The notes under the pieces: model-generated
The model's input: the letters and a program-made list of their open reading frames with translations, nothing else
Database searches by the model: none
What the model was told of the DNA's origin: nothing
Assembly: GCF_003144115.1 (NCBI RefSeq)
Contig: NW_020312003.1
Span: forward strand, 670,267-734,266
From: Tilletiopsis washingtonensis
Lineage: Eukaryota > Basidiomycota > Exobasidiomycetes > Entylomatales
Reading direction: 5' to 3'
Length of the DNA stretch: 64,000 bases
Position numbers and translations under genes: made by a program
Shown here: positions 1 to 64,000 of the stretch, in pieces
Position numbering within the stretch: the stretch's first letter is position 1
Layout of the letters: each line of letters starts with the position of its first letter

Positions 1-191
1 CGCAGCAGCGCCGCCGCGCGGCCGCGCACTCTTACTGCCGGCGGCTCGGCAGTCTCGCGCTGACCTCACGGCCGCTAGCGTGCCTGACAGCGTGGGAACG
101 CTGCCGAGTGCGAGGAACGGCGCGGCGGCAGCCGCGCGCGGATTCTTCTTCCTGCTTCAGCACCACCACGTCCACTGCAAGCCCATCTCGC
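1..191. other. Upstream flank of the UXT-like gene
   Basis: GC-rich host sequence in front of the first gene. An in-frame ATG at 108 would lengthen the UXT-like protein by 28 residues, but the added stretch is Arg/Ser/Thr-rich and unlike the family, so I read it as leader. Nothing else is visible. Confidence 0.4.
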
Positions 192-780
192 ATGGTCGAC
201 CCAACAGCCACAGCGGGGCCCTCGACAGCCGTGTCGCTGCAGCGATCCCGCGAGTTTCTGGCACAGCGTCTCGAGCCGGACCTGCGCGAGGCGTACGCTA
301 CCGTGGCGCGCCTGCAGCAGGAGCAGCGCGACTGGATCGACGGCGCACGACAGCTGCGGGCGCTGCAAAGAGGGCCACAACGGGCAGAGCTGGGCGAAGG
401 AGTCAGCATCGACGTCGTCGTGTGAGCGGATACGCTTCAGATGCGCAACTGCGGCGCTGACGTCCTCTCGCAGCGCCGAAAACGGTCCATTGCCGCGTGT
501 CGATCTCGGCCTGCCCGGCACGGAGATGTACGCTGAGCTGACGCCCGAGGAGGGCTCTGACTTCTGCGATCGGCGAGCTGCGCTTGTGCTGCCGAAGATC
601 CGGCGAGCTGAGGAGCGCGTCGGCGAGATCGAGGCGCACCTGCATCTGGTGAGCCGCATCTGCCACGTCCCTCCTGTGCGCCGCTCACATCCTCTGCAGG
701 CGGCACAGAGCATCGCACAGCTCGAGGCGCTGCAGTCTGGCGAGAATCGCTCTGTCATCGATGGGCTCAGTGTACCGTGA
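192..780 (+). CDS. UXT-like prefoldin-alpha subunit
   Basis: Three exons, 192-421, 474-648 and 700-780, give 161 residues. The introns are 52 and 51 bp, with GTGAGC donors and CAG acceptors. Two long helices flank a short beta region (DVV...PRVDLGLPG, then EMYAELTPEE), the layout of prefoldin alpha-type proteins. The match is best to UXT (human UXT is 157 residues): the VDLG motif and the stretch ending in CDRRAALVL line up with UXT VDLG and FIDRKSSLL. UXT works in the URI1/R2TP prefoldin-like chaperone complex that assists RNA polymerase and PIKK assembly. The start at 192 gives the usual family length. The second intron is a multiple of three without a stop, so read-through of it would go unnoticed in an ORF scan. 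It converges on the secreted repeat gene downstream. A canonical prefoldin alpha subunit (PFDN5) is the alternative. Confidence 0.75.
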
Positions 781-1176
781 TACGCCGTGAATGCGAGGCA
801 TGAGCATCGAGGAGGCGAGGCGTGAGCAGCGAGCCTGAAGCTGAGCAAAAGCAGCGCTGAGAGAGAGGCACGGTCATCAAGGCGAGGCGCGATCATCGAG
901 ACAAGAGCAGCAGCGGCGTGAAGGCGAGGCATGAATTGAGCGAATGCCAGCGTGCCTTGTAAGTGGACAGGGTGAAGAAGTGCGGGTGTGAAGGAGAGTT
1001 GGGGCGAGCGGGTGACGCGGAAGGTATTAGGGGCAGGAGACAAGTGAGACGGATAAGTGAGGGTGCTGACGGGTGTCGAGGGCCAGGAGCCGACGACGAA
1101 GAAGGCGAGGGTTGGCGCGGCGCAGCGACGACGAGGCTGGCTCACCGGCGCGCCGCGTAGGAGACGGTCAGAACGC
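781..1176. other. Convergent intergenic spacer
   Basis: About 400 bp between two converging genes. It contains loosely repeated GGCGAGGCG/GAGCA words (about 800-930) and no ORF with coding character. I see no RNA gene or terminator motif. Confidence 0.4.
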
Positions 1177-1482
1177 TTAGGCGAGGTTGAGCGGGCGGCG
1201 CTTGGAGCCCGGGTGGCGGCGCTTCTTGAGCGGCGAGCCGCCGAGGCTGTCGGTGAGCGCCGAGAGGCTGTCCGAGTCGGTGAGCGCTGAGAGGCTGTCG
1301 GTGTCGGTGAGCGCCGAGAGACTGTTCGTGTCGCCGAGCGAGGAGAGGCTGTCGGTGCCGGGCACGGCGCCGAGGCTGTTGAGGCTGCTCGTGTCGGTGG
1401 GCGCGTCGAACGAGGGAAGGTCACGCTTGCCGAATGCGCGGGCCTGCTTTGCGGCCTTGTACTGCTTCTTGGCCTGGCCCTT
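1177..1482 (-). other. Same-frame extension after the UAG of the Kex2 repeat gene
   Basis: Directly after the UAG at 1483-1485 the same frame stays open for 101 sense codons and ends at the stop at 1177-1179. The sequence is protein-like and fits the upstream gene. It starts Lys/Gln/Ala-rich, has one more dibasic site (AFGKR), then five tandem acidic-serine repeats of the type TDSLSALTD, and finishes with basic clusters (LKKRR, SKRR). I see no canonical donor/acceptor pair of normal size that would remove the UAG. Options are stop-codon read-through, a recent nonsense change, an assembly error, or an unusual intron. The 101 codons are unlikely to stay this repetitive and open by chance. Confidence 0.6.
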
Positions 1483-3684
1483 CTACTTCTGCTGGCTGGC
1501 CTGCTGGCCACCGGTGCTCTGGTCGTACTGAGCAAGCTCATAGTAGACCTCATTGAGGAGCGGCAGCTGCTCGAGCAGCGACTGCGGCGTGCTGCTGCCG
1601 TCGTCCTGGCGCTTGCGCTGGGAGTCGAGGCCGATGGGCGCCTGGCTTCCGAGGTAGATCAGCTCGTTGTAGAACTCGCTGACGTCCGCGTAGGCCGACA
1701 GCGGCGTGGACCCGTCAAGCGACTCGAGCTGGTTGTACAGGGCGTCCAGGAGACCGTATTGCGACAGCACACCATCGTCCTGGCGCTTCTTGAGCTGCGA
1801 GGGCTGAGTGTCCGTCGAGCCAGTGCTCTGGTCGTACGCCTGCAGCTCTACAGCGGTCTCATAGAGCGTCGGCAGCTGCCCGAGAAGGCTGTTGTCGGTA
1901 GAGTCGTCGCGCTTGCGCTGCTCGCCGATGGGGTCCTGCTGGTCGAGGTACGCCTGCGTATGGGGAGGGCATCAGCACCGCCGCAGGCAATGCGAGATCC
2001 ATACTGGACGCACCAGCTCGCTGAGCAGCTCGCTCAACTCAGAGTACGAGGACAGGGGCGAGCTTCCGTCAAGGCTGATGAGCTCTCCCGCAATCTCCTG
2101 GAGCTCGGGATAAGAGTCCAGGACAATGCCGCCGTCCTGACGCTTCTTCTGCTGCTGCAGCTTCTTGGCCTTGAAGCCGCCGAAGTTGGGAGCCTGGCCC
2201 GTGAGCGCGCTGAGCTGGCCGGTGACACCGTTGAGCGAGTCGAGAAGAGCACGCTTCTTGAAGCCGCCGACGCCCTCCTCGAGGTTGCTGAGCTCGCTCG
2301 TGACGCTGTCGATTGTGGACTGGAGGTCGACCTGGCGCTTCTTGATGTTGCGCTGCTCCATGAGCAGGTCGCGGCGGAAGGCCAGAAGGTCTTGCACCTT
2401 GCCCAGCTGGCTGGCGCCCGACAGAGCGCCTTGCTTGTTGTCTCCGTAGAGGTTGCCGACGACGGAGTTCAGGTTGACGCTGTCGAGAAGGCCGCGGCTC
2501 TGGGCGGGCACGCCGCGACGAGAAGGGCCTCCGGGCTGGACGCCTCCGTCTGCCAGAGAGTCAGCCGAAATCTCACCGTGGAAAATGCTCTCTGGACTCA
2601 CTCTTCGCGGTGACCCACGAAGCCGGGTCGGACGTGTGGCCCTTGCCATCGTAGACGCAGGTGTACGTCGTGATGGTGTCGCCGTACTGTGAAAATGCTT
2701 AGTGGCTGAAGGGCGACACTGTGCGACAAGACTCAGACACTCACGCCGCTGTCGGACTCGGTCGAGTTGCTGCAGTCGAGCTTGCCGTACCAGACGTCGA
2801 GCGAGATGTTCAGCTCGCCTGCGTTGCTAGCCGACAGGTACCTACGGAGGCAGACGTCTCAGTGTGACATTCGATCGCGGCAGCGACGGCATGCCGGCCT
2901 GTCACTGAGCGACTGACCAGTTTGTGGCAAACAGGTCGTCAAGCGCGAAGCCCCAGTTGGACGAGTACGTGCCGTTGCTGTTGAAGTCGTACTTGCCGCC
3001 CATGACTAGGCGACGCGAGATGAGGATGAGCGGATGAGCGAGGACAGCGCTCGGCGAGACACCCACCTGCTGTCTGGAAGTCGCTGTTCTGGAACTGCGC
3101 GCCGCCCACGCTGTTGATGCCGTGGATTCCATCAGTAGTCACGTTGTTCTCGATGAAGGCCGTGACACGCTCGAAGAAGTCGTTGTCCTGGCTGGGCGTC
3201 GTGAGGACGTGGTTGGTGTCGGCGGCTGAGGCAAGGCATCAGTGACCTGCACGTGTTCCCGATCCCAGCATCACTGACTGATGAGCAGCTCAGCAGCGTT
3301 GGTGTGCGTGGCGTCGAGCAGGCCGCCGACGATGCCGTACAGCTGCGAGCCCGTGTAGTTGATGTTCGTGCTGAAGCCGATCGGGTTGTCCTCATCGCTC
3401 GGGTTGCCGACCTCGACGCTGCCCGTGGCGAGGTTGGGGCCCCAGGTGATGTCGTAGTCCGAAGACACGTAGCTAGGACACAAGGCTCGTCAGCCCTACG
3501 CACAGCCTAGCGAGGAGCCCGCTGCGGCTCACCCAACGCCGTCGACGGTGCCGTTGTACGAGCCATCGAGGCTGCCGGCGCTGTTGTCGCCGGGCGTGGC
3601 GAGGGTGACGGTCTGGTTGTAGACGTCGCCTGCCGCCGAGGCGACAGAGGCGAGCGCCAGTGCGAGAACACCACGCGAGATCAT
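1483..3684 (-). CDS. Secreted protein with Kex2-processed tandem repeats (KEP-type)
   Basis: Eight exons on the minus strand (3533-3684, 3279-3472, 3067-3225, 2918-3005, 2745-2841, 2602-2686, 2014-2549, 1483-1953) give 593 residues. A signal peptide (MISRGVLALALASVASAA) opens the protein. Residues to about 258 form an N-glycosylation-rich domain I do not recognise. After it come Kex2 sites: KKR near residues 330, 358, 395 and 494, RKR near 452 and 552. Residues 396-494 and 495-593 are a 99-residue tandem repeat, and each unit splits into a peptide of about 57 beginning QDGG/QDDG and one of about 42 ending in or near KKR. This layout matches fungal Kex2-processed repeat proteins, whose peptides include repellents and pheromone-like factors. 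The function here is unknown. The last unit runs into a UAG beyond which the frame stays open (see 1177-1482). Confidence 0.75.
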
Positions 3685-5082
3685 GGTGCGGGAAAGGAGC
3701 GTAACGCGAGCGGGAACGGGGGGAGGAGGAGATGGGAGAGGATGGAGAGACAAGTGGAGAGGTGCGGGGATGGGCCTGCTTTTAGCTCTTTCCCGTTGCG
3801 TCTCGACGCGGCTCTGGCGTGCGAGGTGACAGCCGATGGCGAGTGTCGAGGCGTGCCTGAGAAGCGCCGGAACGCGCTGCCTGATGCAAGATGAGTTCGC
3901 TGCAGGTACGCTGTGGCCGTGCCGGAGGCGAGTATACCCCGAGACAGTCGCCTCGCTGGCGCCTTGGGCGATGCGGATGCCTCCTCGCGCGAGGGGCAAC
4001 GGAAGCGCCTCGGCGGAAGCTGCTGCTGCGCCCAGGCGCCTGCGAATGTTCCTGGGTGCCTTGCCGGGAATGAGAACTCGGTGCCGAGACGGACCGAGTG
4101 TCTGGGACCGGCCTCCGTCGAGTGAGGCTAGGAGCCCACTTTGCCAGCGCGCAGGACGCCAGACAGGGGCCTCCGGGATGAGAAGGAGCCGTGATTGGCG
4201 GGCCGCCGCGTGCAGTGCTCGCTTCCTTCACATCTCGGACTCTCCGGCTCCAGCATCGCAGGCCACGCGGGGACCTGAATGCCCTCCTGTCTCTGTACAG
4301 CGAAGTGAGTCTCCTGAACCGCTTCGCTGCTGCGGAGAAAGCAGGCCTCGCCCCTGCCGACGCGGCGCTCTCGATGCCCTTGGCCGTCCAGGGGCGCGCT
4401 CTCGCACGGCCTCAGGGGCCTCCGGCTGGCCCATCCGCGCTGCTCTAAGCGCTTGGCCGCGGCTGTGCACGCCCCTGGCTGCGAAGCTGTGCGCTCGCCA
4501 GGCAAGATCAAGGCACGCCAGCAAGACGAGTGCTTGGTGAGGATGTGATATCCGTGCCTCCTCTCGCTCTCCTCTGCGGGCAGCAGAGAGCTGACCTCGC
4601 GATCGTGACAAGGCGCGCGTCGGAGGCGCCCCTGACTCTTCATCAGTCTCACCGAACGGCGGTCACCCCATTCGCCTGCGCTGGCCGAGTGCCGGTGCCG
4701 CCGCACCCCGAGCCTCCTCTCCGCTGCGCTCGTGCTCCCTCTCAAGAAGTCGCGGCGGGAGAGCAGCGGCTGCCCCTTTCTCTGCCGCTGCTTCATCTGC
4801 TGCCTGTGCTGGCAGCGCTGGAACGCTCGCAGCAGAGCAGGAGAGAGGCCGGCGGAGCCACGAGCTCTCGCCCAAGACGACCTCGCTGGCGACATCAGGC
4901 TCACGGACGGCGCCCTGCGGCGGCTGTGGCCGAGAGATCAAGATCCGCCTTCTCCGCTCTCCTTCTCCTCCGGCGCACAACAATAGGGGCAAGAGATCTA
5001 GATCTCCGGCACGCCATACGATTACGAGCGAAACGAAGCGGGTATTCCTCTCCTCTCTCTCTCCTCCTTCTCTTGGGACCTC
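3685..5082. other. Intergenic region without supported gene
   Basis: About 1.4 kb between the secreted-protein start and the end of the IQ-motif gene. The first 100 bp next to the secreted gene are purine-rich on the plus strand (pyrimidine-rich in its leader). Several overlapping ORFs of up to 258 codons exist on both strands, but they are Arg/Ser/Ala-rich, differ from one another only by frame, lack splice continuity and resemble no family. I read the stretch as promoter plus non-coding host sequence. Confidence 0.4.
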
Positions 5083-6979
5083 CTAGTGGATGCCGAGGTG
5101 ATGAACAAACTTGGCGAGGCCGCTCTCGCGGCCCTTCTCCTGCGCCTTGGCCTCGTGATCCGCCGCCACGCGAGCGAGCAAGCTCTTGGGCCTGTCGCGC
5201 TCCGACTTGGCGAGAGAGACGGTGCTGGCCGTCGCTGCCGTCTTGGCGCTTTGCGCATCGTCGTTCACCGGAGCAGACGCTCGGGACTCAGAGTCCTTGC
5301 TGTCCTCGGTGCCCTTGACCTTGGCGTTCTCCTTCTGCAGCTGATGCTCCTTCGACTTCTTCTTGGGCTTCGCCTTGGACGTCAGCTTGCCGTACTGCTC
5401 GAGCGCCGCAAGCATCAGGATGGACTTGGACAGCGTGACGCGGTCGAGGTTGACGCCGCTCGTCTGCAGATCGCTGACGAAGTAGCGGAAATGCGCAGTG
5501 CCGGCTCGGTAGTGCCCCGAGAGTGGGCTCAGGCTCGTGAGGACGCCGTCCTTGGCCTTGAGAAGGCCTGCGGAGAGGACGCGCCCGCCGCGAAGGAAGG
5601 AGGAATGCTGGAAATGCCCGCTCTTCTTGATGCCGACGAAGAGCTCGTGGCGGCTGTTGAGCACGTAGATCCACGTGTTGTCTACAGAGGGTCAGCGCAT
5701 GCCCTTCACCAGCAGCAGCGGCGCAGGCGACTCACCTCCAATCGTCTTGCGCAGCAGCGCATCGCCCCAGTTCTTGCTGCTCAGCATGCCCAGCCGCTTC
5801 TGCTTCTTCGACTTGTCGCCGCCATAGTGCGCCGCCTCTCTCTTCTGCTCCTCCTCCTCTTCCGAGTCCATCTCCGAGCTCGAGAGACTCGAGCTGCTCG
5901 AGCTGCTGGGCGAGCTTAGACTACGAGCTGCATCGTGGCCTCTCTCGTGCGCACGCGCCTGACGGCGCTCCTCACGCAGTCGAGCTTCCTCCTCTTGCTC
6001 CTCTGGGCCGAGCTCGACGATGCCCCGCCCATGTCCGAGATCCTTGTGCTTGCCTCGCGTCGTGTCGACGGGCTTGCCGTTGCGGCGCCAGATGAGCTTG
6101 CCGTCCGTGACGTCGACGACGTAGTTTGCGCGCTGCTCGACGCTCAGGTATGTGACCTGCTCGCTCTCGAGACGCTCGCGCGGGCAGTCATCGAGGTCCA
6201 AGTCCTTGCCGTCGCCGTGGTCGAGCCACTGGAAGAAGTTCTGCTTCGTGTCGCTCGCACACCAGGCCGCGTGGTACGGCTTGAGGTTCGAGCCATAGCG
6301 GTGCTTGGTGTCGACCATCTGCGGCGCATCGTCAGAGCAGCCCAGACTGCATCTGCCGCATCACTCACCTCCATCCAGTGCTGCTCCTCGAGCTGCTTCG
6401 AAAGCCCTTGGCTCTTTGCGCCGCTCGTCCATCTCTCAATCAGCTTGAGGCCGAATTCTCTCCGCCCAGCGATGCTCGGCACGTTGTCCAGCTTGCCATC
6501 CTCATTGGCACCCGGCACATCGCCGATCATCGGCGAGTCTTCCTTGCCATCGCCCACTGACGGCCCACCCTCCACCGGTCCATCATCCGCCGCGCCGCCC
6601 TTTCCGCCAGCGCCAGTGTCGGGCGAGCCGGCGATCTGGCCCACGAGGAGGCCGCCACGACGCCAGCGAGAGCCCGCGTCGTTCTTGCTGCCTCCCTGAG
6701 CTGCCTTTGCGGCGCCGTTGAGGCGCAGACGCGTGAAGGCGTCGTCCCAGCGGTCGTCGGCTGAGAGGCTCATGCCCTGCAGCGAGCGGCGCGTGCGGTA
6801 GCTGGGAAGGGGCGTGAGCAGCGGCAGGGGCTGGCTGCTGCAGCACATGCTCACCCGCGGTAGTTGCGCTGGATCAGCAATGCCGCATCGCGCTCGCCCT
6901 TGGTGTCGTGAGCGTCGCTGCAGGCGATGCCGGGCGCTGCGTGGCTGTGCGAGGCGGCCGCCTGGTCCTTATCGGCCAT
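5083..6979 (-). CDS. IQ calmodulin-binding motif protein (fungal IQM-like)
   Basis: Four exons (6855-6979, 6369-6801, 5736-6318, 5083-5681) give 579 residues. A complete IQ motif lies at residues 36-46 (IQRNYRGYRTR, fitting IQxxxRGxxxR), so the protein should bind calmodulin. The motif is built across the first splice junction, which supports the model. The conserved core follows at about 187-300 (KHRYGSNLKPYH, FFQWLDHGDG, and a YVVDVTDGKLIWRRNG stretch), then a serine/glutamate-rich linker, then a second conserved block with WIYVLNSRHELFVG and a long hydrophilic Lys/Glu tail. The order IQ motif, YGxNLxPYH block and FFxWLDxGDG block is shared with plant IQM proteins and their fungal homologues. 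The molecular role is unknown beyond calmodulin binding. It is transcribed away from the SDR gene, with which it shares a 0.9-kb upstream region. Confidence 0.75.
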
Positions 6980-7883
6980 GGCGAGAGGAGAGTGGAGAGG
7001 CGAGTCGTGGAAGAGTCGTGAAGAGAAGCGAACGGTGAGGTGCGAGTCGTGAGGTGGTGGTGGTGCAGAGCAGAGCAGCAGACGGAGCAGAGCAGAGGGA
7101 GCAGAGAGGCAGAGCGGATGGCAACGCGGTGGTGATGGAGCAGCGGCAGCCCGGCGTCGGCGAGGCCCTCGCCGTCCCCTCATGCGCTCTCCACGACGGC
7201 ATGACGCGCAGCGGCAGCCACCGCTCTCCGACACGCGACTTTACCCGCTGCCTGCCGCTGCTGCCGTGCTCACACGCCCTGCCGCGGCTCCGCCTCGCTG
7301 CATCTGCGCTTGCGATCGCGCGCCAAAATAGGCGCAGCGCGGGCCGCCGGCACGGCCGGCAGCGGTGCCTGGCGCATGGGCTGCCGCTCGGCACACTCGC
7401 CAACTCAGCGCGCAGCGCTTCCATCCGCGGCAGCTCCTTTACGTGCCTGTGCTTCTAGACCACAGACGGGGAATGACGCACAATCTGCTCCGCGACGAGG
7501 CAAGGCGCAAGCTGCATGACTACTGCAGCTCCAGCGGTGCAGACTGCGACGGCCGAGAAGGAGGCCGGAGGTGATGCTGCGCCTCGCGGACCCTCGGCCT
7601 TGAGCCCACCCCGCATCGTCAGCGGCACGCTCACAAGGCTGTGCCGCGAGGCTTATGTAAGCGGGAATCTTGGCCCTCCACTAGCGTGAGCTGGTCCGAG
7701 CGCAGGTGTTCTCGACCTCGTCGACTTTCGCTTGCCTCTTCTCCTCACTACATCAACACTAGACTCTGACCGAGGACCAGCCAGCTTCTCGAAAGGCTCC
7801 ACTTCAACGTCAAGCTCGCAGTATCCACGCAGCTACCTTGCACCGCCCCACACTTCCAGGACCTCTCGGCAATCTAGCCCAGT
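6980..7883. other. Divergent promoter region (IQ protein / SDR)
   Basis: About 900 bp between two gene starts pointing away from each other. The IQ-gene side is rich in GAG/GTG repeats (7000-7150), consistent with a leader. The SDR side becomes less GC-rich from about 7640, with CT-rich runs before the ATG. No convincing TATA box or operator is visible. Confidence 0.45.
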
Positions 7884-9113
<1,230 letters not shown>

Positions 9114-9345
9114 TGAGATTCTGATGCGCAGCGCAGCGGGAGGAAATGGCGATGGTGCGGACATGATGAGGGCGAGCAGCGTGGTGTGAGGTGACGACGT
9201 GAAGAGCACGGAATGAGGACGGAAGAGAGGCTACATGAGGTGAGAATGCGCGGTGGCGAGGACAGGTGACGCGATGAAGAGTCGATCGTGGAAGGAGGCG
9301 GCGTGGACTTGAGATGCTTCAGGAGCGAGGACGGGCTCGAGCACT

Positions 9346-11881
9346 TCAGTCGAGGTCGCGAGGACGCTTCTTGCGACGGCGCTGCTCGCTCGCAGACTGT
9401 GCGGAGTCCTTGCTCTGACTCTTGAGGCTTGCTGCGCGGCTCGACGACACGCCGGCACCGCTTGGTGCGTGACTCGAAGCGGCAGGCGCGGCACCGCTGC
9501 TGCCCGACACGCCGACACTGGTCTTCCGTAAGGGCGTGTCTGAGTCTTCGTCGGAGGATATGATGAGGTTCTAGAGTGGTGGGTGAGCTCCAACAAATCA
9601 AAGAACCGGCACCAGGTAAGCAGCGCTCAAACTCACACGTTGATTCGACACACGGGACCGCTTTGCTGACGCCTTTCCGACAGACGTGCGCGCAGCGTTC
9701 GCGATAGTGTTCTGAGTGGTCTGCGACAGAGGCGCAGGCGAGCCAGTGATGACGGCGGGCAAAGCAGCGGCAAGGGCGGTATCGCCTGCTTCTTTGCTCT
9801 GCGCGTTCGAGAGCACAGGCTGTTCGGTGTGAACGTCGGACGCGTCGCCGACTGACGACAGCTCGGAGATGGCAGCGGATGCTTCGCGCGACATGACAGC
9901 GGCAGCGTCCGCATTGCTCGAAGCCACAGCGGCCGACGAAGATGCTGTAGACTGCTCAATTCTCTGATCTGCAGACGCTGCGGCAGCAGTCGCAGGTTCG
10001 GGTGCTGCCTGCTCGCTGACGGAGGGCGAGCCGTCCAAGGAGACGCCGGCATCCTCGTCGAAAGTCGCGCTGCGCCGCTGCAGGCCCTCATGGCCATTCA
10101 GCGACCCGCCCTGCAGCGTCGCACCAACACCGTGCCAGCGAATCGACTCTGGCGATGTTTGATCCTCGGCGCCGTCCGAGTCGCGACGAGAGAAAGATGC
10201 GAAGCTCGGTAGGGTTGAGAAGGAAGGAGACACTTGTGAGGACTGCTGTGCTTCGAGACGCTGTAAACGTCCTTGCAGGTCGTACGGCTGCTGCAGTCGG
10301 GCCTCGGTGAGCTGCTGCTGCAGCGACCGGAGCTGCTGAGCATGCTGACGCTCCGTCTGCGCGTGCTCTCGGTCGGCTTGCAGCAGAAGAGCGGCAACTT
10401 GCGTGTCGAGCGCGGCTCGCTGTGAGAGAAGCGCGGCGGCTTGTGCTAGCGGCCGTTCGCTTGTCGTCACGCGCAGTGGAGGCGGTGCCATGCTTGGAAA
10501 TTGCAGGCCGGAGAAGGGGCCTGCGGAGGACCCAGCCGAGGCAGTTGAGCGTGCCGAGGCAGGGAGTGCATGAGCAGAAGCCGTGGCGGTGGCGCTCGCC
10601 GGGACGGCGGGAGTAGCGGCGCTGGTGTTCGCGATCGGAGCTGATGGTGCTGGAGTCGCCTTCCTCTGTCTCTTCCTTTGCGCCGGAAAAGCTGGAGTCT
10701 GAGTCGTCGCAGACGAGCCGGACGGACCAGCAAGCGGCGTGGCCTGCCTCGAAGCGACAGCAGGGGTAGACGTGCGTGCAGCCTTCACGCCGTAGCGCTG
10801 CACGGCGTCACTTGAGTAGCGATTTATGTACATCTGTTGGCATTTGTGTCAGCCTAGCGACGAAGCGTGTGATTCTAGGCTGGTGACAGACCTCATGGAA
10901 GAGCTCGAACCAAGACTCCGCTCGCGTGGCCGCTCGACGCTCCTCCAGAAAAGTCATGCGTCGTGCGTCGGTCACGCTCAGAAGCTCAATCTCTTCGATC
11001 GTCAGCTCGCGACTGCTCATCTTTTCCGCCAGCTTGAGGTAGCGTGCAAAGAGGCAGCGGCTCAGCGCGTTGCCCGAAAGCCAGTACTTGCCGACTCGTG
11101 CGTGCAGGCTCTTCTCAGGCATCACGAGCTCTTTGTAGTCTTGATACTCCGGTAAGATCTGAGGAATAAGACGCCGTGCCGCGTCGCGATGCGATTCGTG
11201 CGAGCCGGTGCTACCGCCAGTGGCATCTACAGCCTGTGCGGCGTCTTTGCTACGCGGCATGAACTGAAAGCACAGCGACGGCTCGTTGTAGAACGCCTTG
11301 AGCACCAGCAGGTCGGCGGCGGGCGGCCAGTCGATGTCGTCCGCGCCCTTACGCTTCTTCGCAGACGACACCGTCGCCGGCCCCAGCGCAGCAGTCGATG
11401 TCTCGGATTGCACTTTGGGCGAGCCTGCTGCGCTCCGGCGTGTGTTTGCGTCGTCAGACGGGACGGCCACAGGGCGTAGAGGAGTGGAATGCAAGGGCGG
11501 CGCTATCACGCTCGATGAATCCGTGGCTGCATCGCTGCCGAACGCGCCGTTAGGAAGGAAGGAGGTCGCGGCGAGGACAGCAGCGCGAGTCGCATCATCG
11601 CTCAGCTTTGATAGCGAAGGAGCAGGCAGAGACGTCGTGGGAGCTGCTCGTGCGACGGGCTGGACCGACGAGTGATGCTGATCAAGCTGCGAGCCAGATG
11701 CGGACGCTTCGGCTTGAGGCATCGCGTGCTGACGTCCCGGCTGAGTCGAGCGCACAGCCAGCGCGTGCTCATCGAAGGACTCAGGCGGCTTGAGCCCGGC
11801 TTCGTTGCCGTCCACGGGTGTGCCGTCGACGGACGAATCGAGCGGCCACTGCGGCGCGTCTTCATCGCACATGTTGTCCAT
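9346..11881 (-). CDS. Hypothetical protein with conserved central domain and coiled coil, probably nuclear
   Basis: Exons 10892-11881, 9637-10833 and 9346-9570 give 803 residues if translation starts at the ATG at 11881. The 5' end is uncertain. An upstream exon ending at 11948, with a 56-bp GTGAGT intron, joins in frame and adds a basic, protein-like stretch (GKVRSKVTRSGEVLW), so the true start may lie near or beyond 12100. Residues 1-175 are disordered and Ser/Ala-rich. A KKRK signal precedes a compact Trp/Leu-rich region of about 150 residues (DIDWPPAADLLVLKAFYNEP through FELFHEMYINRY). An Ala/Ser-rich linker, a Gln/Leu-rich coiled coil (HAQQLRSLQQQLTEARLQ) and a basic C-terminus (RRRKKRPRDLD) follow. 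I do not recognise the central domain. The charge pattern suggests a DNA- or chromatin-associated protein, but that is inference. Confidence 0.65.
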
Positions 11882-12858
11882 CGCGTCCGCGCTGGAATCA
11901 GAGTCAGGCCTGCTCATCACGAGCATTGTGCGACAAGAGCGACTCACAGACTGCCGCTTGGCGAGCGGATCCGAGATGAGTCTGCCGCAGCGCTCGAGCT
12001 GCCCTGTGCGTCTGCTGGCCCGCGCTGCACGCCGCCTGGCTTGGCGCGGCGCCAGAGTACCTCGCCGGAGCGAGTGACTTTGCTGCGCACCTTGCCGCGC
12101 AGCGCCCGCGCTGCAGATGCAGGCGGACGACAGAAGTAGGAAGGAACAGAGGAAGAAGAGCACTAAAGCGCAGGATGAAGTGATGATGTGCGCGAGCGGC
12201 GATGGTGGAGGTGAGGAAGGAAGAGCTCGTGACACCACGCCTCATGGCTATATCAGGAACCGTGCGCGGGTCGCGTCTCCCGCCTCCCGCCGAGCGCAGC
12301 GACCTCGCCGAGCGAGTGGCCCGCACCTCTGCGCTGCACTCAATGCCTTGCGAGCCAAGGGAAGTGCACAAGCTAGCTCGCTACGAGCGTAGTCTAGGAG
12401 AGCAGCCAGCTGATGTCTGAGCACGGCGTGTCGATCGGCAAGTCCCCTGAAGAGAGCTTCGCTCAAAGCGGCTTCGTGTGCTTTGCGCAGACCGGCTCCC
12501 AAGCATGGCGCTTGACCCCTCAATCAGCACTCGAAGCGAAAGCCTCGAGTATCGCAGTCTCATGCTCTGCGACTGCAACTGGCAATCGCGCATACTCAAG
12601 GGGCGACGACGGCTCACGCCTCACAAGCAGCACTCGCACTTCCTTTCCTTGCGCTGCCCTTCACTGCGGCCGCATCTTGCGAAAGTCTCTTCTGCCCATC
12701 GATTGCATGCCTGCAGCGTCGCCTCACAAACGCTCATGTTGGCACGAGCGTCTCTCGCACGAAGCGATGAGCAGGCTTCTTTCGCGAACCAACTCAAGAC
12801 CAGTCAAGCTCCAAGCAAAGTGGCTCGCGACACATCGATTGCCACATCTCGCTTTTGC
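11882..12858. other. 5' region of the hypothetical gene and spacer to the ICMT-like gene
   Basis: Contains the probable first coding exon of the minus-strand hypothetical gene (up to 11948 and beyond, open without a stop to about 12165 in the matching frame) and about 700 bp of spacer. From 12420 to 12858 the sequence is less GC-rich and holds a 150-codon plus-strand ORF without family resemblance, which I do not call. Confidence 0.4.
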
Positions 12859-14003
12859 TCAGTAGACGTTGGGCCAAAGCCGCTGTCCCACTTTCTTCAT
12901 GTACTCGAAATACGGCTGCGGCGCGAGAATAGGTGAATCAGCTCGTGCTCTGTGCTGTGCCTCTCTAGTCCCAGCAGCTCCGCTAGGCTCGGCACCGAAT
13001 CTCTCGAGATCCGGCACTTTGCGCCGAGACTCAGAGCTCTGTGCCTCTGAGGACTCGGCGCTGTGCCCCGCTCGAGACTCGGTGCTGTGCGCGCCGCCAG
13101 ACCCGACATCGTGCGCCTCACATCTCTCGACTCGGGCTGTACTCACCTTGCCCGTCGCCTCGTCCAGCAAGAACATCCTCTCCTCATCATCGCATCGCTT
13201 GCGAATGAGCAGGACAGTGCCGACCACCGCGGCGCCCACGACGCCCATGAGCGGCAGGCGGAAGAATTGAGGAACGCCAGGCCCGTAAGGACCAATTGCG
13301 AGAGAGATGCCGCTCATGCAGACGAGAATGGCGGTGTAGGACGGGTGCCGGACGTAGGCGTACGGACCGGTGTCGATGATCTGCAGAGGGAGTTAGCGCG
13401 CCAGCGCAGCGAGACAGCCATGCGCAGCGCAGGCTGGTGTGCACGTGAAGACACTCGAAACGGACGAGCACAGCGCGACCCACACCTGATGCGATCGTCC
13501 TTTCACTACGCGGATGTCCTCTAGCACTCGTCCTGCAGCAGCTCAACCCCTCCACTCTCCAAGCTTGGCGCACGACTCACCTTCTGTCCCTTCTGCACCT
13601 GCAGATCAAAGGTAAAGTAGTGTCCCAGCTCCTTGTACGTCCAGATCCTCCCCGCGCCGCCAATCATCGCCAGCATGCAGGCGAGGCGGAAGCGGCCTCT
13701 GTCGCCCGATGCGATCCATGCGTGCAGCGGCACGGCATGGAAGGTGAGGGCGCGGACGTGCCAGAGCGCTGCAAGGGCGAGAAAGACGTGCACGAGGCGC
13801 TCGATCTTTGTGAGGCCGAGCGAGGAGATGAAGTCGTTGGGCTTGGCGCTGCTCTTGCCGGAGGAGGAGGGTGCATCCTCCACCTTCTCCTTGGCGGGCA
13901 GGTGCGGCTTGGTGGTGCCGGCGATGGCGGCGTACGTGGCGCCGCCAAGACACGCCAGGTCCAGCGAGAGGTTGAGCAGAGCCAGCAGGCCTGAGAGATC
14001 CAT
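12859..14003 (-). CDS. Isoprenylcysteine carboxyl methyltransferase-like membrane enzyme
   Basis: Exons 13581-14003, 13147-13380 and 12859-12915 give 237 residues, about the length of yeast Ste14 (239). Hydrophobic segments alternate with short loops. The catalytic part contains TGPYAYVRHPSYTA (RHPSY at about 152-156), the S-adenosylmethionine/substrate motif of the ICMT/PEMT family, followed by a membrane hairpin, an EER acidic pair and a short tail YFEYMKKVGQRLWPNVY like the ICMT ending. The family methylates the C-terminal prenylcysteine of CaaX proteins such as Ras and a-factor in the ER membrane. The N-terminal half is less conserved, with a Ser/Lys-rich loop at 35-55, so a paralogous ICMT-like methyltransferase is possible. 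The first intron is 200 bp, long for this genome. It is divergent from TPP2. Confidence 0.72.
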
Positions 14004-14470
14004 GATGCGCGGCAGACGACGGTGGTGGTGAGAAGCAGCGCACTAACGCTGGCAATCGCGATTGCCTCTGGGCCGCTTTCAGAGCCCGCTCGCGGCCGAG
14101 CGGCCGAATGCACGCGAGGTCCGTGCGTTGTGCCGCCTCGCGTGGCGTGCCGGCGCTGGCGTCACCTCGAGGGTCCATCTTCCTCTCCTCATCCTCCCTC
14201 CCCTCTCTCTTATTCGGCCGCCTCACACACGCTGCACGTCACGTCCGTGCAGCAGAGGCATGCAAAGCGTGCGTGCCAGGCTGCTGCTGAGCGTCTGCCT
14301 GTGCCGAAGCTGACCTCTCCTCGCCCCGCCAGCTGCTCCGCGCCTCTCCTCGTCTGGCGCTGCGTTCCCGCCTCGTCCTGCGCACTTCGCCGCGCTGCTA
14401 CTCCGCCATCGCTCCTGCTCCCTCAGCTGCTCCCTCCACTGCCCCTCCGCCCACCTCTCGCGCCGCTGCC
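14004..14470. other. Divergent promoter region (ICMT-like / TPP2)
   Basis: A 467-bp space between two starts. The TPP2 side is CT-rich (14170-14470, runs of CTCCTC), typical of the leader before strongly transcribed fungal genes. No TATA box was identified. Confidence 0.45.
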
Positions 14471-17400
14471 ATGCCGCACCACGCCGGCCCCCACATCTCG
14501 CCGTTCCCGACCGACGGTCTGCTGCCGAAGCAGACGTCGCAGGCGTCGGCCTTTCTGGAGAAATACCCAGAGTACGATGGACGCAACGTGCGCGTTGCGA
14601 TTCTGGACACGGGCGTAGACCCGGCTGCAAAGGGCCTGGACGGGAAGGGCAAGGTGGTCGAGGTCATTGACTGCAGTGAGTGCGCGAGAGAAGAAAGGGA
14701 GAGCGGAGCTGTGCTGATGATGAAGCAGCGGGGAGCGGTGACGTGTATCTCACCAACGTGGAGCCGCTCAAGGAAGCGCCGAGCGGGACTGTGGCGCTCA
14801 AGTCTCCTCGTACCGGGCGTACTCTGGTGCGTAGGTCTGCCCTGCCGCGTTTGGTCCCTCTCTCACTGCTGGGCCCTTCCCTCGCCAGCTGCTCGCTTCC
14901 TCGCTCAAGAACCCGTCGGGCAAGTGGAAGATGGGCACGCAGGCCGCGTACGCGCTCTGGCCGCGCGATCTCGTAGCGCGCCGCAAGGCAGAGCGGAAGA
15001 AGGAGAGCGATGTGGAAGCTGCGAGACTCGGGGCGCTGGTGCAGCAGGCCGTCTTTGAGGCGGAGCATGGCAAGAAGCCTGTGCCGGAGAAGGCAGAGGC
15101 GAAGGAGGGAGACGCGAAGAAGAAGGGCGCGGACGATGTGGACGCTGCAAAGAAGCAGAAGGATGAAGAGGCGCAGAAGCGGGCTCAGCGCACGGAGGAG
15201 CTCAAGGCACAGCTCAGCGCGTTCAAGGAGATGGCTGGCTCGTTTGAGGATGCCGGGCCGATCGTCGAGGTCGTCGTGAGTCGCCTCGCCCCTGCCTTCT
15301 CTCACTCTACTCACACTTCGGCAGGCATGGTTCGACGGCTCTCACTGGCGTGCCATCGTCTTCGGCGGCGAAGGCGAGCTGCACGACCCTACGCTCGGCA
15401 TGCCCAAGGAGCGCCTGGAGCCGCTGGGCGAGCAGACCATCGACCTGACGCATCGCCGTCCCATGGCCGACTACAACCTGGAGCACCACTGGGAGGCGTT
15501 CGGAGAGAAGGACTTGATGACGTTCAACGTCAACTTCCTGCATGCCACAAGCGACAAGACGGCGGAGGTGGAGGCGGTCAGCATGTGAGTGTCGCAGTGG
15601 CGTGCTGATTGATGCAGAGCTCATGCGTCGAGCGCAGCGTCTGCAACTCGGGCTCGCACGCGACGCACGTGGCGGGCATCGTCTCTGCAGACCGCAAGGA
15701 TGACCCTTCGCAGAACGGCGTCGCGCCGGGCTGCCAGATCGTCTCGTGAGCATCGCCAGGCGTGACCGTCTTTTCACCGCACCAAACTCATTCTCTGCTA
15801 GCCTCTGCATCGGCGATGGTCGGCTCGGCTCCATGGAGACGCAGCAGGCGCTGCTTCGTGCTGCACGTGCCATCATCGACACGGGCTGCGACGTCGCCAA
15901 CATGAGCTTTGGCGAGTCGGGCGCCTGGGGAGCAGACAACAAGGGCGCGTTCGCCGAGCAGCTGCGTGACATTGTCATTCGCGAGCGCGACGGTGAGCTG
16001 CTGCAAGCACAGCACACCCTGCGCCACGCTGAAACCCCAGCGACAGTCCTCTTCGTCTCCTCCGCCGGTAACTCCGGCCCCGCGCTCTCGACGCTTGGTC
16101 AGCCTGCGGGCACGACGACGGGCGTCCTCACCGTCGGCGCGTACGTCGACGCGGGACACATGCAGCAGGCACAGTATGCACTCGTGGAGGAGGGCATCAA
16201 GAGCAGCACGACGACGTGGTGCTCTCGCGGCCCCACATTTGACGGCGCAAAGGGCGTCGACATCTACTCGCCCGGCGCGGCAGTGACGTCGATTCCGAGG
16301 TATTGCCTGCAGGTGAGTCTACTCGGGCGTGCTGCTTGAGCACCGCTGACATGCATCTTGCCGCTGCAGACGACGATGCTGTGAGAAGCGCGTTCATGTC
16401 CCTCGCGCCTCATCTGCTGAACCATTCGCTCCTTTCCCAGCGCGAACGGCACGAGCATGTCGTCGCCGCACGCCGCAGGCTGCGTGGCGCTGCTTGTCAG
16501 CGGCATGAAGGCCAAGGGCATTCCCGTGACGCCTGCGCGTGTGTTCAAGGCGATTCGCGCAACTGCCAAGGACGTCAAGGACCCGCAGGGCGTGGTGAGT
16601 CTGCTCGTGCGCAGCACTTCGACTGCAGCTAATCTCCTCTTCGCAGGGCTTCTTCCGCGTGGCAGACGCCTTTGACTACATCGTCAAGCACGCCGACCGC
16701 GCCGACGCCGACGCCGAGTGGCGCATCTCCGTCACGCCAGCTGGCAAGCCTCCGGGTCGTGCCGGCACGGACCAGCGCGGCATCTACCTGCGAAAGAACG
16801 GCACGCATGCGCTCAACCAATTCACCGTCACGGCGCAGCCGACGTTCAAGCAAAACGAGACGGAGCGTGCGCAGACGCTGCAGATCGGCTGCTCGCTGTC
16901 TACCACGGCGTCGTGGGTCAGCGCGCCGGAGTTTGTGTGGCTCGGATCCAAGGGCAGAGGCTTTGAGGTGCGCGTGGACACCACAGGCCTGGCGCCCGGT
17001 CTGCACGTCGCTGCCGTCGAGGGCTACGACTCGGAGAGCGGCCTCAAGCTCTTCGAATGCCCCGTGACGATCGCCAAGCCGACGCCTCCCGCGCCCACGG
17101 TCCACTTCGAGCGCGTGCGGCTGGACCACGGCAAGGTCGAGCGGCGCTTCGTCAGCGTGCCCATCGGCGCGACCTGGGCCGAGATGCGCTTCCGCTCCAG
17201 CAACCACGAAAAGGCCGGCACGTCTGTGCGCTTCTGGAACCACTCGGTGCAGATGCTGCCGCATGCGCGCCTCAACGAGGTCGAGAAGGCCTTCGTCATG
17301 GCGCTCAACGAGAACGAGCCGGTCACCAAGAAGGTCAGCGTTACCGGCGGCGTGCCGATGGAGCTGTGCCTCGCGCAGTTCTGGGCCAGCGCGGCTGGCT

Positions 17401-19041
17401 TTGACCTCGAGGTCACGATCGATTGGCATGGCATCTCGTTCGCTACCCCGGTGCGCGGACGCGACGAGACGACGCTGATTGGCGGCGAAGGTATCGCTCG
17501 TATCGAGTGCACCTCGCATGTCCGCATCGAGGCATTCTCGCCTGCCATCTCTCTCGAGCAGCGCCGCTCTTTCGCACGGCCCACGACTTCCGAGCTGCGT
17601 CCTCTCACCTCGCCGCGCGACGCTCTGCCCGACGGCAGTACGCTCTGCGAGCTCGTCCTGACCTACCCTCTCGAGATCAAGGAGGACTCTGCGAGCATTA
17701 AGTATGGCCTGCCGCTGTCCAACCATCTCTACGACAGCGCGGTGCCTCAGCTCTCGGCCATCTTTGACGCGCACAAGCGGCGCGTGCACTTCAGCGACGT
17801 GTACAGCGACGCCAAGGCGATTGACCTCAGCAAGGGCTCGTACACCGTGCGCGTCGAGCTGCTGGCTGCCATGCCGGTGCTGGAGAAGCTGCGCCACATG
17901 TCGCTCCGTGTCGATACGAAGCTGGCGAAGCCGGTCTCGCTTGACGTCTACGAGGACCATGTGGACCAGTACGGCGCGGCCAAGCCGGCCAAGTTCGCCG
18001 GCGTCAAGCTGCTGCAGGGCGAGACGAAGGTGTTGTGCCTCGACACGAACATCGAGGGCGATGCGCTGCCCAAGGGTGTCGAGGCAGGCGACGTCCTTGT
18101 CGGCACGATGACGGCGTCGGGCAACGAGGCAAAGGGACAGCTCAGACTCGTGGTGCCGCCGGCCATCATCAAGCCAAAGCCGGACGAGGGCGCGTCGGGA
18201 GAGACACCGCCGACGGTGGCGGAGCTCATGACCGGCCTCGTGCAGAAGGTGCCCGAGAAGGAGCGCGACGCGTACATTGACCGACTGCTCAAGGAGTAGT
18301 GAGTGACCAGCGAAGCAAGAGAAGGGATGACGACAAGCTGCGGTGAGGCGTAGTGCTGACGCTTGCTCTTCCTCGCAGCCCGGATGACCTCGGCGTGTTG
18401 GTTGCTCGCCTCAACGCAACGAAGCCGGACGACGCCGCCGACGCCTCCAAGGTCCTCTCGGCGGCGCAAGCGATCCTCGACATCGTCGATGAGCAGTCTG
18501 TTCTGCTCTTCGCCGGCGCCAAGAAGCTCCCCTCCACCGAGCAGTCTGCCGCAGAAAAGCAGCACGACGCGCAGCAGAAGAAGCGTCGCGATGCCTACGT
18601 CCTGGCGCTCAACCGACGTGCGCGTGCACTGCTAGCGCGCGACGAGGGCAAGGCGTCGCCCGACTTCGAGAGCACCTTTGAGCGCTACAGACGCGTGGCG
18701 GACGCCAGCGACAAGGAGTTTGCGACGGTGTACGTGCGCTGGGCCATTCAGCACGAGCGCTACGGCACGGCTCTCGTGCAGGTGCGCAAGGCGCTCAAAG
18801 AGCTGGGCAACGGCGCGGCCAGTGCGGCGGACGAGGTGCGCAAGCTGAGAGCGCTGGAGCGGTGAGTGTGCTGGACCCCCCCCCCCCCGTTTTTGGCTTA
18901 TGCCGCGCTGTGTTCCGTCTGCTGACGCTCGATACTCCTGGCAGCGAGCTGGCAGGCGAGAAGCTCGGCTGGCACTGCCTGGCCGCTAACGCGGACCGCG
19001 CGAGGGTGTTCGAGTCGGCGGCGGGATACATGCCCTTCTAG
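14471..19041 (+). CDS. TPP2: Tripeptidyl peptidase II (giant subtilisin-type serine protease)
   Basis: Twelve exons (14471-14675, 14729-14826, 14889-15275, 15325-15584, 15638-15745, 15802-15992, 16041-16312, 16370-16380, 16441-16594, 16647-18298, 18379-18861, 18945-19041) give 1305 residues, close to other TPP2 proteins. The subtilisin triad is clear: Asp46 in VAILDTGVD, His324 in GSHATHVAGI, Ser516 in GTSMSSPHAAG, with the oxyanion-hole region SSAGNSGP. A charged Lys/Glu/Ala-rich insert follows the Asp block at about 155-220. The long C-terminal half carries the TPP2 beta-rich and helical regions that assemble the spindle complex. The enzyme removes tripeptides from N-termini downstream of the proteasome in the cytosol. 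Exon 8 is only 11 nt and lies just before the catalytic-serine exon. Intron 11 contains a run of 13 C. The 3' end converges on the next gene 145 bp away. Confidence 0.95.
18876..18888. repeat. Poly-C tract in TPP2 intron 11
   Basis: Thirteen consecutive C bases inside the intron, 20 bp upstream of a less GC-rich stretch. A similar 16-base C run lies in an intron of the glycolipid-transfer gene (22702-22717). Length is error-prone in sequencing. Confidence 0.8.
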
Positions 19042-19185
19042 GCCCTGCCCTTTACATCACCTCGAGCGCCTCGGCAAGGCAGGGCTCGAGCGAGACAGCG
19101 TAATCACAATCCCATTATCCGTCTCCCTTGCCCTCTGCCCGCAACATCTTCGCTCCCTCATCCAATGCAGCACTTGCGTCGATCC

Positions 19186-20723
19186 TCACTTCTCCTCCTC
19201 CTCGCGAATCGTGCGGCGCTCGTAGAGCCACTCGTAGTCCTCCTTGCTGCGCTCGATGGTCTCGAGCACGTCTTGTGGCAGGTCGGCCTTCTTGGCCTTC
19301 GAGCCGGTCTCGTCGTCCTTCTTGAAGCCCGTTGATTGCTCTGCCTGGAAAGCACGAAGGAGGAAAAGAGTGGAAGCGTGTGAGCCAAGAGCGGGGCGAA
19401 GCGAAAGCGGTGTCACGCTCGCGGAGCGTGGCAAAGGTGAAGCCTGAACCCGCCCAGTCTCTCCGCATCGGCCCTCCTTCCGTCTCAGCGCTCGCACTCA
19501 CCGCTGCATGGAAAGTGCCCCAGCTCGAGAACTCGGGCACGCTCTTCTTCTCCCAGCTGAGCATGCCCTCGTCGAACGGGAAGCCCACGGCTTCGCAGTA
19601 CAGGCGAATCGTGCGTTCCGGATTGGCGAGCAGCACGCTGGCATCGACGAGCGGCGGCGGCTGTGGTTGAGACTGCACCTTGCCGGGCAGAGAAGAGGCG
19701 GAGGGAGAGGGTGGCGCAGTGTGGAAAGTGGACTCTGGGTTCGAAAGCCATTGGTAGAGAATGCGCAGCTCGCTGCGCAGGGCGGGATTAGAGAAGAAGG
19801 TCGGGCTCAAGAGGAGGATCACTCACGCATAGCCGGCCTCGGCGCCATCAAAGTACTCGAAGCCCGCCGCCTTATCCTGGACGCATCTATCGGCGTAAGG
19901 TCAGCCACTGCGCTGCTTTCACACCTGTCTTGCCCCTTCTCGCCTCACTTGTAGTAGCTTGGCACGCTCTTCTCCGGCGTGCGCACTAGAAACGTATGCT
20001 TGAAGCGCCGGAGCAAGTCCGTCGGCACCACGGTGGGGTTCTCGAGCGTGTGGCGGTAGTCGACGCCGGCCTGCTCGGCCGAGGGCGTGCGGTACACTTT
20101 CGAGTCGGGGTGCAGCGCCGAGAGGACTTCGCCGGAGAAGAGATATTGCGCCATGTCCTGGAGGCAGCATCAGCAGATGGAAGGCGAGCAACGTTGTGCG
20201 CACAGAGCGGCCCCACGCTGGGTTGCTGCATTGGAGCCTCTCACACGCCCATCAGCGCCTCGCTGGCGCTCATGCCCTCCGGCCCTCCACGCTTGCCCCT
20301 CCCTCCTGCTCCTCTCCACACGCACCTTGGCGAAGATGTACTTTGCGCCCTCCGTCTTCGCCGTGCCCTTGTTGTACACGTCGGGGTTGAGCATGTCGCG
20401 CAGCGTCTGCTCGACGGTCTCGTGGTCCTGGCCGCTGGCCTGGCACGCGGCCTCGTCGTAGCGCTGGCAGGCGCGCTGCGGGCCGTAGTAGTAGCCGCCG
20501 GCCGTCGGCTCGTGGAAGCAGCGCGTGGACTGGGACTGCATGAATGCTCGCTGTTGCGAGGCGGAGCCGGGCAGGGCGGAAGCAGTGAGCAAATGCAGCG
20601 GCAAAGGCACGCTCGGAGTGGAGAACGACGCACCTCAAAGGCAGTGGAGCAGCTGCGCGGGCAGCACCAGACGATGACGGGCATCGGCTGCTCGCCGTCG
20701 CCGTTGGCAGTGGACGTGGACAT
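19186..20723 (-). CDS. Sulfotransferase-like P-loop protein
   Basis: Six exons (20634-20723, 20326-20550, 19949-20157, 19827-19886, 19502-19772, 19186-19344) give 337 residues. The N-terminus has a beta strand and phosphate-binding turn, VIVWCCPRSCSTAFERAF, which matches the PAPS-binding P-loop of fungal sulfotransferase-like proteins, followed by FHEP and GYYYGPQRACQRY. The middle contains KYIFAK and MAQYLF, then KHTFLVRTPEKSVPSYYK, the usual second cofactor motif (R..P..S). ELRILYQWL and CEAVGFPFDEGMLSWE complete the fold. Fungal members are often annotated only as P-loop NTP hydrolases. Transfer of a sulfuryl group from PAPS is likely, but the acceptor is unknown. The splice E|RAF at the first junction restores the family motif and supports the model. 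Confidence 0.75.
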
Positions 20724-21866
20724 GTTGATAGTGTGGTGACGTGGGTAGAATGAGTGAGGTGCGTTGCGGTAGTAGCGATGGGGTGGTCGAGAGGCAAGCG
20801 CGGCTCGGCTCGAGAGCTTGAGGAAGGAGGGGTGGAGAGAGTTGAGCCGTGCATGAGCCGGATCGGCGCTGCAGCTCGGGAAACGTGGGCCCTGAGCCGG
20901 CGGCTGTTCCTGTCCAAGACGCCGGAGTAACGCAAAGTGCTGACGTCTTCCCGCCCTCCTTCTGCCGCATTCACAGCGTCACTGTAGCAGCGTCGACGAG
21001 GCGTCGTTCGGGCGACCCAAGGTCTCGATAGCGGCAAAGGCGATCTGAATGCGGACCGCCTCGCGCGCGAGCCGGAGCACCGGCACGGGCTCGCTGCATC
21101 CGACGTTGCGTTCGAGGTGGAGCATGGCGGCGTGGGAGCGGAGTTTCGCGGCCAGGGCTCGGCGTGCAGCAAGACTCGCGATGTGCCGGAGCGGAGCACA
21201 GCATTTCAGTGCGACAGCACGCCTTGCCGCGGCTCAACTCGCGCGCGACCCTGCAGCGCGAAGCGTCTCCCTTGCTTTTGCGCTCGAGATTCGCGCGAGG
21301 ACGGGTCTCGTGATGGGCTCGAACGGAAGGCTGTGAGCTGCACGATATGCTGAGGCTCTCGCTCAACGTTGGCGAGTCGACTGATAGGAGCAAAGAGCAT
21401 GGCTGGATGGCCAGCTGGCTCGAGAGAGGATCCGGCGCAGCAGGCATCGAGGCGGTCCATGCACGTCGCTCGCTTTATCCAAAGCCCCTCCGCTCTCCAC
21501 GCCCTTCGTCTTTGAGCATGGCCACGCTTCTGTTCCAGCATCTACACCTTCCATGATGCCTCGCTTGTCGAGCGTCAAGAAGTCAAGGATGAAGGAGGCT
21601 GCGGTGAAACAACAGATCCGATTCTCCCTCGCCCGTCCTCGCAGTCGCCCTTCTCGCTCTAGCCCTCCCTCTCTCCATCCCATCACTGTCCCCCGTCGCC
21701 GTTTCCTCGCGCGTGTGCAACGTTCTGCAACGCCTTCTACAGACCCTTGTCGTAGTTGCCCTGTCTGTCAACGCGATGCGAGTGTCGTCAGCCATCTGCT
21801 TCTTGCTCCCTATATTCACTTCCAGCTCAATCCTCTCTTCTGGCCCGTCTTTCCCCGGTGGAGAAC
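20724..21866. other. Intergenic region upstream of the sulfotransferase-like gene
   Basis: About 1.1 kb between two genes on the minus strand. It includes the promoter and leader of the sulfotransferase-like gene at the left and the 3' flank of the GLTP gene at the right. ORFs of up to 158 codons occur but overlap one another in several frames and show no domain. Nothing else is recognisable. Confidence 0.4.
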
Positions 21867-23457
21867 TCACGCATAGAAGCCCTGCAGCTGCGACACAATC
21901 TTCTCCAGCGCGTTCAGCCATGCCTCGAGCTCGCTCTCTACTCGCTCCGGCGGAGAGCCAAGCTTCTCGTAGAAGTCCTTGCGCCACGGACAGGCCTTCA
22001 TTGCCAGCTGCGGGAGGTGAAGGCGAGTCAGCGTGAGAAGCAGATGGCTGAGGGTTCCAGGGCGTGGAGAGCGAGCTGGCAGAGTACGATCTGGCTGGAG
22101 CGCCAAAACCAGACGCTGCAAGCATCATGGGCAGCGCGAGGACGCGCGTGACCCTTCGCTCCTCACGTCCTACGATCCACTCTTCCATCATCCATCACCG
22201 CTCATCCGTGCCAGCGCGCTAGGACCCGATCGTGCCCCCGACGCGTCTCGTCGCTCTGCCCCTCCAACTCTCTGCCTCTCGCTCTCTCTCTCCATCCCGC
22301 AGCGCGCGGCAAAACTCACTCCGAATGCACCCTTGACGACAAAGTTGTGATACTTGCGCAGCGTGCCCTCGTATGCCTTGGTGAACGACACCGTCAGCTC
22401 CTCGCTCTTGTCCGTTTGCGAGCGACGCAGCGCTTGGGCTGTGAAGTCCAGGCCGCTGCGAGTGGCGAGAGCGAGAAACGCGTAAGCGTGGAGCGTGCGA
22501 CGACACGAGACAGATGGACGGTCGTGATCTGCGCACGGATTGCGACTTGCCCTTGCCTGCGCCAAACACATGTGGACCCTATGATGTGCTTCCAGAGCTA
22601 GGTCTCCGTGCGCGGGGCTCCTGCGGGCCAGATCTGCCTCGGAGATTGTGCGCCTCGCCTCCTCGCATACCCCAGCTTGCTATCTTGCCATCCGCCGTCT
22701 TCCCCCCCCCCCCCCCCCTCCTCTACCCCCGCGCGCCTCAACAACTCACCGAAGCAGCCACATCAACCCCTCGGTCGCCACACGCTTCTTCTCGCCCGGC
22801 TTGCCCTCGTTGGCCACGAGGCGCTCGAGCGTGTTGCTCTCCATCGGCGAGGCCAGGAGACGGTCTCTGATCTTCTGAGCACGGCGAAGACGCAGAGGCG
22901 AGACGCGCGGAGTGGAGAGACGAGAGAGCGTAGGGAGCGCGTCAGCTCAAGCGGAAGAGCGCATGCAGGTGCGCGACAAGAGCGCGCCGAGAAGGTTGCC
23001 TTGCCGCATGGCAATCATGCAGCAGCGTGCTGTGCGCTCGGTAGCCATCATGCTGCGAGCGTGCACCCGACTATCGTGCTGAGCCTGCGCTTCCCGACTC
23101 GCGAGCGACGACGCCGCGTCTGCTGTGCTCGCCCTCTCTACGTCTGGCCCCCGCGCCCAGCCTCGTCACGTCGGCCCTGCCGATGGCCCATGCACCCTGC
23201 ATCTCTCGCCTGATCGCGACGCACCTTGACGTTCCCGCGCATGTCGTTCTGCACAATGGCAAACGCCGAGCTGCCGAGCAGGTCGAAGAGCTTGACGAGG
23301 CCCTCGGTGGCCTCGAGGAAGGCCGACGTGTCGACGCCCTCGTCGGTGAGGGGCACGTCGGCATAGGACTGATGCCGCGCAGAAGGGTCAGCGGTGGAAG
23401 AGGCGGAATGCAAGAAAGGAGACGCACCTTCTTGACGGTGTCGAAGTAGGTCGTCAT
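21867..23457 (-). CDS. Glycolipid transfer protein (GLTP fold)
   Basis: Five exons (23428-23457, 23225-23368, 22750-22874, 22320-22455, 21867-22007) give 191 residues. The GLTP signature is complete. NDMRGNVKKIRDR holds the Asp-Asn-Lys sugar-headgroup triad (human Asp48, Asn52, Lys55), MWLLRGLDF holds the stacking Trp (human Trp96), and LRKYHNFVV the conserved His (human His140). The C-terminus ends QLQGFYA. The protein moves glycosphingolipids between membranes in the cytosol; the fungal relative is HET-C2. Intron 2 is 350 bp and intron 3 is 294 bp with a 16-base C run, both long for this genome. It is divergent from MGR2. Confidence 0.88.
22702..22717. repeat. Poly-C tract in GLTP intron 3
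   Basis: Sixteen consecutive C bases between exons 3 and 4 of the glycolipid-transfer gene. Low-complexity intron sequence with no evident function. Confidence 0.8.
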
Positions 23458-23948
23458 GATGCCTGCGCTCCGTTCTTGTTGCGTGAATGTGGTGATGAGG
23501 CAAGGTGCGAGGCGGCGCGAGGGGCGGGAAGCGAAGCGCGAAAGGGGCTCGTGCGCGCAGCGTGCGCTTCTGTTGCTCCCGCGCCGCCACCGCCACGCGC
23601 CAGCACGCCGCGCGCGCCTGGACCGCCTCATCAGCGCGTCTGCTCGCGCAAGACAGCTCTGCGCGGCGTTTGGATGCAGCACGAGCATCTCGGCATCAGC
23701 TTGTGCAGAGCGCGCAAGAGCAGCCGAGGCTCGGGCCTGGCATGCGCCAAGCTGAAGCGCTGTTGGCTGCCCGTCCCCGCACTCAGCCCCGCGGCGGCGT
23801 CACGTGCGCGGCGTCCATAGCATGTCCCACGCTGCTCGCTCGCTCTCGGGCCGGCGTCGAGCGACATGCGACGGACGTGCGCGCCGGCGCCGTCTTTGCC
23901 TCCTCCCCTCCATCTCTCCCACCTGCAGCACCCGCACGCACACTCACC
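23458..23948. other. Divergent promoter region (GLTP / MGR2)
   Basis: About 490 bp between two gene starts, GC-rich with GCG/CGC runs and CT-rich sequence near 23890-23940 before the MGR2 ATG. No regulatory site is certain. Confidence 0.4.
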
Positions 23949-24021
23949 ATGCCGCCCGTCGTGCAGCAGCCCGGCGCGCCTCAGCAGACGCTGTTCCAGA
24001 AGCGTGCGTTGGCCTGCCCTG

Positions 24022-24059
<38 letters not shown>

Positions 24060-25158
24060 GCTGACGCTTGTGCTGGCAGTGTCGATGGGCGCAGCAATGG
24101 GCACCGGCGTGGGCCTCTGCATCGGCTTCATTGGCGGCGCCTTCCAGATCCTGCGGTGAGTGCAGCAGCGAGCAGGATGGCAGTGAGGAGCGGCGTTGAC
24201 ACGCTTGCTCTCTACCTCCTCTTCTCGCGACGTTCTGCATCTCGTCGCTCGCTCTCGCCTCCTCTCTCTCTATCCTCGCTCGACGCCTCTCTACTCTCTC
24301 ACGCGCCTCTCTGCTCTTCTCACTCTCGCCCTCGCGCTCTTCGCTACACCCTCGTCATCGCTCGCTGCGCTCCCATCGGGAACAGCGCCGGTCCAGGCCC
24401 GCGCGGCACCCTGGCGACGCTGGGACAGTTTATGGGCACGAGTGCTGCCACGTTTGGGTGAGTTCGCATGCCGGCTGCATGAAGGACGGGTCAACCTGGA
24501 AGGGTTAGGAGTGAAGAGGGAGGAAGAAGGCGCGATCGGGCGGTAGGGCGGTGAAGCAAGAGAGCGCTGCAGAGGAGCAGAGAGGTGCAGGCATGGAGCG
24601 GCATGGCCAGTGGCTCTGAGCACAGGCACAGAGTAGTCGTGTCAAGAGCTGCGAGGACAGATAAGCAGACCACGCAGCTTGGGCCGAACATGACTCGCCC
24701 GTCGAGCGCTGTGCCAAGCAGCCCATGTGCGGCATGGAGAGCTGCATCAGGGAGCACAGGGGGCATGCTCTCTCGATGCTGGGAGCGAGACTGCAGACAT
24801 GAGAGGAGAGAGCGCCAGGCTGCATCCCGACGGGCAGGGACAAGCCTAGGTGATATGCCAGCCCATAGCGTCGAGCCATCGCTTGGGCTCGTGTCTTGAG
24901 CTCGTCGCTGCCCGGCCTTGCACAGCACATCTTGCGCTTCTATCGGAGCGTCATGCGGGCGACTTCTTCTCCCTTCGTCGCTTCGGCACCTCGCTCGTCA
25001 CTGATTCCCCCGCATCCAGCTTCTTCATGTCAATCGGCACAGTGATCCGCACCGACTCTTCACATGCGCTCGAGGCACGGGCATACACCGCAGCGTCGCG
25101 GCCTATGCTGTTGCGTCCGGAGGTGAGGGCGCATCTGCGGCGGAGGGAGGAGGAGTGA
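23949..25158 (+). CDS. MGR2: Mgr2/Romo1-type TIM23-complex subunit
   Basis: Four exons (23949-24003, 24080-24155, 24386-24457, 25020-25158) give 113 residues, the same length as yeast Mgr2. Two glycine-rich membrane segments form a hairpin: SMGAAMGTGVGLCIGFIGG, and GTLATLGQFMGTSAATFGFFMSIGTVIR with the Romo1/Mgr2 pattern GGTFGxFMxIG. The short loop RAGPGPRG lies between them. The protein sits in the mitochondrial inner membrane as a lateral gatekeeper of the TIM23 translocase. The last exon adds a hydrophilic tail of about 40 residues. Introns are 76, 230 and 562 bp. The last is ten times the local norm, and the first carries a CT microsatellite. Confidence 0.88.
24025..24057. repeat. CT dinucleotide microsatellite in MGR2 intron 1
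   Basis: About 16 CT repeats just upstream of the CTGAC branch-like site and the CAG acceptor, so it forms the polypyrimidine tract of the intron. Confidence 0.85.
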
Positions 25159-25559
25159 AGGGGTGCGCATGCGCGTGAAGGAGGGAGAAGAGGAATGGCA
25201 TTGAGGTCTTCTCTTTCAGTTTGCGCGGCGGCGGGGTGAGTGAGCTGGAGAGGAGATACGGGCACTGAGGAATGGCAGAGCGATGAGCGCTACACTCGCG
25301 GCAAAGAGCGCTCGTTGCTCGCTAGCAGTGCGCGCAATGAGTGTATTGGTCTGCCGTGAACGGGGGCAGCGGGCACGGGACCGTTGTGTGGTGTGGATGT
25401 GTGGGACTAGCGAGACGAGATGGTAAGTGAAGATGCTGGTGACGAGATGAGGAGGGGAGGCAATGAACGTGTATGAGGAGGCGAGGTCGCGATGCGGAGC
25501 AGTGTCAAGTTGGTAGCGCCGCGAGGCCCTTGAGGCTGCGAAATGCGCTGAGCAGCGCC
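25159..25559. other. Convergent intergenic spacer (MGR2 / GPI protein)
   Basis: About 400 bp between two converging genes, holding both 3' untranslated regions. No ORF, repeat or RNA gene is supported. Confidence 0.4.
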
Positions 25560-27013
25560 TTAGAGCAGCGCAGCGACAGCCAGGCAGACAGCGAGAGCAG
25601 CGACGCCGGCACTCGAGGCGCTGAATGCCGATGCAGCGTTTGTGCCGCTCTGCGTCGCGCTGGGCGCCGAGCCGCTCGACGAGCGACTCGAGGCACCTCC
25701 GCTGCTGCTTCCCGCCGCCGTCGAGCTCGACGCCGGCGCAGCGCTTCCGCTTCCGCTCGAGCTCGGCGCCGCAGCTCCCGGTGCAGTCGCAGCCGTCGGC
25801 GCGTACGTGTTCGTCTCGCCGCTGCCCTGACCGAACACGGTGGACGTCGGTGCGCCCGAGATGGGAGACGTAGCGAATGCGACGTTCTGAGGCGTGCTGC
25901 TGTTGCTCGTGATGAGAATGACGTCGGTGTAGGATTGGATCGCTGCGTTGTCCACAGACGATGCGCGCATCGTGTCTGCGCATCACCGTCAGCCGCAGCA
26001 TCGGCGCAGAGAAGCAAAGGACTACGCACAGTTTCCCTCCCATCCACTCGGCACGATGAACGAGAAGCGTCCGCACGTCTTGCCGTCGACGACGACGCCG
26101 ATGCCGTAGCCCGAGTCGCAGTAGCCGTTCTGCGACGTGCCCGGCACAGTGGCGATGTGGTGTGCGAGCGTGGAGCCGGCGTCGGACATGAGGTCCAGCG
26201 CCACATCGCCCGATGGCGGGTTGAGCCAGTTGGCGGTGAGAGAAGATCCAGCCTGGAGAGGGTGTGAGCATGGGTCGAAGAGACGGAGTGCGACAAGGAA
26301 CATCAAGATGCGCCCCAAGCGGCGATTGAGAATCACGTTGCCATGCGGCATGCTGCTTTTGTCTAAGACTCTCGCCGCGCCACTTGTGCCGCCATCGCCT
26401 GCTTCATCCCTTCCGACGGAGCTCCTTCTTGTGCTCCCTCAGTCTGCTCGGCCTGCTTTGGCCCTGTCCGCTCCACCGCCCCCTAGCCAACGCTCCTGGC
26501 ATGGTTGCAGGCGCAGAGTCGAGCAGCACGCACGGGCCTCTACGTCTCAAGCCGAGGCCGATGCGTCTCCTCTTGCGCCTCCCACTGGCGTGCTTTGCCG
26601 CCTCCGGATCCTTGTTACCATCTTCACCTGGAGTGCGCCTCATCGCCGCTGCCGCTGGATGCGTGCGAACTGGCGTCACTCCACTCTCTTGCACCGCTTC
26701 CCTCGCCTCGCCGGGGCGCCCCGCTCTTCCAGATGTCGCGACACGTCGCCCCACTCACCTGCACCGTCACGGCACACTGATAGAAGTCGCATGCCGGCTC
26801 GTTGAGATACAGCGGCTGTGTATGCGAGGCGATCTGCTGTCAGTCTTCTGCTTGCTGCCTTACCTCCCTTGCGCTGCGGCGGCGCGAAAAGCAACGCACC
26901 GAGGCAGTGTCCTGCGTCTGACGCGGCTTGAGCGCCTGCGCAACACGGTCGGGCACGAGCGCGGCTTGTGCGGCTGACGCGCCGACGGCGAGGAGAAGGA
27001 GAGAGGAGCGCAT
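25560..27013 (-). CDS. Kre9/Knh1-like GPI-anchored cell-wall protein
   Basis: Four exons (26900-27013, 26759-26815, 26030-26252, 25560-25975) give 269 residues. A signal peptide (MRSSLLLLAVGASAAQA) is followed by a beta-sandwich-like domain with two early cysteines (ACDFYQC), the core SSLTANWLNPPSGDV, then CDSGYGIGVVVDGKTCGRFSF and SYTDVILITSNSS. This is the pattern of the Ser/Thr-rich Kre9/Knh1-type Ig-like N-terminal domain of fungal GPI proteins. A Ser/Gly/Ala-rich stalk (about 170-245) and a hydrophobic C-terminus (SAGVAALAVCLAVAALL) after a small-residue site indicate a GPI anchor. The likely place is the outer plasma membrane or cell wall, with a role in beta-1,6-glucan or wall integrity suggested only by family. 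It is divergent from the CHY zinc-finger gene. Confidence 0.78.
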
Positions 27014-27522
27014 GGCGGAGCGGCTGCTGCTGCTGAAGGAGAAGAGGGAGACGCGAAGGGTGGTGGTGGTGAGAAGACAAGCCCCTCTCTCTCCTGCGGC
27101 GAGGATTGGTCAGAGTGAGGCCCCTCGAGCCACTCCACCTCGAGGCGCAACTCCGCAGCCGCCGGCATCCCGACGCCGCCGCCGGCACGCCGCGGCTCGA
27201 GCGGCGCGCGTTTGCAATTTCAGCCGCGTGGGGTGAGCTTCTCGAACGAGCCCTTTGGCGCTCTCGGCCGCTCAGCGAGGAGCCGCGCCGAGCCGCACTC
27301 CTGCGCCCTTTTCCTCTCGCTCTTCGGCGCAAGAAAGGGGCCGTGCCTCACGGCGCTCGAAGGTGGCTTGACGAGGGGCAACTCGAGGCGCGCGGCGGTG
27401 AGAAGGAGCTTCGGCGCGCAGCGTGCATGATGCTCCCGCGCGAGAAGCTTTACGCGTGTCGCGTGCTCTCTACGCGCTCGAAGGCCGTGCACCTTTCCTT
27501 CCTTCACCTCTTCTCTCGCGCC
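27014..27522. other. Divergent promoter region (GPI protein / CHY zinc finger)
   Basis: About 510 bp between two starts. A GAAGGGTGGTGGTGGTG stretch (27055-27072) forms a pyrimidine-rich leader for the GPI gene. An in-frame ATG at 27427 could extend the CHY protein by 32 residues, but the added part is not family-like. Confidence 0.4.
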
Positions 27523-28809
27523 ATGTGCAAGCACATCCTCAACGCCCAAGTCTCCATCCGCGCTCCGTGCTGTCGGAAATTCTTCGATTGCCCACAATGC
27601 CACGCTGAGAGTTCGGCGAAGGAAGACGGGCACCAGCTGCGCCCGACGACGGAGCTGGCCATGCTCTGCAAGAAGTGCAGACGCGCATTCCGCGTGGATC
27701 TGGAGCGCGCCGAGGAGGCGGACAACTACTGTCCGCATTGCGATAACTGCTATGTGAGTGGGCAAGCGGAGAGCGAGAGAGCGAGAGAGGAGGAAAGAGA
27801 AGGGGTAAGGGGCAGAGGCAAGAGCAGGGCGAGCGAGTGTTGAAGAAGGCGCTGTAGGACGCTAGCGCCCAGGCAGACAGCAGAGGCGGCGAGGCTTGAC
27901 GCAGGAGTGAGGCGGCGTAGCTATGAGGCTGCAGCGTCGACAAGGGGTCTGGGCGGAGAAAGCTGGGCTGAGGAGCAGGCTGGACGAAGCGAGAATGTCG
28001 CCAGGGAGTGGAGGTGCACTCAGACGCTACCTGAGCGCAAGAGCAGGACACTTTGCTTCGCGCAGAGCCGTGGTGCTCGCAAGCGTGTTCGAGTCGCACT
28101 TGAGGCGGGAGCTGGCATCGTCTCTGCGCTCGCGCGGCCCGTCATGCATGGCTTCCTCGGCGATGACTGCTCAGGTGCTGCCGAGCAGCGGACGCGGGCA
28201 GTCGGCTGCGACAGTGAGCGCTCTCGACCGGAGCTCTGCGCATAAACCACGCGGCGCTGTGCCGCTCTCGGCTCGAAGCTGGTCTCTGCGCAGCTCAGAT
28301 GCGACATCACGCCAAGAGCTGCCGAGCTCTTTGCGCTGGAAAGGGAGGCCTCGATGGACTGCGCGTCGCTCGCCGCTCCTTCTCAATGGCTGTCTGACTG
28401 AGCCTCTTGGCGATTGCAGGTGATCGAAGCAAAGACTCCGGCGCCAATGCTGGGTATTGAAGGAGAAGACGCAAGGATGGACAATCGGTGAGTGTCTTGT
28501 GTCTCAGTCCCTCTCTCCTCCGTTCCGCTTCGTCTCTTCCGTCTCGCGGCCCTGTCGCGCTCGCAGCCTCGCTCACATCGCTCTCGCAGCATGCTGAAAG
28601 ACGACCGCCTCTACGACCCGCGCCGCGACTTCCACGCGCGCGAAAAGGCCGCGCAGGAGTCGGAGCGGCTGGACGCGGGCGGCGTGGCTGCGGCGCTGCA
28701 GCAGCGCGCGCGGGAAGTGGGGAGGCCGAACATTGAGGGACTGGATGGTGCGGGAGGCGGAGTGGAGGGAGGCGTGGTGAATGACGAGGAGCTCGATTGG
28801 AGCATGTAG
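27523..28809 (+). CDS. CHY zinc-finger protein
   Basis: Three exons (27523-27753, 28420-28487, 28590-28809) give 172 residues. The N-terminal 77 residues form the CHY zinc finger: MCKHILNAQVSIRAPCC, then FDCPQCHAE, H, LCKKCRRAF and CPHCDNCY, with the spaced Cys/His ligands for three zinc ions. The domain occurs in yeast Hot13, which helps the mitochondrial intermembrane-space import oxidoreductase, and in RCHY1-type ubiquitin ligases. No RING follows here, so it belongs to the small stand-alone class. The tail is hydrophilic and ends in DEELDWSM, an acidic-tryptophan finish. The first intron is 666 bp, unusually long. The start at 27523 puts the family sequence at the N-terminus. Confidence 0.82.
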
Positions 28810-29155
28810 AAAGATAAGAGAGGAAGCGAAATGATACCCCGATGTTGCAGCATTTGACGCGAGCAGCGCGAGCAGGATGGCGTTGAGGGAGAGCCCCGCA
28901 CCTCGAGCTGGCCGGCCACGCTGTCTCGCTGTAAGCTGGCGTTGGCAAAGTGTGCAGCAGACAAGCACCTGACGAGCCGGCAGAGCATGCGCAGAAGCAC
29001 CGCCTGTCATTTCCGCGATGTTCCGCCCCGTGGCTGGGCGCGCGGCGGGCGCACGTCGCATCGCCGCTCTCGGCGCCGGCTCTCGGCGTGCCTGCCGCTC
29101 CCACACCACCACCACCACCACCACCACACCTCTTCCCCCACACATCTCGCCCACC
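28810..29155. other. Promoter and leader of the NDUFA4-like gene, with CAC repeat
   Basis: About 350 bp. An eightfold ACC/CAC microsatellite (29105-29128) lies just before the chosen ATG. An ATG at 29018 is in frame with the NDUFA4-like start and would add 46 residues rich in Arg/Ala/Thr with no acidic residue. Confidence 0.5.
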
Positions 29156-30151
29156 ATGGCCTCCAAAGTCCGCCAGACGTTCCGCCAGACGTTCATGAAG
29201 AACTGGTGCGTGGCGCAGCGCGATGCAGCGGGCGTGCTGAAGGGCAGAACGCGGACAGCGTAGAGCGCAGAGCGCAGAGGGCCGAGCGGCGAGCGGGCGG
29301 CGACGGCGACTGGCGGGCAGCAGGTGCGATGGCGCAAGCGACGACAGGTGTGCGCTACGAGGCACATGTGTCGACCCTGCCTCTGGAGCATCGTAGCTGT
29401 GCCTTGCGCGCCGCCGCACCGCCTCTGAGCAGCGACGCACCAGCGTCTCTTGGCACGCCCTGCTTGCCTTGACTGTGCAATAGCGATAGGGCGATGGCGA
29501 CGCCCGAGCCGTGTGGCGACCAAGGTCTCTTGCCTGTGCAGGCGATTCTCGACGACACCGAGCAGGTCCATCTTCTCTCTCAACTCCCCTCTGACCTCGC
29601 CTCGCTTCTTCGCCCTACTAGGTACTCGCCCGAGGTGCTGCCCATTGTCGCCGTCACGGGCGTGGCAGCCGTCGGTGCCGGCTGGTACATCTCGCGCCTC
29701 GCACGCGGCCCGGATGTGGTGTGGGACCGCAAGAACAACCCGCAGCCCTGGAACGTGAGTGTGCAGGCGTGGCGATGGAGCGGCGCCGTGATGTGCAAAG
29801 GCGCGCAATGAAACGGTGATTGCGTGTCACGCCATGTGTGCTGATCCCTTCTCCCTCGCTCCGCAGAACGGTACGCAGCTTGAGCTCAGCAACGCGCCGA
29901 AAGGCGGCGGTGCGCAGTGTACTGACCGCTCTTCACTCGCAGTCACGCCGGGCACCAACACCAAGATGATGTCGGTCAACGTGAGTTTGCCTGCGCCTTT
30001 CGTCCCTCACATCCCTGCTAATCCTTCTTGCACGTCCACAGCAAGAGTTCGGTAAGCCGTTGCCTTCGCGCTCTCGCGCCGCTTGAGCGCATTGCTGATG
30101 TGAATTGTGCTCTCCCTCGCAGAGCGCAAGTACAAGCGCGACCGTCTCTAA
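29156..30151 (+). CDS. NDUFA4/MLRQ-like complex I subunit
   Basis: Six exons (29156-29205, 29622-29754, 29867-29870, 29943-29980, 30042-30051, 30123-30151) give 87 residues, the usual size. The single membrane segment EVLPIVAVTGVAAVGAGWYI is followed by RLARGPDVVWDRKNNPQPW and a tail with PGTNTKMMSVNQ and YKRDRL, the pattern of the fungal NADH-ubiquinone reductase MLRQ/NDUFA4 family in the mitochondrial inner membrane. Two exons are tiny: AACG (4 nt) and CAAGAGTTCG (10 nt). The 4-nt exon is needed for the frame and yields PWNNVTPGTNTK, the family sequence. A competing 43-nt exon also keeps the frame but leaves a 33-bp intron and adds unrelated residues. The first intron is 416 bp. In-frame upstream ATG at 29018 could encode a presequence-like extension. 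Confidence 0.82.
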
Positions 30152-30507
30152 GCCATTCGCCGGCGACGACCACGCTTTGGCTCATCGATCGTCCGAGTCG
30201 AGGAGATGGGGAACTGCGTTTGAATGAGGAGATGGGAGGGCCGCTTGCGCGCACCACATGCGGCGTGGGGAATGGCATCGCGTCTCTTTGCTGCTGCCTG
30301 CGCGGGTGAGAAAGACGGAGGGAGGACTCAGGCGAGTGCGGTCGGCTTGGAAGGAGAAGGATGCTGGAGAGTGGATTGGGCCATGGTCGTCGCCAGGACA
30401 GAAGGACAGAAGAGCGGCGCGTGCTGTGAAGATGGAGGAGCGCTGCACGGAGAGACAGCGGGATGTTGCCCTGACTCGCGCCGGCCATCTTCACACGTCG
30501 AGGCGCT
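30152..30507. other. 3' flank of the NDUFA4-like gene
   Basis: About 360 bp of normal host composition, with frequent TCG and CGA words. No gene is supported. It separates the last left-arm gene from the fragment and the decayed block. Confidence 0.4.
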
Positions 30508-30855
30508 TCATTGATCTGGCTGAAGGCATGCGCATGAGAACGGCCGGCGAGCACGAGAGAGGCGCATGAGGACGAGCTGCTTGCTCAAGGTGCGCATTCC
30601 GACCGGCACCGTGACTGTGCGGCGCGCGTTGTCCGAGCTGTTGCGCACGAAAAGAGCAGAGCCGTGGTGGCTGTAACGGCGGCCCGGGAAGACGTCAAGT
30701 AGCGTGAGGTTGGCCAGGTTGTGCGGCGCAGCTGCAGCCAGTGCGGCGACGGCGACGGCGACATCGGGCCGTGCGCAGCTTCTTGCTGGCGCTGTCGGCG
30801 GACGAGCCGGAGCGCTTGGCGGGCACTTGCTGTGGCGCTGCGGCAGCTACGGCCG
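30508..30855 (-). pseudogene. Protein-like fragment at the edge of the decayed block
   Basis: A minus-strand frame open for about 116 codons, from after a stop near 30856 to a stop at 30508-30510, with no good start. Its middle reads like real protein (HNLANLTLLDVFPGRRY, SALFVRNSSDNARRTVTVP) and uses host-like GC-ending codons. An overlapping frame just upstream reads Ala-rich sequence with a basic signal (KKLRTA). It may be the 3' exon of a host gene whose 5' part was lost or displaced by the block, or the captured edge of an element. I do not recognise the family. Confidence 0.35.
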
Positions 30856-31044
30856 GGGCGGCGACGGCGACGGCGACGGCGCCGACAGAGTGCTGGGTGA
30901 TCGGCGCCTGCGCCGCCTGCGCGATGCGCAGCGCCACAGCGGCTGGGAGCGGCGGCAGCGTCAAGGCGGCCAGCCAGCACCGTAGCAACAGTGGCAAGCG
31001 TCGTGCTGACCGTAAGGCAAAGAGTGAACGTGAGGGGGGATCGG

Positions 31045-33844
31045 GCTGCAAGCGCAAGTGGGGAGACGGTGTGCTGGTTAAAGGGACAGCAAGAGATGGA
31101 GCAGGTAACAACTTCCACATGTGGAATGTCAATACAGAGAGCTTCTGCAGGCTGGACAGTATCTTGTGGCACTCAGCAATGTTGTTGTGGCTGCCCTGTA
31201 GGCATCCAACCAGGGTGCTGTTGAGGAAGGCTTGTTTGGAAGAGAGAAGCTGGGTTAGGGTGATTTAGGGAGAGATCACAGGAGGAGGGGCAGTGGGGGC
31301 AGGTGCAGCAGGTGCAGAAGGGTACTGCCTTGCCGCACAGTTTGCACTCATGCGCATGGATCAGTGTGCAGCTGTAAGCCAGCCACTTGCTGCAGCGCAG
31401 AGCAAAGAGAGGTGAACTGCATGGGACAAGCCACACATGCTCTCTCTTGAGTGGAACACAAGTTGGTAAAGGGCAAGGGGTAGGAGTCATGTAATGCAAA
31501 GCACTGCAACTTGCTGCTGCTCTCCTTGTCCATGTTTGACATGCCGTCAGGAGGTGCTGGCCAGCTGTGCACATGATTGATGCGCACAAGACAAACTGCA
31601 GCTGTTGGGGCAACTGCTCTTCTGCAGCTTTTGAGCAAGTAGAAGAGAGGAAGGTAGAAGGCAGCATACAGGCCCTCCTGCAAACAGAGGATGTGCATGT
31701 AGGAGCTGGTCAACTGGTCAGACATCTATGTGCTGCAGCTGAGCAGAATGCCCTCCATGCCCTTCAGGTTGGAGCGGAGCTGTGTAGCAAGATATGGCTG
31801 CTATGTCCCCTCTCACTACTTGAAGGGAGGAAGCAGCAGGTTGAAGCCTGCATCAAGCACCCAACAAGGGCTGAGTGCCTGAAGCGGCACAGAAGGAGAT
31901 GCACATCATTGCAAAGAATAGACTGACCAGCCCATTGCAAAGCTGGCCAGGCTCAAGCTCAGCTGTGAGGTGCAGCCAGCAACTGAGCATGCGCAGCAGC
32001 ATGGTGATGCTGAAGCTGGCCTGCTTGAGGCTGCCTTTGCAGATGAAGAGGGGCAGAAGCATTGCCTGGTGAGTGACTGCAATGACAAGAGCAACAAGGT
32101 TCTTGTGCACAGTCTCTGCTGCCTGCACAGAGGCAGCAAACGCTGTTCCATACCACCAGGTCTAGACACAGGTGCAGGGTGTCCTACTTCAACACAAGTA
32201 TAGCACCTGTAGGGAGCTCTGTTCTCTGGTGCGTGAGGGCGCTTGGGAGGGGTGAATACAGAGACCTGAGAAGACAGGCTATCTGCTGGCTGTGTCATAT
32301 CTACCCTCTGCTTCCAGGCAGCTAAGCAATTGGCCTGATGGCCAGGCACATCCAACTTTGCCTCCTTGCCTCCTCTTGACTACGCCACTGGTGAGAGGAT
32401 CTACTACCCTGGCCTTTTCTTTCTGATGTTCAGCGCCAAGATTGATCCGCTGTGCTTTGACAACCTCAGCAAGATAGACTGTGGGTCAATGTTGGAGGAA
32501 TGAGTGTCCAGCTGATTCAAGTGATGGCAGCTGCAGCGCTGCAGGCCATCACTGACACTTCTTGTGCACAAGGCTGGATTGTTCTTGACCTCTCTCTTTG
32601 CACCTTCTCTGCATCACAACTGACCAAGGACAAAATCAAGATTGTGCGCTGCTGGCAGCTAGCCAATGGCAGACTTCAAGCACCTCTGCTTCAAATCTTT
32701 CTTTTACCTTTCTTACACAAGCTACTGGTGCAGGATGGATGGCTCAGCGCAAAATTGCTTGCCTCAAGCAGGAGAAGCAGGAGTAGGCATTGTTGTTATG
32801 GCTTGGCAGCTTCTGGACCTCCTCCTGATTGTCAGTCTTCTTGCTGTTGCGCCACATCTGCCTAGCTACTTACTGCGTCTCTTCAAGCTTGTCTCCTCAG
32901 CATTATGGCACATGCCCATGCCACGCCCACACCCACGTCTGCGCCAACACTGTAAGCTCAATATCATCATGTTCAACAAGATTGCCAATGTTGTCATTCT
33001 TCTGTGCTACCAGCCTCACTGCTTGCATCTCCACTGTTCTAAAGAGCAGTCCAATGCTCAAACCCTGGGACTTCCCAAGCGCAGAGCTGCCTAGCAGTCT
33101 CCTGCGCTTGTAAAGCAAGCTTCAGGCTGTAGACTTTCATGCCAAGCTTGCCCTTACGCTCAGGCACATGCAACTTTGCTTCCTCTTGACTATGTTTACT
33201 TCTGGCATGGGTGCAGAAACTTGCGCACCCAAATAGCAGGCAAGAAGCTTGTGGTTGCCGTTGCTGTGGTTGTTGTTGCTGTTGGGGATGCAAGGCAGGC
33301 CAAATAGCTGAGCAAAACCCGCAGGTGTGTCAAACAGCGGGTGGATGCCGTACAGACCTACAGACATGAAAGTAGTGGAGGCGCTGGAGCTGCTTGACTG
33401 GGCAGAACTTGTAGAGCATTGCACGCAGGCCTGGTCTCCTAGCAACTGCAGACCAAAAAAGGGCAGCATGATCACAGACTGGGAGCAGCGCCAGAGCATC
33501 TCAGGCAGCATTGCAGAATGCTGAGGACATGTGCAAGGGAGGCCACAATGTGTGCAGCAGTCACAAGGCCGCTACAGCATGCTGCTACTGGTGGCTGTGC
33601 TGCTGCATTGCACTCATTGGATGCAACAGGCATCACATACCTGCATCATCAAGAAGAGGCAGAGAAGATGGTGTGAAGCAGTCTGTGGGTAGGCGGCCAG
33701 CAGGTGCCAGCACTTTGTCCTGCATCAAGAGTGCCTGACATTAGAGCTCTGAAACTGCATGCATTCAGTGCGCCTGCAGGAGGAGGTGTGTGGCACTTGA
33801 TTGCTTCAATAGACATGTTGGTCTGAGGTCTGCATCACTCAGAT
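31045..33844. other. Decayed sequence with weak Gag-knuckle-like fossil
   Basis: About 2.8 kb with only short ORFs on both strands and very few CpG. On the minus strand at about 32161-32213 the reading CYTCVEVGHPAP resembles a CCHC zinc-knuckle of a retroelement Gag, in a decayed state. No LTR or other part can be tied to it. The rest shows nothing I can name. Confidence 0.3.
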
Positions 33845-34946
33845 GTGAGCCTGTACATGGCTGGCAGATCAGGCTGCACACCTGCAGCTGCACTGGCAAG
33901 ATTGGCTGGGGACAGGCTGCTTGAAGGGGCTCTCAAGGCAACTGCTGCAATCAAGGTGGCACCCTCAACGTTGGCCGCCCTGGGGCTTGCAGCGAGCAAG
34001 GGCAGGGACATCTTTGGCCCAGCTCAAAACACTGGCAAGGCAGGTGCGGTGCATATGTCAGGGCTCACACAAGCGTGTAGCCTCATCAGCTGCATCCTTG
34101 GAACAGTATGCTGCGCTGCAGCCGTAGTAGACTCAATGCCAGCACCTTCTGGCACTGCCCTAGCCCCTGCATCAAACAACAACACTGCAACCAATGCTGC
34201 AGCTGTCAAGATCTTGGCCATTCATGCCGTGCTGCTCCTTCTGCACATCACTATGGCCCTGGCACTTAGTGTACCATGGTGCAATGCCACTCTGGCAGTT
34301 ATACATGCTCTGTGGCGCCGTGTGACCTCCTCAAACACATTCCTGTATGTCTGGCACATCAATTTGCTTGGAAACCTTGAAGGCCTGACAGTGTGCCTGA
34401 GCCTCTATGATGCTGGCTGGCGCGCAGGAGGCTTGTATGCCTGCCAAGGCTCCTGCGCTGACAGGGCATGCAGCACGCACAAGTGCCATGCAGAGGATGC
34501 GCTGTGCCCTCCTACCTCATCCCCATCCCTGCCCCCTCCCAATGCATTGTTGGGGCAAGGTAGCTGCTGCTGCTGCAGCACTCAGCCATTACAGCCACAG
34601 AATCCTCATGAGTCAGCTTGCCAGCATGACCCCAGCTGAGGTCAAGCATGAGCAGGCTTGGATCAGTGAGCGCAAAAAGCTTGTCAACAACATGCTGGAG
34701 GCACCATGCAAGCATCATGTTGACATGCACTGCACGCAGAAGGCCTTCCACAGCTACTTCTGCACCATCAAAGGCCGCTTGCTGCAGACACACTTGCACC
34801 TCATCAACAAGCGGCATCTTGCAATGCTCATGACCAGTTACCTGCACTGGTGTGTCAAACATGCCAAGGGCTGTGGCAACAGCTCCACTGGCGCCTGGCG
34901 CTTTGGACAGATCTGCATGCAGCTCAAAGAGTACATCATTGAGTGA
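33845..34946 (+). pseudogene. Two overlapping unrecognised ORF remnants
   Basis: An open stretch at 33845-34639 (264 codons) is Ala/Leu-rich with hydrophobic segments (VKILAIHAVLLLLHITMALA). A second at 34407-34946 (179 codons), in another frame, looks more like real protein at its end: EVKHEQAWISERKKLVNNML, LINKRHLAMLMTSYLHWCVK and QICMQLKEYIIE. Neither has a recognisable domain, a clear start or flanking signals, and both lie in TCG-depleted sequence. I treat them as remnants of an unknown element or gene, not as active genes. Confidence 0.3.
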
Positions 34947-36103
34947 GAGCAAGCCAGCCAGGGGGTTGACTTGCGCACACTTGGCACTAGGAGCTATGAA
35001 GAAATTTTCTTGCAGCCAAGATTCCAGGAGCATGGCTGGCATCACATCTGGGGGTGACGTCAGGCAGGGCATGCAGACAGAGTGACCCCAGGCCACCTAC
35101 CCTTGGGCCACATCCACTTTTGGGTTCTCCAGGCAGCAGCAGGCAAAGGCGCTGAATACGCTCCTCTGGATTGTAGGCACCTGGCTTTTTCTCCCACTTG
35201 CGCTCCTGCACTTGCAGGTCAATGGCCATGCACAAACCCTTGTCCTCCTGCGCAGCCAAGTCACCTGCCATGCCCTGGCCCTGGTTGTTGTTGGAGTACA
35301 CCGGCGCCAGCAAGGACAAGCGCATGGCCCCAACGGGCAATGACGCCGTGAGCAGCACAGCTCAGCCAGCATTGCAGGGACAAGGGCCGTGCAGGGCTGG
35401 CGGGTGCACTGTGCACTGTGCAGAGTGCATCCTGGTGCTGGGCAAGGGATACTGCCATGATGCTGGCAGTAAGGCTTGAGTGTGGTGTGGTGGCAGGAGG
35501 AGCCCTGCAAGCGCGCCACTGCAGGCCTGGGTGCGGCTACGCGTGCGCAGGTGCATGACAGCAACTTGCAGCGCCTCCTGCGCCGCAGGTTGCCTCTTAG
35601 GCCAGGACCTGCGCGGTGCAGAGCCTCCCTTCCCACCACCACCACCCAAATTACCCCTGCGGCATTGCCCCTCAACAGCCCCTCCACCCTTCTGCTACAG
35701 CCACTCCTCCCTCTGCCAGCATGTTGCCGCCATCTGCCGGTGCACCTGCCTGCTTGGAGCCCGCCATCTTGCCATTGCTGTTAGCTGACCCGCCTGCCAG
35801 CTGTCTTTCAGACCCTATCCATGTGCTGGGCTCACAGATGGACCAGCTGCGCAGCTTGTTGCCGGCACCGGCAGTGGCTCCATTGCCAGCACCTGGTCCG
35901 TCTGTCTGCCACGGCCGCGCTCACTGCAAGACGCAACGCAGCAATCTGCCCACCAAGGCAGCAGCACCCAAGCAGGCCCGCACCAGCTGCTGCGGCGTGC
36001 AAAACCAGCTGGCTCTTGTTGACAAGCGTGCCTGCGCACTCCTGCCCTCATTGGACCTAGCAGCGCCGTTGTCTGACACTCTGCAGCCCAGACTGGTGCC
36101 GCC
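34947..36103. other. Decayed sequence, Cys/Pro/Ala-rich frames
   Basis: About 1.1 kb of block sequence, somewhat richer in GCG and CCG words than its neighbours. ORFs of 80-200 codons lie on both strands over the same bases, none with a domain. Nothing else is visible. Confidence 0.3.
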
Positions 36104-37024
36104 TTGCCCCAGCGCCAAGGCAACGCGCAGCGTCACTGCTGCGGCATTGCGCAGCAGAGTTGGCATTGCGCAGCTTGCTGCTGGCGCGCGCCTGCGTTGC
36201 AGTTCTGCCTGGCACAGCCGCAGCGCCCAGCACTGCTGGTCTGTCTGCCGCTGCGTCTGCCAGCAGAGCGGCAGCTGGCCCCATTGTGCTCAACACGGTG
36301 CACACAAGGGTGTTCTCCACACAGGCAACACCACCACTTTCATGATTGCCCTCTGGCACCACAACGGCAGCAATGTCCAGCTCTTCCAGTGCCGCATTCA
36401 TTGCTCCCAGCTCATAAGCAAGAACACCGGTTTGGGCTGCACACAAAGAGCAATGGCAAGATATCCAAGTCAAGCATGCAGCGCTCCCTCTCCACCAAGG
36501 CTTGCTCTGCCGTCCTTGCTGCGCTTGTTGCCATGCAGAACCCGCCAACCATTCTTGGCTTTGCCGCCATTGTTGCCCCAGCGGACCTTGAGCGCATCCT
36601 GCTTGATGTTGGCCTGGTAAAAGCAGTGCCAGTGGGTCCAGTGCCTGCTGTGAGCGGTGCCAGCCCAGCAGCACCGCCAGCAGCGCTTGCAAATGCTCCC
36701 ATGGGCCACTACCAGCAGCTGCAGCTTGAACGCATCAACATGCTTGAGGCGCAGCGCAAGGCTCTGCTGCAGCTCCCCAATGGTGTTGTCACGCTGTACT
36801 ACGCTGGCAGCACAACGTGCAGCGCCGCTCTGCGTGCACACAGCAACTGTAGAGCCGCTGCTTGCACCGCAAAGAAGGACAAGAGCGCAACACAGACGGT
36901 CAAGGGATTCTATGCTGCTGGAAGCACTGATGACCGGCTTGTTGCGCTGCCCCTTGTTGCCAACAACAGCTTTGGCGTGCACCTCCTCAATTGCATTGCC
37001 ACCTGCTTCATGCTGATAGGTTGA
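36104..37024 (+). pseudogene. Unrecognised 306-codon ORF remnant
   Basis: Open for 306 codons. The second half is protein-like, with NPPTILGFAAIVAPADLERI, a Pro/Ala linker, MGHYQQLQLERINMLEAQRK (helical, possible coiled coil), then LPNGVVTLYYAGS and KDKSATQTVKGFYAAGSTDD. The opposite strand is also open here for about 200 codons and also looks protein-like (YELGAMNAALEELDIAAVVV), so even the coding strand is uncertain. No family is recognised. The start is not defined. Confidence 0.3.
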
Positions 37025-37966
37025 TGCCTCAATGCTAAGGAGGGAGGGAACTTTGTTGCCCATTGCCATGCACACTATCCGCCAAGCCCCAACCTCCTGC
37101 AGTTGCTGCCAGCTGGGACCAACTCACGCACTGTTTGTCTTGTTGTTGTCATGGAGGACAGTGATGCCAAGTATGGATGTGCTGCTCTGCGCTCAAATGT
37201 CTCAAGATCAAGCGCTGAGGGCTTCCCAATGTCCACAACTGGTGCGTCTTTGTGAAGGACGCTCCCAGCAACATAGGATACATGCAGAGCAAGGTTCAGC
37301 ACGTAGGAGCGCACTATGCTTGACTTCTGAAGCGCACAGCAGACTGGTGGGACAGGAATGGCAAAATTGGCTACTGTATGATGCCACACAAAGTGGCAGC
37401 CTATGAGCTGTAAGCTACAGGCTTCCAGGCAGGCTGATGTAGAGGAAGATGCTCTACAGCGTGGGATGTGTTGGCAGGGCAGCAATCAAAGCTTGACACT
37501 GTTCACTGCAGATGATGTGGGGCTGTTAGTCATGAGTGCCTGCAGGGGGTCAGCGCAAGCAGGTGAATGTCATTGGTGGCCACACTCACCTGGATTTGCA
37601 GCAGCCCAAGCAGACCAAGCAGTGCAAGACAAAGCAAGTCTGTGTGGTGGTAGACTGTCCAAAAGATGGAGTCCCACCAGTCCAGAGGCAGGAAGAGCCA
37701 GTTGGGCAGCTGCTTAGAATCAAACATGGCCTTGTACGTGTTGCTGACAAGGGAGACCTCAATTGCAAGACTGGGTGCATATGCTGGCTGGATGGGAGGC
37801 TGCTCTGCAGCGGCTGCCTGCTGCTTGACAGTCTGCATGTTGAGATTGGCCATGCTGGCGGCATTGTGGCACAGGCGGCGCGGCACAGCGTTGAGGATGG
37901 ACAGACAAGACGCTGTACCTGCGCCAATGACAGATGGAGGTGTCAGACTTGCAAAAGAGAAAGGAG
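37025..37966. other. Decayed sequence before the minisatellite
   Basis: About 940 bp of block sequence with short ORFs on both strands and no domain. The minus-strand frame that reads through the minisatellite begins here. Nothing else is seen. Confidence 0.3.
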
Positions 37967-38215
37967 GGCTGGCGCACAAGAAGAGATGGCCGCACCTGCA
38001 CCAATAATGGAGACAACACGCGTGATGGTGCAGGGCTGGCGCATGAGAAGAGATGGCTGCACCTGCGCAAATGACAGAGACAACACGCGTGATGGTGCAG
38101 GGCTGGCGCACAAGAAGAGATGACCGTGCCTGCGTTGACAAAGCGCGTGATGGTGCAGGGCTGTTGCACAAGGAGAGACGACCGCACCTGCGCCAACAAA
38201 GCGCGTGATGGTGGT
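37967..38215. repeat. Minisatellite with 67-bp unit, about four copies
   Basis: Units start at 37967, 38034, 38101 and 38159, each opening GGCTGGCGCAC or a close variant and ending GCGTGATGGTGCAG. The first three steps are 67, 67 and 58 bp. Further partial matches continue to about 38245. In the minus strand one frame reads repeated PCTITRVVS and CAGAAISS words. The unit keeps GCGC and CGCG sites. Confidence 0.8.
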
Positions 38216-38638
38216 GGAGAAGAGAAGAGGAAGTAGAGCTGGCACGCAGGATGAGATTGCTGCGCCGCAGGTGGCGGAGATTGGCTGGCGCGCGAGAGCA
38301 ACGCTCCTGTGCAAGCGGGCAATTTTCCCACAGGGTTGCTTGGATGGCCGCCAAAACCAAGCAACGTCACGTGACCAAAAGGCGAGCGGGCTGCAATTTT
38401 GTCACGTGCCAGCCGCCGCACGGGCGCGCGCGCAGGCGCCTGCACCTGTTGCCCGGCGCCGCGCCGCCTGCTCCTGCTTCTCTACCACATCACCCCTGCG
38501 CGCAACTTGTTGCGCCCGGCACGCTTCTCTATCACATATACTACACCTCCAACTGTCACGTGGCGTGCAGCGCGCAGCACAGGTGAGCAGGGCCGTCCTG
38601 CCCTCCCTTCCCCCCTGAGGTGTGATCACCGCTGACTC
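38216..38638. promoter_or_regulatory. CpG-retaining segment with three CACGTG boxes, promoter-like
   Basis: This short part is far richer in CpG than the surrounding block (CGCGCGCGC at about 38430). It carries three palindromic CACGTG E-boxes at 38368-38373, 38403-38408 and 38557-38562, each as GTCACGTG. A TATA-like CATATACTAC lies at about 38535. Such boxes bind bHLH factors (Cbf1, Pho4, USF-like). It sits between the minisatellite and the plus-strand remnant that begins near 38639, for which it may be the old promoter. Confidence 0.4.
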
Positions 38639-39506
38639 AAGGCAGCCCAGCCCTGCAATGTCTTTGCTTTGCGCAGTGCAGGACAAGCTGGAAGCCAGCA
38701 AGCCGCTGCCCAACCCGCTGCCGCACTGCCTGCTCATCCAGCCTGCGGGCAACAAGTATGCTGCCCTTGTCTTTGCATGCAAGGACCTGTGCACAATGTG
38801 CTTTGTCTCCTGCCCATCTGCTGTCCTCACTGCGTTAGGCATTGGGCTCAAGGTCAACACCGCATGGGCCAGTGCCTATGTCGCAGGCTACAAGGGGCGC
38901 TGCAGCTTTGCACCTTGCTCCAAGCCCAATACAGACTCTGCCTGGCCCAGCCAAAGGGGAGGGGGAAGCAGAAGAAGAAGAGCAAAGAAGCGCCTGGAGC
39001 GCCCTCTGAAGGGCCATCAAGCGCTTCAAAGATGCCTGGGAAGAGCAGGGGCAAACTTGGGTTCACAGCAGAGCATATGCAGGGAGAACAAGCTTCCCCT
39101 GCCTTCTTGAAGTGGGCCTACATGGACTTGCTTGAGCACCTTGTCACTGTGGTCAAGTTCTTACACCCTCTTGTGAGGAAGGAACTTGAGAAGTTACCAC
39201 TCACCAATCATCCTGCTCAATTGTATGTTACAGGCAGGGGCACAACTCTGCAGGCATTGCCTGAGTGGCTGTGTGTTACACAAACCCAGCAATTGCCACA
39301 TGCAGAGGTCAGCGCCTGCTGCACTTGCCTCTGTGGCAGTAGCAGCAGATTGACATGCTCAGGCAAAGCAAGGGTGCCATTGTGAAGCTGTTTGATAATG
39401 CTGTCCTGCCCAATGTGCCTCTCCAGCATAAGTTGAGCTCACACGGCAGCTGAAGCAAAGGAAGGATGCCTTTGCAGCTCTGCGCAGAGAGACACATCAC
39501 ACTGAG
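38639..39506 (+). pseudogene. Plus-strand remnant upstream of the dioxygenase-like ORF
   Basis: Overlapping open frames with protein-like pieces in the same direction: VVKFLHPLVRKELEKLPLTN, QLYVTGRGTTLQALPEW, then QIDMLRQSKGAIVKLFDNAV. A Lys/Glu-rich run (KGRGKQKKKSKEAP) lies near 38970. Spacing and strand suggest the same ancestral gene as the ORF at 39507-39944. No family is recognised from this part alone. Confidence 0.3.
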
Positions 39507-39944
39507 GTGCTCTGCAAAGGCTCCAATTTTGCTGCTACTGTGCAAGGCTATGCAACTGGACCACATGACAACATGCACAACTACTGCCTCACCATCCTTC
39601 TCAAGGTTGGCAAGATACTCTTCATACTGCAGACACATATCTGCAAGCCAAATAAAGACAACTGCATTGGCATCTCTGGAGCAGAAATGTGCATGTACAT
39701 AGGGCCTGGCCACATCCTCTTCTTTGATTCATGTCTCTATCACTGCACAAATGCTTCTCAACTCCCTGCTGGCAGCAGAATGCTGCTGGGCAGCATCCTA
39801 CTTGATGCACAGCTTCTTCACCAACACTGCTGCACTGAGGTCCAACTGTGTGGAGTTTGGTGGCAGTCATGTCTGCAGCACTTTGGCAAAGATGCTGTCT
39901 TGGTTCTTCCTCTGCTGGCCATAGCTCAGCGTGCCTGTGAGTAA
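39507..39944 (+). pseudogene. Possible 2OG-Fe(II) dioxygenase-like remnant
   Basis: A 145-codon open frame with a pattern resembling the double-stranded beta-helix of 2-oxoglutarate/iron dioxygenases: VQGYATGPHDNMHNYCLTI offers an HxD-like pair, then LLKVGKILFILQTH, CIGISGAEMCMYIGPGHILF, FFDSCLYHCTNAS with a possible distal His, and GSRMLLGSILL with a possible 2OG-binding Arg. In basidiomycetes TET/JBP-type members of this superfamily travel with DNA transposons. The match is by eye only and no start or full domain can be set. It lies in TCG-depleted sequence and is unlikely to be active. Confidence 0.3.
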
Positions 39945-42387
39945 GAGTGCAGCAAGGTTGTGTCTTCCTGACTCAGGCCAACATGGAGCACTTGCATCAT
40001 GGGCCTGCGCGCAGCGCAGAATAGCTGTGTGCGTGGCATGCAACGTGGGTCAAAGGAAGCCAATCTGTGCAGAGAGTTGATCTTGTTGTTGATGTGCAGC
40101 ATCAGTGCAGTTTCCACCCTGTAGAAGCGCACTTAGACCTGGTTGATTGTCTTGGGTGACAGCTGCAGCACACTTCCAGGCACAAAGAGCTTGCTGCTGT
40201 TGCTGTTGACAAGCTGTTTGTACCAGAGCACAGGGTTGTACCACAACCAGCCCTGGCTGCCCTGGCGCCTCCTGCAGCGCTTGCGCCTGGCAGTGGCAGT
40301 ACTAATGGCAAAGCGGCTTGTGCATTGTCCAGGACGCCGCCTGAGAAGAGCATCAGGGTGGCTCATAGGAATGTGGCTGCAGCCAGGCCCTGCACTGACT
40401 CAACTGGCAGGTGCATTGGCTACTCTGACTCTTGGGAAGCCTGCTTGAGCATTTCTACCACATGGGATATCCAAGGCTAGCAGGCGCCACTATCCTGCTG
40501 TCTGCAAATCAGAAAGCAAGCAGCTTGCTCAGAAATGTGGGCAGTGATGCACATGCCTGCCAAGCAGCCGGTGCGCACCCACCTGCACGCTCATGACCCT
40601 GGCATAATTCAAAGGCCTTGATGTTCACGCATTCCTTGTAGTTGTTGCAGCCCATTGCAGTCTTTGCAGCCTTGCACTCCTTGCAGCACCTGATACTGCA
40701 TGCAAGCAGGCTCCCAATCCAGGGGCGGTAGTCTTGAGCGCTTAAGCACACAGGGTGCCGCCTTGCAGCATGGTAGCGCCTCACCCACATGTGCCTGTTC
40801 TGGCAGGCTCAATGATTAGGCTTGGCAGCAATGCTGTTGTTTTGTCACATGTCTTGAGCTGGGGCAGGGCTACAAAGCCGTCCTGAGGACCAGAGATTGG
40901 CAGAAATGTGCCTCTTTGCCTTGGCAGAGTGGCCAAAGCCAGGACACACAACGGGATAAGCGCAATGGGACAGATTCTGCAGACTCTGCAGCTGTTCAGC
41001 CCAGGAGGTTTGCACTCCTGACATGGGAGAACAGACGCTGCTAGTCCCTACAACTGGCTTATCCCCTTCTGGAGTAACAGGTGGACCCATAGAGAAGGAA
41101 GAGCAACGGCGCTTGCATTGCCTTTGAAGCATGAGGACCCTCTGCCTCTGACCCTGCAAGAGCAGGTCAGAACTGTAGAGGTGACAGGCAATCTCTCCCT
41201 GCTGTACACAACATGCGTCAGCATTGTGTCCCAAGTCATAGTCTGCAATGCAGTCAGAAATCACTTCCAGTTTGGCATTCTGCAAGACCAGCTGAAGCTG
41301 AAGGACCTCCTGGCTTTGGCAGGTTGGTGGGTGAAGCTTGCAAGCATTGCCAATTTAGATGCATAGTGGGAACCAGGCAACAAGGTGAAGCGCAAGGAGA
41401 CTGTTGCCAGACCAGCGCCACCCAACACACCTGGCTTTGACTTCAGCTACAGCTTGGATGAGGAAGAAGCAGACATGCTGTCTGTTTTGAGCGCAAGTTA
41501 GGTTATTCTTGCTTAAGTGAGTGCACTGCAAAGACCAACACCGCACAACTGCGCTGATGTGTTGCAGTGTAAGACGTTGACATGCTGCTGCCAGAAGTCC
41601 AGGGCATGCAGATTGTGCTTGTCTAGATGGGCATGCAGCTCAATGACAGCAGTGAGTGGTAGTTTCAGCCTGATGTAAGGCTTGCAGGCCCACACAAGCA
41701 AAGTGTCAGTCTTCTTTGTCAACAAGCTTGGAGCCATCTACAAGACCTTTGCGGATATCTGCTGGCAAGAGGAATTATTGCTGGCCATGCCATCAACTTT
41801 ATTGATGCTGTTGTGGGCATGCAGTATTTGTGTACTCTGGTGTCAATGCATGGGTCCTTGTTCACCATATTCTGAGTCTAAATTTTATTGAGCTTGCTGC
41901 ACAGGGGCGCACAAAATTTGAGGTGCGCAACGCCAAAGACAGGACCCTTGCCGGCGCAGCCAACCATTGGGCCCCAGCGCAAGGGAGTGTAGGTGCCACT
42001 TGCCAGGATGAACTGCTGCTGCGCCATGCGACCTGAGGCAATGATGAAGGTTGGGCAGATTGCCTGGATCACCTTGCGCAGCATGGCATGCGCCGTGCGT
42101 GAGACAGGAGACATTGGAGCCGGAGGAGGGCAGCAAGTTCCCTCATGTTCACGGCCAGAATTTTGAGACTGGCCTGCACCGCATGGAAGTGAGGGCAACC
42201 ACAGATGCAGCCACGGCAGCATCCACCAGACACATAAAGGGTGGGCATCAAGCTGCACTGCTTCTCCCATCTGTCTGCCCCACTCCTGCAGATCTCCCAC
42301 ACCTTGCGCGCTACGCTCAGACCTGTCTTGCAGGTCTTGGTCTTGATGCCTTTCATGATCTCAAAAACAGGTTGTCTTGTACACAGA
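39945..42387. other. Decayed sequence without recognisable element
   Basis: About 2.4 kb of block sequence. ORFs are below 150 codons on both strands, with no domain or repeat that I can name. Confidence 0.3.
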
Positions 42388-42582
42388 CGCTGCGGCTGTG
42401 CGTGCGCGGCGTCACCAAGGGCCAAGGGCATTGGATGCTGTGGCTGTGCGTGCGCGGCGTCACTGAGCCATGCTGGGCGGGCAGGAAGGGTGTGCTGCTG
42501 GAAGTGGCAACAATTGGGAGCCATGTTTGTAGCATGGCAGGCAGGAAGGGTGTGCTCCTGGAAGTGGCAATGATTGGGAGCC
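42388..42582. repeat. Two short tandem duplications
   Basis: The word GGCTGTGCGTGCGCGGCGTCA occurs twice about 50 bp apart (around 42393 and 42443). A second unit of about 60 bp, opening GCAGGAAGGGTGTGCT and closing TTGGGAGCCATG, occurs at about 42481 and 42541. Both copies of each are near-identical, so the duplications are younger than most of the decay. Confidence 0.7.
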
Positions 42583-42686
42583 ATGATGTCTGAAGTGCAG
42601 CAGGAGGGAGCAAGCTTGAGAGGCAAGACAAGAGGCTGTAGGTGGCAAAGCTGTGCAGGAGCGCCTTGGCTGAGAGAGAGAACACG

Positions 42687-42688
<2 letters not shown>

Positions 42689-42722
<34 letters not shown>
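42689..42722. repeat. AG dinucleotide microsatellite
   Basis: Seventeen AG units directly beside the truncated end of the copia fossil. Confidence 0.9.
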
Positions 42723-42723
<1 letters not shown>

Positions 42724-42744
42724 AGGTCCCAAACGTTGGCAGAG

Positions 42745-43660
42745 AGAAAGAGATAAGATTGTCACTGTACACTGCAAGAAGCAGCCGCACATTGGCCTTG
42801 ATGTAGAGGCAGGAGTTGCTGTGGCTGCGTACAAAGCCGTTGGCAACAAGTAGCTTGTCCAGCGCGCGTTACCAGTAGGTTGCGCTGGGCTTGAGACCGT
42901 AGAGGGGGGACAGGATCTTGCAGATGTTGCCGGCGTTGCCTTGTTTGTAGCCCTTTGGCTGCTTCATGAAGACCTTGTTGTTTGGGTCCTTGTTGCTGTG
43001 CAGGTAGGCGTTGTTGACATTGGCCTGCTTGAGGTGCCACATCAGGTTGTAGCCTGCAATGGCAAGCAGAAGGCGGATTGTTGTGAACTTGACCACGGGC
43101 GCAAAGGATATGGCGTAGTCAATGCCAGGCTGCTGGCCAAAGCCCTGAGCCACAAGCCGGACCTTGAAGCGCAGCACTTTGCCATTGGGGCCCAGCTTGC
43201 GCTTGTAGACCTATTTTGAGCCAATCACGTGGCAAGATGTTGCCAAGCTGGGCACAACCTTCCAGGTGCAAGCGCCCTTGAGCGCTACAATCTTGGCGTC
43301 CATTCCTGCGCGCCGCTGGACCGCGTTGGGCAAAGCCATTGCTTTGTTGTACGTCTTGGGGTTGTTGCACAAGCGCGTGATGGCCAGACCCATGGGGTAG
43401 CTGGCACCAGGGAAGTTGAACAGCAACTTGTGCGGGCAAGAGCTCAAGTTGAGGCACACTTGCAGGTAGGCCGTGTACTCTGCAGAGTAGGAGACATATT
43501 CCTTGGGCAGGTACAGCAACAAGGGCTTGCGCATGCGCGCAGAGTAACGCATGCCGGTCTTGGCCTGCGGCTGCGCAGGCACGGCGGCCTCAGGCTCTGT
43601 GGTCTTGGGCACAGCGCCATGGGGTGTGGCCAAGGCCGCAGGCATGGGCACCTTGAGGAA
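42745..43660 (-). mobile_element. Ty1/copia retrotransposon fossil (reverse-transcriptase region)
   Basis: The minus strand carries the copia reverse-transcriptase region in order: the linker before RT (SARMRKPLLLY), a PKTYNKAMALPNA block, the VYKRKLGPNGKVL and RLVAQGFGQQPGIDY motifs, FAPVVKFTTIRLLLAIA, VFMKQPKGY, LYGLKP, and the YxDD-region equivalent near 42760. These are diagnostic for Ty1/copia. The copy is broken, with several interruptions, and truncated at both sides; no integrase, RNase H, Gag or LTR can be joined to it. An AG microsatellite adjoins its downstream end. It shares the TCG depletion of the block, so it is old. Confidence 0.8.
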
Positions 43661-46600
43661 CCATACAAGAGGGTTTCATAATGCAGTGCCCCCTGCAGCT
43701 CCTTGCTGGACATCTTGGTGATCATCTGCTGCATGCAGCTGTAGCATGAATTGGCTGTTGTAAATGGCTTCTGCACATGTGCTGCCTCACTGCTTCTCTG
43801 CAGCCTTGCTCTGATTGCTGCTCTCTGTGTGTGTGCAGCCCTGTTGCCTGCTGACTTGCCATTGCTGATCTTTTGCATGGAGACCTTCTGCCTTTTTGAG
43901 CACCCAAAAAGCATTGGTGGGCATTGTTGGTGCCAAGACAAGCATCAGCTGCCTCCACAGGATCAATTGGCTCTGGCTGCTCAAAGCAAAGGTAGAGCTG
44001 GCAGTCCATCAGAAGCACCAACAAAGCTTTGCCCTTGTAGTGAGCTCAAGTAGTCACCCAGATGCAATTCCAGAAAGCGAATGTGGGCATGCCAGCCTCA
44101 CCCAATTGCATTGCGCGCGGGGCCAAGTCTTTGCCAATGACAACAAAGCAGCTCTTTACAAGCTTGCTAGCAGTGCTGGGTGATGCAGGCCCCACAAGCT
44201 GCTCTTCTCTTTTTTGGTGCGCTCAATTGGATTTGTTCTTTGCCAGCAGATCATGATACTCTGTTGCAGTCTGTCTGACACCCCCCCACGCCTGTTGGAG
44301 TTTGTTACAGCTGACTGTCAGGATGATTGCCTTGAGCTGGGCCAGGAGAGCTTGCTCAAACCGCTGAGTTGCGTTTGCCTCCTCTCCCAGCTTGTGCATG
44401 GCGCTGCAGATGGGGCCCAAGGCCTACATCAGCAGCGCAAAGCCCGGCTGGGCCACACTGGCAGCTTCTGTGTTCACAAGGCTGTAATAGACGCTCTGCA
44501 GCTCCCTTCTGATCTGTTGCAGCTCAGGGAGCTGCTTCAGCCAGGTGGTACAACAACAAGACACAACCGCGCCTGGCGTGTTTGTTGGGGCGCTCCACAA
44601 GCAGCTCTGCTTCCTTGTGCTGCACCTGGTGCAGGAGAAGATGCCAGGCAGCATGATGGCCATGCACATTGCAGCATCTTTGGGCATGCGCAGCCCTTGC
44701 ACAGAGTGTTGGGCTTGATGGGGCGGGGCTTGAAGCGCAGCCTGGCGTCCTCAAGCTCATCAGGTAGGAAGTTTGATGCTTGCTGCATGTTGTTGCAGAA
44801 AACTGCTTGGCATGTAGAGATGCTGCTTGGTGTTGTACAGGAGCATGTAGCCGCACTCAAAACAGCATTGGTTTTCTTGGCAAGCCAAGACTACCTCAGA
44901 CCATCTACAGTCTGAAGGGAGATCCTGGCCCAGCGTACACTGCAAAGAAGGGCCACTCATGCAGATAGCAATGGTAAGCCTTGCCAAGCTCACGCTGCTG
45001 CGCCTTGTCAAGCTCACGCTGCCCCATGACCACAATGGCGGCTAGGAGAGGAGGGGAAGAGAGCAGAGTAGAGAAGGAGTGGCTGCGGCAAAGAGCAACT
45101 GCGCACCCAAGAGTGGCAAGCAGCGCCGACTCTGCTCCTCTCCCTACTGCAGCAGTACACTGGAGACTTGTGTAATGCAATGACATTCTCTCCCTACATC
45201 TTGCGCTTGACTTTGCCCTTGTTTGCAGCCACAAGCGCCTTGCTGCCATCCTCATGCGCAGCCATGCGGCAGCTCTTGGGGCATTGGATCTTGCCCTACT
45301 TGCCAGCAACAACAACAAAGCTGCTGCCATCTGCATGGCCTATGCGTCCATCATCAAGCATCTTGCAGGCTCTCAGTGGCCTGCAAGCTGGCTTGCCATT
45401 CACTGCCTGCAACCTTTGATCATTGGCAAACTCAATTGGCGCAAGATGACCATTCACTGGTTGACGCGCAAGCACACAAGCGCAGCTGACAAGCAGAAGA
45501 ACGCTTGCAGAACACGCAATTACTTGCAGTCATGTGGTACATGTTTGCCTTGTCCTTGTGCTTGAGCAGCTCCTTTGCAACGCGCAGCTTGTATGCAATC
45601 TCCTTCTCGCAGGCATGCTGCTTGCTTGGGGTCAGGTTCTCAACCAGAGGCTGGCCTGCACTTGAGAGTATGGAGGATCCAGAGGAGGTGCTAGCAAGGC
45701 CGCAGCTACCGCTGGGCCAGTTGGCCATGTTGTGATTGGGCACAAAGCACGTAACGCATGCAGAAGCTATGCTGCCAGCTTGGGCACCCGCAACTTGGAG
45801 CAGTTCAAAACATTGCACAGGACTGCAAGCGCTGCCAGGCAGCTGTCTGAGAGCAAAGTCTGTGCAAGGCCATTGCTGTTGTCCTCAATGAGACCAAATG
45901 GGCATGCTGCAGCAGCTGCAGGCTGTGCCTTGAGGTGCGCTGATGCTGCACCATTCAGCCTACTGTAGCATGCTGTCAGCACTGCTGCACACCATTCAGA
46001 TCAATGCCTACTTGCCATTGCTACCTTCCTGTCAATCAGGTTGATAGGCTTGGTGTTGACAGCGTCTGGCTAATGCAAAGCAACAGTTTCTGAGAAGAAC
46101 CTTGACTTTGACTTTGAGCAAAGACTGAGGTAGAGTGGTGTGGACAAGGCCTTGTGGCCATCTATGCTTCACACCAAGGTGCACAGGCATGCAGCATGCT
46201 ACTGTGTCTGCTTCCCAGCCTGTTGGGGAGAATGACCCCTATGACACAGACTATACCAACTTGTCAATGGCATAGTGCTCACGCCTATAGACAGCTTTGA
46301 GCATCTTGGTAGACTTGGTTGTTGTTGCGTGGCAATAGCTGTGCAGAGGGTGGGCAGAATTAGCCCAGTCTAACCAGCATGGCGCCTTGCTTGTGAGCCA
46401 CAGATGCGCTTTAGTGTGCTGAGGACTGAGCATTCTGTGTGAGTACAGAGGAGAGGAGGAGGAGGAGACAGTGGCTGTGTGGGAGATGGAGCATTGCTGC
46501 AGAGCTCCTCGCATTGATTGACAGCCCATCTTGCAGCGCCTGGAGGCTGTGCACATGCTAGCGCCAGCAGGCAACACATGCCTGGTCTGACTGAGATTTC

Positions 46601-47599
46601 CTGCAGCTTGTACAGCGCGAGCATCGCAGAAATGCAACGAATAGCCAAGCTTGGCAGCAAGCAAGCTGCCTGCAAAGTCGCCCTTTGTGCCAGCACAATG
46701 TTGTCCAAGGTACAGGACAAGCATAAGCCAGTCTAACAGGCTGCCTCTTGCCTGTGCCGCTAAGCCAGCATGAGACTGGTGTGTACTAGCCCTACAAATC
46801 TGCAGAAACTGTGCTATGGCTGCGCTACACTGCCCCAAAATGTCTCAGGCATGGTTCATGTCCTGAATGCACTTGGCAGCCAGGTCAAGGTCAAGATGCG
46901 CCAGTGGATGCAATTATGATGCAGCTGCACCACCTGCAATGACATAGAGCTGTGTGACAAAGATGAGGAGCCAAAGCTGTGCAAGAAGGCGCAGCCATTG
47001 CTTCTGGTGCAAGCAAAAACTGTCTGCGCATGAGTCAGGTTGCTGCACATGAGAAATTTTGCTTGACAAAGGTTGCTGCTGATCCAGGGTTATGTGAACC
47101 AATTGCAAAAGAGGACATTGCTCTAGGAGCACACTTGAGGATCATGCTCTGATGAGGGTTGTCTGCATTGCAAGCAAGGACTGCACCACAGAGCTGATCT
47201 CTCATTGTGCAGGCATTCTGTTGTGGTGCGCCTGCAGAAGATGCTCCAGCAGCGCCCCAAATGTTGAGGCGTGCAATGCTTTACAGCTACAGCATAGCGC
47301 CGGTTGCTTCATCATGCGTACAACTTGCCTCTGGTTCATGAAAGAGCCCAACAGGCTGCAGTGAGATCTGCTGCCTAACCCACTTCATGGCACTTGCAAA
47401 GTCATTGCCTTGGTCCACCCTGCACCCCCTTTTCTCTTCCTTCCTTGCACCACTACCTTCTTGCCACCCCCTCCCTCCCCTTATTTTTTGCATGCGCGTC
47501 TTGTCAAGGCAAGAGTATCACATGATTTGTCTTGCTGAGCAGCATGGCCAGCTGCTTTGCCAGTGATGCGGTCTTGCCAGCTGCTTTGCGCTGCGGTCT
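43661..47599. other. Decayed sequence with scattered ORF remnants
   Basis: About 3.9 kb. Longest open stretches are 44214-44915 (+, 233 codons) and 45254-45565 (+, 103 codons, with AALGALDLALLASNNNKAAA and WLAIHCLQPLIIGKLNW), and 46251-46838 (-, 195 codons). None has a domain. TCG/CGA words are slightly more frequent around 46500-46640 than elsewhere in the block. Confidence 0.3.
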
Positions 47600-48420
47600 T
47601 CCAGCTGCTTTGCGCTGCTCTTGCCAGCTGCTTTGCGCTGCCACATATGTTGTCTGACTCCACCTGTGCCGCCTTGTCCCTTAGATGACCTTGCTCATTC
47701 CCTTGTGCAAGGAGCTGGTGGTCCTTGCCAAGCTCAGCGCCAAGAACTGCTCCAGATGGATCAAGGCACTGACGCAAGATTGCTGCGCGCGCTACAATGT
47801 GCTTCTTGCAAAGGCCTGCCCAATGGCCAACCAGGACCACGGCACTGTGGCTTGTGTGCTTCTCTGCGGCAACTTTAACGCTCTGGACGGCAAGGGCGTC
47901 TAGGGCTGATCTTTCCTCCTGTATTGCTCTCTCTTGTAACCATTGAAACAAAGGTTTGATTGCCGCCTTGAGCGCTGTGGGTTGAGCTCCTTGTTGGTGC
48001 TGCTGCGGCTGCTGCTGGCTGCATACACCTGCGCCACAGTGTGCCAGCGCAGCTCTGCCTTGCTCTGATGCACAAGCAGAGCATTGACAACAAGCTAGGA
48101 CAGGTGCGGCAGCAAGGCCTTCCCACGCAGCTCTTGCTGCAGAGCATTGCACAGCGCATTTGGCAGCCGCTTGTCCTTGCCAACCTCATCCATGGGTGGT
48201 GGGTTGGTGCAGGGCAGTATCCTTCACGCGCTCAACACCTTGCTGAGCAAAACAAGGCATGTGACCAACTGCACATGGGCCAGAAGATCAGCAACAACAC
48301 CAAGCTGTGCAAGCACCATAAGCAGCTGCAGGCCAAGGTCAACAACTGCCAGTGCACATTGCTGAGGCAGTTGTTGCAGCTGGCTACTGAGGCCAACACA
48401 GGCTGAAGAAGGAGAGAGAA
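47600..48420 (+). pseudogene. Unrecognised coding remnant, possible coiled coil
   Basis: Two plus-strand open stretches, 47685-47903 and 48041-48406, look protein-like: LIPLCKELVVLAKLSAKNCS, then KLGQVRQQGLPTQLLLQSIA and NTKLCKHHKQLQAKVNN, the last with helical Leu/Lys/Gln spacing. The minus strand is also open here (47481-48152). No family, start or splice signal is recognised. Confidence 0.25.
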
Positions 48421-49184
48421 AGAAGCTTGTGCAATGCAGCGTCTTTTTGCCTCATGCCTTACCTCCAGCGTCTCTGTTGCAGTGACTGTCCCAGCTGAGG
48501 GACTCTGCTTGCGCTGCACTGCCCTTGCCAGCACCTGCGTGGTTGCACATACGCCTCCTCACTGCCTTCACGCTCAAACAAGCCATTGCCAACTCCAAGA
48601 GCACGCACATGCACATGCTGTGGTAGCGCATTGTGGCTACATACAGGGACACTGCAGAAGAGACCAATGAGTTCCTTGAGTGCTGTCCACGGCTGCAGGA
48701 CAGTGAGCAGGTGCTGCTCATTCAACCATGCGCGTTTGTCAATACCCAGTGTTGCCTGCTGCTGCAGCTCAATGCACAGCTGCAGAGCGCCAGAGAGTAA
48801 GCAATCCTGCCAGACTGGAGCTCCCTCCCCCTTTTGCTCACACATCATCTGCAGCAAGCTGACAGTGCTGAGAGACAAATGTGCCAGCAGCAGACCAGCA
48901 GAGCAGGGCAGGGCATTGAGGTGCAACATCCTGCAGGGAAGCACAGGGACAATGCATAATGCCAGTTGCAACAAGGTTGGCATGGTGAGCAAGGCAATGT
49001 GGTGGTGGTGACAAGCGCCAGTGCTGCAGCAACCAGTGCTTGGGCAAGCAGGGGGCAAGTCTTGTGCGCCGCAGCGGCTGCCCATGCGCACCAAGCAGGC
49101 AGCCCACCAGTCTTGCTTCTGCCTGGGCCAGGCTCTAGCGGCTCCAAGGTGAGATGCAGGTTGGTGCAGTGGCCTTAGAGCACT
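48421..49184. other. Decayed sequence without recognisable element
   Basis: About 760 bp of block sequence. A 261-codon minus-strand ORF (48459-49244) is Leu/Cys/His-rich and not family-like. Nothing else is supported. Confidence 0.25.
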
Positions 49185-49949
49185 GTGCAGCGCCAGGCCC
49201 TCTTCTTGCCTCCACCCCTGCACATCTGGCATGCTACCGCACATTCAGCACATTGGCACCTGCGCCCTGTCTGCTGCTGCTTAGCCAAGGTGGATGCACC
49301 ACATGTTGGCAACAAGAACTTGGACACCTGCACTCCTCTTGCTTCCTGCTCTTGTTGCTCTCCTTGCTCTCCTTGCTCTCCTCTTGCTCCCCCTGCTGCT
49401 CTTGCTCCTCATGCTCCTTCTCTCACTGGCAACACCACAATGGTCTCAGCCACTGGTTATGGCGGCAATGTCTCAATGGTTCTGATTGGCTCTGCATCTG
49501 CCTCACTACCTGTTGATACCAACCTTGATCCACTTGACAAACTCAATGACTGGCTTGGCAGCATGACAAACAGCATCAGCCTCAGCTGTACACATGTGCA
49601 GGCCAGCAAGCCAAAGACACCAAAGCCTGTGCTGATGCCCAAGGGCAAAGGCAAGGGCAAGGGCAAGGGCAGGTTTAAGGCAACATTGCCAAAGTTGAGG
49701 CTGATGTTGTCAAGGGTGGCCAAGGTGTTCAAGGGGATTGCACAGCTCAGTGAATCACAGTACAGAAGCAACTCAGCCTCATTGGCTGACTGCTCAACTG
49801 AGGCCAGCAACAACAAGGCCAGCAACAAGGCCAGCAACAACAAGGAGGACACAGGCAATGCAGGCTGCTTGCCCCCAAGTACCTCACAGAATGCAAGAAC
49901 CTGCAAATTGCCAAGCGTCTCATCCTCAACATGGCTGGCGCAACAATAG
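49185..49949 (+). pseudogene. ORF remnant with GK and NNKAS repeats
   Basis: Open for 254 codons. A Ser/Pro/Leu-rich first part overlies a CTC/CTTG-rich low-complexity run (49330-49425). The second half contains NLDPLDKLNDWLGSMTNSIS, a hexanucleotide AAGGGC repeat (49640-49675, encoding GKGKGKGKGR), a Lys/Leu helix (KLRLMLSRVAKVFKGIAQLS) and an ASNNK tandem repeat (49800-49850). No family is recognised. The basic repeat could be nucleic-acid binding, which is inference. Confidence 0.3.
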
Positions 49950-51079
49950 CCGGTCTCAATGTGCTTGCATTGGACAGCATTGGACCTTGCTGCGCACTGC
50001 TGCTGAGTCAGGGCGCTGCCTGTTGCATGTACATGTCAACATAGAGCAACATGGCTGTAACAGGTGAGTTTGAGTTGCAGGAGAAAGAGAGAGCCAGAGA
50101 GAGAGAGAGAAAAGAGAGAGGCTTGGCTATCTGTGCTGACCTGATCTGTGGCAGGCATGTATGTTTTTGCCAGCACCTGAAAATGTGAGTCAGAGAGTAC
50201 TTACAGCATCCTGGCAAGGGCACATATGCCAAAGATGTCAAGGACCTCCTACCAATGAAGCAAGCAAGAGACTGCTACAGCAAGCAGCATCTCCAACAGC
50301 TTGGCCTTCCTCTCACACTTGCACTCTGTCAATGTGGCAGGGCAGCTGTGTTTTGCGCAGGCAGCGCAGCAGTTGGCTCTGTAGCTTGGCCAAACATGAA
50401 AAGTCTGCAGGCGGCAGAGCAGTGTGCTGCTTGGTGCGTCAGGCACACAGTGTTGGCACTTGAGCGGCCAGCATACAGCACCAGCACCCAGTACGCAGTG
50501 CGGCCAAAGGGCGGGTGCCAAATGTGCGCACGCGCAACACTGGTCTGCTGCCTGCAGACTTGCAATGCTGCCATCTCCCTGCTGCACACAGCATGCAGCG
50601 GCGCGCTGCTGCCCAGGCGCCATTGCGCAACTGCTGCAGACTGGCAGCATGCCAGACCGCATGCCAAGCGGCAGGGCGTGAGAGTGGCAGCTGCAGCAGC
50701 TGCAGGAGTTGAGCAAGCGGCACGCATGCATGGGCATACTGCCAGCACACAGGAAGGCTGTGCAGCGCTGTGCAGACTATCTGCCAAGTGCATGCGCGCA
50801 GGCAGTGCAGCACAGCGCGTGTGCAGGGCCCAGCTCCATTGCATGTCATGCAGCTTCCTTCTTCTCCTCTGGCAAGGCCAACTGCTCTGCAGCCTCTTGC
50901 ACAACGTTTTATTCCACCTTAGGGCAACCTCTGGTGTCCCCCCTAGCTGGGTGGGGCAAGGCAAGTGGAGAAAACCTCTGGGCCATGGCCCTGTAGTGCA
51001 AAGGTGACCTACACTATGGTGCTGGGATTCTGAGCCTCCTCACTCTGCATTGCGCTTCAGCGTGGCACAAAGTTGTGCC
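49950..51079. other. Decayed sequence, low-complexity GA stretch
   Basis: About 1.1 kb. A GAGA-rich run lies at 50090-50125. ORFs of 250 (+) and 211 (-) codons overlap over the same bases, both Cys/Ala-rich without domain. Nothing further is seen. Confidence 0.25.
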
Positions 51080-51553
51080 TCACTTGCGGCCCCTGCGCTC
51101 TGAGCGCAGCAACATGGCGTGTTGCCCATTGGGGCGCTGCGCAAGCAGCAACAAGACAAGACAGGCGCAAGCCAGACAGTGCGTGCAGCGCCTGAAACTG
51201 TCCTTGACACGCCTCAACAGGTCCTCAAAGCGCCACTCTGTGCCGGCGCCAGGATTGGCACCCTGGCCATTCCACAGCTTGACCCATGCTTTGAGGCCCT
51301 TCCTTGTGACTGGCAAATGCGGCAGGATCTCAACAACAGGGCGCGCGGGCTCCTGCGCCTTGAACGCATATTCACAGCGCCTGTGGCCAACATGGAGAAC
51401 AACAGAGCTGCGCAGGCTGTGAGCCTCCTTGTTCCAGTACAGTAGCCAGCCGCTTCTGCACACAACAATGCTGCCAGGCTGAGCAGAGAGGCTTGCCTTG
51501 ATGCTGCCTTTGTAGCCCAAGCCTTGCTTGCGCTTGTAGCTGCCAGCGCGCAC
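51080..51553 (-). pseudogene. Unrecognised minus-strand remnant of protein-like character
   Basis: A 157-codon open frame reading like an ordinary protein: SYKRKQGLGYKGSIKASLSA, SIVVCRSGWLLYWNKEAHSL, ARPVVEILPHLPVTRKGLKA and EWRFEDLLRRVKDSFRRC. The mix of charged, aromatic and hydrophobic residues is unlike the Cys/Ala-rich shadow frames around it. No family is recognised, and no start, intron or neighbour clarifies it. Confidence 0.3.
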
Positions 51554-52573
51554 GCACAGCGGCCCTCCATCAAATCCTTTCTTGTTGATGGCATAGGGGA
51601 TGACAAGTCAGACCATTGGGTCAGCCTTGTTGCGGTCAACATCCGGCTGCAGACAGACGCTGTAGAGGCCACAGAAGCAGGTGCTGCACTTGTTTGGCCT
51701 GTTGATGACAAGCAAGGCAAACAGGTAGGAGAAAAAAGACCTGTGCTTGACAATGTAGCAAGATTTGTCAAGTAGAATCTTGCCATTGCGCACCCACTCT
51801 GCGCGCAGCTTGTCCTTGCAGAAGGACTAGGTGTAGCCTACAAGACTGACCAGGCTGTCAGACCCTACACCATCACAGCTATGTTCACAGTAGACTCAGT
51901 GACTGCCAGAAGTACAGCAAAGCAGTCTGGCAGCAAGGCAGGGCCATGACAGCCAGAATTGCAGAGCAGCAGTGCACTAGGTGCATCAAAGGTATGCTAA
52001 GTAGCTGAAGACATGGACCAGTGCCAAGGACAGATGTGGCACAGGTTTTGTCCCCATTTGCCATTTCCTTGCAGCATTTAATTCTGGCTGTGTCCTGACT
52101 CATTGGGGCTGGAACTGGGACAATGCTGTGCTTGTGCGCAACCTCAACAAGCTGTGGCCTGAGTACCCCTTCTCACAGACAGCATTGATCAACAATTCAA
52201 CCGTGGTCTACCTGCATCAGCTTGCGCTTTGTCTGTTTAGCATCTTCAAGGCGCTTTCCAATGCCTATCTGGCAGAGACAACTTGGAACTCAATGCAGCT
52301 GTGTTGCTGCAATGCAGCACTACTCATCAATGCCTGACAGTGGTTAGGCTCCACATGTCCTGTCTTGCGCGGTCCCTCTAACAAGGGCCTCTATATGTCT
52401 TGGCTATTGCCATGCACTCTTGCATCTGCTCCTTCATACGCCAGCATTGCCAGGCCCATTGAGATGAACCAGGGCTGTCTGCAGGTCACGCCCAAGACTT
52501 TCAAGTTGACACGCCTTGCCTACAGCTGATCCACATCATTCTCCTCAAGACACGCTCCTCTGCACTGCCTAGA
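51554..52573. other. Decayed sequence without recognisable element
   Basis: About 1 kb with short plus-strand pieces such as SFLVDGIGDDKSDHWVSLVA (51524-51775) but no domain, repeat or signal. Confidence 0.25.
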
Positions 52574-53680
52574 GTGAATTGGTGGATGAGTGCCTGCCTG
52601 AATGGCATGCCAACCTTGCTGAAGGTCAAGTGCCTTCTGGCCTGCTGGCAAGAGGCGTACAGCTGCAAGGAGCAGCACTGCCGCCCACTGCCTGTGCACT
52701 GGCCAGTTGTTGGAGGCAAGGCAACATGCTATGTGCTCAACCATGCATTGCAGTCTCCACTCTGCACAGAAGAAGAATTCCGCCAGCTGCAGGCGCGCAT
52801 CCTGGCACTCCTGCGCTTTGCCAACATTGTTGTCTTCTTCAATCCCTGCTTGACCCGCCACCCTGTGTTCAATCCAGCCTTTGCCCCTCCACAGCATCTT
52901 GCCATTGCTCAGCTCCTGGCGCACCTGTTCACCAGATTTGCGCAGCCAGCAGCACCAGCCTGTCTGGGGGACAAGGGAACCAGCTCCAGCAGCACCTACC
53001 CGGCAGTCCTGGAGATCAAAGAGCTCCTTGCACCTCTGGGACAGCTGGGCCCCTGCGCCAAAGACCATGTTCAGCTGCTGCTGCATCTTCTGCTCCTCAA
53101 TTGATGGGCAGCGCCAGCGCCTTGAGTCAGCAGCCATGGGCTGGCACTTGGAGCAATGAACTCTGCTGGATTTGTCAACGCTCTGGCTTGCGTCACTAGA
53201 GCCAGCTGCAATGCTCCCAGGATATGGGTGCTACTTGTCTGCAGCGCCAATCCCATGCACGCCAATGCACACGCAGTGCTGATAGCAGCAGAGGTAGACT
53301 GGCTGGAAGGGCTCCAGCTACTTGCTGGGCATGTCAATGGCCTGGCCCTGGCCCGCCCAATGTGCCATGCAGTGCACAAATGGCTGGCCTTGCGCAACAT
53401 GGCTGCCGGGTTCTACAACATGCTGGAGGCAACATCAGCCGGTGGTGGTGCCGTCAACAGCACCAGCACAGCTGGCAAACAGGCCTCTGGCGCCTCTTTC
53501 ACCAACAACAATGCCTTGGCTCTCCAGGGCAGCGCCAGCAAGGCGTCAATGCCCCGCCTGCATCCTGCGCTCAACAGGCAGCTTCTCTGTGACGCAGTTG
53601 ACCAGGGCGCCTTTGGGGTTGCCACTTGGCTGGGCAACCAGGGCATTGTGCTGCACAAGAGCCCCTGCAAAGTCTTATAG
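52574..53680 (+). pseudogene. Two consecutive unrecognised plus-strand ORF remnants
   Basis: 52574-53104 (176 codons) contains LLKVKCLLACWQEAYSCKEQ, SPLCTEEEFRQLQARILALL and FANIVVFFNPCLTRHPVFNP. 53156-53680 (174 codons) contains EVDWLEGLQLLAGHVNGLAL, AVHKWLALRNMAAGFYNMLE and FGVATWLGNQGIVL. Both look more protein-like than the overlapping minus-strand frame (52520-53137). They may come from one ancestral gene. No family is recognised. Confidence 0.3.
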
Positions 53681-55437
53681 GCGCATGCAGCCATCAAGGC
53701 AAGCAGGAAGGTACTGCATACCCAGGAACTTCAGTCCTCCTGCATCATTGCTCACTTGCATGCGCAAGGCATTGTCCTTCAGACTCTTTGCGCTTGCATT
53801 GGCTTTTGCCATCCTGATGCGCACCTCAAGTTCTCTGTTGAGGACAGGCACCACACAATGGCAAGGGAGGCTGGCTGACGGTGGCAACAGCGGTAGCGCA
53901 GCCATTGGCGCAGACATTGCGCCTGTGACAGCCAAGGGGTACAACGCAAAAGACGGCATGCCAGTCAAGGTCAACAGAGTGGTGTTGCAAGTGGCCACAG
54001 CTGCTGTTGCCAAGGACACACTGCTGCTGACAGCTTCCTCCGTGTGCGCTGACATTGCCTCTAGTGTCTTTTGCAGACTAGTGAGACAAGTCATGACCTG
54101 ATTGTTGTGCTTGTGTCTCCACAGCTCACACCCATTCAGCAGGTATGCAGCGGGTGTTTGAAGCAACCCGGAAGTGCATCTTTTAGCGCAGCAGACCCTC
54201 AATGTGCCGCACTTAGAGGTCAGGATGTGCCCTAGACAAATGCCTTTTCACAAGGCTCTGATATGTTGCATTTTTACTGCCATTCAACTGTTACCAAGGT
54301 GTGCCCATCAAGCGCGCTCTGCAGCATCCATGAAGGGGCACATAGTAGTGAGAGAAGCCAATGCCCTGTGCATAAATGCATCTGTCTTTGTCCCTGGCTT
54401 GCACAGCCTTATTTGCAATCTGCCAGGCCTTGTATGACACAGCCTTGCCTAGGAGTGCGCCATAAAGCACCCAAGGGGCTTCATTGTTGGTGTATGTCAC
54501 CTCCTTGCTGCAGCCTGAGCTCTCTTTGCAGTACTGGATTGTGCTGGCAGCCAAGACTGCAAATGTGCTGCAGTGCTGCGTGGCAAGTACCCGCTACACA
54601 ATGTTGCACACCAACAGAGCCAAGATAGGCTTGTCAACTTACTTGAGCAGCAGCTGGAGGCCATACAGCCACTATGCCTGTACAGCTTTGCTGGCATCAA
54701 TGCATTGGATCTGTGCCGCGGGCAAGCAGCAGGCTAGCGCAGATGCAATGCTCTACATGACGGCTAAGTGCTGCCCTTTGTTGTATAGCAGCTTGTGCCA
54801 CACACTATTGCTGTTTTCTGCAAGACTTGTTTTCCACGGAGAATGCACATCTCAAGGCATCAGTGTTGATGATGATGCAGCTTTGGCTGAGCAGTGCTGT
54901 GGCGCAACCAAGTGCATGCACAACATTTGCCTATTCTTTGTTGAAGCAATAGATTACTTTTGTATTTCAACTGATGCGCCCACAATGCTTGCTGCAGCAC
55001 ATGCACAGGTGAGCACTGGCGCATGTAGCACAACAAGGCTGTTCATGCTCAGCGTGGCATTGCACATGTCTTCAGGCTTGGCTTACACAGCCCCTCTACA
55101 TAGAAGCAGCGCCACCCAACACTCTCTGCAGTGCAGAACAACGCTGCCAGCAGCAGCAGTAGCAGCAAGACTCTGGCCTTCACAGTGCTTGGCAGCAGGT
55201 TCAATGCCAGCAAGTACATGCGGTTGCCCTACTGATGCAGGAAGGCCTACAGCATTACCTAGCAGACACCAGGCAAGCATTTGGCAGAGGTTGTGCCCCA
55301 CAGCATGCACTGGTCTGAGTGTATGGCCAGCTGCAGCAGATCCAAGCCCATGCGCGTTGCTGCAGGCAATGCCATGATGCAAGCAGAGCAGGCTGCATGC
55401 AAGGCAAGCTACAGGTACAGCAGGCAATGCAAGAAAG

Positions 55438-55440
<3 letters not shown>
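53681..55440. other. Decayed sequence with overlapping ORFs on both strands
   Basis: A 175-codon minus-strand frame (53675-54202, with a Ser/Thr/Ala-rich middle) and a 297-codon plus-strand frame (54484-55377, Cys/Ala-rich) are open. Neither has a domain. The stretch leads into the GA microsatellite. Confidence 0.25.

Positions 55441-55504
<64 letters not shown>
55441..55504. repeat. GA dinucleotide microsatellite, 32 units
   Basis: Sixty-four bp of uninterrupted GA ending three bases before the LTR-like segment. A purine run in this position resembles an expanded polypurine tract beside a 3' LTR. Confidence 0.9.
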
Positions 55505-55507
<3 letters not shown>

Positions 55508-55856
55508 TGTCATGATCCGCACGGCAGACTACCTACAGAACCCTTTGGAACCCTGCGGAACTCCATGGGTCCTCAGAGAACCCTCTGGAACCCCATGGAA
55601 CCTCCTAGAACTCTACAGAACCTGACAGAAGCGTACGGAACTGTACAGAAGGTTACAGAACCTTACAGATCCGCCTGGAACATTCTACCAGGTTCCATCC
55701 GTTTCCACTACCTTCCATCCCCTTCCATGAGCTTCCCTCACGGAACACTGTAGAACCCGCGCTGCGTCTCCCCTGCTCTGCCCTCTAAGGTATATAAGGA
55801 GGGCCTCCCCCACCCCCACATGTAGATAGTCAGTTCTGATCTTGCATTGTCACACC
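55508..55856 (+). mobile_element. LTR-like segment (possible solo or 3' LTR fossil)
   Basis: About 349 bp opening TGTCATGATCCG and closing TTGTCACA, so with TG...CA ends. The first half is a chain of degenerate 10-12-bp GGAACC/AGAACC words. A TATA box (TATATAAGG) at about 55791 is followed by a C-rich leader, an order like U3-R-U5 of a retrotransposon LTR. A long GA purine tract precedes it. I find no second copy in the window and no internal region I can attach, so family and age are open; it may be a solo LTR. An ordinary promoter is the main alternative. Confidence 0.4.
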
Positions 55857-57459
55857 CTCCTCTCCGGCAAGGGTCTAGGTTCTTGACTAGGCTTCCAGAG
55901 CTTACTCAGATCCTGCGTGGCTGCCTGCCAGACTCCTGTTGCCTTCCTCCTGGGCCTTGCCCACGTGACAGACAGAGAGAGACAGAGGCTGGGTTTGAGG
56001 TGCACTGCAGATGGGAATGAGCAGATGAAGGAGGTTAGGGTGCAGACAGTGAAGGTGCAGCTACTGATAGCATGCTGCTTCAGTTGCTGCACAGCAGGGC
56101 TGGGACAGTGCATGTGTGTTGCAGAGCAAGCTTGGCATCCTCACAAAGGATGCCATCTAAGATTGCATCATTCATGCCAAGTCATCCTGGGGCAAGACAA
56201 GCTCCAGACGCATGTGCAACAAAGAACTGTAATGCCACGCTTGTGCAGCTGTGATGCAGCAGCTCATTGACCAGGGCCTGTACAGCAGCAGAGCCATTGA
56301 CAAGCTCTTTGTGGAGCCCTCTTATTCTGCTCTACAGCAGCAAGATCTCTGTGAGGAAGAAGTGCTAGCAATGTGCTTGCAACAGACAAGCAAGCTGCAT
56401 TGCACATTGTGGCGCACAACAAGGCAGACTGCCTCATTGCCTGCTTCTGCCCTTAGTTGCAGGGGGAAGAGTCAGCAAAGTTCTCTTTCAATGCCAACCT
56501 CCTGACGCACTAGCGTGATGCTCTGCATCCCGGCTGCTGGGTTGTCTGGCTGCTGCCAGTCACCCAAAAGCAGAAGCAGACAGCTCTGCTGCCTCCAGCA
56601 TACCAATGGCAGCATCTCTTCAATCAACCGCAGCTGCTTATTTTTCCAGCCACTCTTGTTGGGGCTTCTGTTGCTGATGGCAAGACCAACTATGGCAACT
56701 GCCTACCAGGCATTGGAGCAAGTGGCTGGGCAAAGACAGTGACTGCCTGCCAGGCCTTGCAGTCCATGCCAGCACAAAGCCTGGCCTCCTCTGGCAAGTC
56801 TTGCTTGGCATGGCAAGTAACAAAAGCGCAAACAACAACAATTGCATTGCCTGGCGGAGCATCAGGGGTAGGAGACTTACACCAGCAACCTGAGCCTGCC
56901 ATTCTTTGCAGCAGCTGGTAAGTTTGCTGAGCTTGCAGTTGTCATGGCTGTGTCAGACCTTGCCATGGTTGTGTCAGACATAGTCTTTCTGCCCTTGCCT
57001 GTCCTTGGAGTGCTTGCTGACTTGCCACAGGATCAACATGTCTGCACATCAAAGCTAGCAAGGCCATCAATGTTGTGACAGAACAGATGGCAGGTCTATA
57101 AACTGGACCATTTTCTGCTCTGCACTTGCTGCAGCATTCCTCACATACGGTGAGATGTGCTGTAGCTTTGTTGGCAGCACCTTCAAGGCTTTCTTTGCCA
57201 AAATTGTCCTGAAAAGCATAGATCTGGCTGCCCTAGAGTGTTGCAGTGGCATAAATTCCTGCTTATCATGCAACGGTGCAAACCATACGGCGTTCCAGCT
57301 CTACCAGTGCAGCAGCAAGGCCAAGCCGCGCAACAAACAGAGCAAGTGACTCAAGCAAATCCGCCAGCACCCGGCAGAGCTACTTGAGGCAATGCTGGAC
57401 AAGGCGCTGGCAATGGCTGTGCGCAACTGCGCCTCTCCTGCATTTGCCGCCGCGCCTGA
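55857..57459. other. Decayed sequence downstream of the LTR-like segment
   Basis: About 1.6 kb with ORFs below 120 codons on both strands. Plus-strand pieces near 57155-57350 (STFKAFFAKIVLKSIDLAAL, FQLYQCSSKAKPRNKQSK) look protein-like and lead toward the next remnant. No domain or repeat was identified. Confidence 0.25.
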
Positions 57460-58013
57460 TTGGTCATTGCAGCCATCTTCAAGGCATGGGACAACGTCAA
57501 CAGAGAGGCCAGTGTCAAAGAAGAAGCAGGCAACAAGTCTGCAGACAAGCACAGCCTTGTAGAGTTCAGCAATGAGGAAGGACTTGGCCTGCACCTTGGC
57601 CGCTGCAGCTTGCAGGCATATGGTGCTGTGTACTCAGACGTGCCAGGCAGCAAGTTAGAGGTGTACACTGCTGCTTGCTCTGCTGGAGGCAAGGCAGGTG
57701 CAGCCCCACACACAGCAGCAAAGGCAGCAGGCATGTTCAAGCCCAGGCCAGCAGAGAAGTGCACCCAAGCTGTGCACATCAACAAGTGCAAGAAGTGCGT
57801 GATTGGGAGCATAAGAAGGACAACAAAAGCGCTCAAGGCAAGGTGCGGTGGGCTGCCACAAAGGCAGCAAAGGAAGGAGAAGAGGAGGCATCATTGGCGC
57901 AATGTCAGATTCCGCTCACTGTCAAGCGCGCACGCAAGCCAGTGCGGTGCTGGGCAGCCAGCGCAGCTAGGACCCTTTGGGCAGCTCTGGCCTGCGCTGA
58001 CCACTACCTTTGA
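57460..58013 (+). pseudogene. Unrecognised plus-strand remnant at the right edge of the block
   Basis: Protein-like readings in overlapping plus frames: VIAAIFKAWDNVNREASVKE, SLVEFSNEEGLGLHLGRCSL, KLEVYTAACSAGGKAGAAPH, then EHKKDNKSAQGKVRWAATKA and PLTVKRARKPVRCW. The basic, Lys-rich end could be a nuclear or nucleic-acid-binding tail. The stretch stops almost exactly where host base use resumes (58014), so it may be the terminal gene of whatever element forms this edge. Confidence 0.3.
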
Positions 58014-58014
58014 C

Positions 58015-58430
58015 TCGACTCAACAACAGTTCACAACGTTGCGTGACAGCGTTTGGCGTCCGACTGTAGTGCTCTGCGGACATCCTTTCTGCCGACATCC
58101 CTGGACTCCGAGGCTTCTACATCTTGAGGCGGCCCAACCTCGTGCACCTCGCTCCCCCTCTCCCTCCTCCGTCCCACTCTTCCTCTCCAGACCGTGCCGG
58201 CGAGAAGCGTGACCGAGAGGCTGACAAAGCGCACCTCGGAGCGTGCGCCTAAGGTGGACCACCCGCACCGCAATCTGCGCGTCTCACCATGGCGGCACAC
58301 ACTCCACTCTCGCGCAATTCCTTGGTCCTCGCTGCGCGACCTTGACACGCCCGCAGCAATCATCTCTCTCACAGGTGACATGATATCCCATTGGCCTCTC
58401 GCTCCTCCCTCTGCCTCTCCCGACGCGCGC
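58015..58430. other. Host spacer between the decayed block and VMA21
   Basis: About 415 bp in which TCG/CGA words return. It is the 3' flank of VMA21. No gene or repeat is supported, and no terminal inverted or direct repeat of the block was found against the left edge by eye. Confidence 0.4.
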
Positions 58431-58858
58431 TCACTGATCCTTGCGACTCTCTCCCCTCGCCGCCCTCCTGTCTCCCTCGTCTAGCGGTCCCTGATCCTCC
58501 AGAAACGCCGCGATCACGTAGCCCACCAGCACTACGTTTGCGACGAGCGCTGCCAGGCCGCCTGCGTAGGTCGGGTTGCCTGGCACGAGCAGTGCATCAG
58601 CACGGCCGAGGCGCAGGGCAGGAGTGGTGCGCCAGAGTGAGGAGACGTACCGGAGAACAAGCGATCGACGGAGAGGAAGTAGGCGCTCAGCGGAGCGGCG
58701 AACATGGCGCTGCTGAAGAGCCCGAGCTTCCAGTAGACGCGCCTGACCCGTCATGGCGTCAGCGGAAGAGCAGAAAGAGGGCGAGGGGAGAAACGGCCGA
58801 CGCACGAGCTTGGATCGGGCCCGCGAGGCGCCACATTGGAGGGCGTCACTTGTGCCAT
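58431..58858 (-). CDS. VMA21: V-ATPase assembly factor Vma21
   Basis: Three exons (58806-58858, 58651-58742, 58431-58579) give 97 residues, close to other Vma21 proteins. Two membrane helices form a hairpin: KLGLFSSAMFAAPLSAYFL, and LAALVANVVLVGYVIAAFLE with the family pattern (G)GLAAxxANVVLxxYxxxAFxED directly after it (FLEDQG). The loop NPTYAGG joins them. The C-terminus RKDQ resembles the basic ER-retrieval tail of yeast Vma21 (KKED). The protein escorts assembly of the V0 sector of the vacuolar ATPase in the ER. Introns of 63 and 71 bp end in CAG. It is the first intact gene to the right of the decayed block and is divergent from the DUF726 gene. Confidence 0.88.
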
Positions 58859-59263
58859 GCTGCACGGCGTGTGAAGAAGCGTGCGAGGAGACGCGGCGAG
58901 CGCTGAAGATGCGGAATGATCTATGTGAAGGAGCGAGAGAGGCGAGGAGGAAAAGGTTTGTGCGATGTTGCGAGCTGGAGGGCGGATGATGGAGAACGAT
59001 GAGGAGCTGCAGCAAGCCTGAACGTCAAGCGAGCTGAGAAGGAGGCAGGGCGGCCGTGCGCCGAGCGCGACTGTGACGTCTTCGTGCCGCGGCTCATCCG
59101 CACGCCGCGCCGCCCCCGGCACGGCCCTCCACTTCCACTCTCTCTCGACCGCTCCTCATCACCCCACTCGCACGCGCCTGCACCGACTACACCGCCGCAG
59201 CTAATCCACAGCCTACACTGCACACAACGCCTGTATTGTCTCACGTATCGCCGGGCTTCCGCC
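58859..59263. other. Divergent promoter region (VMA21 / DUF726 hydrolase)
   Basis: About 400 bp between two starts. The right half is C/T-rich (59100-59200), as in other leaders here. No regulatory motif is certain. Confidence 0.4.
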
Positions 59264-62200
59264 ATGGCGCCGGCGCCCGCGCCGCCGCAGCTCGACCTCT
59301 CCGCGCTCACCTCCTACTCGCCCGCCTGGCCGCACACGCTGCGCTTTGCCCTCTGCATCGCCACGCAGTACAGCGCGCGCCGCTGCGTCGAGCGCGTGCG
59401 CGCGCTGCAGCCCGAGGGCGCCGAGGCTGCCGAGGGCGACGACAGCGACGAGGAGGACGACGACGAGGGCAATGTGAAGCGCCGCCTGCAGGGCTGGGCG
59501 CAGGAGCGCGTGCGCCGCAAGCGCCGCGAGCTCGTCGAGGACTGGGAGGACTACAGCGCGCGGGTGAGCCGCATCGGGCTGAAAATGGTGGGGCTTGATG
59601 CTGAGCATGTGCACTGCAGTTCCTCACCGCTGTGTGCCAGCACCTCGGCATCCCCGAGGAGGTCTTGCCGCGTGAGTCTTGAGCAGGCATTCTTGACAGC
59701 ACAGCAGCTCATGCGAGCTCAACAGCGGGAGAGACGACGCTCGCAGATGTCATGAGCGCCGCACGTGGCCGGCCGGTCGACGAGAATGCACCGGTGCCGC
59801 AGGCACCCGAGTACGAGCTCGGCACCTCGCACGCTGCCCGTGCACGCGAGGGCACGGGTAATGCCGGCGCAGCACACCAGGCCGACGAGCGCGCTCGCGA
59901 TGCACGCGAGAAGCAGGAGGAGAGCGAGGAGGGCGCTGCTGAGTCGCAAGACGCACAGCCCGGCTCGCCGAACAGCCTGCCGCCGGAGCCGCTGAGCGGC
60001 GCGAGCGATGCCTATGAGATCGACGTGCAGCAGCTGCCCGACTACCTCAAGCGCCGAGCGCGTGTTTCAGACGATGGCACCGAGACTCTGCCACCGATGT
60101 CTGCTGGCGGCAGCGAGAAGAGTCCTCGGCCCCAAGAGCAGTCCGACCCGGCCAATGCAGACATCGTGCGCGAGGGCGGCGCGCTGTCGGACGAGGGCAA
60201 GGGGCGCGAGGTGGAGGTGAGTGCTGAAGCGGCGTGCACCACTCCGGGTCTTGACTTACAGTGCTATACAGGTGGTCAATGAGCTGCTGCTCGTTGCGCT
60301 TGGGCTCGGCCAGTACCGAGCAGAGGACGGCAACACGACCGTCTTCGAGTCAGGCTCTTTGTTCGACGAAGAAGTAGTGCCTGCGGCCAAGGCGCAGCCC
60401 ACTGCGTCTGCTTCGGGCACTGCCGGCTCGCCCAGCGCTAGCAGCGAGGAGGCAGTCCGTGCCGGCGATGTCGGCGCTCAGATCAGCGACGCAGGCGCCA
60501 AGACGTGGAGTGCCATCCGCGGCGGCGCCACTGCTTCGTGGCGCGGCATTACAACGGCAAGCACCAACGTCAAGGACCTGGTCAGCGGCGAGACTGGCGC
60601 TCAGCAGCCGCAGCACCAGCGCACGTCGAGCAAGTCGCAGCCGAAGGCGAAGAACCCGACGAAGCCGAACGACGTGTGCCACTATGACGCTCGAGGCCGC
60701 GCACTGGTGAGCCTCATGCGCCGAGCCTCGACTGGACGATCGCTGACGAAACGCAGATCTGGGTCGCGGCGACTTCGATGGGCATTCGTGGCATGGACGT
60801 CGTGCGTAATGCTCTTGTCACTGCCTGAGCGCTGCTGAGCCTCCCCCCGCAGATGCTCGCCGAGAAGGTCATCGCGCAGTCCGTCTACTTCATCATGGCT
60901 GAGGGCCAGCGAGCGACGAAGGAGGCAGGCCAGAAGGACCCGCTTGCCTCGCTGCCGGCGGGCGCAACAGTCGATCCCCGCACCGGAGATGTCGTGCGAC
61001 ACGATTCCGAGGGCGAGGACGCCGAGCAGACGACTGGCGCCGCGCGCAAGGAGTGGATGAACAGCGCGAGCAACACGGCCGTCGCACGCGAGAAAGGGCG
61101 AGGCAACTGGGGCCGCTGGGCTGCTACGGGCGCCGGCTTTGCCCTGGCTGGCGTGGCACTCGGCGTGTCTGGCGGTCTGGCTGCGCCGCTTGTGCTGCCC
61201 GCCCTGGCTGGCCTGACTGGCGTGGCCTTCCTCGCGACGACCGGCGGCGTCATCATGCTCGGCGCCCTGTTCGGCCTGTCTGGCGGCGGCCTGGCAGCCT
61301 ACCGCGTCACACGTCGATTGCGGGGGCTGAGCGACTTCAGCTTCGAGGAGATCAAGTCGGACGCCAGCCAGGCCGGTGTCTCCATTCCTTCGCTCCATGG
61401 TGAGTGGTGTTGCGCCGCTATTGATGCCTCGCTGAGCTCACGCTGTTCGCCAGCCACCATCTGTTGTTCGGGAATCATTCGCGAGCCTGCAGAGCAGATC
61501 GGCATCTGGCAGACGGCCTTCAAGCATGACGCGCGCGACGTCTACGCCATCAGCACCGAGAATGAGGCCTTCGCAAGGGCAGGCAAGGGCCTCGAGTCCT
61601 ACATGATGGATACGCTCATCAGGACCGGCGGGCAGAAGGCAGGCACCGAAGTGCTGAAGCGGACTGCGCTCGCCGGGATTGCTGCGATCACGATCCCGCT
61701 GACGGTGTGGAACACTGCGAGCACGGCGTGAGTGCTGGAGAGCCCGACTCCTTACTGCTTGACTCACGCAGCGACTCCGCCAGGCTGGACTCGTCCTTCG
61801 TGCAGGCAAAGACCCGTGCGCACAAGGTGCGACCCGCGCTGGCTTGCTCGTTGAGGCATACGCTGACAGAGTCTTGCGCAGGCCGGCCTCATCCTTGCGG
61901 ACGTGCTGCGCGCGCGGGTGCAAGGCTCGCGCCCTGTGATCCTCGTTGGCACAAGTCTGGGCTGTGCAACGATCTTGACTGCCCTGCTCGAGCTCGCCAA
62001 GGACCCAGCGAACGCGAACCTCGTCAGCGACGTGTTCCTCATCGTGAGTGTCTCTGTCGCCTGCTCGCTCGTTCGCAGCTGATGCCGTGCGCAGGGCGCG
62101 CCGATGACGCCGAGTCCCTCGCGGCTCCGCAAGGCCCGCTCCATCGTGGCTCGCCGCTTCGTGAATGGTGAGGACAGAAGCGCGGCCGTATCTGCTTCCA

Positions 62201-62506
62201 TGCACTGACGAAAGCGCCTAACAGCGTACTCGAGCAAGGACATGGTCTGCCGCATCGCCTCGTGGCTCGGCAGCGGTATCACGCTCGAGGAGCTGCGCGC
62301 AGTGAGTGCTGCAGCGCGGCTGCTGGCTGCCAGACTGACTGAACGCTCGGCAACAGGGCCAGATGCCGCGGGTGATGGGCTCGTGTGCGGTGCTCGGCTG
62401 TCCCGGCGTCGAGAACGTCGACCTCTCGTATCCGAGCCACTTTGCGCTCAGCGACGCAGCGGCCGTCGCGGACATGGTTGCGCAGCTGCGCGTCATCACC
62501 GACTAG
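59264..62506 (+). CDS. DUF726 (TMCO4/Mil1-like) membrane-associated hydrolase
   Basis: Twelve exons (59264-59563, 59620-59671, 59705-60216, 60272-60706, 60757-60801, 60853-61399, 61454-61727, 61772-61826, 61882-62043, 62095-62167, 62225-62301, 62357-62506) give 893 residues. The N-terminal half is acidic and disordered. Around residues 560-640 a Gly/Ala/Leu-rich hydrophobic region (GAGFALAGVALGVSGGLAAP and GGVIMLGALFGLSGGGLAAY) should enter the membrane. The C-terminal alpha/beta-hydrolase part has the nucleophile elbow LVGTSLGC (Ser765), preceded by PVI, and later GAPMTPS and the end HFALSD, which may supply the catalytic His. This is the DUF726 family (human TMCO4, yeast Mil1), considered putative lipases of membranes. 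Exon 3 offers a NAGNAG acceptor (CAGCAG at 59702-59707), so one-residue variants are likely. Substrate unknown. Confidence 0.85.
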
Positions 62507-64000
62507 AGGCGCATTCACAGTCACCGGGTATAATGGCAGCGCTGTTGCGAAGCGAGCAGCAGGAGGTGTGGACGCGGCTGCCCGGCTTCGCTTCACCCTG
62601 CGGCCCGGAAGACCTTCACGTGGAGGCACAGTTCCGCGGGACTGGCGGAAGAACAGCACGCTGATAAGCGTAGCGCCAGGAGGAACCGTCCCGAGGACGC
62701 TCGATCGACCTCTTGCAGGATGCGCCTCTTGGGCCCGGTGCGATGCTCCTTCGCATCTTCAGCGCTCAGAACGCCGGCCCGATGCATGATGGTTGCCATC
62801 TCCGCCAGCAATGCCTCGCCACGACGGCGAGGACGCCGCGCGCTCGGCGATCCCAGAACGCCGACTGCCTCGCTTCTCGAGTCCATCTCGCATTTACCGC
62901 AGCCCTGGGGTTGCGGCAGAGCCCCTCTGTTCGCTAGCTCACGCGCCGTTCGCCGCAAGCGCCTTGCGGCGGTGGGACGAGTGTGGTCAGGGGGTCAAGC
63001 GGAGGCCAGCGGGGCGGACGGCGATGGCGGCTCATCTGCGGTGCCGCAGCTGTACCTCCGGGCTCTTGGGGATCTGCAGAGCGCTCGCTGTAGCGTCGGG
63101 CATTTCGCATGTTCGAGCAAGAAGAGGCTGCATCGATGGCCCTGCCAGCCCGAGGTCGCCTCACGACGATCGCGGCTGGCAACCCACCGCGCGGCCGGGA
63201 GAGGTTTGGGCGCACAGGCGGTAGGCAGGAAGATCCGCTGGAAGAGGCATCATCTCGGACCGCCGAGCCGGCGGCCAAGGCGGCGGAGGCGGAAGTGTGA
63301 CAGATGGTCGCCGCAGGTGAGCCGGACGCCTTAGCGCGGGGTTGATAAGGGCGTCGCGTGGAGGAGCAAGCGCGTCTGCCTTGCAGCGCGACGCTGGAAA
63401 GATCCGCCGACGCTCCTTCGCGCGCGACGCCTCGTATCGCCCGCATTGCGCGCAAGGCATGCGTCGCAGGCCACTGATGACGCAGTGTCCTTCTTCGCAC
63501 ACCCGCAACTCTCAGCACGGCGCTTTCATGCCCCTCGCGCGCACCGTGCGAGCGCAGAAGCGACGCCGCGCCGACTAGCGGGCGATCTCGCGCGCATGGG
63601 CCGTCCACGCGCATCAGCGAGGCGCCATCACGCCGCGCACCGCCCGAGACGCCGCTCAGGGGGTCGGATGCGCCCCTCTGCGCCTTCGAGCATAGCCCGG
63701 CCAGCATGCCCCCTCCGAGTTCCTCGCTCCCCTCGCCGCCGGACCGTAGCACCGTCAAGCATCTCACACGAGCGCCGCTAGCCTCGCTCCCTCGCGCTAG
63801 CTGTCCAGAGTGCTCCCTCAGCGCTCGCCTTATCGTCTCGACGTCGACCTTCGCTGCGACTCCTTCTCGCAGCATCACATCCAGCATTCGGAGCGAGGTG
63901 TGCTAGCGACGCTGCGATTGCCTTAGCTCCTCTTGGCTCTCGGAAGGGAGATACGAGGACGTCCTGAGAGGTTGGGCTGAGATGCGTGCGCGCGAGGGCA
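62507..64000. other. Right end without supported gene
   Basis: About 1.5 kb of host-like GC-rich sequence. A 317-codon minus-strand ORF (62934-63887) is Arg/Ala/Ser-rich, overlaps several plus-strand ORFs over the same bases and has no domain or splice logic, so I do not call it. From 63700 the sequence is CT-rich on the plus strand, which could be a leader of a gene beyond the window. Confidence 0.4.

Follow-up and report, generated by a model that had tools for sequence, protein, structure and literature searches.

A 27-kb block in a Tilletiopsis washingtonensis contig has lost nearly all TCG, consistent with TpCpG RIP-like hypermutation

Results

Extent and composition of the block

One block of about 27 kb is nearly devoid of TCG and CGA in a 64-kb stretch of the Tilletiopsis washingtonensis genome (contig NW_020312003.1, positions 670,267 to 734,266; hereafter the window), and it is probably a silent, gene-poor domain, at least partly derived from transposons, of a high-GC basidiomycete, scarred by TpCpG RIP-like hypermutation. 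The best order-3 Markov segmentation of the window returned this block as the single anomalous segment, with a log-likelihood ratio of 2910 nats (Table 1), and Viterbi decoding with two-state order-3 models of block and flank gave the same lone segment at both switch penalties used. Its limits lie a few bases from those of a preceding sequence-only reading (31,045 to 58,010), and the abrupt switch in base use described there was recovered at both ends, where it took no more than about 60 bases on the left side, and about 100 on the right, for support to fall by 5 nats. The GC content is 0.552 inside and 0.648 in the flanks, and the observed/expected ratio of CpG is about 0.33 (0.329) inside and 1.09 outside. 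In 1-kb windows this ratio ranged from 0.86 to 1.27 for those lying fully in the flanks and from 0.08 to 0.69 for those of 31,001 to 57,001; the corresponding counts of TCG on both strands were 37 to 76 and 0 to 5. The DNA of the flanking genes is thus spared in these window counts, and the same depletion in flanking host genes, which would have spoken against the earlier reading, was absent. A 7-mer shared by the edges at 31,005 and 57,996 was discarded as a target-site duplication, as a match of this length is at chance level for two windows of about 100 bases (reckoned by hand), and no inverted repeat was found between the left and right edges.

Table 1 Positions of the block, its edges and the features placed in the window
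Feature	Positions	Strand	Evidence
Hypermutated block	31047..58015	.	GC, CpG o/e, TCG near-absence, segmentation
Left edge	31001..31100	.	last flank TCG/CGA 31,041; next inside block 33,993
Right edge	57910..58070	.	first flanking TCG/CGA at 58,015
Short tandem array, 67- and 58-base units	37965..38213	.	in CpG-richest part of block
Copia-type reverse transcriptase relic (RVT_2, profile positions 21-130 of 244)	42872..43210	-	Pfam E 8.3e-24
Patch with 5 of the 14 surviving TCG/CGA sites	46509..46680	.	
Tripeptidyl-peptidase II gene (approximate limits)	14471..18296	+	Pfam TPPII E 3.7e-47; PDB 3lxu E 6e-46
Glycolipid transfer protein exon (GLTP)	22191..22679	-	Pfam E 2e-12
CHY zinc-finger exon	27073..27840	+	Pfam E 3.1e-9
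DUF726 exon, right flank	60829..61728	+	Pfam E 9.6e-18

Sequence context of cytosine loss

The block holds 14 TCG and CGA words, compared with 224.8 ± 13.8 (minimum 187) in 200 dinucleotide-preserving shuffles of its own sequence, with non-overlapping word counts in both. In the same shuffles ACG was at expectation (z −0.6), CCG slightly below (z −3.3) and GCG far above (z +14.2). TCG therefore stands out even when the CpG content of the block is taken into account, and its depletion is stronger than that of any other NCG context. The expected products are abundant, with TTG and CAA together at 1619 against 1297.6 ± 22.6, so that near-total loss over some 27 kb and the gain in TTG and CAA both held up. 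Comparison with the flank gave a less exclusive picture. Relative to the flank, the block's C/T odds before G were lowest with a preceding T (0.004), followed by C (0.124) and A (0.131), and highest with a preceding G (0.329), and ACG and CCG must therefore be counted as heavily hit as well. That these contexts and GCG are much less affected, as had been proposed, is correct against the block's own shuffles and incorrect for ACG and CCG against the flank (odds of 0.12 to 0.13); strict trinucleotide specificity is not supported. What stands is a TCG-led, Microbotryum-like C-to-T change at CpG over one continuous stretch, without the exclusive TCG target.

Since a CpG can disappear through a change on either strand, CpG contexts were regrouped by the 5' neighbor on both strands into ten strand-symmetric classes. 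A per-cytosine model with four parameters fitted these classes well (deviance 5.2, 6 df), with survival by 5' base of 0.62 for A, 0.54 for C and 0.028 for T when G is set to 1, and an overall factor of 0.573. Uniform CpG decay fitted far worse (likelihood ratio 676, 3 df). Given this fit and loss through either strand, part of the apparent loss of GCG is due to cytosines converted on the other strand. GCG itself may nevertheless be mildly affected, because GCGC, in which both strands carry G at the 5' position, stands at 0.59 of its flank density, compared with 0.84 for five non-CpG tetramers made of G and C only.

Cytosines not followed by G showed odds from 0.45 (TCT) to 1.58 (CCC), block versus flank. 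The odds of xCT words were 0.45 to 0.77, a drop that newly made xTTG words may explain in part, and those of xCA words 0.54 to 1.15, with TCA at 0.54 and the other three near 1. The observed/expected ratio of TpA was 0.403 in the block and 0.387 in the flank.

Across 26 windows of 1 kb, ACG and CCG together ranged from 5 to 45 while TCG stayed near 0. In seven of the eight windows richest in ACG and CCG no TCG was left, and the eighth had four. The two measures were uncorrelated (Spearman −0.09, p 0.67), a test with little power given how few TCG remain. The near-absence of TCG where ACG and CCG are richest, together with the lack of correlation, suggests a fast TCG step that was saturated almost everywhere and a slower loss at the other contexts.

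The RIP-like index devised for Microbotryum, coded after the formula in PMC10502011 with TCGA as overlap term where the passage concerned prints TGCA, was 17.7 for the block and −0.51 and −0.60 for the flanks; in 1-kb windows it ran from −0.76 to −0.27 in the flanks and from 0.2 to 39.8 in the block. TCG/CGA were thus lost, and TTG/CAA gained, to a greater degree than seen for the other CpG contexts, which is the feature by which TpCpG RIP-like hypermutation of Pucciniomycotina is recognized.

In silico mutation of the flank

Random C-to-T changes were introduced at CpG in the flanks, with the fitted factors scaled for the GC-rich background and one replicate per model. Flank mutated by the per-cytosine model resembled the block closely over the 64 trinucleotides (r 0.987), and the total variation of 0.047 was near the split-half noise of the block (0.031) and the left flank (0.038). 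The unmutated flank reached r 0.442, TCG-only change 0.821 and uniform decay 0.914. Because the fitted factors derive from the CpG counts of the block itself, agreement over the NCG words is a given, and the real test lies in the products (NTG and CAN) and the remaining trinucleotides. The simulated TpA ratio was 0.25 and the observed value of 0.40 exceeds it, so the per-cytosine model is incomplete. Read most simply, the block began as DNA with a host-like composition and was changed chiefly by a single C-to-T process directed at CpG.

Content of the block and of the flanks

Stop-to-stop frames of the block were scanned with Pfam, 121 of at least 100 aa and 148 of 60 to 99 aa. A convincing family was found for one of the 121, the transposon relic RVT_2, and for none of the 148. 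The interval starting at 42,601, which holds this copia relic, also gave the strongest 3-base periodicity in the block (13.5); values above 5 occurred in 4 of 43 block windows and 19 of 58 flank windows. The best reading is that the block is at least partly derived from transposons. For most of its length such an origin is unsupported, because only 1 of 121 and 0 of 148 frames match families of this kind.

That the affected sequence is not obviously repetitive was confirmed within the window. Apart from the short tandem array near 38 kb self-similarity is slight, and short tandem arrays are few. Between 30,500 and 58,600 no inverted-repeat pair was found at the lengths searched, the direct repeats included no LTR-like pair, and no terminal repeats of the block were found. 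Hits of the block against itself in tblastx were short, of low identity and based on summed statistics, and were set aside. Scans for tRNA genes and Rfam families gave no match. PDB searches with the block ORFs 35,601-36,617 and 42,872-43,210 gave none either, and a search of viral contigs with the reverse transcriptase relic yielded five pattern matches, none of them confirmed.

Several weaker family matches in the block were judged low-complexity or chance: Atrophin-1 (two members, best E 8.1e-7), PRP38_assoc (3.3e-4), TIGR00890 (4.5e-4), DUF3915 (6.3e-4), DUF5956 (0.0012), SAM_MT (0.0016), STAG (0.002), DNA_pol_E_B (0.0089) and DUF7923 (0.26), as well as DUF3915, MINAR1_N, DUF6628, Tenui_PVC2, DUF1304 and KATNA1_MIT (0.0068 to 0.033) among the frames of 60 to 99 aa. 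The ORF at 39,432-39,941, which looked oxygenase-like by eye, was dropped as it had no Pfam match even at E 10.

Long frames had been ascribed to changes that rarely make stop codons. This is true only in degree, because stops are more frequent inside the block (25.3 per 1000 trinucleotides) than in the left flank (18.3). Arginine made up 6.5% of residues in the 121 block frames of at least 100 aa and 13.9% in 96 flank frames of at least 150 aa, and Cys, Gln and Trp were higher in the block.

In the flanks, the Pfam scan covered the 96 of 221 stop-to-stop ORFs of at least 100 aa that reach 150 aa. The tripeptidyl-peptidase II gene sits in undepleted flank and has, by eye, at least seven introns of roughly 50 to 65 nt with GTGAGT-like donors and CTRAY-like branch sites, short introns of a pattern that we take to be fungal architecture. 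Its exon, searched against viral contigs, gave two pattern matches and no confirmed one. Further flank matches, which were not placed, include ICMT, PEMT, VMA21, Peptidase_S8 and others.

Discussion

The scar of the block is of a known fungal kind, and what distinguishes it is its unusual completeness and its sharp bounds. TpCpG RIP-like hypermutation of transposons in Microbotryum and other Pucciniomycotina is reportedly to be credited to Horns 2012 and Johnson 2010. The block has in common with these cases the C-to-T change at TCG on both strands in gene-poor, copia-bearing DNA (passages of PMC5381629 and PMC10502011) and a strongly positive value of the same RIP-like index (PMC10502011, same passages). 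The cases described in the passages of PMC5381629 are, however, partial mutations of transposon copies, with on average 1.7 of 35 target sites mutated per Gypsy-like copy, whereas here the loss is near total over 27 kb; moreover, most of the block is not recognizable as repeats within the window, and the remaining CpG contexts could be ranked. The bias is called conserved in Pucciniomycotina in that part of PMC5381629, and passages of a Rhizoctonia solani paper (PMC4014442) mention an earlier report of a bias specific to this group and expect a CpG, not a TpCpG, bias in an agaricomycete. High GC is also found in Pucciniomycotina, with 62-68% listed for Rhodotorula in a table of PMC9027234. Taken by themselves, introns, GC content and the mutation signature would place the host among the basidiomycetes, probably in Pucciniomycotina, an argument made partly circular by its use of the signature. 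A fungus-wide RIP survey from 2025 has in its main text none of the terms TCG, trinucleotide, Microbotryum, Microbotryomycetes, Pucciniomycotina and Ustilaginomycotina.

CpG-directed loss is likewise shared with the CpG-biased C-to-T change in basidiomycete transposons, although the relevant passages of PMC4352252 and PMC4469406 rank contexts by the 3' base, whereas in the block it is the 5' base that makes the strong difference, GCG being almost untouched. Neurospora-type RIP (RID/Masc1) also leaves a C-to-T scar in gene-poor, transposon-type DNA, but its CpA preference is missing from the block. As TpA is hardly above the flank, and three of the four xCA odds are near 1, we reject this type as the origin of the scar. 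The excess of TpA over the value simulated from CpG change alone runs counter to this rejection.

The most likely mechanism on our analysis would be methylation by a Masc2-class enzyme followed by conversion of TCG. It is favored because of the conserved TpCpG bias and of reports of Masc2 without RID, found in passages of PMC4352252 for the three basidiomycetes studied (Masc2-class Dnmt1 present, RID absent) and of PMC12730594 for Puccinia and Microbotryum (Masc2 in place of RID), next to that of PMC5381629. A CpG DNA methyltransferase, Masc2-class Dnmt1 in relatives, would mark the domain, presumably heterochromatin and perhaps a centromere. CpG cytosines would be picked by their 5' neighbor, T far above C and A, with G nearly spared; marked TCG would be converted quickly by a RIP-like step, C to T on both strands, until exhausted, and ACG and CCG would decay more slowly.

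The block may be a regional centromere and its scar a by-product of centromeric heterochromatin, which would refine, and overlaps with, the explanation by TpCpG RIP-like hypermutation; we regard this as quite possible, if short of an even chance. Here host genes enclose a lone gene-poor domain that carries a retroelement relic and, at 27 kb, has the tens of kilobases looked for in a regional centromere; a transposon island would have the same appearance, however. The regional centromeres of Cryptococcus deuterogattii, as presented in the abstract of PMC7188483, share the gene-poor domain and the transposon relic with the block. In Microbotryum, according to the passages of PMC10502011, centromeres are recognized by a described repeat; the block has only a few short tandem arrays. 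For red yeasts, the passages cited from PMC9027234, PMC7334043 and PMC7794384 describe no centromere, and that from PMC7334043 states that none has been verified as a replication element in R. toruloides.

A mutator aimed not at repeats but at a sharply bounded heterochromatic domain, perhaps a centromere, of mostly single-copy DNA, with a machinery that would read the 5' base (T, then A or C, sparing G) and convert TCG to exhaustion, appears rather unlikely to us. Less probable still is ordinary decay of methyl-CpG, that is, spontaneous deamination of 5mC in methylated heterochromatin without any special step at TCG. The strong reduction of ACG and CCG relative to the flank, ACG at its shuffle expectation within the block and the deficit of GCGC, by which GCG is perhaps mildly lost, would all fit such decay; its uniform form is rejected by the likelihood ratio and the poorer simulated spectrum given above, and TCG is near 0 at every level of ACG and CCG. 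Insertion of foreign DNA that brought a base use of its own would explain edges as sharp as about 100 bases but is very improbable, as host flank subjected to the fitted C-to-T process closely yields the block's spectrum, terminal repeats and a duplicated target site were not found, and no family other than the copia reverse transcriptase was convincing.

The numbers per 5' context and the fit of a model with independent strands constrain which enzyme acts. If the block is single-copy or centromeric, repeat induction as such would come into question, and the scar would offer an easy way to find silent domains in high-GC genomes of fungi from sequence. If targeting of the domain holds true, the scar would be a direct sequence read-out of the position of centromere or heterochromatin in this lineage.

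Surviving sites in the hypermutated block

Between 33,993 and 46,680, a C directly follows 11 of the 14 TCG words surviving in the block, the segment nearly devoid of TCG/CGA, and each such C places a GCG cytosine on the opposite strand. This agrees with the prediction of the per-strand model, in which cytosine survival depends on the 5' base. The two perfect (AG)n microsatellites listed below lack CpG and would therefore be spared by the proposed CpG-directed C-to-T process. In the undepleted host-gene DNA of the left flank, one of the longest stop-to-stop frames gave no Pfam match at E 0.01.

Microsatellites and long frame in the window
Feature	Position	Strand	Location
Perfect (AG)n microsatellite	42,689-42,722		block
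Perfect (AG)n microsatellite	55,440-55,504		block
Stop-to-stop frame, 477 codons	10,811-12,241	minus	left flank

A stretch of 170 bp (46,509-46,680) contains five of the 14 TCG/CGA sites left in the block, a clustering reached in none of 100,000 random placements, the cluster having been picked after it was seen. This patch may have been either protected or a later arrival.
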